Shown here piece after piece: positions 1-64,000 of a stretch of 64,000 bases of DNA. Position numbers and translations under genes: made by a program. The notes below the pieces were generated by a model, which searched no databases, had not been told where the DNA came from, and saw nothing but the letters and a program-made list of their open reading frames with translations. Origin of the DNA: Azonexus hydrophilus. GTDB lineage: Bacteria > Pseudomonadota > Gammaproteobacteria > Burkholderiales > Rhodocyclaceae. The first letter of the stretch is position 1, and each line of letters opens with the position of its first letter. The DNA lies in the NCBI RefSeq assembly GCF_001956855.1, contig NZ_MTHD01000003.1, forward strand, positions 476,647 through 540,646. Reading direction: 5' to 3'.

Positions 1-20
1 ACCAGAATGATGCGAATCAT
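1..20 (-). CDS. Response regulator, first codons only (partial, runs off the window)
   Basis: Reading the minus strand from position 20, an ATG opens MIRIILV, the classic first beta-strand of a receiver domain; the remainder lies outside the window. A strong AGGAGG-like ribosome binding site overlaps the stop codon of the upstream kinase gene, so kinase and regulator are translationally close and almost certainly one operon. Partnered with a HisKA_3 kinase, it would be expected to be a NarL/LuxR-type regulator, but the DNA-binding half is not visible. Confidence 0.6.
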
Positions 21-24
21 GTCT

Positions 25-864
25 CTAACTCCTCCTTGCTACGCTGTTCGGTAACGGCAGCCGGGCCTGCAAGTGCATGCCCTGGCCTGCTGCACCCGAT
101 AAACTCAGGTGGCCGCCGATCTTTGTCAGGCGTTCCCTTATCCCGAGCAATCCGCAGTGCAGACCGCTGTTTGCTGCAACGGCCATACCCCGGCCGTCAT
201 CTTCAATGCGCAACTGCAACTCCCCCCGGCCAGGCACGACGGCAATACGGCAACAGCGAGCGGCGCTATGCCGGACCACGTTGGTCAGTGCTTCCTGGAC
301 CAGCCGGTAGGCGGTCAGACCGACTTCACCGTCCACTTCAGGCAACGCGGTCGGCATCGACAACTGAAATTCGATGCCGGTCGCCCGTTGCTGCCAGCAG
401 CTAACCAGTTCCTGCAATGCCGTGACCAGTTCGTCTGCTGTCAGGCCTCCGCTCTGCCGAGGCCGCAGGATTTCCTGCAGTTGTCGCCGGCATGCCTGCA
501 GATCGCGTTGCAAGTCGCCGGCATACTCACGAAGCAGTGCCGGATTCAGCCGGTCGGCGTTGCGCTCGAGAAATGCTGCGGTCAAACCAATGACGGTCAG
601 GCTCTGGCCCAACCCGTCATGCAAATCCCTTGCCAGAGATTCTCTCTCCTCGTCCTGTGCCGCCTGCAGTTGCTGGATCAGGCGATGCAGGCCGGCTTCG
701 TGTTCGCGCCAGGGACGCAGCACGTGCCGGAGAATGAACACGCATGCTCCAGAAAGAAGCAACAAGGTGATGCAAAGTCGAACACTGTCTTCAAACCGGC
801 TGCTCAGCAGCATTCCGCCGAGCAAGGCGGCGAACAACAAGATGATCTTTTTTTCCTGCGTCAT
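25..864 (-). CDS. Two-component sensor histidine kinase, NarX/DegS (HisKA_3) family
   Basis: A 279-aa membrane kinase. Two hydrophobic segments (about residues 7-21 and 29-48) are followed by a short coiled linker and the HisKA_3 dimerisation domain, whose phospho-acceptor is His82 in ARDLHDGLGQ. The C-terminal HATPase_c domain shows the N-box (LTNVVRHS) and GLLGIRERL. There is almost no periplasmic sensor loop, so the signal is probably sensed in the membrane or via a partner. The start is ATG 864; the longer upstream reading has no support. It diverges from the PQQ alcohol dehydrogenase, like the kinase/regulator pairs that control exaA in pseudomonads, so control of ethanol-type oxidation is the likely job (inference). 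Confidence 0.85.
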   Translation of the reverse strand: MTQEKKIILLFAALLGGMLLSSRFEDSVRLCITLLLLSGACVFILRHVLRPWREHEAGLHRLIQQLQAAQDEERESLARDLHDGLGQSLTVIGLTAAFLERNADRLNPALLREYAGDLQRDLQACRRQLQEILRPRQSGGLTADELVTALQELVSCWQQRATGIEFQLSMPTALPEVDGEVGLTAYRLVQEALTNVVRHSAARCCRIAVVPGRGELQLRIEDDGRGMAVAANSGLHCGLLGIRERLTKIGGHLSLSGAAGQGMHLQARLPLPNSVARRS

Positions 865-919
865 GCGATTTCCAACGTTGAGAACAATGCTTGCCGCTCT
901 GCAGGTTCCGTGCCGGCCA

Positions 920-934
920 CCCGGAAAATCCGGG
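920..934. promoter_or_regulatory. 15-bp palindrome between divergent kinase and alcohol dehydrogenase genes
   Basis: CCCGGAAAATCCGGG is a perfect inverted repeat (6-bp arms, AAA centre) followed at once by a half-like AAAAACTCCCGG. It sits midway in the 209-bp divergent gap between the kinase start (864) and the dehydrogenase start (1074). It could be an operator for the two-component regulator; nothing else in the sequence proves this. Confidence 0.3.
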
Positions 935-1073
935 AAAAACTCCCGGTTTGCCGCCGTCGATCTCCCGAGACATCGCCGCAAGCTGTCCCCGATACTCGGC
1001 TCGCCTGGTGTCAAACCCGGGCCGGCCCGAAGCATCGGGAACGCAAGGACACCCTTCTGGAGACGAAGAAAAC

Positions 1074-2951
1074 ATGAAATCGACCCGGTTCAATACCCGC
1101 CCCACGCTGCTGGCTGCCGTACTGGCCGCTTCCTTCTGCACCCCGGTCATGGCTGCCAAGTCCGTGAGTTGGGAAGACATCCTCAACGACGACAAGACCA
1201 CCCAGGATGTGCTGTCCTACGGTCTCGGGCTCAAGGCCCAGCGCTTCAGCACGCTGACCCAGATCAATACGAAAAATGTCGAGCACCTGGTGCCGGCGTG
1301 GAGCTTTTCCTTCGGCGGCGAAAAGCAGCGTGGCCAGGAAGCTCAGGCCCTGGTGCACGATGGCGTGATCTACGTCACCGCGTCGTATTCGCGCATCTTC
1401 GCGATCGATGCCCGCACCGGCAAACGCCTGTGGGAATATGAAGCCCGCCTGCCCGACGACATCCGCCCCTGCTGCGACGTGGTCAATCGTGGCGCCGCCA
1501 TCTACGGCGACAATATCTACTTCGGCACGCTCGACGCCGCCATCGTCGCGCTCAACAAGAACACCGGCAAGGTTGCCTGGCGCAAGAAGTTCGGCGACCA
1601 CAAGGTCGGCTACACGATGACCGGTGCACCCTTCGTCGTGAAGGACGAGAAGAGCGGCAAGGTGCTGCTGGTGCATGGTTCGTCGGGTGACGAATTCGGC
1701 GTCGTCGGCTGGCTGTTTGCCCGCGATCCGGAGACCGGCGAGGAAGTCTGGGCGCGGCCGATGGTCGAAGGCCACATGGGCCGCCTGAACGGCAAGGAAT
1801 CGACCCCGACCGGCGACAAGGAAGCGCCGTCCTGGCCACGTGACAAGGACGGCAAGCTGGTCGAGGCCTGGCATCAGGGCGGTGGCGCCCCGTGGCAGAC
1901 GGCCAGCTACGACGTCGAGAAGAACATGGTGGTCATCGGCAGCGGCAACCCGGCGCCGTGGAACACCTGGCACCGGACCAAGGAAGGCGACGACCCGCGC
2001 AACTGGGACAGCCTGTTCACCTCGGGCCAGGCGTATGTTGACGCCAGCAACGGCGAACTCAAGGGCTTCTTCCAGCACACCCCGAATGACGCCTGGGACT
2101 TCTCCGGCAACAACTCGGTGGTCCTTTTCGAATACAAGGATCCGAAGACAGGCAAGCTGGTCAAGGCCTCGGCACACGCCGACCGTAACGGCTTCTTCTT
2201 CGTCACCGACCGCGAGAAGCTGACCAACGGTGCCGGCTATCCGAACAAGCCGACCTCGCTGATTGGCGCCTGGCCCTTTGTTGACGGCATTACCTGGGCC
2301 TCCGGCTTCGACCTGAAGACCGGCAAGCCGATCGAGAAGGACAACCGCCCGCCCAAGGTAAAGGATGGTGCCGAGAAGGGCGATTCGATCTTCGTCTCGC
2401 CACCTTTCCTCGGCGGCACTAACTGGATGCCGATGAGCTTCAGCCAGCAGACCGGCCTCTTCTACATCCCGGCCAATCATTGGGCGATGGACTACTGGAC
2501 CGAAAAGCTGACCTACAAGGCCGGCTCCGCCTATCTCGGCCAGGGCTTCCGCATCAAGCGCCTGTTCGACGACCACGTCGGCATCCTGCGCGCCATCGAT
2601 CCGAAGACCGGCAAGATCGCCTGGGAGCACAAGGAGAAATTCCCGCTCTGGGCCGGCACCATGACCACCGCCGGTGGCCTGTTGTTCACCGGCACCTCGG
2701 ACGGCTACGTCAAGGCCTTCGATGCGAAGAACGGCAAGGAGCTGTGGAAGTTCCAGACCGGCTCCGGCGTGGTTTCCGTCCCGGTGACCTGGGAAATGGA
2801 CGGCGAGCAGTATGTCGGCATCCAGTCCGGTTACGGCGGCGCCGTGCCGCTGTGGGGTGGTGACATGGCCGAACTGACCAAGCAGGTGACGCAGGGCGGT
2901 TCGATGTGGGTATTCAAGCTGCCCAAGGTGCTCACGCAGGGCAAGCGCTAA
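1074..2951 (+). CDS. exaA: PQQ-dependent alcohol dehydrogenase (quinoprotein, methanol/ethanol family)
   Basis: A 625-aa periplasmic eight-bladed propeller enzyme that oxidises alcohols and passes electrons to a cytochrome c. The signal peptide runs to about VMA-AKS (residue 27). The adjacent-cysteine disulfide ring Cys133-Cys134 (RPCCDVVNRG) that lies over PQQ is present, as are GNPAPWN near residue 291 and the catalytic Asp342. The residue two after the catalytic Asp is Ser344, not the Asp that marks lanthanide-dependent XoxF, so a calcium enzyme of the ExaA type fits better. Start ATG 1074 has GGAGA eight bases upstream. It is followed by a terminator, then a pentapeptide protein and cytochrome c. 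Which alcohol is used cannot be told. Confidence 0.9.
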   Translation: MKSTRFNTRPTLLAAVLAASFCTPVMAAKSVSWEDILNDDKTTQDVLSYGLGLKAQRFSTLTQINTKNVEHLVPAWSFSFGGEKQRGQEAQALVHDGVIYVTASYSRIFAIDARTGKRLWEYEARLPDDIRPCCDVVNRGAAIYGDNIYFGTLDAAIVALNKNTGKVAWRKKFGDHKVGYTMTGAPFVVKDEKSGKVLLVHGSSGDEFGVVGWLFARDPETGEEVWARPMVEGHMGRLNGKESTPTGDKEAPSWPRDKDGKLVEAWHQGGGAPWQTASYDVEKNMVVIGSGNPAPWNTWHRTKEGDDPRNWDSLFTSGQAYVDASNGELKGFFQHTPNDAWDFSGNNSVVLFEYKDPKTGKLVKASAHADRNGFFFVTDREKLTNGAGYPNKPTSLIGAWPFVDGITWASGFDLKTGKPIEKDNRPPKVKDGAEKGDSIFVSPPFLGGTNWMPMSFSQQTGLFYIPANHWAMDYWTEKLTYKAGSAYLGQGFRIKRLFDDHVGILRAIDPKTGKIAWEHKEKFPLWAGTMTTAGGLLFTGTSDGYVKAFDAKNGKELWKFQTGSGVVSVPVTWEMDGEQYVGIQSGYGGAVPLWGGDMAELTKQVTQGGSMWVFKLPKVLTQGKR

Positions 2952-2968
2952 ACAGCTCAGGCCTTCGC

Positions 2969-2999
2969 AAACCGGCCGGTTACGGCTGGCCGGTTTTTA
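2969..2999 (+). terminator. Rho-independent terminator after the alcohol dehydrogenase
   Basis: The stem AAACCGGCC / GGCCGGTTT closes a ten-base loop and ends in a T-run. It would uncouple the dehydrogenase from the pentapeptide and cytochrome genes, or attenuate read-through to them. Confidence 0.75.
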
Positions 3000-3021
3000 C
3001 GACAAGCGATGAAAGCAGACC

Positions 3022-3597
3022 ATGTTGCGATATCTGATCGTTGCCATGATGAGCATGGCTACCGTAGCAACCCATGTCGCCGCCGATGAAGGGAATGATC
3101 CACCGGTGATCAATGGTTGTGCCATCTGGTCGCATACCCGTTGTCCCGGTGCCGACCTGCGTCATGCCGACCTCTCCGGCAAGAACCTGGCCGGTGCCGA
3201 TTTTCGTGGTGCCAACATGGCCCGCGTCGACCTGCGCGGGGCCATGCTCGCCGGTGCCAATTTCGATGGCGCCGACCTCACCGGCGCCCGCATGAGCAAG
3301 GCTTCGGCCCCCACCGCCACCTTTCGCAAGGCCAGGTTGGTTGGCGCCGACCTCGAATTTGCCCGGCTCTTCCGCGCCGATTTCACCGACGCCGATCTGA
3401 CCGCTGCCAACCTCGAAGCAGCCAAGGCAAACTTCGCCTGGTTCGAACGGGCCCGTCTGGTCGACGCCAACCTCCAGGAAGCCAAGCTTTACACCGTCAA
3501 TCTGCGCGGCGCCGACCTGAGCGGCACCTATCGCCGCTATGCGGTATTCCAGGATGCCGACTTCACGGGCTGCACCGGCTGCCCGACCGACTGGTGA
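3022..3597 (+). CDS. Exported pentapeptide-repeat protein
   Basis: 191 aa with an N-terminal signal peptide (about 21 residues, ending AHVAA-like) and then some 25 tandem pentapeptide repeats of the A(D/N)Lxx type (for example ADLRH, ADLSG, ADFRG, ANMAR), predicting a right-handed quadrilateral beta-helix. It has four cysteines, two near the N-terminus of the mature part (GCAIW, RCPGA) and two at the C-terminus (GCTGC), which could form capping disulfides in the periplasm. It lies five bases before the cytochrome c gene, in the same operon. The biochemical role of such secreted pentapeptide proteins is not established; a scaffold for the dehydrogenase-cytochrome pair is only a guess. Confidence 0.8.
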   Translation: MLRYLIVAMMSMATVATHVAADEGNDPPVINGCAIWSHTRCPGADLRHADLSGKNLAGADFRGANMARVDLRGAMLAGANFDGADLTGARMSKASAPTATFRKARLVGADLEFARLFRADFTDADLTAANLEAAKANFAWFERARLVDANLQEAKLYTVNLRGADLSGTYRRYAVFQDADFTGCTGCPTDW

Positions 3598-3602
3598 ACG
3601 CC

Positions 3603-4094
3603 ATGAAAATCCCCCAGCTTTCCCTGTTTGCCGGCCTGTTCGCGCTGCTCTTTGCCGGCACAGTGCACGCCATCGAAATCGCCACCCCGCCCGACGTCGA
3701 CTATTCGGCCTTGCCGCCGCTCGGCCAGCAATGGCGCGACAGCAACCCCTACCGGGACGTAGCCGCCGCCCCCGAAATCGGCCGCGTCGCCTACAACCAG
3801 TCCTGCGCCCGCTGCCATGGCGCCGACGCCGCCACCAACGCCGCGCCGGCGCCCGATCTGCGCAACCTGAACCGCGCCTGCTGGCGCATCGTGAACACCG
3901 ACCTGAAGGCCCGCTGCATCGCCGACAAGGACGCCTATTTCGCCAAAACCGTGCGTCACGGCAAGACCATCGTTGGCGTCATGCATATGCCGCCCTGGCA
4001 GGACGTCCTGCCGCAGGAGCTCGCCTGGTCCATCCAGGTCTTCATCGAAGCCCAGGCCGCCACCAAGGCTCGGGCTCAGGCGGCAGCCAGGTAA
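3603..4094 (+). CDS. Periplasmic mono-heme cytochrome c, PedF-like
   Basis: 163 aa; signal peptide to about VHA (residue 23), then one heme-attachment motif Cys68-x-x-Cys71-His72 (SCARCHG). VGVMHMPPW near residue 125 is the likely source of the distal Met ligand. The size and the layout around the heme motif resemble cytochrome c-550 PedF, the electron acceptor next to PQQ alcohol dehydrogenases. Start ATG 3603 is five bases after the pentapeptide stop. Together with the upstream dehydrogenase it would form the periplasmic electron path from alcohol to the respiratory chain. Confidence 0.85.
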   Translation: MKIPQLSLFAGLFALLFAGTVHAIEIATPPDVDYSALPPLGQQWRDSNPYRDVAAAPEIGRVAYNQSCARCHGADAATNAAPAPDLRNLNRACWRIVNTDLKARCIADKDAYFAKTVRHGKTIVGVMHMPPWQDVLPQELAWSIQVFIEAQAATKARAQAAAR

Positions 4095-4256
4095 GCCAAA
4101 GCCGGCCGCCGCCGGATCGGCCTGACCGCCTTCCGCTTCGACACCGCAACCCGGCAATGCATTGCCGACAACAGTTTTGAAGCGAGTTTTGTCGATGATG
4201 CGCAGAAGACCGCGTGGGGTGAGCGGTTGGATGTGATTGTTGCGGTCGACGGGTGA
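4095..4256 (+). pseudogene. Possible 3' remnant of a protein-coding gene at the island edge
   Basis: Directly after the cytochrome stop, the same frame stays open for 53 codons to TGA 4254-4256 and reads like real protein, for example RIGLTAFRFDTATR and then ERLDVIVAVDG, with no start codon of its own. It looks like the C-terminal end of a deleted gene, left where the AT-richer block begins. I do not recognise the family. The final codons contain the recurrent word TGCGGTCGAC. A chance open frame of this length is possible. Confidence 0.35.
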
Positions 4257-4342
4257 AATATTGGGAAAATGGGTGAGTCGGGCTTTCGGCCAATCCGGCT
4301 ATTGGCCCATGGGCTGGTGTCAGGCAGCAATCTCGCGCAGAC

Positions 4343-4376
4343 CTGCCGTTCAGCTTCTGACCTCCTCGAACGGCAG
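4343..4376. repeat. Inverted repeat in the gap before the unrecognised 472-aa gene
   Basis: CTGCCGTTC and GAACGGCAG are perfect 9-bp arms 16 bases apart. The rest of 4257-4510 shows no convincing gene. With no T-run on either side, this is not a clear terminator; it could be a junction mark of the accessory block or a protein site. Confidence 0.3.
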
Positions 4377-4510
4377 CTTCTTCATCTGGTGAATACCTGC
4401 TTCCGACCCGAAGCGGTCAATCGGACTCAGGGAAAGCAGACATTGAACTCTCTGGTTAGCCAGCGCAGCCTAAAGCACGTGGGGGCCGGGCTGAAAGACC
4501 AGCTTAGGCT

Positions 4511-5929
4511 TCACATTGGGCTCTTGAACTGTGAATGGCTCCTACGAAACCGGGGATTCTCCGCTTTTGGGGAGTAGGCTACAACCTTCGGATCGATCTC
4601 CACTCGCCGGGCCATTACATCGTGCAGTTCCCCAAGTGATGCAACCACGGCAAGGTCGTTAATGACGTTGCGATAGATTGCACAAAACCCTACCTCGCGG
4701 CGCATATCTCTAAGAAACGGTGGAAGTGGCACCTTTAGATCGATGTCTGGAAAGGGGGGGAGACCGGCCATGCCTCCTATGGCGTTATACACGGTGATGA
4801 GCCGGGTAACTGGTACACCTTGGCGGGTCTTGACGGAATACTTCTCCCGCATTGAGGCAGATACACGCTGCACCGCAGCAGTGAGTTTTTCGAGCCTGCG
4901 ATTGCCTTGGGCCAATGACTGATCGTGGAATGCTTCGTGAAGTTCGTTTAACTGAGCACGCGCTTCAACGAAAGGTTTGTCCAATCTGATCTCCTCTAGG
5001 GCGTGGATTGCCGCAGAGGGGTCTCCGCATTGCTGCGCGAGCCAAGCAGAGAACACCGGTAAGTCGCATGCTGCGAGTATTGGCGAGCCTGCGGTGTGGA
5101 CCTCCGCAATATCTCTGCTGAGTGACATCGAAACTTGCTTGACGAGTCGTCGAGGAAAATCCGCATGGTATTGAAAGCGCTGCGCGATGTAGTGCTGTTG
5201 GTAGGCTTGACGAATCGGATAAAGAAACGAGTCTGCTTTAAGGTGTGCTGCCGCGAGGGTATAGAAGATAGCTCTGTTCGCGATCCAAACTAGCGATGCA
5301 ACGAAGGCGGGAATTGCGCCGCTAACTGGCCCGGTTTCGCCGATCCCCCAACGCGCATCAGGCACCTTGTAGTCCTTGGTAATAGGATTTCCATACCGGT
5401 CAACCAGTTCGACATCCGGCTTTATCCATTGTCCGGCATTCTTGGCATCACCAAGCTCTTGGAAAATGGCAGTAGCGACGGCCCCATATTTGCGGAATTC
5501 TTGGCTTCCTTCCTCCGCAAGCACCTTCAAGGTAAGGTGGTAGATACTGCTCCCGATATCCCATGTGCAAACCATGTGGGACTGAAGTAATTCAAAAAGC
5601 GCTTGGAACTCGTTATTAGCAAAGTTCCCTCCATGAATCTTCGGTCGAATACCTGCTGCAATGGTGTCGGCCGTGGCTGCGACTTGCTGTAGCCCAAGAG
5701 CAGCCGGATCGATGTGCGTTACCTGAGGGAACGCTTGGCGCCGGCCTTCACGGAGGCCTGGGATGTAGTCATCTATGACTGCCAAGTCGTCATAGAAAAG
5801 TCGCGCCTGAACGAAGTTCTCGAAAGCCACCAGATCGACATCTATCGAATCTGTACTCCTTGACGGCGCTTGTCCAAGAATGCGCTGAACGCCAGTCAAA
5901 GTCGCGTTGTCTGTAAGGGCTGTGGTCAT
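4511..5929 (-). CDS. Unrecognised 472-aa protein in the accessory block
   Basis: I do not recognise this family. The protein is soluble-looking and mostly helical, with no signal peptide, no obvious nucleotide-binding motif and no catalytic signature I can name. Noticeable stretches are a conserved-looking KIHGGNFANNEFQAL, CTWDIGSSIYHL and RYGNPITKDYKVPDARWGIGETGP. Base composition is closer to 50% GC than the flanking genes, which suggests acquisition. ATG 5929 is preferred over an upstream GTG (5971), although neither has a strong ribosome binding site. It faces the same way as viaA, ravA and the NYN gene but is 418 bp away from viaA. Confidence 0.65.
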   Translation of the reverse strand: MTTALTDNATLTGVQRILGQAPSRSTDSIDVDLVAFENFVQARLFYDDLAVIDDYIPGLREGRRQAFPQVTHIDPAALGLQQVAATADTIAAGIRPKIHGGNFANNEFQALFELLQSHMVCTWDIGSSIYHLTLKVLAEEGSQEFRKYGAVATAIFQELGDAKNAGQWIKPDVELVDRYGNPITKDYKVPDARWGIGETGPVSGAIPAFVASLVWIANRAIFYTLAAAHLKADSFLYPIRQAYQQHYIAQRFQYHADFPRRLVKQVSMSLSRDIAEVHTAGSPILAACDLPVFSAWLAQQCGDPSAAIHALEEIRLDKPFVEARAQLNELHEAFHDQSLAQGNRRLEKLTAAVQRVSASMREKYSVKTRQGVPVTRLITVYNAIGGMAGLPPFPDIDLKVPLPPFLRDMRREVGFCAIYRNVINDLAVVASLGELHDVMARRVEIDPKVVAYSPKAENPRFRRSHSQFKSPM

Positions 5930-6347
5930 GGTTTGTGAAGTAAAACTGTTATTGAATTGATATTTCCCCACGGATTATGCGCGCGGTATCCAATGCAAGG
6001 TAACGAAACTACCGTTCCATAGCGCCTGTATACGAACTCCAATACTCGAAAGCGAGATGGGCGAATGTCCGCTTTCGGGATAGCATCCCGACGGACCGCT
6101 CCTGGCCGATTGTACTCATTGGGCATTTTGTCCGAAAGCGGTCTGTGGCAACATCGCGACCAACGGCGAGCGGCTGCTTGCGGGAGCGCATCCCCAAAGG
6201 CAGTCTTCAGCCAGGAGTTGCCGCACGACGTTTCCACAATGCAGCCATTCAAACGCCTGCGCTACTCCCTAAGTGGCCAGAATAGCGAATCCCATGCATC
6301 GCCAATGCTGTAGTTCATCTTGTGATTGCAGCAATTACAGCCACAAA
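5930..6347. other. 418-bp intergenic stretch between the unrecognised gene and viaA
   Basis: No credible gene is seen. The stretch holds an imperfect inverted repeat with arms CCGCTTTCGG (around 6068) and CCGAAAGCGG (around 6131), and runs of text resembling degenerate intergenic repeats. It probably contains the promoter of the 4511-5929 gene. No clear terminator follows viaA. Confidence 0.4.
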
Positions 6348-7841
6348 CTATTGAACACTCGCTTTTTCGATTATGTTTCGCTCAAAACTTACCAGTTCAT
6401 GAATACGACTGGTTCGCGGGTCATAAACCCATTCATTGTCAAAAAACGTTTTCAGGCGATGGGACATGTAGCAGTTCCCCACAACAAGCGAGTGAAAACG
6501 GTTCCCGTCAAGTCGTCGGCCTTCTATTCGGCTTAGCGAATATTCTGGCAGTTCGGACATAATGAAATCGGAAACGATCAGCAGATCTGCGTTTTTGTAA
6601 GCATCCTCTTCCATCTTATCCAATGCGTGCTCAAGGGCTGGAGCAACATCAGTGCCTCCGTGAAATGACATCCCTAGAAAGCGTAGCAGGGATTCCATGC
6701 CGATATCTGCACTCAAATCCAAAGTGTAGATACCTGTCGAGAAATTGATCAGGTAACAGGGTCTTTTCTGCTCCCTTGCTTTCGTGGCGAGGAAAAGAGC
6801 GACAGCCTTGGCAACAGTCTCGGGCGTACCGTTCATTGATCCGCTGGTGTCGATACAAATAACCATTGGGCCTTGCTTTTCGGCTTCTTTAATACTTCGC
6901 TCTTCTTCTGTTTCCACATGCCTATGAATGTTTTGAATACCGTTCATATCAAAGCACATAAGACTGGATTCGACATATTTCAGGTCGAATAGGATGGCAG
7001 TGTCAGGGTCTGCAAGTAGCGCAAGTTCAGAGGGCAACACATGTTCAAGATCACGCCCGAGCCGGATGCCGATAATTTCCTCCCGTGAGTTGATGTCAGG
7101 AAGGTTTGCTTGAACAGGAGTGACGGACCTGACGCGCTCAATTTTTTCCGACAGTTCAATTTGTCGGATTTTTCCCAAGAGTTCGCACAACGTCCTGATA
7201 CCATTATCTTCCGCAAGGTATTTTGCCCATCGCTCGAATTGCTGGATGTCCTGAGCAGTGAGACTCCCCTTGGACAGGTCAAGCAAGAGGCCCGTATCTA
7301 GGCCAAGCTCTTGAAGCCGCTCTCGCAAGCTCTTCAATGAGCGCAATATTTTTTCGAGTTCTACCATGAGAGCAGCCCGGCGTGCCTCGATTTCTCGAAG
7401 TTCCCATTCCGTACGAACTCGATCCATTCGCTTTTGCCATTCATTCAACAAGAGGCGGATGCCAATTGAGGTGTCGTCAGCGCGCTTTTGGGCAATGGGC
7501 GTTTTCGGCGTTTTTGATTTGAACTGACCTCGCCAAAACGATTCGTTAGCGGGATGCCCAGTTTCCTTGCAGAAATCCATGTACCCATCCACAGCCTTAG
7601 CAAGGTCGCTCTCGGAAATGGCTGGGTTTTGCAGGCGATTGTGCCAGTCGAAAAAATCTTGTTCTTGCGATAAGAAAGGAAATCTCGAATCGAGAATGGA
7701 CGTAGTCGCCAACTCCCATTCCCTGATTCGATCAGTGACGTGGCTACGGATGGCATTCGAACTGGCCAGCAATGGTGAATAGGAAGAGCCTATCTCGTCG
7801 CGGATGCTTTCTGACGCGATTACGATTGGGCTTATCGGCAT
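6348..7841 (-). CDS. viaA: ViaA, VWA-domain partner of RavA
   Basis: 497 aa, close to the 483 of E. coli ViaA. The N-terminal two-thirds are helical with charged coiled segments; the C-terminal VWA domain carries the MIDAS motif DTSGS (about residue 330), then GGTDVAP and LLIVSDFIM, which are hallmarks of the family. It overlaps the ravA stop by ten bases, so the two are translationally coupled. In E. coli, RavA-ViaA is a MoxR-type chaperone pair that acts on respiratory complexes and phospholipid and modulates aminoglycoside sensitivity. Composition is AT-richer than the host genes. Function here is inferred from homology. Confidence 0.85.
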   Translation of the reverse strand: MPISPIVIASESIRDEIGSSYSPLLASSNAIRSHVTDRIREWELATTSILDSRFPFLSQEQDFFDWHNRLQNPAISESDLAKAVDGYMDFCKETGHPANESFWRGQFKSKTPKTPIAQKRADDTSIGIRLLLNEWQKRMDRVRTEWELREIEARRAALMVELEKILRSLKSLRERLQELGLDTGLLLDLSKGSLTAQDIQQFERWAKYLAEDNGIRTLCELLGKIRQIELSEKIERVRSVTPVQANLPDINSREEIIGIRLGRDLEHVLPSELALLADPDTAILFDLKYVESSLMCFDMNGIQNIHRHVETEEERSIKEAEKQGPMVICIDTSGSMNGTPETVAKAVALFLATKAREQKRPCYLINFSTGIYTLDLSADIGMESLLRFLGMSFHGGTDVAPALEHALDKMEEDAYKNADLLIVSDFIMSELPEYSLSRIEGRRLDGNRFHSLVVGNCYMSHRLKTFFDNEWVYDPRTSRIHELVSFERNIIEKASVQ

Positions 7842-9373
7842 AGCTCTTCAAGCCGTTCGCAATCCTTGATACGGAGTTTCAAGCTTTCAACCTGCTCAGA
7901 AATGCCGAGAATCGCCAGATTGGTTTTTTCGGTTGGCACAAAAAGAGAAGCAAGCTCAGATTCAATTTTTGAAAAATTATTGGTTACTATTTCTAATGCT
8001 GATAGAAGCTGAGACTTGATTTCAGAAACTGATTTGGATAGTGCCGCAATAAGCCGCTGGTTGACACCTTCTTTTTTATCTCCTTTTTTAATCAGGATGG
8101 CTGGCGTGAAATTGACGGAATCTCTGTTCTGTATATATTGAACCTTACACGACCCTTGCCCATCGAAAGAGCATTCGATTTCTCGAATCACATTGCCCGA
8201 TATATCCACGGGCGTGAAGGGGGTTTGGGATTTGATTTTTTCACATGAAAGGTAAATCAACTTACTTGAGTTGTAGTGTCCTGAGCGAGGAAAATTTGGG
8301 GCGAATTTAAAGAACTCTTTTCCCTGTATTTTTTCTGTCTTGTATATGTCTGACGAATGAAATAGCTCCTCGGATATTTCTTGCTCGAGGGTTTCCTTTT
8401 TTCGGTCAATATCGGCCAAGCTATATTCACTATTAATTCCCGATGCCTTTACCGCCTCCATGACAATATCCGTCACTGCCTGATGATTTTTTTCTTCCGT
8501 CCAAAGGCAATGCTGCAATAGCAACGCATCGCTATGGTTGGTTGCCATTCTTCCATTAAAGAACGCCGCAGCCTTCATCAATATGGCAGCGCGTTGCCAA
8601 CGCCGATCAGATACGTAAATCGCGGTCGACTCATCCAACTTCGCCAGTTTTTCACGGATCAGATGAATGATCGTCAGTGTTTCTGAGGACAGCGCGACTG
8701 AGTGGATTTGTTGCTGCCAAGCATCCCATTCGTCAGATTTAATGCGAAGCTCCTCAGAAACATTAGCCTCTGCCGAACTAGGTTTACTGTTCAGTAAGAA
8801 CTCGAAATGTTGCAGCTCACCGATGGGCTGAACCATCAAGCGGACAATGAAACGATCATATAGCGCCTCTAGCCCTTGGTTGATGTCTGGCGTTTCATTT
8901 GATGCAGCAAGTAATGCCTTGAGCGGCACTTGCTCTATGGTTTCACCATTCTTGAATATCCGTTCGTTGATGAGTGTCAGAAGGGTATTCAGGATTGCAG
9001 GACTGGATTTCCAGATCTCGTCGAGAAAGGCGAAATCTGCTTTCGGGAGATAGGAATCTGTCTTCCGAATATAGTGATCCTCCTTTAATGCCTTGATCGA
9101 AACAGGGCCGAATACTTCCTCAGGTGTGCTGAAGCGGTTCATCAAATATTCAAAGTAGGCCGGTTTATGAAAGGCGCAGGAGAGGCGCCTGGATATCAGG
9201 CTCTTTGCTGTCCCTGGTGGGCCATACAGAAATGTATTCTGCCCACAGAGTACCGCCAGGAGTGAAACAGCAATGATTTCCTCCCGTTCGTACATGCCCG
9301 CACTAATTGCTTTGATCAGATGGTCAATTCGGTCTCGCAGGGAATTCGTATCTGAGGTTTTGTTGTTTCTCAT
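7832..9373 (-). CDS. ravA: RavA, MoxR-family AAA+ ATPase
   Basis: 513 aa (E. coli RavA 498). Walker A GPPGTAKS is at residues 51-58, Walker B is FAFLDEIW, sensor 1 is LLAASNETP and the arginine-finger region is EALYDRFIVRL. Segments FEYLMNRFSTPEEVFGP and SDRRWQRA match the RavA subfamily rather than general MoxR. It should form a hexamer that works with the downstream ViaA. ATG 9373 is preferred; an in-frame GTG lies 42 bases upstream. The DNA is clearly AT-richer than genes outside the block, in line with lateral transfer. Confidence 0.88.
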   Translation of the reverse strand: MRNNKTSDTNSLRDRIDHLIKAISAGMYEREEIIAVSLLAVLCGQNTFLYGPPGTAKSLISRRLSCAFHKPAYFEYLMNRFSTPEEVFGPVSIKALKEDHYIRKTDSYLPKADFAFLDEIWKSSPAILNTLLTLINERIFKNGETIEQVPLKALLAASNETPDINQGLEALYDRFIVRLMVQPIGELQHFEFLLNSKPSSAEANVSEELRIKSDEWDAWQQQIHSVALSSETLTIIHLIREKLAKLDESTAIYVSDRRWQRAAILMKAAAFFNGRMATNHSDALLLQHCLWTEEKNHQAVTDIVMEAVKASGINSEYSLADIDRKKETLEQEISEELFHSSDIYKTEKIQGKEFFKFAPNFPRSGHYNSSKLIYLSCEKIKSQTPFTPVDISGNVIREIECSFDGQGSCKVQYIQNRDSVNFTPAILIKKGDKKEGVNQRLIAALSKSVSEIKSQLLSALEIVTNNFSKIESELASLFVPTEKTNLAILGISEQVESLKLRIKDCERLEELCR

Positions 9374-9447
9374 GAAGGCACCGTTGTGATGATCTGTTAT
9401 GGCGACGTAAGCCACATGTTGGTAACTAACGCACGCGAAATTTTTGA

Positions 9448-10248
9448 TTACTTTGCGCGTAGGTAAAGTTGTTTTTGGGTTTGGCTGCCAGGTGGTAGGC
9501 GTTCTTCGGTAATGAACAAATCAGTCTTGGCTTTTACCAAGTCAGATAATTTCTTGAAGCCATATACCCGAGAATCAAAGTCCGGTTGGAGCTTTGTGAG
9601 ATAGCTGCCGAAAGTGCCAAGATGAGCCCATCCGCTTTCATCTGAAGATTCCTCAAGAGCGGAAAGGAGAAAACCCTTGGGAAAAACAGTGGAATCCAGC
9701 CCTTCTGGGGTGAGTTTTGCCACCGCAACAGGAATCGCATCAGACTTGTTTGGAACCACTTCGGGTTCGGGGGCGGGGCGGCGCAGTACCTCTGTGAGGA
9801 TAAATTTATTGCACGCATTTCGAAATGCATCAGGGGTTTTCTGTTCACCAAAACCCAAAACCAATAGACCTTCTTCTCTAATGCGAGTGGCTAGACCCGT
9901 AAAGTCACTATCACTGGTAATCAGGCAGAAGCCATCTAAACGGCGGGTATAGAGCAGATCCATCGCGTCAATGATGAGTGTGCTGTCCGTCGCATTTTTT
10001 CCTGTTGTGTATGCGAATTGCTGGACTGGCTTGATGGCGTATTTCTGAAGAACTTTTTTCCAGGATGAGCTGTTCGGGGAAGTGAAATCGCCATAAATCC
10101 GCTTGACAGAAGCTTCGCCAAACCGAGCCACTTCCGCGAGGATTCCTTCGATAACGGCAGCTTGTGCGTTGTCCGCATCGATAAGCACTGCAAGCCGGAG
10201 GGTTGGTTCTTCGGATTCAATTTTTGCTACCAGTCGTGGGGAAACCAT
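9448..10248 (-). CDS. NYN-domain putative ribonuclease with C-terminal OST-HTH/LOTUS domain
   Basis: 266 aa. The N-terminal NYN (PIN-like) nuclease domain shows the acidic metal-binding residues in LIDADN (Asp24, Asp26), TDSTLIIDAMDLL (about 91-103) and ITSDSDF (about 113-119). After a linker, residues about 190-255 fit an OST-HTH/LOTUS RNA-binding fold (GSYLTKLQPDFDSRVYGFKK). Such LabA/YaiI-like proteins are thought to bind or cut RNA. It lies 74 bases upstream of ravA on the same strand and shares its lower GC, so a shared operon and joint transfer are likely. The substrate is unknown. Confidence 0.8.
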   Translation of the reverse strand: MVSPRLVAKIESEEPTLRLAVLIDADNAQAAVIEGILAEVARFGEASVKRIYGDFTSPNSSSWKKVLQKYAIKPVQQFAYTTGKNATDSTLIIDAMDLLYTRRLDGFCLITSDSDFTGLATRIREEGLLVLGFGEQKTPDAFRNACNKFILTEVLRRPAPEPEVVPNKSDAIPVAVAKLTPEGLDSTVFPKGFLLSALEESSDESGWAHLGTFGSYLTKLQPDFDSRVYGFKKLSDLVKAKTDLFITEERLPPGSQTQKQLYLRAK

Positions 10249-10629
10249 TGCGCCGCCTGAGAAATTTTACAGAGTCAAAATCATAGTGCATATACGCTAG
10301 GAGTTGCTTAAGCCGTACGACACCGGTTTGAGGATTGCCAACAGTAGCGAGCCGATATAACTAATGATCAAGCTTGGAGGATGAACGACCCCTCCAATCG
10401 CAAACCTACCGTTCAATCCCCGATGGGATGAGTGTCTCTTGTGGGTCGAGAGCACGTATTCGCCAGAAGGGAAAGCTGCCGCTCAGGACCTCTCAAGGCT
10501 AAGCGGCAGGTAAGCGGCCGATAGCAGCCCGATTGAGCGCCTTATGCCAATGGCCGGAATGGCCGAATTCCCCGCGTACGTCCTAAGCACTCTCCCAAGT
10601 CAATTCAATCCGGAAAAACCGCAAATTTT

Positions 10630-10643
10630 TGCGGTCGACCGCA
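10630..10643. repeat. Perfect copy of the recurrent palindrome TGCGGTCGACCGCA
   Basis: TGCGGTCGACCGCA is a perfect 14-bp palindrome flanked by TTTT and GAATTC. Its half-word TGCGGTC(A/G)AC recurs about 25 times in the window in either orientation, for example at 4241, 12864, 23255, 32001, 34546, 39874, 44276, 50821, 51254, 52711, 57921, 60507 and 61127. Confidence 0.7.
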
Positions 10644-10866
10644 GAATTCGCGCAGTTTTGTCATCAGGGCAGCCTCCGCACTAATCCCAACATTATTGGC
10701 TGGAATAAGTCGGGAGCTTCCGGCAGAAGACCGTGCGCATCTGCTTGCACTGCCGTCGCACAGCACGCCGGCCATGATCACCGGGCAGTCGAGATGCCGA
10801 CCGGCGGGTAGCGCCGGTCTTCGGTCAGGCAGCTAACCGTCTTGCTGCAAATGGAAGCAACTGCTC

Positions 10867-10883
10867 CACGCTTGAACAGCGTG
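10867..10883. promoter_or_regulatory. Dyad upstream of the sigma-54 promoter, candidate activator site
   Basis: CACGC-N7-GCGTG is a perfect inverted repeat 47 bases upstream of the -24 element. Sigma-54 promoters need an upstream enhancer-binding activator, and a dyad here fits such a site. A second, looser dyad (TTGCT...AGCAA) lies just upstream. Distance is shorter than usual for enhancer sites, so this is tentative. Confidence 0.35.
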
Positions 10884-10929
10884 CCTGCTGCATCGGATGC
10901 TCGCGCGGGACAGGGCGGGGTTCTGGTGT

Positions 10930-10944
10930 TGGCACGGCGCTTGC
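10930..10944 (+). promoter_or_regulatory. Sigma-54 (-24/-12) promoter for the quinoprotein relay genes
   Basis: TGGCACGGCGCTTGC matches the RpoN consensus TGGCAC-N5-TTGC exactly, with the GG and GC doublets ten bases apart. It lies 41 bases before the start of the SoxYZ-like gene. Confidence 0.8.
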
Positions 10945-10984
10945 GAACTCACTACCAAACAGCCCACAGGGCGTGGAGTGAGAC

Positions 10985-11755
10985 ATGAATCTGATGACAG
11001 GCATTGCCGCCGTTTTGCTGGCGGTGCTGGCGACTGTCCGGCCTGCGCTGGCCGGGCAGGACGAGGTCGATCCGCTGGCGTCGCCGCGCTGGGCGGATAT
11101 GCGCTACCTGTTCCCGGAAGGGGCGACGCTGCGTTTCGATCCGCGGGTCCGGGTGCTGGCGCCAGCCGTGGCCGAAAATCCGCTGCAGGTGCCGCTTACT
11201 GTGGACGCCAGCGAACTCGGGCCGGTCAGTGAGGTGCTGGTTTTTGCCGATTTCAATCCCATCGTCGAGGTGATGCGCTTTTTTCCGGAGGCAGCACCGG
11301 CCTGGCTGGGTTTTCGCATCAAACTGCAGCAATCGACGCCGGTGCGGGCGGCGGCGCGGACAGCCGATGGTGTCTGGCACGTCGGCGGCACCTGGGTGAC
11401 CACGGTCGGCGGAGGCTGCACTGTGCCCTCGGCCAAGGCGGGTAGCCCGGACTGGCAGGCGCGGCTCAATCAGGTCAGCGGCCGGCAGTGGAACAGGGGG
11501 GCGCAGGCTGACCGGATCCGGCTGCGCATCGAGCATCCGATGGATACTGGCCTGGTTGCCGGAATTCCCGCTTTTCACCTGGATCAGGTGGAGTTGCTAG
11601 ACGCGGCGGGCCAGCGCCTGATGCGCCTGCAACTGCACGAGCCGGTCAGCGAGAACCCGGTGTTCACGCTGCGTCGTGGCGCTGTCGCCGGGCCGGTCGA
11701 GGTGCGCGGCTACGACAACAACGGTAATGCCTTCCACGCGAGGATAGCGCCATGA
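10985..11755 (+). CDS. Quinoprotein dehydrogenase-associated SoxYZ-like carrier protein
   Basis: 256 aa, secreted (signal peptide to about ALA-GQ, residue 23). The first half resembles SoxY, ending in the carrier motif GGGCT with Cys145; in SoxY the equivalent cysteine carries the substrate on a swinging arm. The second half resembles SoxZ (EHPMDTGL and KxxP-like strands), so it is a fused SoxY-SoxZ. This fused form is the family found beside PQQ dehydrogenases together with a zinc metallohydrolase. What cargo it carries is not known. Its stop overlaps the next start (ATGA). Confidence 0.85.
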   Translation: MNLMTGIAAVLLAVLATVRPALAGQDEVDPLASPRWADMRYLFPEGATLRFDPRVRVLAPAVAENPLQVPLTVDASELGPVSEVLVFADFNPIVEVMRFFPEAAPAWLGFRIKLQQSTPVRAAARTADGVWHVGGTWVTTVGGGCTVPSAKAGSPDWQARLNQVSGRQWNRGAQADRIRLRIEHPMDTGLVAGIPAFHLDQVELLDAAGQRLMRLQLHEPVSENPVFTLRRGAVAGPVEVRGYDNNGNAFHARIAP

Positions 11756-12690
11756 AGCGCTGGTTGTCGGGCTTTCTTGTGCTGCTTGCCGGGGCTGCCG
11801 GGGCTGCCGATTTCGATTACGGGCTCAAGGCGCAGCGGGTTGCCGATGGTGTCCATGCGTTTATCGGCAAGACCGAGGACTTTACGCCAGCCAACGGTGG
11901 CAACATCGTCAATACCGGTTTCATCGTCGCGCCGGGCGGCATCATCGTCATCGACAGTGGACCGTCGCGCCGCTACGGCGAGCAGATGCGCCGGGCGATT
12001 GCCGCCGTGGATCAGCGGCCACTGGTGCTGGTCATCAACACCCATCATCATCCCGACCATTTTCTCGGCAACCAGGCCTTTGCAGGCGTGCCGCTGGCGG
12101 CGCTGCCGGGCACCATCAAGGGTATTGGCGAGGAGGGCAATGCCTTTGCTGAAAACCTTTTTCGCCTGACCGGCGACTGGATGCAGGGTACTGAAGTCGT
12201 GGTTCCCGGGCAGGCGCTGCGGGCCGGCCACCAGGAAACTGCCGGGCGCCGCCTGCGCCTGCTGGCACTGGCCGGACATACCGAGGCCGATCTGGCGATT
12301 TACGACGAAACCAGCGGCGTGCTGTTCACCGGGGATCTCGGTTTTTTCGAGCGGGCGCCGACGACACCGCACGCTGATGTCGGCCGCTGGCTGGCGGCAC
12401 TCGATGCGCTGGAGGCGATCACCCGCGAGCCGGGTTTCCGGGCGATCGTTCCCGGGCATGGGCCGGTGGCGCGCGATGCCGCGCCGCTGCGGCAGACCCG
12501 CGCCTGGTTGAACTGGCTGCAGATGGCCCTGCGCCGTTCGGCGGAAGAGGGGCTGGACATGAACGAGACGATGGCACGCGCGATCCCCGCCGAGTTTGCC
12601 GTGCTACCGCTATCCGCCAGTGAATACCGGCGCTCGGTCGGCCATCTGTTCCCGGGGGTCGAGCAGGAAATTCTCGAACCGGCACGTTGA
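11752..12690 (+). CDS. Quinoprotein relay system zinc metallohydrolase (MBL fold)
   Basis: 312 aa; signal peptide to about GAA-D (residue 20). The metallo-beta-lactamase motif HHHPDH is at residues 98-103, with further metal ligands in LAGHTEADL, FTGDLGF and VPGHGPV. It is exported, like its partner SoxYZ-like carrier, with which it shares a four-base overlap. This pairing is the defined quinoprotein relay arrangement; the proposed role is processing of a sulfur- or thioester-bound product near the PQQ enzyme, which remains unproven. Confidence 0.85.
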   Translation: MKRWLSGFLVLLAGAAGAADFDYGLKAQRVADGVHAFIGKTEDFTPANGGNIVNTGFIVAPGGIIVIDSGPSRRYGEQMRRAIAAVDQRPLVLVINTHHHPDHFLGNQAFAGVPLAALPGTIKGIGEEGNAFAENLFRLTGDWMQGTEVVVPGQALRAGHQETAGRRLRLLALAGHTEADLAIYDETSGVLFTGDLGFFERAPTTPHADVGRWLAALDALEAITREPGFRAIVPGHGPVARDAAPLRQTRAWLNWLQMALRRSAEEGLDMNETMARAIPAEFAVLPLSASEYRRSVGHLFPGVEQEILEPAR

Positions 12691-12718
12691 AACAGCCATT
12701 ATTACAACCGGAGACAAA

Positions 12719-14809
12719 ATGAAAACTCACCGCATGAACCCGCTCGCCACCTGCTTGGCGCTGGCCTTTGCCGCGCCGGCGCTGGCCGACGAGGCAATCC
12801 GTTTCGACCCGATGGTGATCACCGGCAGCCGGGTCGAGCAGAGCACGTTCGATCTGCCTGCTGCGGTCGACGTGGTCGATTCGGCAAAAATTGGCGCCGC
12901 CCAGCTTGGGGTAAATGCTTCCGAGGCACTGGCAAGTGTGCCCGGGATCGTCGTCCAGAATCGTCAGAACTACGCCCAGGATCTGCAGATTTCGTCGCGC
13001 GGTTTTGGCGCCAGAACCGCCTTCGGCGTCCGCGGCATCCGTCTGGTGGCCGATGGTATTCCGGCGTCGATGCCGGACGGACAGGGGCAGGCGGCGACCT
13101 TCAATCTCGACCGTGCCGAGCGCATCGAGGTCATGCGTGGGCCGCTGTCGTCGGTTTATGGCAACGCGGCGGGCGGCGTCATCCAGTTGTTTACGCCGGA
13201 TGGCAAGGGGCGGCCAAGTATTGAGGGCCGTTTCAGCGCTGGCAGCAACGACACCTGGAAGAGCGATCTGGCCAGCCAGGGCGAGGTCGGCGGTCTGGCC
13301 TATGTCGTCGATGCCTCGCGTTTCGTGTCCGATGGTTACCGCGACCATAGCGCCGTCCGGCGCGACCAGGGCCTGGTCAAACTCGGCGTTTCGCCGAGCC
13401 CGGACGGGCGGCTGACTTTTGTTGCCAGCAGCTTCCGCCAGATCGCCGACGACCCGCTCGGGCTCGACTGGGCCGCTTACCAGAGCCGGCCGGAAGGCGT
13501 CACCCCGGGCGCACTCAGTTTTGATACGCGCAAGCGGATCAGCCAGCAACAGGCCGGGCTCAATTACGAGCATCGTTTCGGCGAACATGCCCTGCAGTTG
13601 TCGACCTACGCCGGCCAGCGCTCGGTGATCCAGTACCAGTCCATCCCGGTCGGGGTGCAGGGCAATCCGCGCCATTCGGGCGGCGTCATCGATTTCGACC
13701 GCAGCTTTGCCGGCGCCTCGGCGCGCTGGATTGCCCGCAGCCGGCTGGCCGGCGGCCGGCTGACGACAACCCTGGGCGTCGATTACGAGCGTTCGCTCGA
13801 TGACCGCCAAGGCTACGAGAATTTCATCGGTGCCACGCTCGGGGTCAAGGGCCGCCTGCGCCGCGACGAAACCGACCGGGTGGCGGCTAGCGGTGTCTAT
13901 GTGCAGGGCCAGTGGCAGGGCGAGCGCTGGGGTTTCAGCGGCGGCCTGCGCCATAGCCGGGTTGGCTTCAAGGTCAGCGACCACTACATCGTCGCCGGTA
14001 ACGGTGACGACAGTGGTGAGGTCGACTACCGCAAGACGACGCCGACGCTGGCAGCAACGTTCGCGCTGACGCCTGGCGTCAATCTCTACGCCAGCGTTGC
14101 CCGCGGTTTCGAGACACCATCGCTGAACGAGCTTTTCTATTCCGGGCCGGGTGCCAGCTTCAGTTTCGACCTCAAGCCGGCGACCAGTACCCACCTGGAA
14201 ACCGGTATCAAGGCCCTGCTCGGCAACAACAGCCGGCTGGACATCGCGCTGTTCGAAGTGCGGACCCGGGATGAACTGGTGGTGGCTGCCTCGGCTGGCG
14301 GTCGCACCAGCTACATCAACGCCGGTCGTACCCTGCGCCGTGGCATTGAGGCGGCGCTCGACGTGCGCTGGTCGGGGGGCTTTTCCGGTCGTCTCGCCTA
14401 CACCGGCCTGCGCGCCGAATTCGACGAGGCCTATACCGGCAACAGTGGTGTCGTCGCTGCCGGCAACCGCCTGCCCGGCGTGCCGTCCTCGCAGTTGTAC
14501 GGCGAACTGGCTTGGAAACATGCGGTCAGCGGTTTCCAGGCGGCGATCGAAACGCTGGCGCGGAGCCGGGTCTATGTCGACGACACTAATGCCGCGCGTT
14601 CGGCACCCGGCTACGCGATCGCCAACCTGCGCTTCGCGCTTGATCGCGATTACGGCGCGTTGTCGGTCGGTACCTTCCTGCGCATCGACAACCTGTTCGA
14701 TCGCCAGTACGTCGGTTCGGTAATCGTTGGCGACAGCAACGGCCGCTATTACGAATCAGCGCCCGGCCGCAACTGGCTGGCCGGGGTAACGCTGAAACAC
14801 CGTTTCTGA
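12719..14809 (+). CDS. pqqU: TonB-dependent receptor of the YncD/PqqU type, probable PQQ importer
   Basis: 696 aa outer-membrane receptor with signal peptide, a TonB box (DPMVITGS), a plug domain and a 22-strand barrel ending in Phe. Several stretches match what I recall of E. coli YncD/PqqU: VQNRQNYAQDLQ, RGFGARTAFGVRGIRL, DGIPASMPDGQGQ, QYQSIPV, HSGGVI and the C-terminal YVGSVIV...NGRYYE. PqqU imports the cofactor PQQ. Its place directly after the quinoprotein relay genes fits cofactor supply for the PQQ dehydrogenases. Start ATG 12719 is preceded by CCGGAGACAAA. Substrate is inferred from homology and context. Confidence 0.8.
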   Translation: MKTHRMNPLATCLALAFAAPALADEAIRFDPMVITGSRVEQSTFDLPAAVDVVDSAKIGAAQLGVNASEALASVPGIVVQNRQNYAQDLQISSRGFGARTAFGVRGIRLVADGIPASMPDGQGQAATFNLDRAERIEVMRGPLSSVYGNAAGGVIQLFTPDGKGRPSIEGRFSAGSNDTWKSDLASQGEVGGLAYVVDASRFVSDGYRDHSAVRRDQGLVKLGVSPSPDGRLTFVASSFRQIADDPLGLDWAAYQSRPEGVTPGALSFDTRKRISQQQAGLNYEHRFGEHALQLSTYAGQRSVIQYQSIPVGVQGNPRHSGGVIDFDRSFAGASARWIARSRLAGGRLTTTLGVDYERSLDDRQGYENFIGATLGVKGRLRRDETDRVAASGVYVQGQWQGERWGFSGGLRHSRVGFKVSDHYIVAGNGDDSGEVDYRKTTPTLAATFALTPGVNLYASVARGFETPSLNELFYSGPGASFSFDLKPATSTHLETGIKALLGNNSRLDIALFEVRTRDELVVAASAGGRTSYINAGRTLRRGIEAALDVRWSGGFSGRLAYTGLRAEFDEAYTGNSGVVAAGNRLPGVPSSQLYGELAWKHAVSGFQAAIETLARSRVYVDDTNAARSAPGYAIANLRFALDRDYGALSVGTFLRIDNLFDRQYVGSVIVGDSNGRYYESAPGRNWLAGVTLKHRF

Positions 14810-14819
14810 ACGATGCCGT

Positions 14820-16581
<1,762 letters not shown>

Positions 16582-16720
16582 TTAAAGTGTTTTTTCTTTT
16601 GTTTCTTGAGGTGGTTAATCTTGTTTTGAAGACTTGGGATGTTAGATCGCTTGCTGTCACTTGATAAGTCGGCAACTTTGAATAAAACTGTTTCCAATTT
16701 GATAACAATAAAGTTCCGAG

Positions 16721-17671
16721 ATGAGTGATATCAACGACATGCTGCTGTTTGCCCAGGTGGTCAAGGCCAGGAGTTTTTCCGGGGCGGCACTGCGGCTCGG
16801 TATCTCGAAGTCGCGGGTCAGCAAGGCCGTGGCGCGACTGGAAACGGCGCTCGGGGTCCGTCTGCTCCAGCGCAGCACCCGGCGGCTCAGCCTGACCGAA
16901 GTTGGCGAAGCCTACTTCGAGCATTGCGACCGCATCCTCGATGAGCTGGCGCTGGCCGACAACACGGTCAGCAGCCTGCATCAGGAGCCGCGGGGGCGGT
17001 TGAAATTCAGCGCGCCGGTTGCTTTCAGCACCCTGCACGTGGCCCCGGCCTTGCCGGATTTCATGGCGCAATATCCCGACGTGTCGGTGGACATGACGAT
17101 CAGCGATCGTCTTGTCGATCTGGTCGAGGAAGGTTATGACCTGGCGCTGCGCATTGCGCCGGAGCCCGGCTTGAATCTCGTGGCCCGGCGCCTGGCGCCA
17201 ATCCGGCGCAAGATCTGCGCGAGTCCATCCTATCTGGCGCGGCGCGGCATACCGCGGGTTCCCGAAGATCTGGTCGGGCACAATTGTCTCGACTACACCT
17301 ACATGAATGCCCAGGGGTTCTGGCATCTTCAGGGGCCGCAAGGCGATGCTTCGGTAGCGGTTTCCGGCACCTTGCGCATCAACGACGATGAGGCGCTGTC
17401 GCAGGCCGTGCTTGGCGGTCTGGGACTGGCCCTGTTGCCGACTTTCATCATCGGTAGCGAACTGCAGGCCGGCCGGCTGGTCGAAGTCTTACCCGGCTAT
17501 GTGCCAGTCGAGCGCTTCATTTACGCCGTGCATCTGCCCAACCGGCATTTGCCGCTGAAAGTCAGGGCTTTTGTCGATTTCCTGCAGCAACGTTTCGGCG
17601 ATGATCCCTATTGGGATCAGGCGCAATCCGGTGATGACTCGGAGCGGCTGTGGCTGGGATTGAGTCGTTGA
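16721..17671 (+). CDS. LysR-family transcriptional regulator
   Basis: 316 aa. The N-terminal winged helix-turn-helix (residues 1-60: AQVVKARSFSGAALRLGISKSRVSKAVARLE) is followed by a LysR substrate-binding domain typical of the CrgA/DhcR-like branch (LKFSAPVAFSTLHVAPALPDFM). It diverges from rnk and lies seven bases from the soluble sugar dehydrogenase, which it could control. The effector cannot be told. Confidence 0.88.
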   Translation: MSDINDMLLFAQVVKARSFSGAALRLGISKSRVSKAVARLETALGVRLLQRSTRRLSLTEVGEAYFEHCDRILDELALADNTVSSLHQEPRGRLKFSAPVAFSTLHVAPALPDFMAQYPDVSVDMTISDRLVDLVEEGYDLALRIAPEPGLNLVARRLAPIRRKICASPSYLARRGIPRVPEDLVGHNCLDYTYMNAQGFWHLQGPQGDASVAVSGTLRINDDEALSQAVLGGLGLALLPTFIIGSELQAGRLVEVLPGYVPVERFIYAVHLPNRHLPLKVRAFVDFLQQRFGDDPYWDQAQSGDDSERLWLGLSR

Positions 17672-17684
17672 ACAGGAGATGTTG

Positions 17685-18839
17685 ATGCGGCATGGATGGA
17701 TGATGGCGGGCTTGCTCGCAACTGGTTTTTGCCTGACCGGATTTGCCGTTGGGGCCGAGCAGCCGCCGATCCGCAGCGAACGGGAAAACTTCCGTATCGA
17801 GGTGGTCGCGGCGGGCTTGGAACATCCCTGGTCGGTTGCTTTTCTGCCTGATGGCCGTTATCTGGTTATGGAACGTCCGGGACGCCTGCGCGTCATCGAT
17901 GCCGACGGTCGTCTCGATCCACGTCCGGTTGCCGGAATTCCCGCGGTTTCGGCGCGTGGTCAGGGCGGTCTGCTCGATGTCGTCTTGCACCCGGGGTTCG
18001 CCGGGAACGGGTGGGTGTATCTCAGTTATGCGGGCGCTGGCGAGGGTGGTGTCGGTACCGAGGTGTTGCGCGGACGCTGGGTCTCCGATCGCGCCGGTAA
18101 TCGTCTGGTCGATGTGCAGGTCATCTACCGGCAGTGGCCGAAGTCGGATGGTGGCGTGCATTTCGGCTCCCGGCTGGTGTTCGATCGAGCCGGATTGCTC
18201 CATGTCACCCAGGGCGATCGGGGCGAAATGGCGCGGGCCCAGCGCCTCGACGATCTCGCGGGCAAACTGGTGCGGCTTCACGACGATGGCGGCATTCCTG
18301 CAGACAATCCCTGGCGGGGTGTTGCCGGCGCCCGTCCGGAAATATTCAGCGTCGGCCACCGCAGCATGCAGGGCGCGGCGCTGCATCCGGTCACCGGCGA
18401 GTTGTGGACGCACGAGCATGGCCCGCAAGGCGGCGACGAGATCAATGTCGCCCGGATCGGGCGCAATTACGGCTGGCCGGTGATCACTTTTGGGGTCAAC
18501 TACGGTATTGGCACAAAAATCGGTGTCGGTACGCAGCGCGAAGGGCTGGAGCAGCCCTTGCATCAATGGACACCGTCAATCGCGCCCTCCGGGATGGCGT
18601 TCTATACCGGCGATCGTTTTCCCGGCTGGCGCGGCAACCTGTTCGTCGGCGCGCTCAAATTCCAGATGCTGGTCCGGCTGGAGCTTGATGGCGAGCGTGT
18701 CGTTCGCGAGGAGCGCTTGCTGACCGGTCGCGAGGGGCGTATCCGCGATGTCCGTCAGGGCCCGGACGGGTTGCTTTACCTGCTGACCGACGCCAGTAAC
18801 GGAAAATTGTTGCGTCTGGTGCCGGTCAGTACGCCCTGA
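17685..18839 (+). CDS. Soluble PQQ-dependent aldose/sugar dehydrogenase (YliI/Asd type)
   Basis: 384 aa periplasmic six-bladed propeller. The signal peptide ends around AVGA-EQ. Typical motifs are LEHPWSVAFLPDG, RGQGGLLDVVLHPGF, GVHFGSRLVFDRAG (catalytic His in that blade), HRSMQGAALHP and EHGPQGGDEIN. ATG 17685 is chosen because AGGAG lies six bases before it, while the ATG six bases upstream abuts the AGGAG. It is the second PQQ enzyme in the window, consistent with a need for PQQ uptake or synthesis. The adjacent LysR gene is the likely regulator. Confidence 0.87.
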   Translation: MRHGWMMAGLLATGFCLTGFAVGAEQPPIRSERENFRIEVVAAGLEHPWSVAFLPDGRYLVMERPGRLRVIDADGRLDPRPVAGIPAVSARGQGGLLDVVLHPGFAGNGWVYLSYAGAGEGGVGTEVLRGRWVSDRAGNRLVDVQVIYRQWPKSDGGVHFGSRLVFDRAGLLHVTQGDRGEMARAQRLDDLAGKLVRLHDDGGIPADNPWRGVAGARPEIFSVGHRSMQGAALHPVTGELWTHEHGPQGGDEINVARIGRNYGWPVITFGVNYGIGTKIGVGTQREGLEQPLHQWTPSIAPSGMAFYTGDRFPGWRGNLFVGALKFQMLVRLELDGERVVREERLLTGREGRIRDVRQGPDGLLYLLTDASNGKLLRLVPVSTP

Positions 18840-18842
18840 CGA

Positions 18843-19586
18843 TCAGACCCGATGGTTCATCAAGGCCTTCAGGCCATTTACGTTCAGGATGCGGATATGC
18901 TTTTGCTGGACAGCGATGTAGCCTTCTTCCTGGAACTTCGAGAAGGCGCGCGACACGGTTTCCAGTTTCAAGCCGAGATAGCTGCCGATTTCCTCACGCG
19001 TCATCCGCAGGTAGAACTCGGCATGCGAGAAGCCGCGGGCGGTGAAGCGCTGCGACAGGTTGAGCAGGAAGGCGGCCAGTCGTTCCTCGGCGCGCATCGT
19101 GCCGAGCAGCATCATGACGCCATGGTCGCGGACGATTTCGCGGCTCATCACCTTGTGGAAGTGATGCTGCAGGTTGTGGATCTCGCGCGACAGGGTTTCC
19201 AGCCGCGAGAACGGGATCGCACAGATCTCGCTGTCTTCGAGTGCGATCGCGTTGCAGGTGTGATGTTCGGTGCTGATGCCGTCGAGACCGAGCAGTTCGC
19301 CGGCCATCTGGAAACCGGTGACCTGGTCGCGTCCGTCTTCGAGCAGCACGTCGGTCTTGAAGAAACCGCTGCGGATCGCGTAGATCGAGTCGAAGGCTTC
19401 GCCGGCACGGTACAGGTGATCGCCGCGCTTGATGCGACGCCGGGTCGAAATCAGGTCGTCGAGACGCTCAAGCTCTTCCAGGCTGAGGCCGAAGGGCAGG
19501 CAAAGTTCGCGCAGATTGCAGTTGGAACAGGCCGTCTTGATGACGGACAGGGAAATCTCCTGATTCAACGGTATTGTATTGGGCAT
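18843..19586 (-). CDS. fnr: FNR, oxygen-sensing Fe-S transcription regulator
   Basis: 247 aa. From ATG 19586 the cluster cysteines fall at Cys20, Cys23 and Cys29 (CSNCNLREL and C), exactly as in E. coli FNR, with the fourth at Cys111 (HTCNA). The cNMP-like beta roll, dimer helix (MRAEERLAAFLLNLSQR) and helix-turn-helix (LRMTREEIGSYLGLKLETVSRAFSKF) follow; the recognition helix keeps the E-xx-S-R residues that read TTGAT. It diverges from hemN across an FNR box, so it probably autoregulates and activates hemN when oxygen is low. Confidence 0.93.
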   Translation of the reverse strand: MPNTIPLNQEISLSVIKTACSNCNLRELCLPFGLSLEELERLDDLISTRRRIKRGDHLYRAGEAFDSIYAIRSGFFKTDVLLEDGRDQVTGFQMAGELLGLDGISTEHHTCNAIALEDSEICAIPFSRLETLSREIHNLQHHFHKVMSREIVRDHGVMMLLGTMRAEERLAAFLLNLSQRFTARGFSHAEFYLRMTREEIGSYLGLKLETVSRAFSKFQEEGYIAVQQKHIRILNVNGLKALMNHRV

Positions 19587-19603
19587 TGGCAACCTGCATC
19601 GGC

Positions 19604-19617
19604 TTGATCCATGTCAA
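19604..19617. promoter_or_regulatory. FNR box between fnr and hemN
   Basis: TTGATCCATGTCAA differs from the FNR consensus TTGAT-N4-ATCAA at a single base. It lies 18 bases from the fnr start and 54 bases before the hemN start, so it can serve hemN activation and fnr autorepression. Confidence 0.8.
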
Positions 19618-19671
19618 CCGAAAATGCGATCCATCCCCACATAATCGAACCTAAACTTGGCGCTATGTTAA

Positions 19672-21075
19672 ATGAATTTCGCAACTGAAAACCTCGTCTT
19701 CGATCCACAGATCATTCGCCGTTTTGACGTGAACGGTCCTCGTTACACGTCGTATCCGACAGCAGACCGCTTTGTCGAAGCATTCGACTCGGAGGCTGCT
19801 GCGCTCTGGCTCGGCAAGCGCAACATCGGCGGAATAAGCCGGCCGCTGTCATTATACTTCCACATCCCTTTCTGCAACACCATCTGTTACTACTGTGCAT
19901 GTAACAAGATCATCACCAAGGATCACGGGCGCAGTGCCAAGTACCTGAAGTACCTGGGCAAGGAGCTGGCGCTGCAGAGTGCGGCGCTGGAAGGCCGCGA
20001 TGGCGAGCATGAGGTGATCCAGCTGCACTGGGGTGGCGGTACGCCGACTTTCCTGTCGCATGATGAAATGCGGCAGTTGATGGCCGAGACGCGCAAGCAC
20101 TTCAAGCTGCTTGATGGTGGCGAGTACTCGATTGAAGTCGATCCGCGCAAGGTCGATCGGGCGACGGTTGAGTTGCTTGGCGAACTTGGTTTCAACCGGA
20201 TGAGCGTCGGTGTCCAGGATTTTGACGAGAAGGTTCAGGTCGCCGTCAATCGCGTGCAGAGCGAGGAAGAAACCGCTGACGTGATCACGGCAGCCCGTGC
20301 CAGCGGTTTCAAGTCGGTATCGGTCGACCTGATCTACGGTCTGCCGCATCAGAACGTGATCGGCTTCAACCGTACGCTGGAACGCGTGCTGGCGATGGAC
20401 CCGGATCGTCTGTCGATCTACAACTATGCTCACCTGCCTGGCCTGTTCAAGCCGCAGCGCCGTATTGCCGATGCTGACCTGCCGACGGCGGAGGAGCGCC
20501 TGCAGATTCTCGCGCTGGCCATTCGCAAGTTGACCGACGCCGGTTATGTCTTCATTGGCATGGATCACTTCGCCAAGCCCGACGACGAACTTGCCGTGGC
20601 CCAGCGCCAGGGGCGGCTGCACCGCAATTTCCAGGGGTATTCGACCTATGCCGACTGCGACATGCTGTCGTTCGGCATCTCGTCGATCAGCAAGGTCGGG
20701 CCGACCTACTACCAGAACGTCAAGACGCTGGACGAGTATTACGACCGTCTCGATGCGCCGATGTTGCCGATTGTGCGCGGCATCGAACTGAATGCCGACG
20801 ATATCCTGCGGCGTTCGATCATCCAGGCCTTGATGTGCCACTTCGAGTTGTCCATCGAGAGCATCGAAAGCTCGCACCTGATCGATTTCCACAAGTATTT
20901 TGCGGCGGAAATCGAGGATCTGCGGGAGATGGAGCGTGGCGGTCTGCTGAAGATTGAGCGCGACTGGATTACCGTTCTGCCGCCGGGGCGCATGCTGGTG
21001 CGCGTGATCTCGATGGCTTTTGACCGTTATCTGCGGGCCGACCGCCAGCGGACGCGTTACTCCAAGGTGATCTAG
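19672..21075 (+). CDS. hemN: Oxygen-independent coproporphyrinogen III oxidase (radical SAM)
   Basis: 467 aa cytoplasmic radical SAM enzyme that converts coproporphyrinogen III to protoporphyrinogen IX without oxygen. The cluster motif CNTICYYCAC gives Cys68, Cys72 and Cys75, plus the extra Cys77 of true HemN. N-terminal NGPRYTSYPTA and the HWGGGTPTFL and SVGVQDFD motifs are as in HemN rather than HemW. The FNR box upstream supports anaerobic induction. Confidence 0.94.
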   Translation: MNFATENLVFDPQIIRRFDVNGPRYTSYPTADRFVEAFDSEAAALWLGKRNIGGISRPLSLYFHIPFCNTICYYCACNKIITKDHGRSAKYLKYLGKELALQSAALEGRDGEHEVIQLHWGGGTPTFLSHDEMRQLMAETRKHFKLLDGGEYSIEVDPRKVDRATVELLGELGFNRMSVGVQDFDEKVQVAVNRVQSEEETADVITAARASGFKSVSVDLIYGLPHQNVIGFNRTLERVLAMDPDRLSIYNYAHLPGLFKPQRRIADADLPTAEERLQILALAIRKLTDAGYVFIGMDHFAKPDDELAVAQRQGRLHRNFQGYSTYADCDMLSFGISSISKVGPTYYQNVKTLDEYYDRLDAPMLPIVRGIELNADDILRRSIIQALMCHFELSIESIESSHLIDFHKYFAAEIEDLREMERGGLLKIERDWITVLPPGRMLVRVISMAFDRYLRADRQRTRYSKVI

Positions 21076-21154
21076 GCGGGATGCGGGTATCGGGCGGGCA
21101 GCGGGCAGGTTAAACTGTCCGCTTGTCTGATGTTCTGGCCGCTTGCTTTCTCCC

Positions 21155-21826
21155 ATGCCCGATTCCGGCTTCTTTGCATTGTTTCTCGTTGGCTTGCTCG
21201 GCGGTACCCACTGCGTTGGCATGTGCGGTGGCATCGTCGGTGCACTGGCCATGGGCGGCGCTTCGCGCTGGACGATGCATCTTGCCTACAACGGCGGGCG
21301 CATTCTCTCGTATGCACTGGCCGGCGCCATCGCCGGCGCCCTCGGTGCGGCCAGCCTGGGGCTGGAAGGGCAAGTGCCGGCCCGCCTGATCCTCTACCTG
21401 TTTGCCAACCTGATGCTCATCGCGCTCGGCTTCTATCTGCTGGGGGCGACGCGCGCCCTGGCGTTTACCGAACGTGCCGGTCAGGCCCTGTGGCGCCGGG
21501 TACAGCCGCTGACGCGGCGTTTCCTGCCAGCGACGACGGTGCGCCAGGCTTTTCCGCTCGGCATGCTGTGGGGCTGGTTGCCCTGCGGCCTGGTGTACAG
21601 TGCGCTGGCCAGTGCCTTGTCGGCGGGTTCGGCGGGTCGGGGCGCGGCCTTGATGCTGGCTTTCGGGCTGGGGACGCTGCCCAATTTGCTGCTCGCCGGC
21701 ATCGTTCTGGCCCGGATCAACGAATTCGTCCGGCGGCCGCTGGTGCGTACGCTTTCCGGTTTGCTGGTGCTCGGTTTTGGCGTATACGGGCTGTTCGGTT
21801 TGCGTTATCTGCTTGAAGGAGCCTGA
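21155..21826 (+). CDS. SafE/TauE-like membrane protein (copper/cytochrome-oxidase assembly neighbourhood)
   Basis: 223 aa with six or more hydrophobic segments. The N-terminal motif [19 protein letters not shown] and the mid-protein [15 protein letters not shown], each with conserved Cys, define the COG2836 group, which commonly sits between cbb3-oxidase assembly genes and hemN. It is placed one base before the copA start, so joint expression with the copper ATPase is expected. A role in copper or thiol handling is likely but unproven. ATG 21155 is preferred over a TTG upstream. Confidence 0.8.
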
Positions 21827-21827
21827 A

Positions 21828-24041
21828 GTGAATCCGCAGGTGCCGTTGGAAAATGCAGAAAAAGTCGTCGAGTTTGCCATTGGCGGCATGACTTGCGCGG
21901 CGTGTTCTGCGCGCTTGGAAAAAGTGCTCAACCGGCAGGCCGGCATGCAGGCGAACGTCAATCTGGCTGCCGAGCGGGCGCGGGTGCGCCTGAACGGCGT
22001 CGCTGCCGAGGCGGTGATTGCGGCCGTGGCCAAGGCCGGGTTCTCGGCGGAGATTGTCGATGAAGGTACGCGAGCCCGGGAAAAAGCGGAAAAAATGCGG
22101 GTGTACCGCGAGGAAATACGCCGCTTCTGGATTGCGGTTGCGCTGACGCTGCCGTTGGTCGGCCAGATGCTGTTCATGTTCGGCGAAGGCGGGCATGCCA
22201 ACGAATTGCCGCGCTGGCTGCAGTTCGTGCTGGCGACGCCGGTGCAGTTCTGGATCGGCTGGCGTTTTTACGACGGCGCCTGGAAGGCATTGCGCGGCGG
22301 CGGGGCCAACATGGATGTGCTGGTCGCGCTGGGGACCACAATGGCCTGGGGCTTTTCGACCGCAGTGACGGTGTTCGGCCTGCACGATCAGCACGTCTAT
22401 TTCGAAGGCGGGGCGGCGGTGATCACGCTGGTGCTGCTCGGCAAGTTGCTGGAAGCACGGGCCAAGGCGCGGACTTCCGAAGCCATCGAATCGCTGATCC
22501 GGCTGCGCCCGAAAACTGCGCGCGTCGAGCGCGATGGCCAATGGATCGAGTTGCCGGTGGATGCGCTGATGCCGGGCGATATCTTTCTGGTGCGCCCGGG
22601 CGAGAGTGTGCCGGTCGATGGCGAGGTGATCGATGGCGAATCCAGCCTCGACGAGGCGATGTTGACCGGCGAAAGCATGCCGGTCGGCAAAGCCGCCGGC
22701 GATCGCGTTTTTGCCGCGACGGCCAACGGCCAGGGTTCGCTGCGCTGCCGGGCGACCGGTGTCGGCGAACAGACGCTGCTGGCCGGCATCATCCGCCTGG
22801 TCGGCGAGGCGCAGGGTTCGAAGGCGCCGGTGCAGCGGCTGGCCGACAGGATTTCAGGCATCTTCGTGCCGGTGGTTTGCCTGATTGCGCTGGCGACCTT
22901 CGTTGCCTGGTGGTGGGTCAGCGGCGATTTCGCCGAAGCGCTGGTCAATGCGGTGGCGGTGCTGGTCATTGCCTGCCCGTGCGCGCTCGGGCTGGCGACG
23001 CCGACGGCAATCATGGTCGGCACCGGCCAGGGAGCCCGCGCCGGCATCCTGGTACGCAACGCCGAGGCGCTGGAACGGGCCGAGAAGATCGGCGTGCTGG
23101 CGCTCGACAAGACCGGCACGCTGACCTGCGGTCAGCCGCAGGTGACCGATGTCGTGCCGCTGCAGGGTACGCGTGACGAGGCGCTGCGCCTGGCGGCCGC
23201 GCTCGAGCATCATTCGGAACATCCGCTGGCGCGGGCGGTGATGCAGGCGAATGTTGCGGTCGACCTGCCTGCCGTGACCAATTTCCGGGCAACGCCGGGG
23301 CAGGGTGTGACGGGCGAGGTTGCGGCGCGCAGCCTGAAACTTGGCGCCCCGGCGTGGTTTGGCCTGGATGCCGACGCGGCGATTGTGTCGCTGCAAGCCG
23401 CCGGCAAGACGGTGATCGTGCTTGGCGAGGTGCAGGGTGAGTCAGTGACGCCGCTGGCCCTGATCGCCATTGCCGATGCGCTGCGTCCGACCTCGCGCGA
23501 AGCGGTTGCCCGCTTGCGCCAGCGCGGTATCCGCGTCGTCATGCTGACCGGCGACAACGCGGCGACGGCAGCGGCGATCGCTGAACAGGCCGGTATCGCC
23601 GAGTTCCGGGCAGGTATTCTGCCCGGCGACAAGGCTGCTGCGGTCAACGCACTGAAAACGGAAAAAATGCTGGTGGCGATGGTCGGCGACGGCATCAACG
23701 ATGCGCCGGCGCTGGCCGCCGCCGATGTCAGTTTTGCCATTGGGGCCGGTTCCGATGCAGCCATCGAGGCGGCCGATCTGACGCTGATCCGCAACGACCT
23801 GCTCGGAGTGGTCGATGCCATTTCGCTGTCCGCTGCGACTTTGGGCAAGATTCGGCAAAACCTGTTTTTCGCCTTCATCTACAATGTGCTGGGTATCCCG
23901 CTGGCGGCAGCGGGTTTGTTGAATCCCGTCGTGGCCGGGGCGGCAATGGCCATGAGTTCGGTTTCCGTGGTCTCCAATTCGCTGCTGCTCAAGCGCTGGC
24001 GGCCGCGGGGTGCGCAGTCAGGGGCCATGGAGCAACGATGA
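21828..24041 (+). CDS. copA: Copper-translocating P1B-type ATPase
   Basis: 737 aa. One N-terminal heavy-metal domain (GMTCAAC, Cys23/Cys26), eight membrane helices, the ion-binding Cys383-Pro-Cys385, phosphorylation site Asp427 in DKTGT, an HP motif (HHSEHPLA) and GDGIND. It pumps Cu(I) out of the cytoplasm. The start is GTG 21828 with AAGGAG upstream. The short CopA-style N-terminus argues against CcoI/FixI, though oxidase assembly cannot be excluded given the hemN/SafE neighbourhood. It overlaps the next gene by four bases. Confidence 0.9.
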
Positions 24042-25729
24042 CCGGAAAGGTCGAGGGAGGTACCAACTTGTTTCAGGCCACCATGGAGGCGGCGCAGGTT
24101 GGTATTTTCGTCATGGGGGAAGGGCGCTTCATCTACGTCAATCCGTTCATGCGCGAGCTGTTTGGTTACAGCGAAGACGATTTTCAGAGCCGCATCGGTC
24201 CGCTTGACCTGGTCGTTCCCGAACAGCACGACATCGTTGCCGAGCAACTGGCGCTGCGCGCTGCCGGCGTGCCGGGAAAGGCCTACGAGTTGTCCGGGCG
24301 GCGCAAGGATGGATCGGTATTCACCATGTCGATTCTCGGCATGCCGGCACGTTTCGGCAATCTGCCGGTATCGGTGGGCACCGTGCTCGATGTCACCGAC
24401 CGCAAGGCCGCCGAGCTGCGTATCCGCGAGCTGGCCGATTTCGATGCGCTGACCGGCCTGCCCAACCGGCGCCTGCTGCACGACCGGGTCGAACAGATGA
24501 TTGCCAGCGCCGAGCGGGAAAACGGCAGCGCAGCCCTGATGTTTCTCGATATCGACCACTTCAAGCGGGTCAACGATTCGCTCGGGCACAGCGTCGGCGA
24601 CGAATTGCTGTGTGCGCTGGCCCAGCGCTATGCCGCAGTGGTGCGCAAGGTTGATACGCTGGCCCGGCTGGGTGGGGACGAGTTCATCATCCTGTTGCCC
24701 GAGGTCACCGCTGCCGCCGCTGCCGATGTTGCCCGTCGGGTGCTGGAAATCGCCGCGGCACCGTTTTCCGTCGGCGGCCACGCGCTGACCATCACGCCAT
24801 CGATCGGCATCAGCCTCTATCCGCAGGACGGCAAGGACATCGACACGCTGCTGAAGAACGCCGACACGGCGATGTACAAGGCCAAGGATCTCGGTCGCAA
24901 CACGTTCCAGTTCTATTCGTCCGAGATGAACATGGCGACGCTCGAGCGTCTGATGATGGAAAGTAACCTGCGCCATGCGTTGACCGCAGCAGAGTTCGAA
25001 CTGCACTACCAGCCGCTGGTCAGCCTGGAAAACGGTGAGATCGTCGGCGTCGAGGCCTTGATCCGCTGGTGCCATCCCGACCTTGGCATGATCATGCCCG
25101 ACCGTTTCATTTCGGTGGCCGAGGAAACCGGAATGATCAACCCGATTGGCGACTGGGTGTTGTTTGAGGCCTGCCGTCAGGCCCAGGCCTGGATCGATGA
25201 GGGACTGGCATTGCGGACGATGGCCGTGAATGTGGCGCCGGTGCAGTTCCGTCAGGCCGGTTTCGTCGAAATGGTCGCCGGCGCCCTCAGTACTTCCGGG
25301 CTCGCAGCGGATCGGTTGGAACTGGAACTGACCGAGCGCACCGTGATGCACGATGCCGAATTCACGCTGGGCACGCTATCTGCACTGAATCGCATGGGCG
25401 TCTGTCTGTCGCTCGACGATTTCGGTACGGGTTATTCGTCGCTGGCCTATCTGAAGCGTTTCCCGGTCGGCAAGCTGAAGATCGACCGGTCGTTCGTCAT
25501 GGACCTGGAGCGCGATGCCGACGATCGCGCGATTGCCTCGACCATCGTCAGCATGGGGCGCAACCTGCGCCTGACGGTGCTGGCCGAGGGGGTGGAGACG
25601 GCAGAGCAACTTGCCCTCCTGCGCAATATGGGGTGCGCGATGGTTCAGGGCTATCATTTCAGCAAACCGCTTACTGCGGCGCGGATGACCGAACTGCTGC
25701 GCAGCCAACCTTTTCTTCACGAAAGCTGA
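24038..25729 (+). CDS. PAS-GGDEF-EAL cyclic-di-GMP enzyme
   Basis: 563 aa, no membrane segment. A PAS domain (residues about 10-125: [23 protein letters not shown]) precedes a GGDEF domain with an intact active site (RLGGDEF, Gly212 on) and an EAL domain with an intact signature (EALIRW, Glu339) plus the [10 protein letters not shown] loop, so both synthesis and breakdown of c-di-GMP are possible. ATGA overlap with copA and a three-base gap to copZ place it inside the copper operon, an unusual spot. The PAS ligand is unknown. Confidence 0.9.
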
Positions 25730-25732
25730 AAC

Positions 25733-25939
25733 ATGGAAAACACCATCATCAAGATCGGCGGCATGAGCTGCCAGGGATGCGTCAGGAACATCACCGGCGT
25801 GCTTACCGGCCTGCCTGGTGTCGCTTCGGCCGAAGTGTCGCTGGAAAAGGCCGAGGCGGTCGTTGCCTTTGATGCGCAACAGGTCGGTCGCGGCGAACTG
25901 GTCGGGGCGATCGAGGATGCCGGGTTCGATGCCGAGTGA
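25733..25939 (+). CDS. copZ: Copper chaperone, single heavy-metal-associated domain
   Basis: 68 aa with the ferredoxin-like HMA fold and copper site GGMSCQGC (Cys15 and Cys18 by count). It should hand Cu(I) to CopA. Coding starts three bases after the GGDEF-EAL stop. Confidence 0.88.
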   Translation: MENTIIKIGGMSCQGCVRNITGVLTGLPGVASAEVSLEKAEAVVAFDAQQVGRGELVGAIEDAGFDAE

Positions 25940-25948
25940 TGCTGCGTG

Positions 25949-26272
25949 ATGAGCAGTGGCTCTGCTTTTTGCCTGTTGCTGGCACTGCTGCCTGATGACG
26001 AGATCGAGCGGCGTTCTTTGCTGCGGATACTGGAAGTGGCGATTCCGGGCGTCAGCACCGTTGAAACAGGGGCAGGAAAAAGACTATTGGATACGCTGCG
26101 TGACAGTGATCCGGTGAGCCGGGAAGCACTCGCGCAATATGCTGCAGCATTGCCGGACGAAGGAGCGGCGGTGCGGGTGCTTTTTCCCGGCAGTGTCCTG
26201 ACGGTGGTGCTGTCTGTCATGTTGCAGCGGGGCTGTCATGATTTCCTGTTGCTGAAGCGTTACAGCTTGTAA
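25949..26272 (+). CDS. Small hypothetical protein after copZ
   Basis: 107 aa from ATG 25949 (a GTG lies one codon upstream). No family is recognised. The N-terminal SSGSAFCLLLALLPDD is hydrophobic and the rest mixed, with a hydrophobic VLFPGSVLTVVLSVML near the end. It follows copZ closely on the same strand. It could be a conserved but unnamed gene or an over-called frame. Confidence 0.45.
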   Translation: MSSGSAFCLLLALLPDDEIERRSLLRILEVAIPGVSTVETGAGKRLLDTLRDSDPVSREALAQYAAALPDEGAAVRVLFPGSVLTVVLSVMLQRGCHDFLLLKRYSL

Positions 26273-26282
26273 CAGAATAGCA

Positions 26283-26300
26283 AATGAGATACATTATCAA
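26283..26300 (+). promoter_or_regulatory. Fur box upstream of the siderophore receptor
   Basis: AATGAGATACATTATCAA resembles the betaproteobacterial Fur site AATGAGAATCATTCTCATT. The element GCAAGCCAGC follows 10 bases later. Confidence 0.6.
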
Positions 26301-26310
26301 CAGCATTTAA

Positions 26311-26335
26311 GCAAGCCAGCCAAACGCCAGCCAGC
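26311..26335 (+). repeat. UTR element copy 1 (siderophore receptor leader)
   Basis: In mRNA sense, GCAAGCCAGC - CAAAC - GCCAGCCAGC. It lies between the Fur box and the receptor gene. Seven further copies occur in the window; see the matching repeat entries. Confidence 0.75.
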
Positions 26336-26440
26336 TTTTCCCCCAACCGTCTCGTTGTTGGGGCACCTGTCTGGTCACGGCCGTTTCACGTTGTGCGGTT
26401 TGTCCCGGGTTGCCCCGCAGCGGTTTTCCTGGATACGACA

Positions 26441-28726
26441 GTGAAACGAAAAGCCTCCGCAGCCATTTTTCCGGCCAGCTTCCGGACAACACGGGTAGTC
26501 AGCCCGTCGATGACCAAAACCAGCATTGCGCTGGGTATTTCCACGGCGATGCTCGCTCCGGCAAGCCTCCTGGCCGACGAATCTGCCAAGGAAGCGGAAA
26601 TGGATCCGGTCACCGTGGTTGAACGCGTGATCGATCACAATCCCTATGCCGAGCCAGATGCACCCTATAAGGCTCGCATCTCCGGCGATGAGCGGCGCAA
26701 GCGCCCCCTGGCTGAAACGCCGGCGACCATCAACGTCCTGACCAAGACCCAGATCGAGGATTCCGGCTACACGGATTTGCGTGACATCCTCGATACCCAA
26801 CCCGGTATCACGCTGGGTACAGGTGAAAACGGCAATGCTTTCGGTGACCGTTACATTATCCGCGGTCAGGAAGCACGCAGCGACGTCTTCGTCGATGGCC
26901 TGCGTGATCCCGGGATGAGTATCCGTGAGAGCTTTGCCGTCGAGCAGGTGGAAGTCTCCAAGGGCCCGAATTCAAGTTTTGCCGGCCGCGGTACTGTTGG
27001 CGGTGCGATCAACTCGATCACCAAACAGGCCACCACCGATTATGATTTCACCAAGCTATCGGTTGGTCTGGGTACCGATGACCATCGTCGCGTGACGGTT
27101 GATACCAACTACGCGTTGACCGATACCGTGGCGCTGCGCGCCAACGTTCTCTATGGTTACGAAGATGTGCCTGATCGCGCACCGGCCGACCGGGAGCGTA
27201 AGGGGGTGGCATTGTCGGCGCTGATCAAGCCGACTGATCGCTTGGACATCGTGCTTGATTACTACGGTTTTCGCGGTGAGGATCGCCCGGATATGGGCTC
27301 TTATCTGTACGGCACCGTGCCCAACCGCAAGCCGTTCAAAAATGCTCCGGTGTACGCTCAGGACAACGACTTCCTGAAGTCCGAGGTGGATACCCTGACG
27401 GCACGTCTCAAGTACCGCTTCAACGATCAGGTCCGCATCACCAATGCAACCCGTTGGGGCAAGTCGGAAAATGGTTATGTGGCAACCGGTGCTGGCTATG
27501 TCAGCGATACTACGCTCCGGCTGTCGACACACCAGGGCTGGCAGGAAGTCGATTACTTCGCGAATCAGACCAACCTGTTCGTCGATACCGAAATCGCCGG
27601 CATGAAGCACGAATGGAATTTCGGGCTGGAGTATACGGATCACGCGGTCCTCAACGGCATTTACTCAATCAATGGAATAACGGCAACGAATCAGCCCAGC
27701 GCAAATAATGTGGCGTTCGCCAATGTCGATGGGGCAATTGACCATAGCAATATCCGGAAATTCAACTGGGACCAGGATTGGCGTGCCAAAGCAATATCCG
27801 CCTCGATCATGGATACCGTTGATCTGAGCGATAAATGGACGGCTTTCGCTGGTCTGCGTTACGACCGGACGCGGATTTCCCTGAAAACCCAGACTGCCGC
27901 TACAGGGGTTTTGACGGGTGACTATTCCTACAGCGAAAGCATGTGGAACGGCCATGTTGGCGTGACCTACAAGTTCCTGCCGGATGCCAATGTTTACCTG
28001 ACCTACTCGACAGCCAAGGACCTCAATGGCGGCGAGTCGGACGTTGGTACCAGTGGCGGTTATGGTGGTCTCATCACCCTGAACGGACAGGTGGCTGGCG
28101 CGAAACCGGAAAAGACCGAGAATGTCGAACTGGGGACGAAGTGGAATCTGATGGGTGGCAAGCTGCTGGCGACTGCCGCGGTATTTCAGATCACCAAGAC
28201 GGATGTCATGGAGGCCTCCGGCTATACCTCGACCGGGACTTTCAATAGCGCAGCAAACCGTGTTCGCGGCATTGAATTCGGTCTGGCCGGTAACATAACC
28301 GACAAGCTGAGCGCCTTTGCCGGTCTGACCCTGATGGATGCGGAAGTCACCAAGTCGGCCAATTCGAACCACAAAGGCAAGACCCTGAGCAACTTTGCCG
28401 ACAAGTCGGCTTCGGCGCAGTTGCGTTACCAGCTCACCCCGGTATTTGCTTTCGGAACAGCCGTGAAGTACGAAAGCAAGAAATACGCAGGTGAGCCGGA
28501 CACCGCAGCCAGTTATAACGCGGCCGGACAATACAGTCAGCCGATCCCTGCCTATACCGTCTGGGATCTGTTCGCTGACTACCGTCTGAACAAGGCGGCC
28601 AAGCTGCGTGTCAACGTGGGCAACGTGTTCGACAAGGATTACTACCTTGCCGGCTACCGCTCGGGTTCGTTCCTCTACAAAGGGGATGCGCGCAATGCCC
28701 GGGTGACGCTCAATTACGAGTTCTAA
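26441..28726 (+). CDS. TonB-dependent siderophore receptor, Fiu-like
   Basis: 761 aa with a plug domain (ETPATINVLTKTQIED, RYIIRGQEARSDVFVDGLRD, SKGPNSSFAGRGTVGG) and a barrel ending YEF. The plug wording is that of catecholate-siderophore receptors (Fiu/CirA type). GTG 26441 gives an N-terminus with a long basic lead as seen in related receptors; ATG 26510 gives a shorter standard signal peptide and is an alternative. A Fur box precedes it, and piuC, the usual companion of fiu, follows two genes later. The exact siderophore is unknown. Confidence 0.85.
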   Translation: MKRKASAAIFPASFRTTRVVSPSMTKTSIALGISTAMLAPASLLADESAKEAEMDPVTVVERVIDHNPYAEPDAPYKARISGDERRKRPLAETPATINVLTKTQIEDSGYTDLRDILDTQPGITLGTGENGNAFGDRYIIRGQEARSDVFVDGLRDPGMSIRESFAVEQVEVSKGPNSSFAGRGTVGGAINSITKQATTDYDFTKLSVGLGTDDHRRVTVDTNYALTDTVALRANVLYGYEDVPDRAPADRERKGVALSALIKPTDRLDIVLDYYGFRGEDRPDMGSYLYGTVPNRKPFKNAPVYAQDNDFLKSEVDTLTARLKYRFNDQVRITNATRWGKSENGYVATGAGYVSDTTLRLSTHQGWQEVDYFANQTNLFVDTEIAGMKHEWNFGLEYTDHAVLNGIYSINGITATNQPSANNVAFANVDGAIDHSNIRKFNWDQDWRAKAISASIMDTVDLSDKWTAFAGLRYDRTRISLKTQTAATGVLTGDYSYSESMWNGHVGVTYKFLPDANVYLTYSTAKDLNGGESDVGTSGGYGGLITLNGQVAGAKPEKTENVELGTKWNLMGGKLLATAAVFQITKTDVMEASGYTSTGTFNSAANRVRGIEFGLAGNITDKLSAFAGLTLMDAEVTKSANSNHKGKTLSNFADKSASAQLRYQLTPVFAFGTAVKYESKKYAGEPDTAASYNAAGQYSQPIPAYTVWDLFADYRLNKAAKLRVNVGNVFDKDYYLAGYRSGSFLYKGDARNARVTLNYEF

Positions 28727-28741
28727 GCAAAACCTGTCGGA

Positions 28742-28770
28742 AACGGGCGAATTCAAGGAATTCGCCCGTT
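28742..28770. terminator. Perfect 13-bp hairpin between receptor and hydroxyacid dehydrogenase
   Basis: AACGGGCGAATTC and GAATTCGCCCGTT are perfect arms with a three-base loop. There is no T-run after it, so it may be a weak terminator or an RNA processing/stability hairpin rather than a strong stop. It ends seven bases before the next start codon. Confidence 0.5.
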
Positions 28771-28777
28771 GTCATTG

Positions 28778-29905
28778 ATGAAACAGAATCGTCCTCCGCT
28801 GACCGCCATTCCTGCCGAAATCCGTTGCGCGCAGGACTACGAAATCGTCGCCGAGCATTTCCTGGCGCCGGACCGTCACGCCTATATCGCTGGCGGTTGC
28901 GGGCGCGAGATAACTCTGGCGGCGAACCGTTCGGCCTTCGATGCCACCCGGCTCTGGCCGCGTCTGCTGCGCGAACTTGGTCGGGGGCATACGGCTGTCG
29001 ACCTGTTCGGGCGCCGGCTCGTGCATCCGATCCTGCTGGCGCCGCTGGCCTACCAGACCCTGGCGCATGTCCAGGGCGAGATAGATGTTGCCCGTGGCGC
29101 GGCAGCTACCGACAGTGGTTTCGTGCTGAGCACACTGGCGGGTCGGACGCTGGAGGAAGTGGCTCCGCACGCCGGCGAGGAGCGCTGGTTCCAGTTGTAT
29201 TTCCAGGCTGAGCGCAGGCATACGCTCGACCTCGTCAAGCGCGCCGAAGCCGCTGCTTACCGGGTGCTGGTGGTGACGCTCGACACCGCGATCAAGCTGC
29301 CCAGCCTGCGCGCGCAACGTGCAGGTTTTGTCATGCCGGAACAGGTTGTCGCCGCCAGCCTGACAGATTATCCGGAGCCGGCCCCGTGCGTCATCGAGCG
29401 CGGCCAGAGCCGGGTTTTCCAGGGGGTGATGGCACAGGCGCCTGGTTGGGACGACCTCGACTGGTTGTTGAGCCAGACCCGCCTGCCAGTGGTGGTCAAG
29501 GGCGTATTGCATCCGGACGATGCACGACAGTTGCAGGCGCGGGGTGTTGCCGGAATCATCGTATCCAATCATGGCGGGCGTTCGCTCGACGGCGTGCCGG
29601 CAAGCCTGGCGGCGCTGCCGGCGATCCGTGCTGCAGTCGGTGCCGGCTATCCGCTGCTGCTCGACAGCGGCATCCGCTCCGGCGGCGATGTTTTCAAGGC
29701 CCTGGCGCTGGGCGCCGATGCGGTGCTGGTCGGACGTCTGCAGATCTATGCCCTGGCAGTGGCCGGGGCGCTCGGCGTTGCCCACATGCTGCGCCTGCTG
29801 CGCGAAGAACTGGAAGTGTGCATGGCGCAAGCGGGCTGCGCGACGCTGGCCGATATCGGCCCGGCGATGATTTTCAAGGAAACGGAAGAGGAAACGAGAT
29901 GTTGA
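28778..29905 (+). CDS. FMN-dependent alpha-hydroxyacid dehydrogenase (LldD/lactate oxidase family)
   Basis: 375 aa. FMN-binding and active-site stretches are intact: [35 protein letters not shown], the active-site His/Arg in [34 protein letters not shown]. It oxidises an L-2-hydroxy acid. Its N-terminus has a GGCGREIT stretch where membrane LldD has a longer insert, so a soluble oxidase-like enzyme is possible. ATG 28778 has no clear ribosome binding site. It sits between a siderophore receptor and piuC, so its substrate may be linked to siderophore hydroxy acids. Confidence 0.85.
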
Positions 29906-30582
29906 TTCCAATTGAAGGCGTCCTGAGCAAGGACGAGGTCAGGCAATTCCGCGAGCAGCTTGCTGCGGCGCCCTGGGAAGACGGGCTGAAGACGGCCGGG
30001 ACGCTGGCGCGCGCGGTCAAGCGCAACCAGCAACTGGCGGATGGCTCGCCGCTGGCGGTCGAACTCGGCAACCGCATCCTGAGGAAGCTCGGAAACAACC
30101 CGCTGTTCATCTCGGCGGCGCTGCCCAGCCGTATCTACCCGCCGAAGTTCAATCGCTATGCCGATGGCGGGACCTACGGAGCGCATGTCGACAGCGCCGT
30201 GATGCAGGTACCGGGAAGCTCGGTTTCGGTGCGCAGCGACCTGTCAGCGACCTTGTTCCTGGCCGAACCTGATGAATATGACGGCGGCGAGCTGGAAATC
30301 GAGGGGCCGTTCGGCATCCAGGCGGCGAAGCTGGAGGCCGGCGACATGGTGCTCTATCCGTCGAGCAGCCTGCACCGGGTGATGCCGGTGACGCGCGGTG
30401 CGCGCATTGCATCGTTCATGTGGATCCAGAGCATGGTGCAGAACGACAGCTCGCGCACGCTGCTCTTCGATCTCGACCAGGCGATCCAGGGGATGAGCGG
30501 CGTCGTGCCGCCTGACGACGAGCGGCTGCTCAAGCTGACAGCGGTCTATCACAACCTGCTGCGCCAGTGGGCTCAGCCGTAA
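29899..30582 (+). CDS. piuC: PiuC/YbiX, Fe(II)/2-oxoglutarate-dependent PKHD-type hydroxylase
   Basis: 227 aa. The iron triad His96-x-Asp98 (GAHVDSAV) and His159 (SSSLHRV) is intact, with the 2-oxoglutarate Arg a few residues on (TRGARIASF). PiuC is found beside Fiu/PiuA siderophore receptors and helps iron release or siderophore handling by an unproven reaction. It overlaps the hydroxyacid dehydrogenase by seven bases and precedes an iron-binding protein gene. Confidence 0.92.
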
Positions 30583-30593
30583 GAGGAAGCAAA

Positions 30594-31610
30594 ATGATGA
30601 TGAAAAAACTGTTTCCCTTTCTTGCCGCCTTGCTTTCGCTCAATGCGGCCCAGGCACAGGAGAAGGTGCTCAACCTCTACTCGGCGCGCCACTATCAGGC
30701 CGACGAGGCGCTGTACAACGACTTCACCAAACAAACCGGCATCCGCATCAACCGCATCGAAGGCAAGGCGCATGAGTTGCTGGAGCGCATCCGCAACGAA
30801 GGCGCGAACAGCCCGGCCGATGTCTTCATTACCGTCGATGCCGCCAGTCTGGCCGTGGCCAATGCCTGGGGTATCTTCGCACCGGTCAAGTCGGCGGTGC
30901 TGGAAGCGCGGATTCCGGCATATTTGCGTTCGGAAACCTGGTTCGCCTTTTCGACCCGGGCGCGGATGATCATCTACAACAAGCGCAAGTTGAAGGCCGA
31001 GGATGTACCGACTTACGAGTCGCTCGCCGATCCGAAACTGAAAGGCCTGTATTGCAGCATTCCGGGCGGGCATATCTACAACCTGACCTGGGTTGCTTCG
31101 CAGATTGTCCATCAGGGTGAGGCCCGGGCCGAGGAGTGGGCCCGCGGGCTGGTCGCCAATCTGGCGCGCAATCCCAGGGGCGGCGATACCGATCAGATCA
31201 AGTCGGTGGCAACCGGTGAGTGCGGCGTGGCCGTCTCGAACAGCTATTACCTGGTGCGGATGATGGCCTCCGAGCGAGTCGAGGATCGTAACCTGGTCAA
31301 GCGGCTTGGTGTTGTCTGGCCCAATCAGGGCAGTTACGGGACACATATCAACGTTTCCGGCGCCGGCTTGGTCAAGACCAGCAAGAATCGTGAGGCGGCG
31401 ATACGTTTTCTCGAATATCTCGCCAGTGACGACGCGCAGCGCTATTTCGCCAATGGCAACAACGAGTGGCCGGCGGTGCCGACAGTCAAGGTCAGCAATG
31501 AAGAATTGGCGGAATTGGGTCAGTTCAAGGCCGACACGACATCCCTGGTGACGATCGCCAACCAGTTGCCGGCGGCGCAGAAACTGCTGGATCGCACAGG
31601 CTATCGTTGA
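30594..31610 (+). CDS. fbpA: Periplasmic Fe(III)-binding protein of an ABC transporter (FbpA/FutA family)
   Basis: 338 aa with a signal peptide to about AQA-QE. The fold signature LNLYSARHY, IEGKAHELLERI, and the paired tyrosines of the iron site in SNSYYLVRM are present. It ends with DRTGYR. No permease or ATPase gene is adjacent in this window, so partners must be elsewhere. AGAGGAAGC precedes the start. It is the last gene of the Fur-box operon and is followed by a strong terminator. Confidence 0.88.
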   Translation: MMMKKLFPFLAALLSLNAAQAQEKVLNLYSARHYQADEALYNDFTKQTGIRINRIEGKAHELLERIRNEGANSPADVFITVDAASLAVANAWGIFAPVKSAVLEARIPAYLRSETWFAFSTRARMIIYNKRKLKAEDVPTYESLADPKLKGLYCSIPGGHIYNLTWVASQIVHQGEARAEEWARGLVANLARNPRGGDTDQIKSVATGECGVAVSNSYYLVRMMASERVEDRNLVKRLGVVWPNQGSYGTHINVSGAGLVKTSKNREAAIRFLEYLASDDAQRYFANGNNEWPAVPTVKVSNEELAELGQFKADTTSLVTIANQLPAAQKLLDRTGYR

Positions 31611-31633
31611 GCATTCTGGCCGGCGTCAACGAA

Positions 31634-31660
31634 AACGGGAACCCTCGGGTTCCCGTTTTT
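31634..31660 (+). terminator. Rho-independent terminator after fbpA
   Basis: AACGGGAACC-CTCG-GGTTCCCGTT followed by TTT; a classic strong stop between the plus-strand iron operon and convergent bfd. Confidence 0.85.
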
Positions 31661-31678
31661 GCATTCAGCTTCCGGTTT

Positions 31679-31882
31679 TCATGCCGCCATGCGGTTGACC
31701 TTGCCCGGCTTGGGCGCGCAACTGTGGGCTTCCTTCAGGCATTCATGGGCGCAGGAGGCGCAGCGACCGCAGTCGCGGGTGACGCCGAGATCGCGGCGGA
31801 GATCCTTGAGCGTTCGCGCGCCGCTTTCCGCTGCTTCGCGAATCTGGCGATCCGTGACTGCCTGGCACACGCAAACGTACAT
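31679..31882 (-). CDS. bfd: Bacterioferritin-associated ferredoxin
   Basis: 67 aa [2Fe-2S] protein. The cluster cysteines are in CVCQ near the N-terminus and CGRCASC in the second half. Bfd reduces bacterioferritin to release stored iron when iron is short. A Fur box sits just upstream, and the two bfr genes follow on the same strand direction some 700 bases upstream. Confidence 0.92.
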   Translation of the reverse strand: MYVCVCQAVTDRQIREAAESGARTLKDLRRDLGVTRDCGRCASCAHECLKEAHSCAPKPGKVNRMAA

Positions 31883-31907
31883 GCTTCGTCTCCGTTAATA
31901 GTTAGGT

Positions 31908-31926
31908 AATGCGAACAATTTGCATT
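31908..31926 (-). promoter_or_regulatory. Fur box upstream of bfd
   Basis: AATGCGAACAATTTGCATT is a near-palindromic 19-mer of Fur type, 26 bases before the bfd start, in line with expression on iron limitation. Confidence 0.75.
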
Positions 31927-32051
31927 CTATCTATTTGAGAATGGATGTCAATACGCAGAATGACCGCTTGTCGGTTAGCTGACAGTTTTTCCCGGAATTC
32001 TGCGGTCGACCGTAGTAATGCAAGGAAAATGCCCGTTGCCGTCCGTCAACG

Positions 32052-32077
32052 AAAAAGCCGCGGACTGGCCGCGGCTT
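32052..32077 (-). terminator. Terminator of the bfr operon
   Basis: On the minus strand, AAGCCGCGG-N5-CCGCGGCTT runs into TTTTTC, 23 bases after the last bfr stop codon. Confidence 0.8.
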
Positions 32078-32099
32078 CTGTGGTCCGGGATGAGGCGAA

Positions 32100-32582
32100 T
32101 CAGCCTTCGCCCGGCTCCATGTGCGCCTGCAGGTAATTCGGCAGGCTGACGTCTTCGATCAGACTTTGTTGCGTTTCCAGCCAGTCGATGGCTTCCTCGC
32201 AATGTTCCAGCAGGTCTTCCAGCAGTTCACGGCTGACGTAATCCTGCAGTTCCTCGCACAGGGCGATGGCTTCGATCAGCAGCGGGCGCTGGATGGTCTG
32301 CTCGTACTTCAGGTCGCCTTGCAGGCATTCGACGACGTTTTCGCCGATCATCAGCTTGCCCAGGTTCTGCAGGTTGGGCAGGCCTTCGAGGAAGAGGACG
32401 CGCTCGATGAGCTTGTCGGCTTCCTTCATGACGCGGATCGATTGCTTGTACTGGTAGTCGTTGAGCTTTTCCAGACCCCAGTTGCGGAACATGCGGGCAT
32501 GCAGGAAATACTGGTTGATCGAGGTCAGTTCGTTCTTCAGGACCTTGTTCAGGACTTCGATGACTTTCTTGTCGCCTTTCAT
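32100..32582 (-). CDS. bfr: Bacterioferritin, heme-binding subunit with degenerate ferroxidase site
   Basis: 160 aa four-helix ferritin subunit. Aligned by eye with E. coli Bfr, the heme ligand Met52 is kept (VMKEAD), as are Glu18 and Glu94, but the di-iron ligands Glu51, His54, Glu127 and His130 are replaced by Val, Glu, Cys and Ala. It should bind heme at the subunit interface but not oxidise iron alone. It is ten bases after the companion subunit, so the two probably co-assemble into a mixed 24-mer as in Neisseria and some pseudomonads. Confidence 0.9.
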
Positions 32583-32592
32583 GTCGCGCTCC

Positions 32593-33078
32593 TCAGGCCG
32601 GGCTGCCAGAGCCCATCTGGCTCTGCAGGTAGTTTTGCAGGCCGACCAGGTCGATCAGGCGGAGCTGCTTTTCGAGGAAGTAGGCGTGGTCCATTTCGGT
32701 ATCGTCGAGCTGGACACAGAGCATGTCGCGGGTCACGTAATCCTGGGCCTTCTCGCAGGCGGCAATGGCCTTCTTGAGGTCGCCATCGACTTTGTATTCA
32801 ACGGCCAGGTCGGATTTCAGCATGTCCGGTACGGTCTTGCCGATCTTCAGTGCTTCGCGCTTCGACAGGTCCGGCTTGCCTTCGAGGAACAGGATGCGCT
32901 GGATCAGTGCGCGCGCATGTTGGCGTTCGTGGTCGGATTCGTGGATCGATTTCTGGGCCAGTTCGTTGAGGCCCATGTCGGCATACATCTCACCATGGAT
33001 CAGGTACTGGTCAACGGCGGTCAGTTCGCCGGTGAGCAGATCGTTGAGGATGTCGATGATTTTCTTGTCGCCCTTCAT
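32593..33078 (-). CDS. bfr: Bacterioferritin, ferroxidase-competent subunit lacking the heme Met
   Basis: 161 aa. The di-iron centre ligands are all present (Glu18, Glu51, His54, Glu94, and the ExxH in TEMDH), but the heme-ligand position 52 is Arg (HERQH). It therefore oxidises and stores iron but cannot bind heme at the usual site. It heads the two-gene bfr operon. Upstream lie a copy of the C/A-rich leader element and, further off, a Fur-type site, a surprising combination for an iron-storage gene. Confidence 0.9.
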
Positions 33079-33103
33079 GGCATTTCTCCGGAAAGTTGGG
33101 AAT

Positions 33104-33133
33104 GGCTGGCTGGCGAACCTCGGCTGGCTTGCC
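33104..33133 (-). repeat. UTR element copy 2 (bfr leader)
   Basis: In mRNA sense (minus strand) GGCAAGCCAGCC - GAGGTTC - GCCAGCCAGCC, 26 bases before the bfr start. Repeat-to-repeat distance is three bases longer than in copies 1, 6 and 7. Confidence 0.75.
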
Positions 33134-33204
33134 TCGGTCCCGATTGTAGGGGGTCAGACCGTTGATTTCCAGCGTTGTTCCAGAAAAGTTCTTTGATAAC
33201 AATG

Positions 33205-33224
33205 AATTACGAACCGTTCTCATT
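33205..33224 (-). promoter_or_regulatory. Fur-type box upstream of the bfr operon
   Basis: AATTACGAACCGTTCTCATT resembles the Fur consensus. It is about 125 bases before the first bfr start and has no divergent gene to serve, so it should belong to bfr; Fur may act here as activator or the match may be incidental. Confidence 0.45.
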
Positions 33225-33282
33225 TGTGTTGTCGGTGTGTGACACGTAGATGCGCGGTATTACCTTGAGCCAGCAGGGGATA

Positions 33283-35979
33283 TCACTCCCCTTTGCCGAT
33301 GGCCCAGACTATCTGTGCGTCGCCAAGGTGGCGACGCAGTGCGGCATTGACCTGGTCCACGTCGAGTCGTTCGATGTGCTGGTCGCGTTCGGCTTCCCAG
33401 GCGTAGCTTTGGCCGGTCAGCAGCGTCAATGTGAGGCGCTCGGCGTAGAAGGATTCTGCCAGAGTCGTCTTGCGCCGTTCTTCCAGCCAGTTGGCGATAC
33501 CCGCGCTGACTTCCTGCGTGCTGAAGCCGCCGGCCAGCGCCTTCGCCAGTTCCTCACGCAGCATGTCGCGCGCCCGCTCGGCTTGCCCGCTGGCGACGCT
33601 GGCACTGATCGAGAGGCGGGCGCGGCTATCGAGACTGCTGGCAGACAGCGAGGCGCCGGCGCTGTAGGCCAGCCCTTCCTGTTCGCGCAGGCGCAGCCGG
33701 ATGCGGCTGCTGGCGTCGCCGCCGAGCAGGCGTACGGCGAGCGCCAGCGGCAGGTAATCGTCGGCATCGTTGCGGATCGGCAACAGCGCCTGGCCGACAA
33801 CGTCGGCATTCGGGAATTTCGGCAGCGCGACGACGATGTCGCTGGTGTCGACCTGTGCCGGCGCATCCGGATGAGCGATCCGCCGGTAGGGCAGCTCTGT
33901 TTTCGGCAAGGTCTGCAGCGCCTGCCAGAAGCCGCGTAAATCGTCCTCACCGAGGTCGCCGACAGCGGCAATGCGCAGCGACGAACGGCCGCCGAAATCG
34001 GCGATGCAGCGGCGCACGTCGTCGAGTGTGACGGCGCGCAGTTCGGCCAGTTGTTCTGCCAGCGGCCGCGGTCGGGACGGGTGCTCGGGCGGGTAGTTGT
34101 CAAAGCGTAGCGCGGCCTGGCTGACGGCCAGCTGGCTCGGCTGGCCTTCGGCCGCTTCGATACCGGCGATGGCGCTGGCTTTGATCCGCTCGAATTCCGC
34201 AGCCGACAGGGTCGGGGCGCGGCGCACCGTGAGCAGCAATTCGAGCGCGGCGCCCAGGTTTTCTGCCGGTGCGCGCAGGCTGATCCGACCCAGGCTGTGG
34301 CTGGCGCGGGCTTGCAGCGCTTCGAGCTGGCGTGTCAGTTGTGTGCGGTTGATGCCGCCGCCGCCTTCGGCGAACAGACTGCCGGCGATTCGGCAAGCCG
34401 TCAGCCGGCCGCGCAGCGCATCGACGTCGCCGAAATCGTTGGCGATGACCAGCCAGGCCATGCCGTCCTGAGTGCGCCGCGAAATCAGTGCGGCCTTGGC
34501 CGACGGATCGGCGAGCGTCACCTCGATGGTGGCGGCGGCGAGTTCTGCGGTCGACTGCGGTAAAGGGTCGATTTTCGCCATCGGGACCGGCCAGTCACGA
34601 TCACCGACCAGCGCTGATGGATTTGCCGGTGCCGGCGGTTCCGGCATGCGCGGCGCCTGGCCGTGGTGGAGCAGGACTTCGGCCGGTACGACGCCGGCGA
34701 TCCATTGGCGCAGCGCGGCGTTGATCTCGGCCAGCGTCAGTTCGGCAATCAGGTCGCGCTCGACGAAGAACAGCCGCCAGTCGCCGGCAACCTCGGCGGC
34801 CGAGAGGCGGTTGGCGCTTGCCTCGGGTGAAAGACGGGCGCGGTCGAACTGGCGCAGTCGGTTCTGCCGTATCCGCTCAAGCTGGGTGGCGTCGATGCCG
34901 GCGTTGGCGAAGCGATCGATGGCATCGCGCAGCGCGCTGGCCAGCGTTGCCGCATCGGCATCCTTGTCGTGGCTGGCGGTGGCCACCAGCAGCGAGTACT
35001 CAGGGCGGTCCTGGACGGCGCAGGAGACACCGAGCGCCAGGCGCTTCTCGTCGACCAGCGTCCGCCGCAGGCTGCCCCAGCTGTCGGCGCATAGCGCCGG
35101 CAGCGCCAGGTCGACGGCCAGCGTCTGGCGGTTGGTGGTGCCGGGCAGCAGCCAGGCCGCGGCGGCGACGGTGCTGCCGCTTTCGCGGTAAATCTCGGCG
35201 CGCTGGCGCAGGCGTTCGGCGTCTTCGCGGGTCCATGTGGCCGGTGGTGGGCCGGGCGGGTTTTTGGCCGCGGCGAACAGTTGACCGGAAAGTTCCAGGA
35301 CGCGCGGTGCGTCGAACTTGCCGGTGACGATCAGGACCGCGTTGTCGGGCCGGTAGTGGCGACGGTGAAAAGCCTGCAGCGCGGTGAACGGCGCATTTTC
35401 GATGTCGCTGCGGGCGCCGATCGTCGGCCGCCCGTAGCCATGCCAGAAGAAACTTTGGCGTTGCAGCGCGCGGGCAACCAGGCTGCCGGGATTGTTGTCG
35501 TTGCGTTCGAGTTCGTTGCGCACGACGGTCATCTCGCTGGCCAGGTCGGCGGCGCTGAAGCTCGGGCGCAGGAAGCGGTCGGCCTCGATGCGGATCGCCG
35601 CGTCGACCTTGTCGGGGTCGGCGCGCACGGTCTCGAAATAGTTGGTGCGGTCGCTGTTGGTCGTGCCGTTCCAGGTCGCGCCCAGCGCCGTCAGCGCCTG
35701 CTTGAGGTCCGGGTGCCGGCCGGCGCCCTTGAACAGCATGTGTTCGAGCAGATGCGCCATGCCGGTTTCGCCGTAGCCCTCATGCTTGCTGCCGGTCTTG
35801 ACCAGCAGTTCGATGCGCGTCGTTGCGGCGTCGGGAAAGGGCGCCAGGATCAGGCGAAAGCCGTTGTCCAGCCGGTACGACGAGAAGCCGCCGGCACTGG
35901 CTTCGGGCTGCCAGGGCGTGGCGGCGGCCAGCACCGGCAGTGCGGCGAGGGCGATGGTGAGGAGGGCGAGCCGGCGCAT
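33283..35979 (-). CDS. Periplasmic M16-family zinc protease (PqqL/FusC-like)
   Basis: 898 aa, signal peptide to about LAAA (residue 20). Two tandem M16 halves: the first holds the zinc motif His76-LLE-His80 (HLLEH) and a downstream Glu in the family position, the second lacks it, as usual. Exported two-domain M16 proteases encoded with TonB receptors include FusC and E. coli PqqL, which cut imported iron-protein ligands. Its start overlaps the stop of the di-heme peroxidase gene (TAATG), at the tail of the iron supraoperon. A role in processing a proteinaceous iron source is inference. Confidence 0.88.
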   Translation of the reverse strand: MRRLALLTIALAALPVLAAATPWQPEASAGGFSSYRLDNGFRLILAPFPDAATTRIELLVKTGSKHEGYGETGMAHLLEHMLFKGAGRHPDLKQALTALGATWNGTTNSDRTNYFETVRADPDKVDAAIRIEADRFLRPSFSAADLASEMTVVRNELERNDNNPGSLVARALQRQSFFWHGYGRPTIGARSDIENAPFTALQAFHRRHYRPDNAVLIVTGKFDAPRVLELSGQLFAAAKNPPGPPPATWTREDAERLRQRAEIYRESGSTVAAAAWLLPGTTNRQTLAVDLALPALCADSWGSLRRTLVDEKRLALGVSCAVQDRPEYSLLVATASHDKDADAATLASALRDAIDRFANAGIDATQLERIRQNRLRQFDRARLSPEASANRLSAAEVAGDWRLFFVERDLIAELTLAEINAALRQWIAGVVPAEVLLHHGQAPRMPEPPAPANPSALVGDRDWPVPMAKIDPLPQSTAELAAATIEVTLADPSAKAALISRRTQDGMAWLVIANDFGDVDALRGRLTACRIAGSLFAEGGGGINRTQLTRQLEALQARASHSLGRISLRAPAENLGAALELLLTVRRAPTLSAAEFERIKASAIAGIEAAEGQPSQLAVSQAALRFDNYPPEHPSRPRPLAEQLAELRAVTLDDVRRCIADFGGRSSLRIAAVGDLGEDDLRGFWQALQTLPKTELPYRRIAHPDAPAQVDTSDIVVALPKFPNADVVGQALLPIRNDADDYLPLALAVRLLGGDASSRIRLRLREQEGLAYSAGASLSASSLDSRARLSISASVASGQAERARDMLREELAKALAGGFSTQEVSAGIANWLEERRKTTLAESFYAERLTLTLLTGQSYAWEAERDQHIERLDVDQVNAALRRHLGDAQIVWAIGKGE

Positions 35980-37067
35980 TACAGTACCTTCAGGAAGGCT
36001 TCGAGCGCCTGCATCTCGCGCTCGTCCAGTTTGAGCGGCTTGATCAGCGGCGACGTGACCGGGAAGCGTGGGTCCTTCGCTTGTGCCTCGTTGGCCGGTT
36101 TCGGATGGAACATGCCGGCGTTATAGATGTTGACGATGCCGCGCAGCGAGCGGAACAGGCCGTTGTGCATCCACGGGCCGCTGCGCGAGACGTTGCGCAG
36201 TGTCGGGGTCTTGAATTTGCCCACATCCTCGTTGTTGCCGGTGACGTTGTAGCGGCCGAGATCCTCGTACTTGCGCCCGAAATAGGTCAGGCCGAGATTG
36301 TGGAATTCGTTGTCATTCAAGGCCGGCCCGGAGTGGCAGGTCATGCAGCGGGCCTTGGTGCGGAACAGGTGCAGGCCGAGCAGTTGCTTGTCATCCAGCG
36401 CCTTGCTGTCGCCGTCGAGGAAGGCATCGAAGGCGGTGCGCTCGGCGACCAGCGTGCGCTGGTAGGCGGCGAGCGTCGCCTGGATGCGCTCCAGCGTCAC
36501 CTCGCGATCGCCCCACGCCGCGGCGAAGTCCTCGGCATAACCGGGAATCGCCGCCAGCTTGGCCGGCAAGCGCTTGAGGTCCATCGCCATCTCGGCCGGG
36601 TCGGCGATCGGCCCGAGCGCCTGGTGCTCAAGGCTGGGTGAGCGGCCATCCCAGAACAGGCTGCTCGAATGAGCGGCACCCACCAGCGCCGGTGCGTTGC
36701 GCTTGCCCTTGCGTCCGTCGTGACCTGGCGTGACCGCCAGGGTGTCGGCGTAGGCGTGTTCGGGACGATGACAGGAAGCGCAGGCAATCTTGCCCGAATC
36801 CGACAGTGCCGGATCGAAGAACAGCCGGATGCCGAGCTTCACCAGCGGGTAGGGCAGCGTTGCCGGCAGGTCGGGCGTCTTGACCGAAGCCATTTCCTGC
36901 CAGGCGACCTGACCTTCGACCTGCGGCGCCGGCCATTGGGCGAGCGGCCGGGCGTAGGCCTGACGCAGGCAGGTAGGATCGCGGCCGTCGAGTAGTTGGC
37001 GACAGTCGCTAGCGGCAAAGGTGAGAAGCGGCAGACTGAGGAGGATCAGGGGGAAGAGTTTTCTCAT
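35979..37067 (-). CDS. Di-heme cytochrome c peroxidase/MauG-family protein
   Basis: 362 aa periplasmic protein with a signal peptide and two heme sites, CASCH (Cys96) and CMTCH (Cys241). The motifs FFDPALSDSGKIACASCH, HDGRKGKRNAPAL and LGRYNVTGNNEDVGKFKTPTLRNV are those of the MauG/CcpA superfamily. It either reduces peroxide or oxidises a protein partner. It is wedged between an STN-type TonB receptor and an M16 protease. ATG 37067 is preferred over TTG nine bases upstream. Confidence 0.87.
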   Translation of the reverse strand: MRKLFPLILLSLPLLTFAASDCRQLLDGRDPTCLRQAYARPLAQWPAPQVEGQVAWQEMASVKTPDLPATLPYPLVKLGIRLFFDPALSDSGKIACASCHRPEHAYADTLAVTPGHDGRKGKRNAPALVGAAHSSSLFWDGRSPSLEHQALGPIADPAEMAMDLKRLPAKLAAIPGYAEDFAAAWGDREVTLERIQATLAAYQRTLVAERTAFDAFLDGDSKALDDKQLLGLHLFRTKARCMTCHSGPALNDNEFHNLGLTYFGRKYEDLGRYNVTGNNEDVGKFKTPTLRNVSRSGPWMHNGLFRSLRGIVNIYNAGMFHPKPANEAQAKDPRFPVTSPLIKPLKLDEREMQALEAFLKVL

Positions 37068-37124
37068 GGCGTTCAAGAATGAAGGCGCCGGCGGTTCAGC
37101 CGGCGTGTATCGGGACGAAAAAAA

Positions 37125-39965
37125 TCAGAAGCGATAGCCAACCTCGATCCAGTACTGGCGACCGACTTCGTACGTCGGGACTCCGCTGTCGGTAACGCTG
37201 CTGGTGTCGGCAACCGAAGCCTTGTTGAGGACGTTGAAGACATCGAGGTTGACGAAGAAGGCCTGATTGCGGGTGGTCGGGAATTCCCAGCCGAGGCGCA
37301 GGTCCCAGGTCAGCGCGTTGTTGAACTTGCGCTTTTCCCAGACGGCGATCTGCTGGCCGTTGTGATAAACGCCCGAGGTGGTGGCCGGCTTGGCCTGGGC
37401 GATTTTCGAGTAGGCTGCGCGGTAACGCAGGAAATTGGTCCACGTCATGTTCCATTGCGGAATTTTCGTGATGCTGGAAAGGCGCAAGGTCCATGGACGG
37501 TTGTAATTGTCGGCCGGACGGCTCGAGTAAGGAATGACCTTGCCGTCGTACTGGATGTAGGGATTGGTGATATACAGGTCAGTGTCCGCGCTGATGTACG
37601 AAGGTGCGTTATGCTTGCTTTCGTTCCAGTCGAAAACTAGTTGACCGGTAGTTTCCGTGCCCAGCCAGCGCAGCTTGCTGAGCGGTGAAACCGTCAGTGA
37701 GACGATTTCGGCATCGCTTTTTCCAGCATTGGTGAAGGTCGTGTAGGTGTTGGAAAGCGTCGGGTCGGTCGAGGGCTGGCCGATGATCGTGCCGGTGACT
37801 TCCACTACCTGATCGCGGCCCTTGCGCTTGACGTATTTCAAGTCGAACTTTAAGTTCTGCCAGCGTTGTTCGATGCCCAGCATCAACTCGTCGTCGTATG
37901 GAATGTCAAGTTCGTTGAACTTGACCAGATTGGTCGCCTGGGTGCCGACGGTCCATGTGCTGTTGACCGTGTTGCGTTGCTCGCTGTTGTAGCGTAGCCG
38001 GTTGCGCCCCTCACGCAGGCGCCAACTAGTGATGTTGCGGCCGTAGTAACGGTTTGCCCCGGCGTTGAAAACGGTGCTCCTGTCGGCAAACAGATCGTAC
38101 TGGAGGGCAAAGCGCGGTGCCCAGGTCGTTTTGTTCATGTAGTTGTCGCTATCGACGCGTACACCAGGACGCAGGTTCCAGCGGCCGATCTCGATCGTAT
38201 CCTGGAGCCAGGCTGCCCATTGGGTTGTGGTGAAGTCGAAGTCGCCGGTGGTGAACCGGGTGCGCCGGGTCATGATCTGTCCTGGCCAGCTGCCAGTTTC
38301 GGTGGTGCCCATCGCGCAGGCGTCTACGGTGACGCCACCGGCATTGGTACAGGTTGCGGTCGATGCCGGCGTCGTGTAGGTGCTGTTTTCGGTCAGGCGC
38401 TCGTAGCGAACATATTGGGACGAGAGTTCAACACCGGTTTGCAGGCGATGTTCGCTATCGAGCAGGGAAAACGATTTCCAGTCGGTGTTGATACGGTACT
38501 GCCAGGTGTTCTGCTCCTGTTCGACATCGCCGTAGCCACCTTCAAGACTGCTGGCTGCCGAAGTTCCCCAGCTTTTGCTGGTCGAGCGCCGCCAAGCGTA
38601 GTAATCGTCGTAGTCGGAATCACGTGACTGGTCGAGCTTGCTCCAGGAAAGGTTGTGCTCAACCTTGGCCAGGTCACCATCCCAGCGTGCCTTGAAATTA
38701 AGTTGGGTGCCACCGGTCTGGGTTTCGAAAGCGGAGTTCGCGATGTTGCCTCGCCAGTAGGTATTGTTCTCTGGCGCATAGGTGACGCTCGATTCCAGAT
38801 CAAGACGGCTGATCGGTTTCCAGTTGGCCTTGATGAAGTAGTTGTCGATCGAACGTTCCTGGTCGCGTTTTTGCTGGCCAATAGCAGCATTGGCAGAGGA
38901 ATAGAAACTGGTCGGGATCGTCGAGTGTTTCTGGCTGAAATTGGCGAGCAGGCCGAAGTTCTCCGTCAGGTGTCCTTCGACAGTGCCGCGGATGATGGTC
39001 TTGTCGAATTCCGGCTGATCGTAGTGGGAAGACGAGTTCTCGAAATTTTCCGCCTGTTGTTCGGCGATGTGATAGCGGGTCCAGGATGAACGGGTGGTCT
39101 GGTAAGAGAGTTTTCCGTGCAGTTCCTTGCTTGCCTTGCGCGTCGTGGCTTCGATGACGCCGCCGTTGAATCGGCCGTAAGCGGCGGGCACGTTGCTGTC
39201 GTAGACGGTGATGCTCTCCAGCAGGTCGGTGTCCAGTGCCAGCCCCTGGCTCTGGCCGGGTACGTCAGACAGCGAGTTGATCCGGGCTTCGGTGCGTTCG
39301 CCGGGATCGATATCGTTGTTGATGTTGGCGCCGTCCATGATGAAGGCGTTCTGATAGTACTGGGCGCCGTTGATGCTGATGTCGGCGGGAGAAATTTCTC
39401 CGGGGGTCTTGCTGCTCAATTGGGTGTTGTTGAATTGCACGTTCGGATGAATCTTGAGCAGGCTGGTGATGTCGCCGTTGCCAACAGGCATGGCTTCGAT
39501 GGTTTTCCGGTCGACAACTGTGGTTCCCATCGGCTCATGCTGTTCGACCACCAGCACCGGCGCCAGTTGTGTTTCTCCGGTGTTGCCGCTGGCGTCGACG
39601 TTCTTTGGCAACGCCACCAGGATGTAGCCGGAGGGCGTGCGGGCGACGCCGTAGCCGGTGTTGCGCAGCAGGGTGGTGAAGCCGTCGTCGATCGCGTAGT
39701 TGCCCTTGATGCCTTCGCTGCGTAAATCCTTGAGTTTTTCTGCATCAATGACAAGTGGTACACCGGCTTGAACAGCAAAGCGGTTGAGCGTCGTATCGAG
39801 CGGGCCGGCCGGGATGTCGTAATGGCGGCTGGTCTGAGCGTGGGCCAGCGTTGGCAGTGCGCCGGCGAGGCTTGCGGTCAACGCCATGTGGGTCAGGAAA
39901 ACCAGCGGCTTGAGGCGGGTGCGCAGGCGGCTGGGGCGGGTCGTCGCGGTCGGCAGGTTGATCAT
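37125..39965 (-). CDS. TonB-dependent transducer-type receptor with N-terminal STN domain
   Basis: 946 aa. After the signal peptide (to about AHAQ) comes an STN (secretin/TonB short N-terminal) signalling domain (residues about 50-115: YDIPAGPLDTTLNRFAVQAG), a TonB-box region, plug and a long barrel ending VGYRF. STN domains talk to a FecR anti-sigma, and fecR-fecI lie directly upstream, so import of the ligand is coupled to gene activation. The barrel is larger than in siderophore receptors; the ligand cannot be told. Confidence 0.88.
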   Translation of the reverse strand: MINLPTATTRPSRLRTRLKPLVFLTHMALTASLAGALPTLAHAQTSRHYDIPAGPLDTTLNRFAVQAGVPLVIDAEKLKDLRSEGIKGNYAIDDGFTTLLRNTGYGVARTPSGYILVALPKNVDASGNTGETQLAPVLVVEQHEPMGTTVVDRKTIEAMPVGNGDITSLLKIHPNVQFNNTQLSSKTPGEISPADISINGAQYYQNAFIMDGANINNDIDPGERTEARINSLSDVPGQSQGLALDTDLLESITVYDSNVPAAYGRFNGGVIEATTRKASKELHGKLSYQTTRSSWTRYHIAEQQAENFENSSSHYDQPEFDKTIIRGTVEGHLTENFGLLANFSQKHSTIPTSFYSSANAAIGQQKRDQERSIDNYFIKANWKPISRLDLESSVTYAPENNTYWRGNIANSAFETQTGGTQLNFKARWDGDLAKVEHNLSWSKLDQSRDSDYDDYYAWRRSTSKSWGTSAASSLEGGYGDVEQEQNTWQYRINTDWKSFSLLDSEHRLQTGVELSSQYVRYERLTENSTYTTPASTATCTNAGGVTVDACAMGTTETGSWPGQIMTRRTRFTTGDFDFTTTQWAAWLQDTIEIGRWNLRPGVRVDSDNYMNKTTWAPRFALQYDLFADRSTVFNAGANRYYGRNITSWRLREGRNRLRYNSEQRNTVNSTWTVGTQATNLVKFNELDIPYDDELMLGIEQRWQNLKFDLKYVKRKGRDQVVEVTGTIIGQPSTDPTLSNTYTTFTNAGKSDAEIVSLTVSPLSKLRWLGTETTGQLVFDWNESKHNAPSYISADTDLYITNPYIQYDGKVIPYSSRPADNYNRPWTLRLSSITKIPQWNMTWTNFLRYRAAYSKIAQAKPATTSGVYHNGQQIAVWEKRKFNNALTWDLRLGWEFPTTRNQAFFVNLDVFNVLNKASVADTSSVTDSGVPTYEVGRQYWIEVGYRF

Positions 39966-40017
39966 CGTCAGGTTCCATTGGGGTTGGCGAGCCCTTGCGG
40001 GCAGGGACGAGTACCGG

Positions 40018-40055
40018 AACTGGCTGGCGCATGTGCTGCGGATTTGGCTTGGCTA
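40018..40055 (-). repeat. UTR element, divergent copy 3 (STN receptor leader)
   Basis: In mRNA sense GTAGCCAAGCC... and GCGCCAGCCAGT are separated by about 17 bases, 53 bases before the receptor start. The match is looser than in the other copies. Confidence 0.4.
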
Positions 40056-40121
40056 CCCAATCTCGTCTTTCATGGGTATTGACGGATGAGCTTGCGAAAG
40101 CGGAACTGCCGGAACAAAAAA

Positions 40122-41117
40122 TCAGCGATTTTTTTCGTGATCGACGATGACGAGGTAGGGCGTCAGCGTCCGGATGCGCAACTCGGGGAAGTTGTTGGCG
40201 AGCAGTTGCAGCGAACGGTCGGTGTCGTTCAGTGGCAGTACTGCCGAGACGTGCAGCTTGGCGATTGCGCTGCGGTCGTAGCGGATCAGGCCGGGCCGGT
40301 GGCGGGCGAGTTGGTCGAGGACTGCGGCCAGCGGGCGGTCGCGGACGACCAGCTGGTGCTGCTGCCAGGCGGTTTCCAGCATCTCGCCGTCAATCGCGGC
40401 CAGGCTGTTTTCGCTACCCGGGCCAAAGCGCAGGCTCTGGCCGGCTTCGACTACGACGGCTTGCTCCTGGCCATCGATGCGGACTTCGACCCGGGATTCG
40501 ATCATGCTGAGCACGGTCGCATCGTCCTGCCGGCTGACCAGGAAGCGGGTGCCGAGCGCGCGGATGTTGCCGTGTGCGGTACTGACGACAAAGGGGCGAC
40601 TGCTGTCGCGGGCGACATCGACGAGGATTTCGCCGCGCAGCAGGTCAACGGTTCTGGTTTTTGCATCGAATTCGAGGTCGACCGCAGAATTGCTGTTCAG
40701 CGACAGCTGGCTGCCGTCCGCCAGCGTTCTGGCGATCCATTCGCCGCTGCCGGTTTGCAGATCGGCGAACAGGATGTCGGCCGGCGCCGATTGCAGGGCG
40801 ATCCAGCCGGGCAGCAGCAGGGCGGCGGCCAGTGCGAGGGCGGTGGCGAGGCGTGGCGGTGGCCGCCGTGGCCGGGCGCTGTGGATGGCCTGGCGGGCTG
40901 GGCCCTGGGTGCCACGACTGCGGATGTCGTCAAGGCGGCCAAGCAGGCTTTCGAGATGGGCGGCGGCAGCGGCATGGCGTGGGTCGGCCTGTTTCCAGGC
41001 GCGGTAGCCGGCTTCGGCCTGTTGCCGTTCGCCGGGATCGTCGGCGCTCAGCCGGACGATCCAGTCGGCGGCCTGTTCGGCCAGCGTTTCCGGGGTGGCC
41101 GGCAGGCGGCTGTTCAT
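40122..41117 (-). CDS. fecR: FecR-family anti-sigma factor/sigma regulator
   Basis: 331 aa. A cytoplasmic N-terminal DUF4880 domain (EQAADWIVRLSADDPGE), a single membrane helix near residues 80-100, then the periplasmic FecR domain (LADGSQLSLNSNSAVDLEF, GEILVDVA, GNIRALGTRFLV). It receives the signal from the STN domain of the downstream receptor and controls FecI. ATG 41117 overlaps the fecI stop (ATGA). Confidence 0.9.
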   Translation of the reverse strand: MNSRLPATPETLAEQAADWIVRLSADDPGERQQAEAGYRAWKQADPRHAAAAAHLESLLGRLDDIRSRGTQGPARQAIHSARPRRPPPRLATALALAAALLLPGWIALQSAPADILFADLQTGSGEWIARTLADGSQLSLNSNSAVDLEFDAKTRTVDLLRGEILVDVARDSSRPFVVSTAHGNIRALGTRFLVSRQDDATVLSMIESRVEVRIDGQEQAVVVEAGQSLRFGPGSENSLAAIDGEMLETAWQQHQLVVRDRPLAAVLDQLARHRPGLIRYDRSAIAKLHVSAVLPLNDTDRSLQLLANNFPELRIRTLTPYLVIVDHEKNR

Positions 41118-41626
41118 GCCGGTTCGGCCGGGGCGCAGGCCAGCAGGCATTGCACCAGGTATTTGCGCACCATGCGCGGACCGACGCCGAGACGTTCCCC
41201 GATTTCGGCGTGCGTCAGTCCGTCCAGGTAATGCAGCAGAAAGGCTTCGCCGGCCTTGGCCGGGACGTTCTCGAGTGCAGCGGCGATGTGGGTCAGCGCC
41301 TCGACGGCGATCAGTGTTTCTTCCGGTGACGGAAAGCCGGTGAGCGGGTCGGCGAGCGCCGCCAGTTCCGCCAGATAGGCTTGCTCGATGGCTTGCCGGC
41401 GGGCGCGGTCGATGATCAGCCGCTTGGCGGTGGTGCTCAGGTAGGCGCGTGGCTCGCAGATCCCCGCCAGAACGTCGCGCGAGCCGATCAGGCGGAGGAA
41501 GGTGTCCTGGGCCACGTCGGCCGCGTGCTCCGGGCAGCCGAGCTTGCGCCGCAGCCAGCCGATCAGCCAGCCGTGATGGCTGGCGTACAGTTCATGCAGC
41601 GGGTCCGGACTGGCGGCGAGAGACAT
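41114..41626 (-). CDS. fecI: FecI-type ECF sigma factor
   Basis: 170 aa with sigma-70 region 2 (ELYASHHGWLIGWLRRKLG, DVAQDTFLRLI) and region 4 (FLLHYLDGLTHAEIGERLGV). Together with fecR and the STN receptor it forms a cell-surface signalling set. It lies 18 bases after feoA inside the larger operon, so basal levels should follow Fur control of that operon. Confidence 0.9.
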   Translation of the reverse strand: MSLAASPDPLHELYASHHGWLIGWLRRKLGCPEHAADVAQDTFLRLIGSRDVLAGICEPRAYLSTTAKRLIIDRARRQAIEQAYLAELAALADPLTGFPSPEETLIAVEALTHIAAALENVPAKAGEAFLLHYLDGLTHAEIGERLGVGPRMVRKYLVQCLLACAPAEPA

Positions 41627-41644
41627 CGTGGCGGTGTCAGAGCT

Positions 41645-41887
41645 TCAGCTGACGACCCAGATGTGCCGGGCGACTGCGTGTTCGAGCGCGAGTTCGACTT
41701 CCTCGGCGAGGATCACGGTCATCGGTTTTTGCTGCAGCACCTTGATCGGGCGTGATTCGGCGAGGCCGTAGGCGGTCAGTTGTTCGCGCTGGAGGGCGTC
41801 GATTTCCTCGCCCAGTCCGGCCAGGCGGACTTCCGTGCCGGGGGCGATGAAGGCAAGGGGGAGGCGGGCGTCGTGATTGGGGCTCAT
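41645..41887 (-). CDS. feoA: FeoA-family SH3-domain protein
   Basis: 80 aa small beta-barrel protein (PLAFIAPGTEVRLAGLG, QREQLTAYGL, VILAEEVELALEHAVARHIWV). FeoA supports the FeoB ferrous iron transporter from the cytoplasmic side. It follows feoB by seven bases, the reverse of the usual feoA-feoB order. ATG 41887 is chosen since the longer frame reads through feoB. Confidence 0.85.
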   Translation of the reverse strand: MSPNHDARLPLAFIAPGTEVRLAGLGEEIDALQREQLTAYGLAESRPIKVLQQKPMTVILAEEVELALEHAVARHIWVVS

Positions 41888-41894
41888 GGTCGTC

Positions 41895-43841
41895 TTACCA
41901 GATGGCGCGCAGGGCGAGGTTGAACAGGCCGCCGATGAAGAAGGCGAAGGGGACGATGACGGCAACCATGGCGATGGCGATCTTTGCACCCTGTTCCTTG
42001 ACCATCATCAGCAAGCTGGCGAAGCAGGGGATGAACAGGGTGATGGTGATCATGCCAACGATGGCCTGGATCGGATCGAGGACATCGGCCATGGCGAACA
42101 GGCCGGTGGCGCCGAAATCGCGGCGCAAAAAGCCCATGACGAAGGCCGCCGAGGCTTCCTTGGGCAGGCCGAGCCAGCCGCTGACCAGCGGTTCGCCGGC
42201 TTCGATGATGGCCGGCAGGACGCCGATCTTGTCGAGCGCGAACATCAGGAAGGTGCCGATCAGGAACAGCGGAATGACTTCGATCAGGTACCACTTGAGC
42301 CGCCCGGTGGTTTTCTTGACGACGTTGCCGACGATCGGCAGGCGCATCGGCGGCAGTTCGGTGACCAGCGGGATGCGCCGGCCGGGAATCAGCTTGGCGG
42401 CGAGGAAGCCGGCCAGCAGCAGGACGCCGACCATGGCCAGGGCCCAGATCAGCACGGCGGTGAAGGAAACGCCGCCGAGCATGCCGAGGACGACGCCGAG
42501 CTGGGCCGAGCAGGGAATGGCGAGGGCGAGCAGGAAGATGGTGATGACGCGTTCGCGTGGCGAGTGCAGGATGCGCGTGGTCAGCGTCGCCATCGTCACG
42601 CAGCCGAGACCGAGCACCATCGGCAGCACGGCGCGGCCGTTGAGGCCGATCATCGCGAACATCCGGTTGGCGATCACCGACAGGCGCGGCAGGTAGCCGG
42701 AATCCTCGAGAATGCCGAAGGCGATGAAGAAGGTGGTGACGATCGGCAGGATCAGTGCCAGGGCGTAGGTCATGCCCATCGTCCACAGGCCGTAGTCGCC
42801 GACCAGCATTTCGCTGATCCACGAGGCCCCGAACCAGCCTTCGACCAGCGCCGTGAAGCCCGGGTTCAGGATGCCTTCGAACAAGTCTTCTTCAAGCAGG
42901 CCGACCAGTGTCGTCGCGCCGAAGACGCCAACGAACTGGTACACCGCATAGAGCACGGCGAGCAGGATGGGAATGCCCCACAGCGGGTGCACCACGGCCT
43001 GGCCGATACGTTGTGACAGCAGCGGACTGCTCTTGACAGCGCGACGGGTGACGCTGGTCGCCAGCGCGTCGGCGGCTTCGGTACGCTCGCGGGCGAGCAG
43101 GGCCGGCAGATCGCCTTCGGCGCGTTCGCTGGCAGCGCGGCGCAGGGTGTCGAGACAGGCGTAATGCTCGCCGGCATGCTCTTTCAACCAGGCTTCGACT
43201 TCGCTGTCCTGGCCGAGATAGAGGATTGCCAAACCGCGCGCGGCGAGCACCGGATGCGGGGCGGTTTCATTGATGGCGCCAGCGACGGTTTCGATGGCAG
43301 TTTCGATCGCCGGGTCGTAGCGCAGCAGGCGGTCGGCGATGGCGGCCCTGGTCAGGCTGCCGGTCAGTTCGCCAATGCCTTCGCCGCCGGTGGCGACGGT
43401 GGCCAGCACCGGGATCGCCAGTTGTTTCGCCAGTGCCGGGATATCGACGGTGACGCCACGGGCGGTGGCTTCGTCATGCATGTTCAGCGCCAGCACCATC
43501 GGCACACCGAGCTCGGCCAGCAGTGCGGTCAACGTCAAGGTACGGCGCAAATTCTTGGCGTCGCCGACCTGAACCAGGCAACGGCTGGATTCATTGAGCA
43601 GGGCGCGCATCGTCGCCCGCTCGTCGTCGCTGCGCGATGGCAGCGCGAGCACACCCGGGGTGTCGAGCAGCGCCGCCTGCGGATCGAAGCGGGCGCTGGC
43701 GCGGGTGACTTCGACAGTCGTGCCGGGGTAGTTGGAGACGTTGACGTAGGCACCGGTCAGCCGGTGGAACAGTACGGACTTGCCGACGTTCGGATGGCCG
43801 ACCAGCAGGACGGCGTTGGCGGTGGTGGTGTTGGCGTTCAT
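41895..43841 (-). CDS. feoB: Ferrous iron transporter FeoB
   Basis: 648 aa. An N-terminal G-domain with G1 GHPNVGKS (residues 15-22), G3 DTPG and G4 NMHD, then a GDI-like helical segment and about ten membrane helices with the two Gate motifs (RXVLPMVLGLGC, SAQLGVVLGML). It takes up Fe(II) across the inner membrane. GGGAG precedes ATG 43841. It is somewhat short for the family, with no FeoC-like tail. The gene lies between a thioredoxin-like gene and feoA. Confidence 0.95.
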   Translation of the reverse strand: MNANTTTANAVLLVGHPNVGKSVLFHRLTGAYVNVSNYPGTTVEVTRASARFDPQAALLDTPGVLALPSRSDDERATMRALLNESSRCLVQVGDAKNLRRTLTLTALLAELGVPMVLALNMHDEATARGVTVDIPALAKQLAIPVLATVATGGEGIGELTGSLTRAAIADRLLRYDPAIETAIETVAGAINETAPHPVLAARGLAILYLGQDSEVEAWLKEHAGEHYACLDTLRRAASERAEGDLPALLARERTEAADALATSVTRRAVKSSPLLSQRIGQAVVHPLWGIPILLAVLYAVYQFVGVFGATTLVGLLEEDLFEGILNPGFTALVEGWFGASWISEMLVGDYGLWTMGMTYALALILPIVTTFFIAFGILEDSGYLPRLSVIANRMFAMIGLNGRAVLPMVLGLGCVTMATLTTRILHSPRERVITIFLLALAIPCSAQLGVVLGMLGGVSFTAVLIWALAMVGVLLLAGFLAAKLIPGRRIPLVTELPPMRLPIVGNVVKKTTGRLKWYLIEVIPLFLIGTFLMFALDKIGVLPAIIEAGEPLVSGWLGLPKEASAAFVMGFLRRDFGATGLFAMADVLDPIQAIVGMITITLFIPCFASLLMMVKEQGAKIAIAMVAVIVPFAFFIGGLFNLALRAIW

Positions 43842-43855
43842 GAGGCTCCCGGGAT

Positions 43856-44359
43856 TCAGGGCTGGTCGCAACTGGCCAGCGAGGCAGCCAGCCAGTGACG
43901 GTTGATTTCACCGGTACGTTGCGTGCAGGCGCGGCGTCCGGTATCGAGAATGACGGTGTGGGGCAGGGCGCCGGCGCGGTTGCCGAAACGGGCCAGCAGC
44001 CCGCGCGGGTCGCCCGGGCCGTGCAAGGACAGCAGCGGCGGCTGCAAGGCGGCCTGGATTTCCGCCGGTGCGGCGGCGGTTTCGCTCGGGCGTTGCAAGG
44101 CTACGGTGATGACGCGCGCCTTGCCATTGCGGGCGAGGGCGGCGAGTTCTGGCATTTCGCGGACGCACGGCGGGCAGTCGGCGCGCCAGAAATTGACGAC
44201 GGTGGGCATGCTCGGCAGCGACGACAGCTTGACGAATTGCTGACCGTTCGAAAGCTCGAAGTCGAGCGGCGTTTTTGCGGTCGACGGGCGGTCGACCGCA
44301 AAACCCGGCTCGGCCGCCAGTGCGAGGAGCAGAAAGAGCTTGAGCCCCCCGGCGGTCAT
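43856..44359 (-). CDS. Periplasmic thioredoxin-like protein (TlpA/ResA type)
   Basis: 167 aa; signal peptide to about GFA-VD, then a thioredoxin fold with active site Cys62-Pro-Pro-Cys65 (WRADCPPC) and the cis-Pro loop LPHTVILD. It would act as a thiol-disulfide reductase in the periplasm. The start overlaps the stop of the upstream receptor and the stop is 15 bases from feoB, so it is fixed between an outer-membrane receptor and the Fe(II) transporter. A double copy of the recurrent palindrome lies at the signal peptide boundary. Confidence 0.85.
   Translation of the reverse strand: MTAGGLKLFLLLALAAEPGFAVDRPSTAKTPLDFELSNGQQFVKLSSLPSMPTVVNFWRADCPPCVREMPELAALARNGKARVITVALQRPSETAAAPAEIQAALQPPLLSLHGPGDPRGLLARFGNRAGALPHTVILDTGRRACTQRTGEINRHWLAASLASCDQP
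44273..44303. repeat. Inverted pair of the recurrent word inside the thioredoxin-like gene
   Basis: TTTTGCGGTCGAC and GTCGACCGCAAAA are perfect 13-bp arms separated by GGGCG. The pair encodes the junction between signal peptide and mature domain, a place where extra sequence is tolerated. Confidence 0.7.
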
Positions 44360-46494
44360 CACAAAGCGAACTTCACGCCGCCGTAGATGAAGCGGCCGCG
44401 GTTCGGCCCCCAGATCTGCGTGACGTCGTAATTGCCGGCACCATCAACCCAGAGCATGCTTTCCTTGTCCGACTGCTTGAAATCGAACAGGTTGTCCACG
44501 CCCAGGTAGAGGCCCCACTGCTTGTTGATGCGGTATTCGCCGCGCATGTCGACGGTCCAGTAGGACGGGCTCTTGTCCATCTTCGGCGTGCCGTCGAAGT
44601 TGTAGCGCGGCGTGTTGGCGTAGTCGTAGAACTTCTTCAGATCCATCGGGCCGGTCCAGGTGCCGCGCGCCATGCCGGTCCAAGGTCCGCTTTCGTAATC
44701 GAGGCGCAGATAGGCGCGGGTTTCCGGCCGGGCGAAGGCCAGGGTTCCCGCTTCGGAGAAGCGATATTTGTAGTGTTCGGCCGCCACCGTGGTTTCCAGT
44801 TGCGGTGTCAGCTTGTAGGTCAGCGTGATGTCGGCGCCGATGACGGTGACCGGCTTTCTGGCCGAGGTGAAGCGCGTGATCGCCGCGCCGGTGATCGGGT
44901 CGGTGGCGCCGGAATCGAGCAGCGCCATGTTTCTGATGCGGTTGTAGTTCAGCGAGCCGACCCAGGCCAGCCGGTCGCCGGCATAGGACAGCGCGTACGA
45001 GGCGTTGTCGGAAATTTCGGCTTCCTTGATCTCGCGGACGATGCGCGAGGTGTCGAGAATGCCGTGGTCCTGCTCGAAGAACGAGGTCGGCGCACGGAAG
45101 CCGCGACCGACGGCGAAGCGGCTGTTCAGTTCGTGGCTGTGGTTCCACAGCACGTTCAGGCGCGGGCTGGTGATGCCGCCGAAGACGTTGTGATCATCGT
45201 GGCGGACCGAGCCGTTGACTTCAACAAGGCCGTCCAGAAAAGCGTGATAGGCCTGCAGGAAGACGCCCGGGGTGCGGTACTTGTAGTTGTCGATGCCATC
45301 GTTCGAGGTGCCGTTGGCCATCGCCCCCTTGCTTTTCAGATCCTCGTAGCGGTAGGTCAGGCCGGCAGTCACCAGCGTTGCGCCGAGCGGTTGCTGGGTG
45401 CTGGTTTCCAGGTAGTACTGGGTCTGTTCGGCCTTGTAGATCGCGTGTTCGTAGTAGGAATCCTGCTTGTGTCTGGCCAGACCGACGGCAAAGCGCAGCG
45501 TGCCGTCGCCGAGCTTGCGCGTGGCGCTGGAAACGAATTGCTGGCGGTCGGTGAAGATGATTTCCGACATGCCGCCGAGGCCGTCGTTGTAGGGCACGAT
45601 GCTGCCATCGTCGCCGTTGCCGGCGATGCCGTCAGGGCCATCAACGGCAACCCAGCCGGCAGCGCTGGGCGAACCGTTTTTACCCTTGCTCCAGTTGAAG
45701 GGATTGCCGGTTTCGTCGCCCTTGACCTTCGAGTAGTTGTCGCCCATGGCGCCGCCCATGCGCTTTTCGTCCACGATATCGAGGCGGCCCTTGATGCTGA
45801 AACCGCCGACGTCGTCGATGAAGTAGCCGATGCCGCCGAGATTGCGCTTGAAGCCGGTGTATTCGGAAACCTTGTTGCCGTCGGCATCAACCGAATCGTG
45901 CGCGTTGTGGTTGAAGTTTGCGGTCAACGCGCCGCCGGCAAAGGTTTTGGCGCCGAACAGGTCGGTATTGATGTGGCCGAACGAGCCGAACTGCTGGTTG
46001 ATCAGCAGTTCATCCTTGATGGGGCGGCGGGTCACCATGTTGACCGAACCGGCCAGGGCTTCCGGGGCAATCAGGCTGGTGCCGGCGCCGCGCGAGATAT
46101 CGATGCGCTCGACGCCGCCGAGGCTGACGCTGTCTAGGCCGTAGGCGGTGGATACCGACGAGAAGATCGGAATGCCGTCGATCAGCAGCGTCGTGTAGCG
46201 GCCAGGCAGGTTGTTCAGCACGACATTGCGCACGTTGCAGATCGAGCACTCGGTCTGCACCGAGATGCCCGGGCGTTTGTCGAGAGCTTCGGTCAGCATC
46301 GTTGCGCCGGTCTTTTCCAACTCGCGCGCGCCGAGCGATTCGGTGGCGATGATTTCGTCGCGCAAAACCGGCCTGGCGCCAACGCTCTTGCCCGAGCTGA
46401 CGGTGATTTCGCCGAGTTGCTTGTCGGCCAGCGCCGGCCCGGCGAAGGCCAGCAGGACCGCCAGGCTGAGCGGCTTTGGATCGAAATGCTGCAT
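44359..46494 (-). CDS. TonB-dependent receptor with a Cys-x-x-Cys in the plug domain
   Basis: 711 aa. Signal peptide to about ALA-DK, TonB box (LGEITVSS), plug (LGARELEKTGATMLTEALDKRPG, LPGRYTTLLIDGIPIFSS) and barrel ending GVKFAL. The plug carries CSIC (Cys83, Cys86), rare in siderophore receptors. It is encoded directly before a periplasmic thioredoxin-like protein, FeoB and FeoA, and after exbD, so a ligand whose iron is released by reduction is plausible. The ligand is not identified. Confidence 0.85.
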   Translation of the reverse strand: MQHFDPKPLSLAVLLAFAGPALADKQLGEITVSSGKSVGARPVLRDEIIATESLGARELEKTGATMLTEALDKRPGISVQTECSICNVRNVVLNNLPGRYTTLLIDGIPIFSSVSTAYGLDSVSLGGVERIDISRGAGTSLIAPEALAGSVNMVTRRPIKDELLINQQFGSFGHINTDLFGAKTFAGGALTANFNHNAHDSVDADGNKVSEYTGFKRNLGGIGYFIDDVGGFSIKGRLDIVDEKRMGGAMGDNYSKVKGDETGNPFNWSKGKNGSPSAAGWVAVDGPDGIAGNGDDGSIVPYNDGLGGMSEIIFTDRQQFVSSATRKLGDGTLRFAVGLARHKQDSYYEHAIYKAEQTQYYLETSTQQPLGATLVTAGLTYRYEDLKSKGAMANGTSNDGIDNYKYRTPGVFLQAYHAFLDGLVEVNGSVRHDDHNVFGGITSPRLNVLWNHSHELNSRFAVGRGFRAPTSFFEQDHGILDTSRIVREIKEAEISDNASYALSYAGDRLAWVGSLNYNRIRNMALLDSGATDPITGAAITRFTSARKPVTVIGADITLTYKLTPQLETTVAAEHYKYRFSEAGTLAFARPETRAYLRLDYESGPWTGMARGTWTGPMDLKKFYDYANTPRYNFDGTPKMDKSPSYWTVDMRGEYRINKQWGLYLGVDNLFDFKQSDKESMLWVDGAGNYDVTQIWGPNRGRFIYGGVKFAL

Positions 46495-46536
46495 GCTGAA
46501 CTCCCTGATTTTGTTTTTTTTGTTTGCTGCTGCTTA

Positions 46537-46956
46537 CTACTTGTCGCCTGGCTGGGTGACGAAGCCGATCTTGCCGATCCCCGCCCGGCGTGCTGTGCTC
46601 ATGGTCTCGGCGACGCTCTCGTAGCGGCTGTCGCGGTCGGCCTTGAGGTGCAGTTCGACGTTGGCATCCTGGCTGACGGCGTCGCGGAAACGGCTTTCCA
46701 GCGTCACCGCATCGACCGGATCACTGCCGACGAAGACCTTGTTGTCGGCAGTGATCGAAACCTGCAACGTCATCGGCTTTTCCGGTGTCGGTGTGCTCGA
46801 TGCCCGTGGCAGATCGACCTTGACCGAGTGCGTCATCAGCGGCGCGGTGATCATGAAGATGATCAGCAGGACCAGCATGACGTCGACCAGCGGCGTCATG
46901 TTGATCTCGGCTGTCGGCATCTGGCTGCCGGTGCCGTTGAAGCTGCCCATCGCCAT
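46537..46956 (-). CDS. exbD: ExbD, energy-transducing component of the Ton system
   Basis: 139 aa with one N-terminal membrane helix containing the essential Asp (MTPLVDVMLVLLIIFM) and a periplasmic domain. With ExbB it couples the proton gradient to TonB. ATG 46956 follows the exbB stop by one base. Confidence 0.92.
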   Translation of the reverse strand: MAMGSFNGTGSQMPTAEINMTPLVDVMLVLLIIFMITAPLMTHSVKVDLPRASSTPTPEKPMTLQVSITADNKVFVGSDPVDAVTLESRFRDAVSQDANVELHLKADRDSRYESVAETMSTARRAGIGKIGFVTQPGDK

Positions 46957-46957
46957 G

Positions 46958-47704
46958 TCAGACAGCCTCCGCGGCAGCGCGGGCGCGCATCGGGTGGATC
47001 TGGGCGCTGTTGGCGACCATCGGCTTGCCGACCGTGAAGAAGGCGTGCAGGTCGTGGGCGAAGGCATCGAGGTCGGCCAGGATGACGCGATTGACGCGGG
47101 TGAAGGTGTTGTAGGCGAAGACCGCCGGCAGCGCGACGGCGAGGCCGGCGGCAGTCATGATCAGGGCTTCGCCAACCGGACCGGCGATCTTCTCCAGCGC
47201 CGCCTGGCCGGTCATGCCGATGGCGACCAGTGCGTGGTAGATGCCCCAGACGGTACCGAACAGGCCGACGAACGGCGCGGTGGCGCCGGTCGTGGCGAGG
47301 AAGGTCAGACCGTCTTCCATGCCGGCTTGAGTCGTCGACAGTTGCTGGCGCAGCGCCCGTTCCATCTGCTCGGACGGGTCGAAATGGGAAGCCAGGCGGC
47401 CGGTCACCGTTTCGCAGTCATGGTTGCAGCAGTTGGCCTGAGTGGCCAGCTGGGCGTAGGGGCTGTCTTCGCCGGCATCGCGCAGCTTGTCGATGCCTTC
47501 GGCGACGCTGCCGGCGGCCCAGAAGGCGCCAACGGCCTTGGCCGCCTTGCGCAGACGCCACCAATCCCAGGCCTTGGCCAGGATCAGGTACCAGCTGGCG
47601 ATCGACATGACGACGATCAGGATGGCGACGGTGTGCGAGACAGTGTCTCCCTGGGCCCACAGGTGGGCGATACCGAAGGCGTTTTCTTGCGTGGTTTCCT
47701 GCAT
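46958..47704 (-). CDS. exbB: ExbB, proton-channel component of the Ton system
   Basis: 248 aa of the MotA/TolQ/ExbB family; three membrane helices near residues 20-42, 130-155 and 165-190 (LATTGATAPFVGLFGTVWGIYHA, ALIMTAAGLAVALPAVFAYN) with the conserved Thr/Pro-rich pore positions. A CCNHDC cluster around residue 90 in the cytoplasmic loop is unusual and might bind metal. Confidence 0.92.
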   Translation of the reverse strand: MQETTQENAFGIAHLWAQGDTVSHTVAILIVVMSIASWYLILAKAWDWWRLRKAAKAVGAFWAAGSVAEGIDKLRDAGEDSPYAQLATQANCCNHDCETVTGRLASHFDPSEQMERALRQQLSTTQAGMEDGLTFLATTGATAPFVGLFGTVWGIYHALVAIGMTGQAALEKIAGPVGEALIMTAAGLAVALPAVFAYNTFTRVNRVILADLDAFAHDLHAFFTVGKPMVANSAQIHPMRARAAAEAV

Positions 47705-47705
47705 G

Positions 47706-48347
47706 CTATTGCTCCAATTTGAAAATGATGGGGACCAGGACCCAGCTCTGGACGGCGACGTCGCCGCGTTTGGCTGGTATGAATTTCCAGTTGCGCACGG
47801 TCTTCAGCGCCGACTCGTCGAGACGGTTGCTGCCGGACGATGTGCGGACCTCGATGGCATCTGCCGTGCCCTGCGGATTGACGGAAACGCGCAGGACGAC
47901 CTTGCCTTCCTCGCCCATCCGGCGCGACAGCGGCGGATAGGGGGGCGGCGGGTTACGCAGGTAATCGGCGTCGAAACGGGCCTGGCTGATCGCCGGGGCT
48001 GCCGGTGCCGGCGGGGTCGGTTCGGCGACCTGCGGTGGGGCGACCGGGGCATTTTCGGCTGGTGCTTCGCTGTTGGTGGTTTCGAGGACGGGCGCCGGGG
48101 CCTTCGGCACCGGGACCGGCTTCTGCTTGATCGGTTCTGGTTTGGCCACCGGCAGCGGCTTGGCTTCCGGCTCGCTCTCGATTTCCGGGGCTGGCAGCAG
48201 ATCGACGATCAGCGGCATTTCCATGATCTGCGGTGCGATGGTCTTGGCCGCCATGATCAGCAGGAAAACGCCAACATGCAGACCGACCACGATACCCAGC
48301 AGACTGCTGCGCTGGCTGGTTGAGGGGCGGGAAAGTGTGTAGCTCAT
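47706..48347 (-). CDS. tonB: TonB protein
   Basis: 213 aa. An N-terminal membrane helix (LLGIVVGLHVGVFLLIMAA) is followed by a Pro/Glu/Lys-rich spacer (residues about 50-130) and the C-terminal TonB domain (PPYPPLSRRMGEEGKVVLRVSV, SSGSNRLDESALKTVRNWKFIPAKR). It carries energy from ExbBD to the several outer-membrane receptors of this region. Confidence 0.93.
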   Translation of the reverse strand: MSYTLSRPSTSQRSSLLGIVVGLHVGVFLLIMAAKTIAPQIMEMPLIVDLLPAPEIESEPEAKPLPVAKPEPIKQKPVPVPKAPAPVLETTNSEAPAENAPVAPPQVAEPTPPAPAAPAISQARFDADYLRNPPPPYPPLSRRMGEEGKVVLRVSVNPQGTADAIEVRTSSGSNRLDESALKTVRNWKFIPAKRGDVAVQSWVLVPIIFKLEQ

Positions 48348-48389
48348 GGCGATTTTCAGGTAAATCCCGTGCTCGCCGAAAAAACCCTT

Positions 48390-48416
48390 GGCTTGCTGGC
48401 GACTGGCGCGCTGGCT
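48390..48416 (-). repeat. UTR element, variant copy 4 (tonB leader)
   Basis: In mRNA sense AGCCAGC - GCGCCAGTC - GCCAGCAAGCC; the same building blocks in altered order, 43 bases before the tonB start. Confidence 0.5.
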
Positions 48417-48446
48417 ACGGGAAAAAGTTTTACAACGGAGAGAAAC

Positions 48447-48629
48447 TTACTTGGTCAGGATCAGCTTGTTTTCACGGGTGACACGCAGCAGATAACGCTG
48501 GCCCGCGTGCTCGATTTCGACGGTATTGGCGCCGCGCAGTATCTGTTCGCTCCCCATCCGGGGCAGGTTGCCGGCTGCTGGCGTAGGGCTGGCGGGCGGA
48601 ACGGGTTTGGGCTGGCTGTTCATTTTCAT
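48447..48629 (-). CDS. hemP: Hemin uptake protein HemP
   Basis: 60 aa. The conserved C-terminal part, with ILRGANTVEIEHAG and RVTRENKLILTK, defines HemP/HmuP. In Burkholderia and Bradyrhizobium the family acts as a regulator of heme uptake genes. It is the first gene after a Fur box and heads the tonB-exbBD iron operon. A second HemP lies at 57012. Confidence 0.88.
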   Translation of the reverse strand: MKMNSQPKPVPPASPTPAAGNLPRMGSEQILRGANTVEIEHAGQRYLLRVTRENKLILTK

Positions 48630-48663
48630 GTCTTGCTGACGAGGACGGATTGGATTGTATCTA

Positions 48664-48682
48664 AACGAGAACCATTGTCAAC
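48664..48682 (-). promoter_or_regulatory. Fur box upstream of hemP and the iron supraoperon
   Basis: AACGAGAACCATTGTCAAC, 34 bases before the hemP start; a further AATGCGAATG half-site follows on the minus strand. Confidence 0.65.
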
Positions 48683-48699
48683 AACATTCGCATTGGCGT

Positions 48700-49980
48700 T
48701 TATTCATCAAGCGCACAGGCTTCGCTGACGACGCGGCTGAAGCTCGATATGCCGGCGTTGCGTACGAACAGGCAGCGTTTGCCGGTACGTTTGCACTGCT
48801 CCTTGACCCGCCAATAGGCGTTGTGACTTATGCAACCAGCCTGGCAAATGACCAGGTCGGCGCTGGCCAGCACGCCGTCGATGCGGTGCAGGCTTTCCTC
48901 CAGGCCGCCGTCGTGATGCAGGAAGCGTCCGCCGGACTGCTCGACCAGCTGGCGATAGCCGTCGATGGCGCTGGCCCGGCCGCCAACGCAGAGGACCGAT
49001 TTGCCGGATAGCGTTTCGGCCGGGCAGGTAGTGGCGAGCGGGTTGCCCTCCTCCGGATTCTCCTGGGCGATGATCTGGTTGATGGTTTCTTCGGCATGGC
49101 GCAGGCGCTGCCGGAGATGCCAGATTTCCGTTTCCTGGTTTTCCGCCTGGGCACTCAAGGCTGTGCACCGTGCTTCGGCGTCGTTGGCGCGCCGTGACAG
49201 ATTCTGCCGGTCCTTCAGATCGGGCAGGCTGGCTCGCAGCTGGTCGACTTGCCCGGTGAGCGAAGCGATGCAGGCATCGCGACCGGCCAGTTCGGCGCGC
49301 AGGTCGATGATGCGCTGACCCAGCGCCTGCGTTTCGGATGATTTTTCAGCACGCAGCGACTCGTTTTCCTGGCGTGCCTTGTCCAGTTGCTGGCGCAGTT
49401 CGCGGTTTTCGTCCTTCAAGGCCTTCAATGTCCGGAGATCCGCCCGTGTACCGGTGCCGATCTGGTGCTGGATCATGTGAATGTCGCCATAAACGGCGTG
49501 CTCGAGCGTACTGTCGCAGGCCGGGTGACTCCAGGTGGCCCAGAGTGCCGCCGGGATTTCGCTGCCGCTGCTAGTGGCTTCCTGCCACAGGGCCTGCAGG
49601 GCGCTCGTGTCCTTGGCGGCCGCAAAGCGGCGGATGGTCTGGTGGAAGCGTTTTTCCAGCTGCTTTTGCAGTAATTCGGAGAGTTGACCGCGAGATTCGC
49701 AGGCGCCCACCGCCGTGGTGTGCAGTACGAAATCGGTGGTGTCATGCGTGAAGTGCATGACTTTCTTCATCAGCGCCCGCAGCTCGGCAACGTCGAAACA
49801 GGTGCCGATGATCGGGCAGTGGAACTTGTGCGAAACCTCCCACAGCTTGCGCCGTCGGGAAGGTTGTGGCGTTGGTGCAAGCGCCCGCGGGGCGTTGTTC
49901 AGCATGGATTCAAACAACTGCAGCGGCTGGCGGGTCGGGTTGAAGCTGCCGCCAGCGACATGAAAAGGGAAACCGGGCAT
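48700..49980 (-). CDS. DUF2325 coiled-coil protein under Fur-type control
   Basis: 426 aa. An N-terminal region (WEVSHKFHCPIIGTCF, with Cys and His) and a long central coiled coil (about residues 185-310) precede a C-terminal DUF2325 domain (LSGKSVLCVGGRASAIDGYRQL, LHHDGGLEESLHRIDG, VICQAGCISHNAYWRVK). DUF2325 proteins of this kind recur beside heme/iron uptake genes in betaproteobacteria; their function is not known. The Fur box and the C/A-rich element precede it. Confidence 0.8.
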   Translation of the reverse strand: MPGFPFHVAGGSFNPTRQPLQLFESMLNNAPRALAPTPQPSRRRKLWEVSHKFHCPIIGTCFDVAELRALMKKVMHFTHDTTDFVLHTTAVGACESRGQLSELLQKQLEKRFHQTIRRFAAAKDTSALQALWQEATSSGSEIPAALWATWSHPACDSTLEHAVYGDIHMIQHQIGTGTRADLRTLKALKDENRELRQQLDKARQENESLRAEKSSETQALGQRIIDLRAELAGRDACIASLTGQVDQLRASLPDLKDRQNLSRRANDAEARCTALSAQAENQETEIWHLRQRLRHAEETINQIIAQENPEEGNPLATTCPAETLSGKSVLCVGGRASAIDGYRQLVEQSGGRFLHHDGGLEESLHRIDGVLASADLVICQAGCISHNAYWRVKEQCKRTGKRCLFVRNAGISSFSRVVSEACALDE

Positions 49981-50005
49981 GCTGGGACTCCTTGGAGAAG
50001 GCTGA

Positions 50006-50035
50006 GCTGGCTTGCCGGGTTTCTGGCTGGCTTGC
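50006..50035 (-). repeat. UTR element copy 5 (DUF2325 leader)
   Basis: In mRNA sense GCAAGCCAGC - CAGAAACCCG - GCAAGCCAGC, directly after the Fur box and 26 bases before the start codon. Confidence 0.7.
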
Positions 50036-50038
50036 TTA

Positions 50039-50058
50039 AACGAGAATTATTATTGTTT
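50039..50058 (-). promoter_or_regulatory. Fur box upstream of the DUF2325 gene
   Basis: AACGAGAATTATTATTGTTT; strongly AT-rich against the surrounding GC-rich DNA. Confidence 0.7.
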
Positions 50059-50073
50059 AAGCGTTATGGGTTG

Positions 50074-51288
50074 TCAAGCAGCCTCGTCGCAGCCCTTTCC
50101 GCCATCCGGTCGCGGGCCGGTGAGCCCGCGCCAGGAACAGGCGAGGTAGAGGCTCCAGGCGACCAGCCACAGCGTCGCCGCGCTGTGCAGCAGCGGCAGG
50201 TAGGCGCCAGCGAAGGCGGGCAGGCTGGCGGCGGCGCGCAGCAGGGCGGCGCCGAGCAGCAGTGCGGCGGCAGAAGGCAGCCAGCGGCGGTGGTCGAGGC
50301 CGTGGCCGCTGTGCAGGCGGCCGGCGACGCTCATCACGATCAGGATGGACAGCGCCATCGCCCCGGCCAGCAGCAGGTGGTGGCCGGCGCTGTTCCAGTT
50401 GCTGCCGGCGAGCATGCCGAGGCCGATCAGCGCGTAACCGAGCGCCATCGCCCAGTACACCAGGTAGGGAATGAGCACCCAGCGCTGCCACAGCGCCCGG
50501 CCGACGTGCCAGTCGTTGAGCAGGTTGAGCAGGGCCGCAGCAGCGGCGAGCGCCAGCCAGCCGGCGACGGCGTTGCCGGGCAGGAAGAATTCGGCGGCCG
50601 AGAACAGGCCGATGGCGAACATCGCCAGATTGCGCCGTGGCGGCCGTGCCAGGTAGGGCGCGGCGATGCCGCCCTGGCGTTCGAGCACGTCGTTGACCAG
50701 GCGCATCGAGATGCGCGACAGGGCGATGACGATGAGGATCATCATCAGGCCGACGCCGAGCAGCAGCCAGGCCATCGCGTCGCCGCCGCGCCACAGCGCC
50801 AGGTAGAAGCCGGCGTGGATTGCGGTCAACGCCGTCAGGGCATGAAAAAACGCCAGGTGGCGGCGGCTCGGCTGGCGCCACAGCGGACCGGCGATGCGGG
50901 CGGTCAGCAGGGCCAGGAAGGCGAGGTCGCAGACAGCCGCCGGCAGCACGCCGAGCCAGCCGGCGAGCAGGTAGCAGAGACGGCCGCCGGCCCACAGGCC
51001 AAGCAATAGCTGCACGGTTTTACGGTCGACCGCCGGCGTGCCGGTGAATTCGATGATCGCGGTCAGCAGGAAGCCGGCGATCGAGGCGCCGGCGAAGCCG
51101 AAGAGCATCTCGTGGGCGTGCCAGACGATGGCGCCGCCGGGCAGTTCGGGCAGCGGCAGCAGGCCGGCCAGCGCGCCCAACCACCAGGCCATGGCAACGA
51201 CGGCGTGGCCGGCGGTGAGCAGAAAGAAGGAGCGGAAGGCGCACAGCCACAAGTTTGCGGTCGACGGCCAGAAACGGTCGATTTTCAT
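50074..51288 (-). CDS. nnrS: NnrS-family heme/copper membrane protein
   Basis: 404 aa with about twelve membrane helices. Signature stretches WHAHEMLFGFAGASIAGFLLTAI, ISMRLVNDVLER-like and NSAGHHLLLAG contain the conserved histidines. NnrS proteins protect denitrifiers from nitrosative stress. Here the gene overlaps the ATPase gene of an ABC transporter by four bases (ATGA), so it belongs to a Fur-controlled TonB receptor-ABC operon rather than a denitrification cluster. Confidence 0.88.
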   Translation of the reverse strand: MKIDRFWPSTANLWLCAFRSFFLLTAGHAVVAMAWWLGALAGLLPLPELPGGAIVWHAHEMLFGFAGASIAGFLLTAIIEFTGTPAVDRKTVQLLLGLWAGGRLCYLLAGWLGVLPAAVCDLAFLALLTARIAGPLWRQPSRRHLAFFHALTALTAIHAGFYLALWRGGDAMAWLLLGVGLMMILIVIALSRISMRLVNDVLERQGGIAAPYLARPPRRNLAMFAIGLFSAAEFFLPGNAVAGWLALAAAAALLNLLNDWHVGRALWQRWVLIPYLVYWAMALGYALIGLGMLAGSNWNSAGHHLLLAGAMALSILIVMSVAGRLHSGHGLDHRRWLPSAAALLLGAALLRAAASLPAFAGAYLPLLHSAATLWLVAWSLYLACSWRGLTGPRPDGGKGCDEAA

Positions 51289-52034
51289 GCGCCCTCCAGC
51301 GGCGGCAGCGCGAAGGCGGCGCGGATCTCCGGCCAGCGGATGAACTCGGCGGTGCGGGCGAAGACCCAGGCTTCGTCGCGGGCGGCGACCGGGGTATCGA
51401 CCCGGTGCTCGGCGACGATCCGGCCGGGGCTGCCACTCATCACCAGGATGCGGTCGGCCAGGCGGACGGCCTCCATCAGATCGTGGGTGATCATCAGCAC
51501 GGCGCTGCCGTGCGCCGCGCGCTCGCCGGCGAGCAGCCTGTAGAGCTCGCTCTTCAGGCCGATGTCGAGGGCCGAAAAGGCTTCATCGAGCAGTAGCAGG
51601 TCGGGGCCGACGGCGAAGGCGCGGGCCAGGGCGGCGCGGCTCTGCATGCCGCCGGAGAGGGCGCCGGGAAATTTCGCCAGATCGTCGGCGGTCAGGCCCA
51701 TGCGCGCGGCCAGCCCGGCCGCCTGGCGGTCGCGCTCGGCACGGCCGACGCCACGTGCCTTGAGGCCGAGACCGATGTTGGCGAGCGTACGCTTCCACGG
51801 CAGCAGGCGCGGTTGCTGGAACATCATCGCCGGCCGCGCGAAGCTGCTGGCGATCGTGCCTTCCCACGGCGTCAGCAGGCCGGCGGCGAGGTTGAGCAGG
51901 GTCGTCTTGCCGCAGCCGGACGGGCCGACCAGCGCTACCGCCTCGCCTTCGCCGACATTCAGCGCGATATCCTCGAGCACGCGCTGGTAGCCGAAGCGGT
52001 GGTTCAGCGCGGAAATGGTCAGTTGCTTGATGAT
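51285..52034 (-). CDS. ABC transporter ATPase (SsuB/TauB-like), non-standard start codon
   Basis: About 249 aa. Walker A GPSGCGKTT, Q-loop MMFQQPRLLPW, signature LSGGM, Walker B LLLLDEAFSALD and H-loop THD are intact. No ATG, GTG or TTG exists in frame near the natural N-terminus (LTISALNHRF). The best option is ATC at 52034 with GGGAG five bases upstream; CTG at 52022, overlapping the permease TGA, is the other. The substrate family (nitrate/sulfonate/taurine type) does not fix the ligand. Confidence 0.8.
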   Translation of the reverse strand: MIKQLTISALNHRFGYQRVLEDIALNVGEGEAVALVGPSGCGKTTLLNLAAGLLTPWEGTIASSFARPAMMFQQPRLLPWKRTLANIGLGLKARGVGRAERDRQAAGLAARMGLTADDLAKFPGALSGGMQSRAALARAFAVGPDLLLLDEAFSALDIGLKSELYRLLAGERAAHGSAVLMITHDLMEAVRLADRILVMSGSPGRIVAEHRVDTPVAARDEAWVFARTAEFIRWPEIRAAFALPPLEGA

Positions 52035-52834
52035 GCGAACTCCCGCCAGGATTCGACGCGGCGCTTGAGCGGTTCGAGCAGCAGGTACTCGATCGCCAGC
52101 AGCGTGCCAACCAGCGCGACGATCCAGGCCATCGACGCGGCCGTGTCGAGGTGGCTGCGTGAGACCGCCAGCGCGGCGCCGATGCCGTCCTCGGTGGACA
52201 GCAGCTCGGCCATGACGACGATCTTCCACGACATGCCGAGCGCCGAGATCCACGCCGGGAAGAGATAGGAAACGACGTGCGGCAGATAGACGTCGGTCAG
52301 CTTCATCCAGGTCGACAGCCCGAACATCCGGGCGACTTCCTTCAGCTGACCGTCGAGCGTGCGTGTGCCCTGCATGGCGCCGACGAAGATGATCGGGAAG
52401 CAGGCGATGAAGACGGTGAAGATAGGCGTCCCGTCGCCAGCGCCGAACCACAGCAGGGCCAGGATCAGCCAGGCGATCGGCGGCATGCCGACGAGCACGG
52501 TGATGATCGGCCGGGCCATCATCGAAGCGGTCATCGAGACGCCGGCGGCCAGCCCGAGCAGGCTGCCGATAACCACCGACAGGCCGAAGCCGGCCAGCGC
52601 CCGGCGCGCGGTGATGGCGATTTCCGGCCAGGCGGCGCCACTTTCGAACAGGCCGCGCAGCGTTGTCAGTGCTTCGATCGGCGTCGGCAGGATCAGCGGA
52701 CCGAGCTGTTGTGCGGTCAACTCCCAAATAGCGAGAAAAATGCCCAGGCTGGCCAGCGAACCCCAGCCGCTCCACAGGTAGTGGCCGCTCGCCGTCAGCG
52801 CGTCGCTAGCCTGTTGCCGCAGGTTTCGCGTCAT
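52019..52834 (-). CDS. ABC transporter permease (SsuC/TauC-like)
   Basis: 271 aa, about six membrane helices; the EAA loop reads EVARMFGLSTWMKLTDVYLPHVV. ATG 52834 overlaps the stop of the binding-protein gene (ATGA). It forms the membrane channel for the ligand bound by the product of 52831-53814. Confidence 0.88.
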   Translation of the reverse strand: MTRNLRQQASDALTASGHYLWSGWGSLASLGIFLAIWELTAQQLGPLILPTPIEALTTLRGLFESGAAWPEIAITARRALAGFGLSVVIGSLLGLAAGVSMTASMMARPIITVLVGMPPIAWLILALLWFGAGDGTPIFTVFIACFPIIFVGAMQGTRTLDGQLKEVARMFGLSTWMKLTDVYLPHVVSYLFPAWISALGMSWKIVVMAELLSTEDGIGAALAVSRSHLDTAASMAWIVALVGTLLAIEYLLLEPLKRRVESWREFASSSN

Positions 52835-53814
52835 GGTCCGTAGAAGGCGTCGTCGGGCAATTTGCCGCCAACCAGCGCCGGGTTCTCGCCGTGCAGGCGT
52901 TCGAGGAAGAACTGCAGCTCCGGGCGCGCGGCGGCGATCGGCACGTGGCGCATCTGGCTGACCGCCAGCGAATCGGCGACGGCTTCCGGGCTGAGCAGGT
53001 CGATCCGTCTGGCGACCATTTCGCCGCAGGCCAGCGCGTTCTTCTGGCACCAGTTCAGCGAACGTTCGTAGGCGGCCATGATTTTTGCCTGCAATTCGCG
53101 GTCGACCGCAGCACGCCCGATGGCGGCGATGCCGGCTTGCGGGATGCGCGCCTCGCGCTGGTACAGCCGGCCCCATTCCTTTTGCAGGTCGACGCTGCGG
53201 TACAGATCCGGGGCGATCAGGCTGACCGGGAAGGATTTCGTCTTGCGCAGCACCATCGACACCGCCGGCTCGGCGAGTAGCGCGTGGTCAACGCGGCGGG
53301 TGACCAGCAACTGCATCGCATCGAGCGGCGAGGCGACGTAGCGCAGCTTGAAATCCTTCTTCGCATTCAGCCCCTGCTTTTCGGCGAGCAGTGCAAAGAC
53401 AATATCGGGCATGTCGGCGCGGAAGGGCATGGCGATTTCCTTGCCGCGGAAATCGGCCAGCGTCTTTGCCTGGCCGTCGCGCGACACCATCCACAGCACG
53501 CCCCAGGTCGAGATGTTGAGCAGGCGCAGCTTGACGCCGCGGTTGTAGAGGTTGGCAGCGACGTTGCTCGGCATCGCGACGAAATCGGCCTGGCCGCCGA
53601 GGGCGAGCACGCGCAGCTGGTCGGGGTCCTTCCAGACGCGGAACTCGATCTTGTCGGCGAGATCCTTCAAGGCGCCGCTGTCGATCATGTGGATCAGCGG
53701 CGTCGACACCGAGGCCGGCGGACCGGCCAGCACCAGTGAAGGCAGCCGGCCCGCCGCCAAGGCCGGCGTGGCCAGCGCAAGCACCGTCAACAGGGCGGCG
53801 AACCGGCGGCGCAT
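52831..53814 (-). CDS. ABC transporter periplasmic substrate-binding protein (NMT1/SsuA-like)
   Basis: 327 aa; signal peptide to about ALAA. The fold follows NMT1/SsuA (LVLAGPPASVSTPLIHMI, LALGGQADFVAMPSNVAANL, DFRGKEIAMPF, LLAEPAVSMVLRKTK). Its start touches the stop of the TonB receptor gene, so receptor, binding protein, permease, ATPase and NnrS form one operon. The ligand should be a small organic molecule or metal chelate that is scarce when iron is low. Confidence 0.85.
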   Translation of the reverse strand: MRRRFAALLTVLALATPALAAGRLPSLVLAGPPASVSTPLIHMIDSGALKDLADKIEFRVWKDPDQLRVLALGGQADFVAMPSNVAANLYNRGVKLRLLNISTWGVLWMVSRDGQAKTLADFRGKEIAMPFRADMPDIVFALLAEKQGLNAKKDFKLRYVASPLDAMQLLVTRRVDHALLAEPAVSMVLRKTKSFPVSLIAPDLYRSVDLQKEWGRLYQREARIPQAGIAAIGRAAVDRELQAKIMAAYERSLNWCQKNALACGEMVARRIDLLSPEAVADSLAVSQMRHVPIAAARPELQFFLERLHGENPALVGGKLPDDAFYGP

Positions 53815-55871
53815 CAGAAGCTCCCGCGCCAGGCGAGCTGGATGCTGCGGCCCGGGGCCTTGATCTCGTTGCCGGAAACGCCTTCGGTCAGGTGCTCATG
53901 GTAGGTCTTGTCGGCCAGGTTCTTGACGGCAAAGCGCAGGCTCTGGTTCTTGGCGAACTGCCAGGTCGCGCCAAGGTCGGCGGTGACGAAGCCGGCCGTG
54001 CGGTTTTCCGTGCCGCGGGTGAATTGCGTGGCGACGCGGTCCTGCTCGTCGACCAGGCGCAGCGTGAAGTCGGCCTTGACGCCGGGCAGCACGCTGCCCA
54101 GCCAGCCGAGCGAGATTTCATCGGCCGGCATCTGGAACAGCGGCTCGTCGAGGTCGTCGTTGTCGCCGCGGATGCGCGAGTAGCCGGCGTTCAGCCAGTG
54201 GCCGCCAGCGACCTGCCAGGCGACTTTCGCTTCGAAGCCCTTGATCGTCGCGCTGCCGAGATTGACCGTCTTCTTGCAATTGCCCGCGTTGGCCGCGCCG
54301 CAGGCGGCGGTGGCGGTGGCACCGGTCAGGATCTGGCCGGTGATGTAGTTGTCGATGCGGTTGTAAAACGCCGAAATCTGGTAGTTGACCGCAGCATTTG
54401 CCCCCTTGAGGCCGATTTCCAACTGGTCGGCCTTTTCCGATTCGACTTCCGGGCTGCCGGCGTAGAAATAGCCGTCGCCGCGCAGCCCGGATTCGTAGCG
54501 TTCGCGCATGCCCGGCGCACGGAAGGCGCGGGCGACGCTGGCGTAGGGACGCAGCAGCGGCGCTACTTCATAAACCGCGCCGAGACTGCCGGAGAAAGCG
54601 CTCTCCTTGTTGTCGAGGCCGCTGCTGCGGACGCCGTTGTTCATGCTGGCAGCGTCGCCGTCGACGCTGTCGTAGCGCAAGCCGGCGAGCAGGTTGAGCT
54701 TGCCGAAGCGCATGTCGTCCTGCAGGTAGGCGCCGAGCGCGCGGATTTCGGCATCCTGGAACGGGTTGTTCGCGCTCAGCGTGGTGAACGGTGCGCCGGT
54801 GGCCATGTAGCGATCCGGATTGCCGGTCATCTTCCAGGCATTGATGCCGAACGACAGCAGGTGCTGCGGATGCGCCAGCCAGTCGGCCTTGGCGTCGATA
54901 CCGTCGGTGCGGAAAGTGACCTGGTTGGTGACGATGTCGCGGCGGAGGTTGTTGGCATGGCTGTAGATGTAGCGTTCCATTTCCTGGCGGTAGACGCGCA
55001 GGTCAAAGTTCACTGGCGCGGCGCCATCGCCCGTGCGGTTGTAGCCGAGTTCGTAAAGGCGGCGTTCCTGCTTCGGCGAATGCACGGTGGTGCTGCCGAC
55101 CAGCGGGCTGGCGTGGGCGCGCGTCGAACCCGGATACCAGACGTCCTCGTCCTGATGATGCTGCGCCGAGACGCGAACTTGCTGCTGGCTGTCGATACGG
55201 AAACGGTACTGGCCGATGAAGGCATCGGAATCGTAGCCGGTACGGTCCACCTTGCCCTTCGGCGAGTCGTAATCGTCGATGCGGGCCAGCGAGGCGCCGA
55301 GCATCAGCGCATGGTCGCCCTGGCTGGCGTTGACCACCGCCGTACCGCGCCAGCCTTCGCTGGCGCTGTCGTAGCTGGCGCCGGCCTTGAGGCCGATGCC
55401 CGGGGTGAATTTTGCCTGCGGCATGAGCACGTTGATCGCGCCGCCGAGTGCGCCGGTGCCGTAGAGCACCGAGGCGCCGCCCTTGACCACTTCGACGCGC
55501 TCGGCCAGGCCGAGCGTCATGAACGATGCGACGGCGCCGGCCGGCTGCGCCGAATTGAAGCGCATGCCATCGACCAGCAGCACCGTGCTTTCCTTGCCGA
55601 GACCGCGGATCACCGGGTTCTGGCCCTGCGCGCTGTCGTTCGAGATGGCGATGCCGGGCTCGCCGCGCAGCGCATCGCCGACATTGGCAGCACCGCGCCG
55701 GGCGATTTCGTCGGCATCAAGGGTGGCGGTGGAAATTGGCGTTTCGAGATCGGCCGAGGCATAGCCCTTGGCAGTGACGTTGACGGCGGAAAGTGTCGTT
55801 TCTTCGGCGTTGACCGCAGAAAAGGCAAACATCAACGCCAGGGCAAGCGGGGTGAGGCGAGGCAGGTCCAT
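53814..55871 (-). CDS. TonB-dependent receptor linked to an ABC transporter
   Basis: 685 aa; signal peptide to about NAEE, TonB-box region (LSAVNVTA), plug (DEIARRGAANVGDALRGEPGI, IRGLGKESTVLLVDGMRFN, VKGGASVLYGTGALGG) and a barrel ending RGSF. A surface loop has two cysteines (TAACGAANAGNCKK). It heads the Fur-box operon with the ABC genes and NnrS. The ligand is not identified; heme, siderophore and metallophore are all possible. Confidence 0.88.
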   Translation of the reverse strand: MDLPRLTPLALALMFAFSAVNAEETTLSAVNVTAKGYASADLETPISTATLDADEIARRGAANVGDALRGEPGIAISNDSAQGQNPVIRGLGKESTVLLVDGMRFNSAQPAGAVASFMTLGLAERVEVVKGGASVLYGTGALGGAINVLMPQAKFTPGIGLKAGASYDSASEGWRGTAVVNASQGDHALMLGASLARIDDYDSPKGKVDRTGYDSDAFIGQYRFRIDSQQQVRVSAQHHQDEDVWYPGSTRAHASPLVGSTTVHSPKQERRLYELGYNRTGDGAAPVNFDLRVYRQEMERYIYSHANNLRRDIVTNQVTFRTDGIDAKADWLAHPQHLLSFGINAWKMTGNPDRYMATGAPFTTLSANNPFQDAEIRALGAYLQDDMRFGKLNLLAGLRYDSVDGDAASMNNGVRSSGLDNKESAFSGSLGAVYEVAPLLRPYASVARAFRAPGMRERYESGLRGDGYFYAGSPEVESEKADQLEIGLKGANAAVNYQISAFYNRIDNYITGQILTGATATAACGAANAGNCKKTVNLGSATIKGFEAKVAWQVAGGHWLNAGYSRIRGDNDDLDEPLFQMPADEISLGWLGSVLPGVKADFTLRLVDEQDRVATQFTRGTENRTAGFVTADLGATWQFAKNQSLRFAVKNLADKTYHEHLTEGVSGNEIKAPGRSIQLAWRGSF

Positions 55872-55890
55872 GAATGACTCCAGGTGGTGA

Positions 55891-55917
55891 GGCTGGCTGG
55901 CGTCTAGCTGGCTTGCC
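55891..55917 (-). repeat. UTR element copy 6 (TonB receptor-ABC leader)
   Basis: In mRNA sense GGCAAGCCAGC - TAGAC - GCCAGCCAGCC, 20 bases before the receptor start and 27 bases after the Fur-type site. Confidence 0.75.
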
Positions 55918-55943
55918 GGATTAGGAACACTATCAATTCTATC

Positions 55944-55964
55944 GATTGATAATCGTTCGCAATT
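55944..55964 (-). promoter_or_regulatory. Fur-type box upstream of the TonB receptor-ABC operon
   Basis: The AT-rich site GATTGATAATCG continuing TTCGCAATT, next to an overlapping dyad TATCAATTC / GATTGATA. Confidence 0.6.
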
Positions 55965-56017
55965 TGATCTGCCTTAATTTTCCCCGGGGCTTGCTGCTAT
56001 GTTTATGTTTTATATAT

Positions 56018-56048
56018 AAAAAACACGCCTTCTCGATGTCGGGCGTGT
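56018..56048 (-). terminator. Terminator of the small-protein operon
   Basis: On the minus strand ACACGCC-N12-GGCGTGT is followed by TTTTTT, 61 bases after the stop of the coiled-coil gene. Confidence 0.8.
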
Positions 56049-56062
56049 GCAGGGAAAAAAAA

Positions 56063-56087
56063 GCTGGCTGGCAGCTGGCTGGCTTGC
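56063..56087 (-). repeat. UTR element copy 7 (3' end of the small-protein operon)
   Basis: In mRNA sense GCAAGCCAGC - CAGCT - GCCAGCCAGC then TTTTTTTT. Unlike the other copies it lies between a stop codon and a terminator, so it is in a 3' UTR, in the same strand sense. Confidence 0.7.
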
Positions 56088-56108
56088 TCGAAGCGAGGGT
56101 GAGAAAAC

Positions 56109-56549
56109 TCAGTTGATCAGTTCGGCGGCCTGGCAGGTCAGGCGCAGTGCGAGATTGTCGCGTTCGCGCGCGAGGCGTTCGCACTCGCGATGGGCGGCGC
56201 ATATGGTCTTGTCGAGATGCCAGACGCGCTGGGCGGCGACGATCAGGTGTTCGTTGGCATCTTTCAGCGCCATCAACTGGCGCCCCAGTTCGATGATGGC
56301 CTGACCGGATTCAAGTTCGACAATGCGTGCGCGAAAATTCTCGCAACGCGTTTCCAGTGCCGCGATCCGGTTGGCTTGTTCGATGCTGCGACTGCTGTTC
56401 AGCGTCGCCATGCGCTTCTGGCTGGCGCGGGCCTGGCGCAGCGCATGCTGGAGTGCAGCGTTCTTGTTTTCCAGTTCGGCAATGCGCTCGTTGGCTGCAT
56501 CATCCGGTTCGCGTTCAAGCAGGGCGCGGTTTTCAAGCGGTGCAAGCAT
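56109..56549 (-). CDS. Small coiled-coil protein in a Fur-type operon
   Basis: 146 aa, almost all heptad-like coiled coil (AELENKNAALQHALRQARAS, IAALETRCENFRARIVELES) and no membrane segment. No named family is recognised. GGAGG lies right before ATG 56549, and the gene overlaps the end of the 67-aa gene, so it is the third gene of the operon that starts at the perfect Fur box. Confidence 0.7.
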   Translation of the reverse strand: MLAPLENRALLEREPDDAANERIAELENKNAALQHALRQARASQKRMATLNSSRSIEQANRIAALETRCENFRARIVELESGQAIIELGRQLMALKDANEHLIVAAQRVWHLDKTICAAHRECERLARERDNLALRLTCQAAELIN

Positions 56550-56736
56550 GGCGGGCCTCCGTGGTGCCAAGACGCTGGCTGGCGCGCTCGCACAGCCGGC
56601 GGGTGTCGTCATCGATCTCCAGGTCGCAGAGATGGTCGAGAAGGCGTACCGCGTTCAGTGCCGATTGACGGCAGCCGGTTTCTTCGTGGATCAGCAGCAA
56701 GCTCAATGTTGCAGCCCATAATTCGCAAGGTGGCAT
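56533..56736 (-). CDS. 67-aa hypothetical protein in a Fur-type operon
   Basis: No family is recognised. It is helical with three cysteines (PPCELW, TGCRQ, HLCDL) and a fourth downstream. AAGGAG lies seven bases before ATG 56736 and overlaps the stop codon of the preceding 24-aa gene. Its size, position and flavour are like the 88-aa gene at 57897. Confidence 0.65.
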   Translation of the reverse strand: MPPCELWAATLSLLLIHEETGCRQSALNAVRLLDHLCDLEIDDDTRRLCERASQRLGTTEARHACTA

Positions 56737-56747
56737 CGTGCGCTCCT

Positions 56748-56822
56748 TCAGGCAGAGGTTGCGGCGATCAGCAGCCAGAGCAGCAGCCCGGCGATGGCGG
56801 TATTGATCAGCAGACTGTTCAT
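56748..56822 (-). CDS. 24-aa single-pass membrane microprotein
   Basis: ATG 56822 opens a 24-codon frame starting MNSLLINTA with a hydrophobic core AGLLLWLLIA, ending at TGA 56748-56750; it is predicted as one membrane helix. GAGGTGCC precedes the start and a perfect Fur box sits 15 bases upstream. Its stop codon abuts the ribosome binding site of the 67-aa gene, so the spacing is operon-like. Function unknown. It is short enough to be missed by standard gene calling. Confidence 0.6.
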   Translation of the reverse strand: MNSLLINTAIAGLLLWLLIAATSA

Positions 56823-56836
56823 GTGGCACCTCATTG

Positions 56837-56855
56837 ATTGAGAACTGTTCTCAAT
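56837..56855 (-). promoter_or_regulatory. Perfect palindromic Fur box
   Basis: ATTGAGAACTGTTCTCAAT is a perfect 19-bp palindrome, 15 bases before the 24-aa gene. A second AT-rich Fur-like stretch lies near 56881-56900. Confidence 0.85.
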
Positions 56856-56920
56856 ATATCGCGAATTAGAACAAAGTCAAACAAGAATTACTATTATTTA
56901 CTCAAATGTCGTTTCCGGGT

Positions 56921-56951
56921 GGAGGGCGCCGGCGTGTGTTCGGCGCCCTCC
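56921..56951 (-). terminator. GC-rich hairpin after the second hemP
   Basis: GGAGGGCGCCG and CGGCGCCCTCC pair perfectly around a nine-base loop, 61 bases after the hemP2 stop on the minus strand. No T-run follows, so termination would be weak or Rho-assisted. Confidence 0.5.
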
Positions 56952-57011
56952 GGTGGAGCAGGCGGGGTCAGCGACCTGCTCCTGTTGCTCGGTGCTGGTA
57001 GTGCGAACTGC

Positions 57012-57236
57012 TTACTTGGTCAGGATCAGCTTGTCCTGGCGCGTAATGCGCAGGCGATAGTCGCTGCCGCAATGCTGGATGGAGATTTCGTTGCTGTTGC
57101 CGAACAGCGTCAGGCTGGAGATGCTGTTCGTGACCTGCGCTTCGCTGGCCGGCTTTTCCCGGTTCAGGCGCAGGGTGCTGCGCGGGCCGTTGGCATGCAG
57201 GAAGGGGGTGCGCAGCGTGCGGTTGCTGTTGTCCAT
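57012..57236 (-). CDS. hemP: Second HemP-family protein
   Basis: 74 aa. The C-terminal part (GSDYRLRITRQDKLILTK) ends like the HemP at 48447, while the N-terminal half differs. It starts 20 bases after the S4 paralogue, in the same Fur-type operon. Confidence 0.8.
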   Translation of the reverse strand: MDNSNRTLRTPFLHANGPRSTLRLNREKPASEAQVTNSISSLTLFGNSNEISIQHCGSDYRLRITRQDKLILTK

Positions 57237-57256
57237 GGTGTGCTCCGGAAGCAGGC

Positions 57257-57874
57257 TTACATGCGGGTGGCGTAATACTCGACGACGCGTTGCAGGTCGA
57301 GCGGGAAGGGGGCGGCATCGCCGTCCGGCAGATGGGTCAGGCGGGCCGTCTGGGTTTCGTGATCGAGACTGATCCATTGCGGGCGTTCCAGTGCCGGTTC
57401 TTCCAGCGTGGCGCGGACCAGGTCGATTTTCCGGCCGGCTTCGGTCGGGCCGAAGGCGTCGCCGATGCGCAGGCGGATCGACGGAATCGTGACGCGCTTG
57501 CCGTTGAGCTGGAAGTGGCCGTGGCTGACCAGTTGGCGGGCGGCCGGGATGGTCGGCGCAAAGCCGGCGCGGAACACCATGTTGTCGAGACGGCGTTCGA
57601 GCAACTCGACCAGTTTGTTGCCGGTGGCGCCACGGTCCTTCTTGGCATCGGCAACGGCGCGGCGCAACTGGCGCTCGGTCAGGCCATAGTTGTAGCGCAG
57701 TTTCTGTTTTTCCATCAACTGCTGGCCGAATTCCGACTTGCGGCCATTGACCTTGCGGGCGCCATGCTGGCCGGGAGGCTGGTTGCGCTCCTGCATGGAT
57801 TTGCGCGACAGGCCGGGCAGGTCAATGCCGAGGGCGCGCAGGACTTTCAGGCGGGGGCCGGTATAACGGGACAT
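57257..57874 (-). CDS. rpsD: Second ribosomal protein S4 (plastid/cyanobacterial-like), iron-operon member
   Basis: 205 aa full-length S4: N-terminal SRYTGPRLKVLRALG, PGQHGARK, EKQKLRYNYGLTERQL, the S4 RNA-binding domain LLERRLDNMVFRAGFAPTIP and ARQLVSHGHFQLNGKRV. There are no cysteines. Wording such as EKQKLR-YG-TERQL and APTIPAARQLV recalls cyanobacterial and plastid S4 rather than the proteobacterial alpha-operon protein. S4 binds 16S rRNA and starts 30S assembly. Lying between an 88-aa gene and hemP under a Fur-type promoter, it should be a paralogue made in iron limitation, not the housekeeping copy. Confidence 0.88.
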   Translation of the reverse strand: MSRYTGPRLKVLRALGIDLPGLSRKSMQERNQPPGQHGARKVNGRKSEFGQQLMEKQKLRYNYGLTERQLRRAVADAKKDRGATGNKLVELLERRLDNMVFRAGFAPTIPAARQLVSHGHFQLNGKRVTIPSIRLRIGDAFGPTEAGRKIDLVRATLEEPALERPQWISLDHETQTARLTHLPDGDAAPFPLDLQRVVEYYATRM

Positions 57875-57896
57875 GAAACTCTCTCTCTTTATATGG

Positions 57897-58163
57897 TCAG
57901 TGGGTTTGGCAACCCAGTGCGGTCAACGGGTAGAAATCGACAGGAATCGACGCTGGATGGCACTGCACGGCCTCCCAGCCGCCGAGGACTTCCTGCAAGG
58001 TGCTCTTGAGAAAGGGATTGATGCCGTCGATTTCGCTGACTCCGCGCAGATGTGCGCGCAGCGCCTCGGTCTTGTTGAACGTGGCGCCGCGCAGGGCGGA
58101 GGAGGACAGCAGGTGAATGACGGCCGCCAGTCGGAGTTCGAGGGGCATGTCGGCGTTTTCCAT
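57897..58163 (-). CDS. 88-aa hypothetical protein heading the S4/HemP operon
   Basis: No family is recognised. It is helical, beginning MENADMPLELRLAAVIHLLSS, with two cysteines in the second half (VQCHPAS, GCQTH). GGAG is seven bases before ATG 58163. It is the first gene after a Fur box and a copy of the UTR element. Confidence 0.65.
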   Translation of the reverse strand: MENADMPLELRLAAVIHLLSSSALRGATFNKTEALRAHLRGVSEIDGINPFLKSTLQEVLGGWEAVQCHPASIPVDFYPLTALGCQTH

Positions 58164-58189
58164 GGGGCACTCCAGTCGTTTCAGGGAAA

Positions 58190-58223
58190 CTGGCTGGCTC
58201 ACCGGAAATGCGGCTGGCTGGCT
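58190..58223 (-). repeat. UTR element copy 8 (88-aa gene leader)
   Basis: In mRNA sense AGCCAGCCAGCC - GCATTTCCGGTG - AGCCAGCCAG, directly downstream of the Fur box and 27 bases before the start. Confidence 0.7.
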
Positions 58224-58227
58224 AATG

Positions 58228-58246
58228 AATGCGAATTATTCTTGTT
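58228..58246 (-). promoter_or_regulatory. Fur box upstream of the 88-aa gene/S4/HemP operon
   Basis: AATGCGAATTATTCTTGTT, close to the Fur consensus and embedded in an AT-rich patch. Confidence 0.7.
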
Positions 58247-58322
58247 TGTTGTGTATCTGTCAACCGCGGCATGCCATGTCGATTCTTGTTCTGATGCGTG
58301 GCGTGCCTTGCTTTTTGCCCAG

Positions 58323-58354
58323 AAAAAAACCACGGACTGTGCCGTGGTTTTTTT
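58323..58354. terminator. Bidirectional terminator between deaD and the Fur-type operon promoter
   Basis: AAAAAAACCACGG - ACTGTG - CCGTGGTTTTTTT has T-runs on both strands; on the minus strand it ends the deaD transcript. Confidence 0.88.
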
Positions 58355-58372
58355 GGGGAGAGCGTAGAGCTT

Positions 58373-60205
58373 TCAGCGGTCGCCGAAACTCTTCTTCTTG
58401 AACTTGCTGCGGTCGCCGTCGAATTTGCGTTCGCCGCCGCTTGGCTTGCGTTCGCCGCCGAAGCTGTTGGCCGGGCGGCCTTCATCCTGGCGCAAGTTGA
58501 TCGGCACGCCGCGGATGCGGGTGCGCTTCAGGGCGTTCGAGGCTTCGGCGGGCATGCCAGCCGGCAGTTCGACGGTGCTCGATTCGTCGTAGAGGCCGAT
58601 GCGGCCGATGAAGCGGCTTTCGATGCCGGCTTCGTTGGCGATGGCGCCGACGATGTCGCGAACTTCCACGCCGTGGTCACGACCCACGTCGATACGATAG
58701 CGCACCATGTCGCCGGCGGGGGCCGGACGGGCCGGACGGTCTTCGCGGCGCGGACGGTCTTCGAAACGGGGGCGTTCGCTACGTTCGCCTCGTTCCTCGA
58801 AGCGCGGCTTGCGCGGCTCGCGGTCGGCAAAGGCTGCCGGGCGGCGGTCATCGCGGTCGAAGCTGCGCGCCGGTGCCGGATCTTCGCCTACGATTTGCAG
58901 CGGCTTGTTTTCCTGGGCCATCATGGCCAGTGCGGCAGCGACTTCCTCGGGGCTGACGTTCTGTTCTTCAGCGATCTGCGAAACGATGTTGGCGAAGAAA
59001 TCGAGGCCTTCGGCATTGAGGACTTCGGCAACCTTTTCCTTGAAGCCGGCGACGCGCTTGTTGGTGACATCGGCGCGGCTCGGCAGCGTCAACGGTGCGA
59101 TCGGCGAGCGGGTCGCCCGCTCGATGGTCCGCAGCATGCGGATTTCACGCGGGGCGACGAAGAGAATGGCGTTGCCGGTGCGGCCGGCGCGGCCGGTACG
59201 ACCGATGCGGTGTACATAGGCTTCGGTGTCGTACGGAATGTCGTAGTTGATGACGTGACTGACGCGCGGCACGTCGATGCCGCGGGCGGCGACGTCGGTA
59301 GCGATGACGATGTCCAGCGCACCGGATTTCAGCTGTTCGATGACACGTTCGCGCATCTGCTGGTTGAGGTCGCCATTCAGCGCCGCAGCAGCATAACCGC
59401 GGGCGTTGAGCTTGTCGGCCAGTTCGACGGTGGCGGTCTTGGTGCGGACAAAAATGATCGCGGCGTCGAATTCTTCCTCGACTTCGAGGATGCGGGTCAG
59501 GGCATCCAGCTTGTGCATGCCGGAAACCTGCCAGTAAACCTGGCGGATGGCGGCGACGGTGGCGGTGGCCGACTTGATCTTGATTTCACACGGATCGACC
59601 AGATACTTCTGGGCGACGCGGCGGATCTGTTCCGGCATCGTGGCCGAGAACAGCGCGGTTTGGTGCTGGGCCGGCGTGCGCTCGAGAATCCATTCGACGT
59701 CGTCGATGAAGCCCATGCGCAGCATTTCGTCAGCTTCGTCGAGAACCATGGTTTTCAGGTTGTCGAGGTTGAGCGTCTTGCGCTCGAGGTGGTCCATGAC
59801 ACGGCCTGGGGTGCCGACGATGACGTGGGCGCCGCGCGACAGTTGCTTGAGTTGAATGGTGTAGCTCTGGCCGCCGTAGATCGGCAGCACGTGGAAACCG
59901 GGCAGGTTCTTGGCGTAGGTTTGCAGTGCTTCGGCGACCTGGATGGCCAGTTCGCGGGTTGGCGTCAGGATCAGTGCCTGCGGCTTGGCGACCTTGATGT
60001 CGATCTGTTCCATCAGCGGCAGCGCAAAGGCCGCGGTCTTGCCGGTGCCGGTCTGCGCCATGCCGATCATGTCGCGGCCGTCGAGCAGCACGGGGATGCA
60101 CTGGGCCTGGATGGGGGAGGGGGTTTCGTAACCGATTTCGCTGAGGGTCTTGAGGAGCGATTCGCTCAAGCCGAGGTCGGCGAAGCTGTCGACGGATGTC
60201 GTCAT
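58373..60205 (-). CDS. deaD: DEAD-box RNA helicase with DbpA-type RNA-binding domain
   Basis: 610 aa. Q-motif ETPSPIQ, Walker A AQTGTGKT, DEAD box VLDEADEM, SAT and HRIGRTGRAG motifs are intact. After the helicase core come a linker, an Arg/Asp/Pro-rich low-complexity stretch, a DbpA-like RNA-binding domain (DMVRYRIDVGRDHGVEVRDIVGAI) and a basic Lys/Gly/Phe tail. It unwinds RNA in ribosome assembly and cold adaptation. AAAGGAAA precedes ATG 60205; about 200 bases of gene-free upstream DNA may be a long regulatory leader. Confidence 0.93.
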   Translation of the reverse strand: MTTSVDSFADLGLSESLLKTLSEIGYETPSPIQAQCIPVLLDGRDMIGMAQTGTGKTAAFALPLMEQIDIKVAKPQALILTPTRELAIQVAEALQTYAKNLPGFHVLPIYGGQSYTIQLKQLSRGAHVIVGTPGRVMDHLERKTLNLDNLKTMVLDEADEMLRMGFIDDVEWILERTPAQHQTALFSATMPEQIRRVAQKYLVDPCEIKIKSATATVAAIRQVYWQVSGMHKLDALTRILEVEEEFDAAIIFVRTKTATVELADKLNARGYAAAALNGDLNQQMRERVIEQLKSGALDIVIATDVAARGIDVPRVSHVINYDIPYDTEAYVHRIGRTGRAGRTGNAILFVAPREIRMLRTIERATRSPIAPLTLPSRADVTNKRVAGFKEKVAEVLNAEGLDFFANIVSQIAEEQNVSPEEVAAALAMMAQENKPLQIVGEDPAPARSFDRDDRRPAAFADREPRKPRFEERGERSERPRFEDRPRREDRPARPAPAGDMVRYRIDVGRDHGVEVRDIVGAIANEAGIESRFIGRIGLYDESSTVELPAGMPAEASNALKRTRIRGVPINLRQDEGRPANSFGGERKPSGGERKFDGDRSKFKKKSFGDR

Positions 60206-60405
60206 GATGCTGTTTCCTTTCCTCGTCGCACTTGCATTTGTTTTAAGCAGCGACGGATTGGCCCGATGGTCGGGCAGCCTGGGTGACCCCGACGCAGCCA
60301 TGCCGGGGAAGAAATCAATGGGGTGAATCCTGCACAAGAACCTGAAAAACCGGGGGCTGCTCGGAGTTACTGCGGGCGATGCATCAACGCATTGAACTGA
60401 TTATT

Positions 60406-61200
60406 CTACATTTTTTTCGCGAAGACCGCCAGTTCGGCGGCACTGAAGCCGGCTTGCAGGCGCGCGGATTCGTTCATTGGCGCCTGTGGGCGTGGTGCCT
60501 GATATGCGGTCAACAGCTCGCGATACGTGTTTTCCGGTTCAATGCCGCGTTGACCGCAGAATTCCCTGAACCAGCGATCACCAAGCCCGACATGGCCGAT
60601 TTCGTCGCGCAGGATGATGTCCAGTACCCGGGCGCTGGCGTGGTCGCCGGCGGCTTCGAGACGTTGCTGGATCGGTGGCGTCGCGTCCAGCCCGCGTGCT
60701 TCGAGCAGGCGCGGTACCAGTGCCATGCGGGCGAGCGGGTCGTGTGCCGTTTTCTCGGCCATTTCCCACAGGCTGCCGTGGGCGGGGAAGTCGCCGTAGT
60801 CGTGGCCGAGTGATTGCAGGCGTTCGCGCAACAACTGAAAATGCAATGCTTCCTCGGCGGCCACGCCGATCCAGTCCGCGTAATAGGTTTGCGCCAGGCC
60901 GCGGAAGCGGGCCGCGTGGTCGAGCGCCAGGTTGATTGCGGTGAATTCGATATGGACGATGGCGTGCAGCAATCTGGCGCGACCTTCCGGCGACCCGGCA
61001 TGGCCGTAGGGGACCTGCCGGTGTCCGACCAGTTCCGGCTTCGGTGGCGTGCCGCAGACGAGTTCAACCGGCGTGCTGTCCTGCCAGTCGAGTTTGCCGG
61101 TTTGCCAGTCCGCGGCAATTGCTGCGGTCAACGTGATTTTCTGGTCGATTCCGGTCGCGGCCAGCGCTTGTGCCAGCCGCAGATACAGCGATTGCTTCAT
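60406..61200 (-). CDS. DUF455 ferritin-like protein
   Basis: 264 aa, helical. Two Glu-x-x-His iron motifs are visible, AAEEALHF and RDEIGHVG, in the order expected for a ferritin-like di-iron site; an upstream Glu (HIEFTAINLALDHA) completes it. DUF455 is related to MiaE-like di-iron enzymes; the substrate is unknown. It overlaps the upstream aldo-keto reductase gene by four bases. Confidence 0.82.
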   Translation of the reverse strand: MKQSLYLRLAQALAATGIDQKITLTAAIAADWQTGKLDWQDSTPVELVCGTPPKPELVGHRQVPYGHAGSPEGRARLLHAIVHIEFTAINLALDHAARFRGLAQTYYADWIGVAAEEALHFQLLRERLQSLGHDYGDFPAHGSLWEMAEKTAHDPLARMALVPRLLEARGLDATPPIQQRLEAAGDHASARVLDIILRDEIGHVGLGDRWFREFCGQRGIEPENTYRELLTAYQAPRPQAPMNESARLQAGFSAAELAVFAKKM

Positions 61201-62243
61201 GGTGCCGGGTTGGTATAGCGCAGATGAATGGCGTCGATTGCTTCGAGCAACTCGGCGTGCATGGGTGTCAGCGTGGCCGGCAGGGTTTCCTTCAACTGGC
61301 TCAGCGACGAGGCGCCGATGATGGTGCTGGCGACGAACCAGCGCGAGCGGACGAAGCCCAGTGCCAGTTGCGTTGGCGTCAGGGCATGGTTGCGCGCCAG
61401 GTCGGCGTAGGCCTGGACGGCCGCAGTCACGTTTGGTTTGGCATAGCGCTGGCCGAAGAAGGGCCAGCGGGTCAGGCGACCGGGCGCTGCGCTGTCGGTC
61501 AGGTATTTGCCGCTGAGATGGCCGAAGGCCAGCGGCGAGTAGGCGAGCAGGCCGACCTGTTCGCGGTGGCAGGTTTCGGCCAGGCCGTACTCATAGGTGC
61601 GGTTCAGCAGGTTGTAGGCATTCTGGGTGGAGACGATGCGTGGCAGGCCGAGTTCGTCGGCCAGTCGGGTGAACTGGCTGATCCCCCAGGGGTGTTCGTT
61701 GGACAGCGCGACATGACGCACCTTGCCCTCGCGCACGAGTTCGCCGAGTGTTTCCAGTTGCTCACGGATACTGGTGCACGCGCGCTCCTTTTCTGGGTCG
61801 AATTGCCATTGCCCGAACATCGGCTGGTTGCGTTCCGGCCAGTGCAACTGGTAGATGTCGATATAGTCGGTCTGCAGACGCTGCAGCGAACCGTCGACGG
61901 CGGCGTGGATGTTGGCGCGGTCCATGCTCAGTGGGCCGCCGCGGATCCATTCAAGGCTGCGCGCCGGTCCGGCAACCTTGGTTGCCAGAATGATCTTGTC
62001 GCGCGACTGTCGCTGCAGCCAGCGCCCAACGATGGCCTCGGAAGCGCCGTATGTCTCGACGCGGGTTGGCACTGCGTACATTTCCGCTGTGTCGATGAAG
62101 TTGATGCCGTGTTCGAGTGCGTAATCGAGTTGGGCGTGCGCATCGGCTTCGTCGGTCTGTTCACCGAAGGTCATCGTGCCCAGGCAGATTTCAGGAATGT
62201 TGAGTTCGCTGCGTCCGAGCGGATGGCGTTTGAACAGGCTCAT
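61197..62243 (-). CDS. tas: NADP(H)-dependent aldo-keto reductase, Tas family
   Basis: 348 aa TIM-barrel enzyme. The catalytic tetrad is seen as Asp-Tyr (FIDTAEMY), Lys (ATKVAG) and His (YQLHWPER); NADPH binding is in IIGASSL. The Tas/YajO group is indicated by GTMTFGEQTDEADAHAQLDYA. Cytoplasmic reduction of carbonyls; the physiological substrate is unknown. Confidence 0.9.
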   Translation of the reverse strand: MSLFKRHPLGRSELNIPEICLGTMTFGEQTDEADAHAQLDYALEHGINFIDTAEMYAVPTRVETYGASEAIVGRWLQRQSRDKIILATKVAGPARSLEWIRGGPLSMDRANIHAAVDGSLQRLQTDYIDIYQLHWPERNQPMFGQWQFDPEKERACTSIREQLETLGELVREGKVRHVALSNEHPWGISQFTRLADELGLPRIVSTQNAYNLLNRTYEYGLAETCHREQVGLLAYSPLAFGHLSGKYLTDSAAPGRLTRWPFFGQRYAKPNVTAAVQAYADLARNHALTPTQLALGFVRSRWFVASTIIGASSLSQLKETLPATLTPMHAELLEAIDAIHLRYTNPAP

Positions 62244-62270
62244 GGTTTCTCTCCAGGAAACAGGGTTTGA

Positions 62271-62600
62271 TCAAGGTTGACCGCACAACACGCCATAAAT
62301 CAGCACATGCCGCTTGAGCACCGGGTCGAAACTGGCAGGGACAATGGCCAAGCGGTGTTCGTCGGGTTGCGCGCAGTGTTTGCGCGTCCATGTGGCAGCG
62401 GCATTGCGGGCTTCGGCGAAGTCGCTGAACAGGGCGTCGAGTGTACTTTCCCGTACTGGCAGGAAGGTGCCCCGGTGCCGGTCGAGCAATGTATCGGTAT
62501 CCAGCATCTGGACGGCGTAACCGGTGGCCGGGCGTGGCAGGGGCAAGGCGTGTACGTCGAATGGGTCGCCAAAGGCGTCGTCGGGGAAATGCACGGTCAA
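62271..62600 (-). CDS. Small hypothetical protein
   Basis: 109 aa (TTG 62600 or GTG 62594 as start). No family is recognised; soluble, no metal or signal motifs, ending VLKRHVLIYGVLCGQ. It sits between a YdcH-like gene and the tas gene on the same strand. The recurrent word GTTGACCGCA overlaps its stop. Confidence 0.55.
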   Translation of the reverse strand: MTVHFPDDAFGDPFDVHALPLPRPATGYAVQMLDTDTLLDRHRGTFLPVRESTLDALFSDFAEARNAAATWTRKHCAQPDEHRLAIVPASFDPVLKRHVLIYGVLCGQP

Positions 62601-62609
62601 TAAGGACGG

Positions 62610-62831
62610 TCAGGCGGGAATGTCGGGGATGAGCATCTGCTCAAGCAACAGGATGCGATCCTTGAGTGCCAGCTTGCGCTTTTTCAGGCGCCGGATCAGC
62701 AACTCGTCTGGTGGCGGGTTCTCGATCAGATGCAGGATGACCTGGTCGAGGTCACGGTGCTCCACCTGCAATTCGTTCAACTGAAGGCGAATGTCGCTGA
62801 TTTCCGCGTCGGTCAGTGGGCGAAGGGACAT
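62610..62831 (-). CDS. YdcH/DUF465-family small protein
   Basis: 73 aa helical hairpin with the family pattern LRLQLNELQVEHRDLD-like first helix and LIRRLKKRKLALKDRI second helix. Function unknown; conserved across proteobacteria. Confidence 0.82.
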   Translation of the reverse strand: MSLRPLTDAEISDIRLQLNELQVEHRDLDQVILHLIENPPPDELLIRRLKKRKLALKDRILLLEQMLIPDIPA

Positions 62832-62899
62832 GGCGAAGCTCCTGACAGCATCTATGGTTTTGCTTAGAATAACCGAACCATGAACAGGAGGAGAACATA

Positions 62900-63208
62900 A
62901 TGCAGCACCACATAATAGTGTCGTTCGGAAAGGACGCAGAATTCGAATACAAACTGGTAGGCGGCGGCGCGCCGGATGAAGCCCGGCAGTGGTTCGACCG
63001 TGAATTCACCGCACTGGAGTGTGATGTGGCTACCCCGACCGGGAAAATTCTCGCGGTAGACCGCATTCTCAGTGTGGCCAGATATGCCGGTGAAGGGCGT
63101 TTCCGCGACCAGCCAGCTTGGGCAGAGCAGTTTGCCAAAAATACGGCATCCATTCTCGGGCGCGACCTGATTCGCGTCGATGTCGAGCAATACAGTATCG
63201 GTTATTGA
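62900..63208 (+). CDS. Conserved hypothetical protein upstream of greB
   Basis: 102 aa, soluble, no named family recognised (HHIIVSFGKDAEFEYKL, ALECDVATPTGKILAVDRIL). AGGAGG lies nine bases before the start and the stop overlaps the greB start (TGATG), so the two are co-translated. Confidence 0.65.
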   Translation: MQHHIIVSFGKDAEFEYKLVGGGAPDEARQWFDREFTALECDVATPTGKILAVDRILSVARYAGEGRFRDQPAWAEQFAKNTASILGRDLIRVDVEQYSIGY

Positions 63209-63765
63209 TGAACAAGGCTTTCGTCCGCGAAAGCGATGGTGATGATGATGAGGAACTGCAGCCGGCCCAGGGCATTCCTCACGGTACGCCGAACTACATC
63301 ACGCCGGCCGGCCATGCCCGGCTGAAAGAAGAGCTCGAACACCTGGTCAAGCGCGAGCGTCCCCATGTTGTCGAAATCGTTGCTTGGGCGGCTTCCAATG
63401 GGGATCGTTCGGAAAACGGCGACTATATATATGGCAAGCGACGTTTGCGCGAGATCGACCGGCGCATCCGTTTCCTGACCAAGCGCCTGGATATCGCTGA
63501 AATCGTCGATCCGCTGCGCCAGGGAGACAACGATCAGGTGTTCTTTGGTGCCACCGTCACCATTGGCGATCCCGATGGCAGTGAGCATGTGTACACAATA
63601 GTCGGGATCGACGAGGCTGATGCCTCAGTCGGACGCATCAGCTGGATCTCGCCTTTGGCGCGTGCGCTGCTCAAGGCACGTGAAGGCGACAGTATCCGTT
63701 TCATGAGTCCGGTGGGGGTGCGCGAGCTGGAAGTTCTGGATGTTTTTTACGGTGATCTGAAATAA
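63208..63765 (+). CDS. greB: Transcription elongation factor GreB
   Basis: 185 aa. An N-terminal extension is followed by the coiled-coil with the two acidic tip residues in the ASNGDRSENGDY motif and the C-terminal FKBP-like domain (FGATVTIGDPDGSEHVYTIVG). It rescues backtracked RNA polymerase by stimulating RNA cleavage. Its end lies just before the rRNA promoters. Confidence 0.93.
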   Translation: MNKAFVRESDGDDDEELQPAQGIPHGTPNYITPAGHARLKEELEHLVKRERPHVVEIVAWAASNGDRSENGDYIYGKRRLREIDRRIRFLTKRLDIAEIVDPLRQGDNDQVFFGATVTIGDPDGSEHVYTIVGIDEADASVGRISWISPLARALLKAREGDSIRFMSPVGVRELEVLDVFYGDLK

Positions 63766-63779
63766 TTTTCAAAAAGGTA

Positions 63780-63807
63780 TTGACGGAATTTTTGTGATGG
63801 GTAGAAT
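63780..63807 (+). promoter_or_regulatory. First rRNA-operon promoter
   Basis: TTGACG and TAGAAT are 16 bases apart; the run TTTTCAAAAA just upstream could be an UP element. Confidence 0.7.
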
Positions 63808-63895
63808 GCGCACCTTCCTTGCGGTGCCGGGGTTTTCGGCGGCGTGAGGGAGGAAGTAGTGAGGCGGTTCGGCAGAAAATTTTTTACTGAAAAGC

Positions 63896-63924
63896 TTGAC
63901 GGAAGTGAGGAAGTGTTACATAAT
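63896..63924 (+). promoter_or_regulatory. Second rRNA-operon promoter
   Basis: TTGACG and CATAAT are 17 bases apart, preceded by an A/T-rich AAAATTTTTT tract; a tandem promoter of the same type as that at 63780. Confidence 0.75.
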
Positions 63925-63971
63925 CTCGCTTCTCTGCTGCAGACGAATTGATGTTTAAGACGGCGCGGCGA

Positions 63972-64000
63972 TGTTCTTTAAAAGTTTGGACAACCGATAG
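63972..64000 (+). promoter_or_regulatory. rRNA leader with boxA-like antitermination site
   Basis: TGTTCTTTAAAA resembles boxA (TGCTCTTTAACA) and is followed by the AAGTTTGGACAACCGATAG text typical of 16S leaders in this group. The 16S gene itself lies beyond the window. Confidence 0.7.

Follow-up and report, generated by a model that had tools for sequence, protein, structure and literature searches.

The repeated element and its genes

The window analysed here, a stretch of 64,000 nucleotides from Azonexus hydrophilus, carries genes for TonB-dependent receptors, ferritin-type proteins and HemP, and in front of several of them lies a short element of two arms separated by a spacer. The arms are built of AGCC repeats. 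On the plus strand, a copy with exact arms and a 5-base spacer (26311..26335) occupies the leader of a TonB-dependent receptor gene (26393..28726, plus strand; Pfam Plug and beta-barrel domains), given here as its longest frame, with the true start probably further in. The remaining copies are on the minus strand. The one at 33105..33132, with exact arms and an 8-base spacer, lies shortly 3′ of a TACAAT −10 sequence in the leader of a gene for a bacterioferritin-type ferritin (MKGDKK...; 32593..33078, minus strand), directly behind which is a second ferritin-like gene (32109-32582). The copy at 50006..50035, with one mismatch to the arm pattern and a 10-base spacer, leads a DUF2325 gene (48700..49980, minus strand) that precedes a hemP gene (60 aa; 48447..48629, minus strand). 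Exact arms and a 5-base spacer recur at 55892..55916, in the leader of another TonB-dependent receptor gene (53814..55871, minus strand), and at 56063..56087, in a 3′ UTR before a T-run and a terminator-like hairpin; this last copy stands in the same flanking sequence in two other species (L004, L238, L276). Finally, the copy at 58189..58222, with two mismatches and a 14-base spacer, leads an operon of a small ORF at its head (88 aa; 57897..58163), a ribosomal protein S4-like paralogue (57257..57874) and a hemP gene (74 aa; 57012..57236), all on the minus strand. These are the two hemP genes of the genome, both within the window, and their products are the likely trans-acting partners of the element.

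The repeated element is real in six of the eight copies claimed in an earlier note on this DNA. Four sites (26311, 33105, 55892 and 56063) match GCAAGCCAGC-N3..20-GCCAGCCAGC without mismatch, and sixty first-order Markov sequences, each of window length, gave a mean of only 0.017 sites per window at two or fewer mismatches, so that the six copies stand far above chance. All six are in the sense orientation relative to the nearest downstream gene, and their division into five leader copies and one 3′ UTR copy is as had been described. The other two claimed copies were rejected: those before a TonB receptor (40018; 40019..40052, minus strand) and between hemP and tonB (48390; 48391..48415, minus strand) need four mismatches each, a level at which random sequences already average 4.65 sites per window, and the sequence alone thus lends them no support. 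The stretch at 48390 is almost identical in the closest relative, G009, but the whole region is equally alike there, and its conservation therefore says little.

Distribution before iron genes

The random scatter through the genome that had been named as the contrary case is not what is seen. The exact form, with spacers of 3 to 20 bases, occurs four times in the 3.6 Mb genome, every time inside the window, and the reversed-pattern control gave no match in the whole genome. A looser form, AGCCAGC-N1..28-AGCCAGC, occurs 28 times genome-wide against 4 in the reversed control. Seven of these matches are in the window (six non-coding, one within a frame); the 21 outside were judged by Pfam scans of the frames that cover them, since a plain test for long open frames is too loose and also covers several of the leader copies. 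Fourteen fall under frames with Pfam domains, six under domain-less frames of at least 158 codons, and the remaining one leads a 4Fe-4S ferredoxin gene.

The exact element is present in 48 of 60 Azonexus/Dechloromonas genomes and in 2 of 40 from other genera, counts that, like every count taken over a genus, are inflated by kinship among its members; the reversed control gave none in the 100 genomes. With the looser pattern AAGCCAGC-N3..20-AGCCAGC at least 72 of the 100 genomes were hit, and reversed controls were also frequent, so no counts are drawn from it. The exact places in the 100 genomes number 85, of which 83 are in the genus, the four of the present genome included. Their downstream genes are 51 TonB receptors, 29 bacterioferritins and one Dps-type gene (four are without assignment), and in 81 of the 85 the assigned gene begins within 160 bases on the same strand. 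Receptor and Dps-type reference proteins were checked against Pfam. Judged from sequence, three receptor types in the genus carry the element in their leaders. The leader L358 has it; none was found in the 100 bases read of leader L346. Among the 81 matches listed from a wider collection, 27 precede TonB receptors, 13 Dps-type genes and 7 bacterioferritins, with 34 unassigned, and the element also precedes TonB receptors in Chromobacterium records. Together, these distributions support the view that the element is a sense-oriented leader feature specific to iron genes.

In the genus, 44 of 48 bacterioferritin (bfr) leaders carry the element, 29 exactly and 15 in a near form recognized by eye; the four that lack it (G014, G021, G039 and G056) are in genomes with hemP. 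A TAnnnT hexamer ends 9–11 bases 5′ of the element in 28 of the 29 exact leaders, while such a hexamer falls within 3–24 bases in 13% of shuffles; on these predicted starts the element would begin at about nucleotide +2 to +4 of the transcript. Among the matches listed, alphaproteobacterial dps leaders bear the element in 13 genomes, 12 of them Rhodobacteraceae, and the encoded proteins (L060 and L067 types), which we take to be Dps from their sequence features, have the Pfam Ferritin-like domain. The ICE form used for the Irr-type box is TTTAGAA-N3-TTCTAAA. Such a box lies ahead of dps in all 13 element-bearing leaders, with the element 39–46 bases downstream of it, and in 12 of the 13 genomes a hemP gene is no more than 3 kb away from the element. 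PMC3413700 names the ICE and describes Irr as repressing when iron is depleted in the Rhizobiales that were studied.

Five copies had been placed behind Fur-type sites. Scored as matches to the 19-base Fur consensus and compared with shuffles, only the sites at 26311 (14/19, p<0.01) and 50006 (12/19, p=0.01) bear this out; those at 55892 (12/19, p=0.16), 58189 (10/19) and 33105 (9/19) are weaker. Matches of at least 12/19 occur in 6 of 29 bfr leaders (2.6% of shuffles) and in 7 of 30 leaders of L140-type receptors (3–4% of shuffles). Because most leaders of both kinds have no good Fur match, and dps leaders have an Irr-type box, a Fur site was rejected as the organising rule.

hemP, in turn, is encoded in most element-bearing genomes, and often close to the element. 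Among the matches listed, hemP is found in 24 of the 25 genomes whose elements are of the leader type and in 16 of the 24 whose matches are unassigned (p=0.011), and its presence in so many of the latter means that hemP as such is not specific. Within the genus the exact element is found in 45 of 50 hemP genomes and in 3 of 10 without a hemP match (p=1.9e-4), a co-occurrence confounded by the absence of bfr from several hemP-less members and by the completeness of five of the ten, which is below 90%. The three exceptions are G023 (93% complete, with its element at bfr), G008 (89%) and G058 (77%).

Relation to the HmuP-responsive element

The earlier note knew of no named element that fits. Judged by its sequence, however, the element is already known: it matches the HmuP-responsive element, HPRE. 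The published HPRE of Chromobacterium violaceum chuR is CCCGCAAGCCAGCCGACAGCCAGCCAGCG, according to the ChuP study (PMC9131926); its arms are identical to those at 26311, 33105, 55892 and 56063, and a 5-base spacer is common to both. Direct-repeat arms, a sense position in the 5′ leader near the start codon, a TonB receptor downstream and a HemP-family gene in the genome are all found here. In that study the HPRE acts in concert with a heme-binding protein, HemP/HmuP/ChuP, and ChuP, itself heme-binding, controls chuR and vbuA, which encode TonB receptors and have HPRE leaders (PMC9131926). The ChuP regulon likewise includes more than one TonB receptor with an HPRE in its leader, but its reported targets are two receptors; here they are, on sequence evidence, three receptor types and storage genes.

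Here the element also leads bacterioferritin, the DUF2325 gene and the operon of the S4 paralogue and hemP, and in relatives a Dps-type gene; long-spacer versions in relatives often hold a hairpin, and there is a 3′ UTR copy in three species. Amarelle et al. 2019 reportedly found HPREs always upstream of heme receptors and correlated with HmuP. In the literature searched, HPREs appear in few papers and solely before heme or siderophore receptors. No report of an HPRE downstream of an Irr box at dps was found in the open-access literature searched, and none tying HPRE or HemP to bfr or dps among the top-ranked open-access papers, from which work in print may differ. From their leader sequences, storage genes look to be new as HPRE targets.

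Probable recognition of the leader

The AGCC-repeat arms, their conservation before receptor and storage genes and the position 3′ of the −10 in bfr are observed. We consider it likely that the HPRE-type leader is a HemP binding site, which would probably be read in the mRNA and would raise expression of TonB-receptor and storage genes (bacterioferritin, Dps). That HemP is the partner, and that it works after transcription and as an activator of receptor expression, is likely by analogy with the ChuP and HmuP papers. This fits one proposal of the earlier note, an RNA- or DNA-binding protein, in that the element matches the one associated with HemP/HmuP/ChuP. Contact between HemP and RNA is putative, as it is for ChuP too (PMC9131926).

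The spacers bear on whether RNA or DNA is recognized. Their lengths range from 4 to 8 bases, and from 10 to 17 in the versions that hold a hairpin, with no helical phasing. Long-spacer versions before hemP-containing operons hold a 4-base-pair hairpin in 19 of 27 distinct spacers, compared with 8.9% of shuffles; the two strong long-spacer copies of the window have no clear hairpin. In the short-spacer class, spacer stems of at least three pairs (9 of 54, against 11% of shuffles) are not in excess, and stems of at least two pairs, found in 54 of 54, are trivial because the tested segment included flanking GC on both sides. Variable spacers, including the hairpin-bearing long ones, are more easily reconciled with recognition of RNA than with a DNA site of fixed phase, and the exchange of a hairpin for a spacer is a concrete structural prediction for such recognition. 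The single-stranded bait proposed earlier finds no support: the mean predicted unpaired probability of the element is 0.41 in 81 leaders and 0.53 after shuffling, so that it is predicted to be slightly more paired than its shuffles.

A DNA operator just 3′ of the promoter, to which HemP (together with Fur or Irr) or a different iron regulator would bind as a transcription factor, would account for the way the element hugs the promoter in bfr leaders, and CCGG-N4-CCGG, read as DNA, likewise forms an inverted repeat. HemP and HmuP are called DNA-binding transcriptional activators in Bradyrhizobium and Burkholderia (PMC9131926, PMC9241770, PMC11442138), and a homologue a repressor in Stenotrophomonas (PMC9131926, PMC9241770). 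The unphased spacers and the 3′ UTR copy in three species argue against such an operator, as do results of the ChuP study, in which gel shifts showed no binding of ChuP to DNA and chuR had no promoter in front of it (PMC9131926). An operator seems rather unlikely. Still less credit is due to an unregulated stabiliser of RNA 5′ ends, or a transcription-start feature, that duplication of promoters between iron genes has preserved; paralogous receptors do carry the element, and in bfr leaders it is always near the predicted RNA start, but it also precedes unrelated genes (bfr, dps, DUF2325, the S4 operon) with differing flanks, spacers and promoters, is found in alphaproteobacteria as well as betaproteobacteria and co-occurs with hemP.

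Pairing with a small RNA bearing GGCUGGC was the other earlier proposal; that such an RNA acts on the iron genes in the manner of RyhB or PrrF is very improbable. RNAs of this kind usually affect receptors and storage genes in opposite ways. Pairing could plausibly take place at C-rich repeats near the 5′ end, and the Burkholderia RNA BrrF is processed from the 3′ end of hemP (PMC7377471). The search covered two-arm and 10-base complements. It gave no antisense non-coding two-arm match on either strand of the whole genome, and no Rfam match reached the gathering score within the window. First-arm matches in the genome number 27, against 17 in the reversed control, and one is outside both the window and all open frames of 80 codons, a loose test, since four of the six arm matches within the window's own non-coding elements also fall under such frames. 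This lone 10-base complement is not conserved: of 59 other genus genomes 6 match the region, and in these the alignment begins only where the 10-mer ends, or later. It sits ahead of an H-NS-like gene.

On the reading of the leader as a HemP site, HemP would bind the element at the 5′ end of the mRNA and would raise receptor and storage gene expression together, a control that would act downstream of that by Fur or Irr at the promoter. A response of bfr and dps to HemP, with the same sign as that of the receptors, is predicted from their common architecture. Since HemP homologues bind heme, according to published work, heme or iron status would set receptor and storage levels jointly.

In animals the IRE/IRP system pairs a single protein with one element shared by the mRNAs of uptake receptors and ferritin. 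Tentatively, HemP and the HPRE may be a bacterial counterpart, in which a small heme-sensing RNA-binder would balance import against storage at a post-transcriptional level, with its own hemP operon under the same element; bacterioferritin messages would be read in Azonexus/Dechloromonas and Dps messages in Rhodobacteraceae. If the prediction holds, the likeness is that of one protein and an element shared by receptor and storage messages. Sequence, protein and structure are unrelated, with direct-repeat arms instead of the IRE hairpin, and the system is not a member of that family; among the 29 window frames scanned against Pfam none encodes an aconitase, the protein type of the IRP.

What was a switch for heme receptors thus becomes a candidate post-transcriptional regulon for the entry and storage of iron. 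Natural targets of opposite physiology make the mode of HemP, on RNA or DNA and as activator or repressor, directly testable.

The repeat and its identity

The repeat, GCAAGCCAGC-spacer-GCCAGCCAGC, was scanned for exactly and with mismatches. Exact copies lie at 26311 (+), 33105 (−), 55892 (−) and 56063 (−), one copy with a single mismatch at 50006 (−), and one with two at 58189 (−). These six are far above the mean of 0.017 sites found at two or fewer mismatches in 60 simulated first-order Markov sequences. The earlier note had counted eight; the remaining two, at 40018 and 48390, fall away, as each carries four mismatches, a level at which the null yields 4.65 sites per window. All four sites of the exact form in the whole genome are inside the window, and the reversed-pattern control gives none.

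The looser pattern AGCCAGC-N1..28-AGCCAGC has 28 genome matches versus 4 in controls, 7 of them in the window (6 non-coding, 1 in a frame). Of the 21 outside, 14 lie under a frame with a Pfam domain and 6 under frames of at least 158 codons without one, an open frame by itself being no proof of coding; the last is in the leader of a 4Fe-4S ferredoxin gene. This non-coding match, AGCCAGC CAATC AGCCAGC (locus L031, 1501–1519; G000:C14:105049), is flanked by CCGCCC and GGGCGG, as though it lay in the loop of a stem.

The earlier note knew of no named element that matches, but one exists. The HmuP-responsive element (HPRE), described in PMC9241770 as a motif of direct repeats found in alpha- and betaproteobacteria, is represented in C. 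violaceum chuR by CCCGCAAGCCAGCCGACAGCCAGCCAGCG, 26 bases before the ATG (PMC9131926, citing Amarelle et al. 2019). Because it has the same arms and 5-base spacing, the window element is identified as an HPRE by sequence and place, with HemP dependence putative. The idea of a small-RNA target gains no support: a 10-base stretch exactly complementary to the first arm, upstream of an H-NS-like gene (locus L379, about 1481–1555), is not conserved in the genus.

Genes that carry the element

The window copies neighbor TonB receptors, a bacterioferritin, a DUF2325 gene and a small-ORF operon. The DUF2325 gene (48700–49980, −), directly upstream of hemP, precedes hemP-tonB-exbB-exbD; its homologues occur in 40 of 60 genus genomes, several near hemP. 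In the second operon the small ORF is followed by an S4 paralogue and then by another hemP copy. The ribosomal protein S4-like paralogue (57257–57874, −), an RNA-binding protein within an iron operon, thus has the HPRE leader upstream of it and hemP downstream. An ECF-type sigma factor (41114–41626, −) lies in the iron island beside feoB. The exact copy at 56063–56087 (−) is in a 3′ UTR: a 167-aa ORF ends shortly before it, and a T-run and hairpin follow. Two other species (L238 and L276, from genomes G044 and G009) have it in this flanking sequence as well.

The exact element is present in 48 of 60 Azonexus/Dechloromonas genomes versus 2 of 40 from other genera of the same order, and reversed-pattern controls are zero in all 100. 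The 85 places read (83 in the genus, 4 from the window's own genome) were assigned by BLAST of the longest same-strand frame starting within 160 bases downstream against ten reference proteins; those from outside the window are TonB receptors or Ferritin-like by Pfam. TonB receptors, of three types, follow 51 of the places, bacterioferritins 29 and a Dps-type gene 1; the remaining 4 have no assigned gene. Three of these four carry the 56063-type 3′ UTR flank; the fourth is from another genus, without hemP. Twenty further genomes have full-length bfr and no exact form; among the 19 leaders read (the twentieth bfr begins within 8 bases of the end of its contig), 15 retain a two-arm element recognizable by eye and 4 do not, giving 44 of 48 bfr leaders with the element when exact and by-eye cases are combined. 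At three or fewer mismatches it is found in 20 of 30 DUF2325 leaders, the best 30 of 43 matches (shuffled, 1/1200), and the small-ORF/S4/hemP operon has it in 10 of 18 leaders (shuffled, 0/720) plus a further one recognized by eye; three matches that were partial or weak are not counted.

GTDB species genomes were scanned for the exact form, allowing spacers of 3–12 bases, which gave at least 116 stretches and at least 80 loci with at least 81 elements. Among the matches listed, 27 precede TonB receptors, 13 Dps-type genes and 7 Bfr, and 34 are without assignment; of the latter, L097 is a receptor leader at the edge of the fetched DNA, and many others lie within long open frames. Judged by record title or genus name, twelve of the 13 Dps-type cases are from Rhodobacteraceae (Yoonia, Roseovarius, Marivita, Loktanella, Pelagimonas, uncultured Roseobacter and uncultured Rhodobacteraceae); the thirteenth is titled simply as Alphaproteobacteria. 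In all 13 dps leaders listed, TTAGAA-N3-TTCTAA, which we take to be an Irr-type box, lies 39–46 bases upstream of the element. All 13 genomes encode hemP, no more than 3 kb away from the dps element except in G104, and their five other matches to a slightly looser two-arm pattern all fall in open frames 100 or more codons long. No report of iron-storage genes as HPRE-bearing genes was found in the open-access literature searched.

Leader position and spacer hairpins

In 28 of 29 bfr leaders a TAnnnT hexamer ends 9–11 bases upstream of the element, whereas after shuffling 13% contain one at any distance from 3 to 24 bases; the element is thus predicted to lie within the first few transcribed bases. 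Among receptors named after window genes, the hexamer is 14–17 bases off in the 26393-type (10 of 11); 8 of 10 of the 53814-type have one, mostly 18–20 bases off. These positions are weak evidence, since a hexamer also turns up in about half of the shuffled leaders. L140-type receptors, named after a fetched locus, have no clear −10 (5 of 30; shuffles 23%). By eye, many of their leaders (L040, L049, L055, L056, L058, L275 and similar) lack a recognizable −10 and have an inverted repeat like CGAAC-N4..8-GTTCG abutting the element, possibly a binding site or 5′ hairpin. The longest frame mostly begins about 20–34 bases downstream of the element; outlying distances range from 5 to 108, in cases where the true start is in doubt.

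Spacers in the DUF2325 and S4/hemP operon leaders are mostly 10 bases or longer. Nineteen of 27 distinct long spacers hold a perfect stem of at least four pairs (shuffles, 8.9%): CCGG-N4-CCGG in 15, and ACCG/CGGT, CCGGG/CCCGG, GCTG/CAGC and CGGT/ACCG in the others. With the hairpin taken out, 4 bases remain between the arms in 15 of the 19. A TonB receptor leader from another genus (L283) has GGGG-CCT-CCCC in its 20-base spacer; the two strong long-spacer copies in the window have no clear hairpin. The hairpins would fit recognition in RNA of a pair of arms kept at a fixed separation, with the caveats that CCGG-N4-CCGG forms an inverted repeat in DNA too and that the sequences are related.

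HemP as the putative effector

PMC9131926 reports that ChuP, of the HemP/HmuP family, binds heme, that full chuR and vbuA RNA levels require it, and that no binding to DNA probes was seen; it proposes that ChuP acts on the 5′ UTR. We consider it likely that HemP acts on the HPRE leader of receptors and storage genes, probably in the mRNA. Transcription would be governed by Fur, or by Irr in the alphaproteobacterial genomes; the resulting RNA would bear the element at its 5′ end; and HemP would bind both arms, likely with heme status as input, raising stability or translation. A positive effect on receptors is adopted from what was found for ChuP. Its extension to bfr and dps would be an extrapolation from identical architecture, and negative action is possible; HemP is reported to act as a repressor in Stenotrophomonas (PMC9241770).

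Outside the genus, as judged from record titles, in a sample of proteobacteria with near-duplicates dropped (25 of the 32 genomes with an assigned match and 25 of the 33 with an unassigned one, 24 of the latter searched), hemP occurs in 24 of 25 genomes with leader-type elements versus 16 of 24 with an unassigned match (p = 0.011). Within the genus, the exact element is in 45 of 50 hemP genomes versus 3 of 10 without a hemP match (p = 1.9e-4), a comparison confounded by common ancestry and by the hemP-less genomes, of which 5 of 10 are less than 90% complete and most also lack bfr. Genome G023, 93% complete, has bfr and the element and no hemP match; G008 and G058 are weaker counter-examples. 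That two further hemP-less genomes carry elements slightly lowers our confidence in HemP action and slightly favors an unregulated feature outside HemP control, which we nevertheless regard as very improbable.

If HemP does act on these leaders, its own operon would be among the targets, since one hemP operon in the window carries the element. The parts worth following are the HPRE on iron-storage genes and its hairpin variant.
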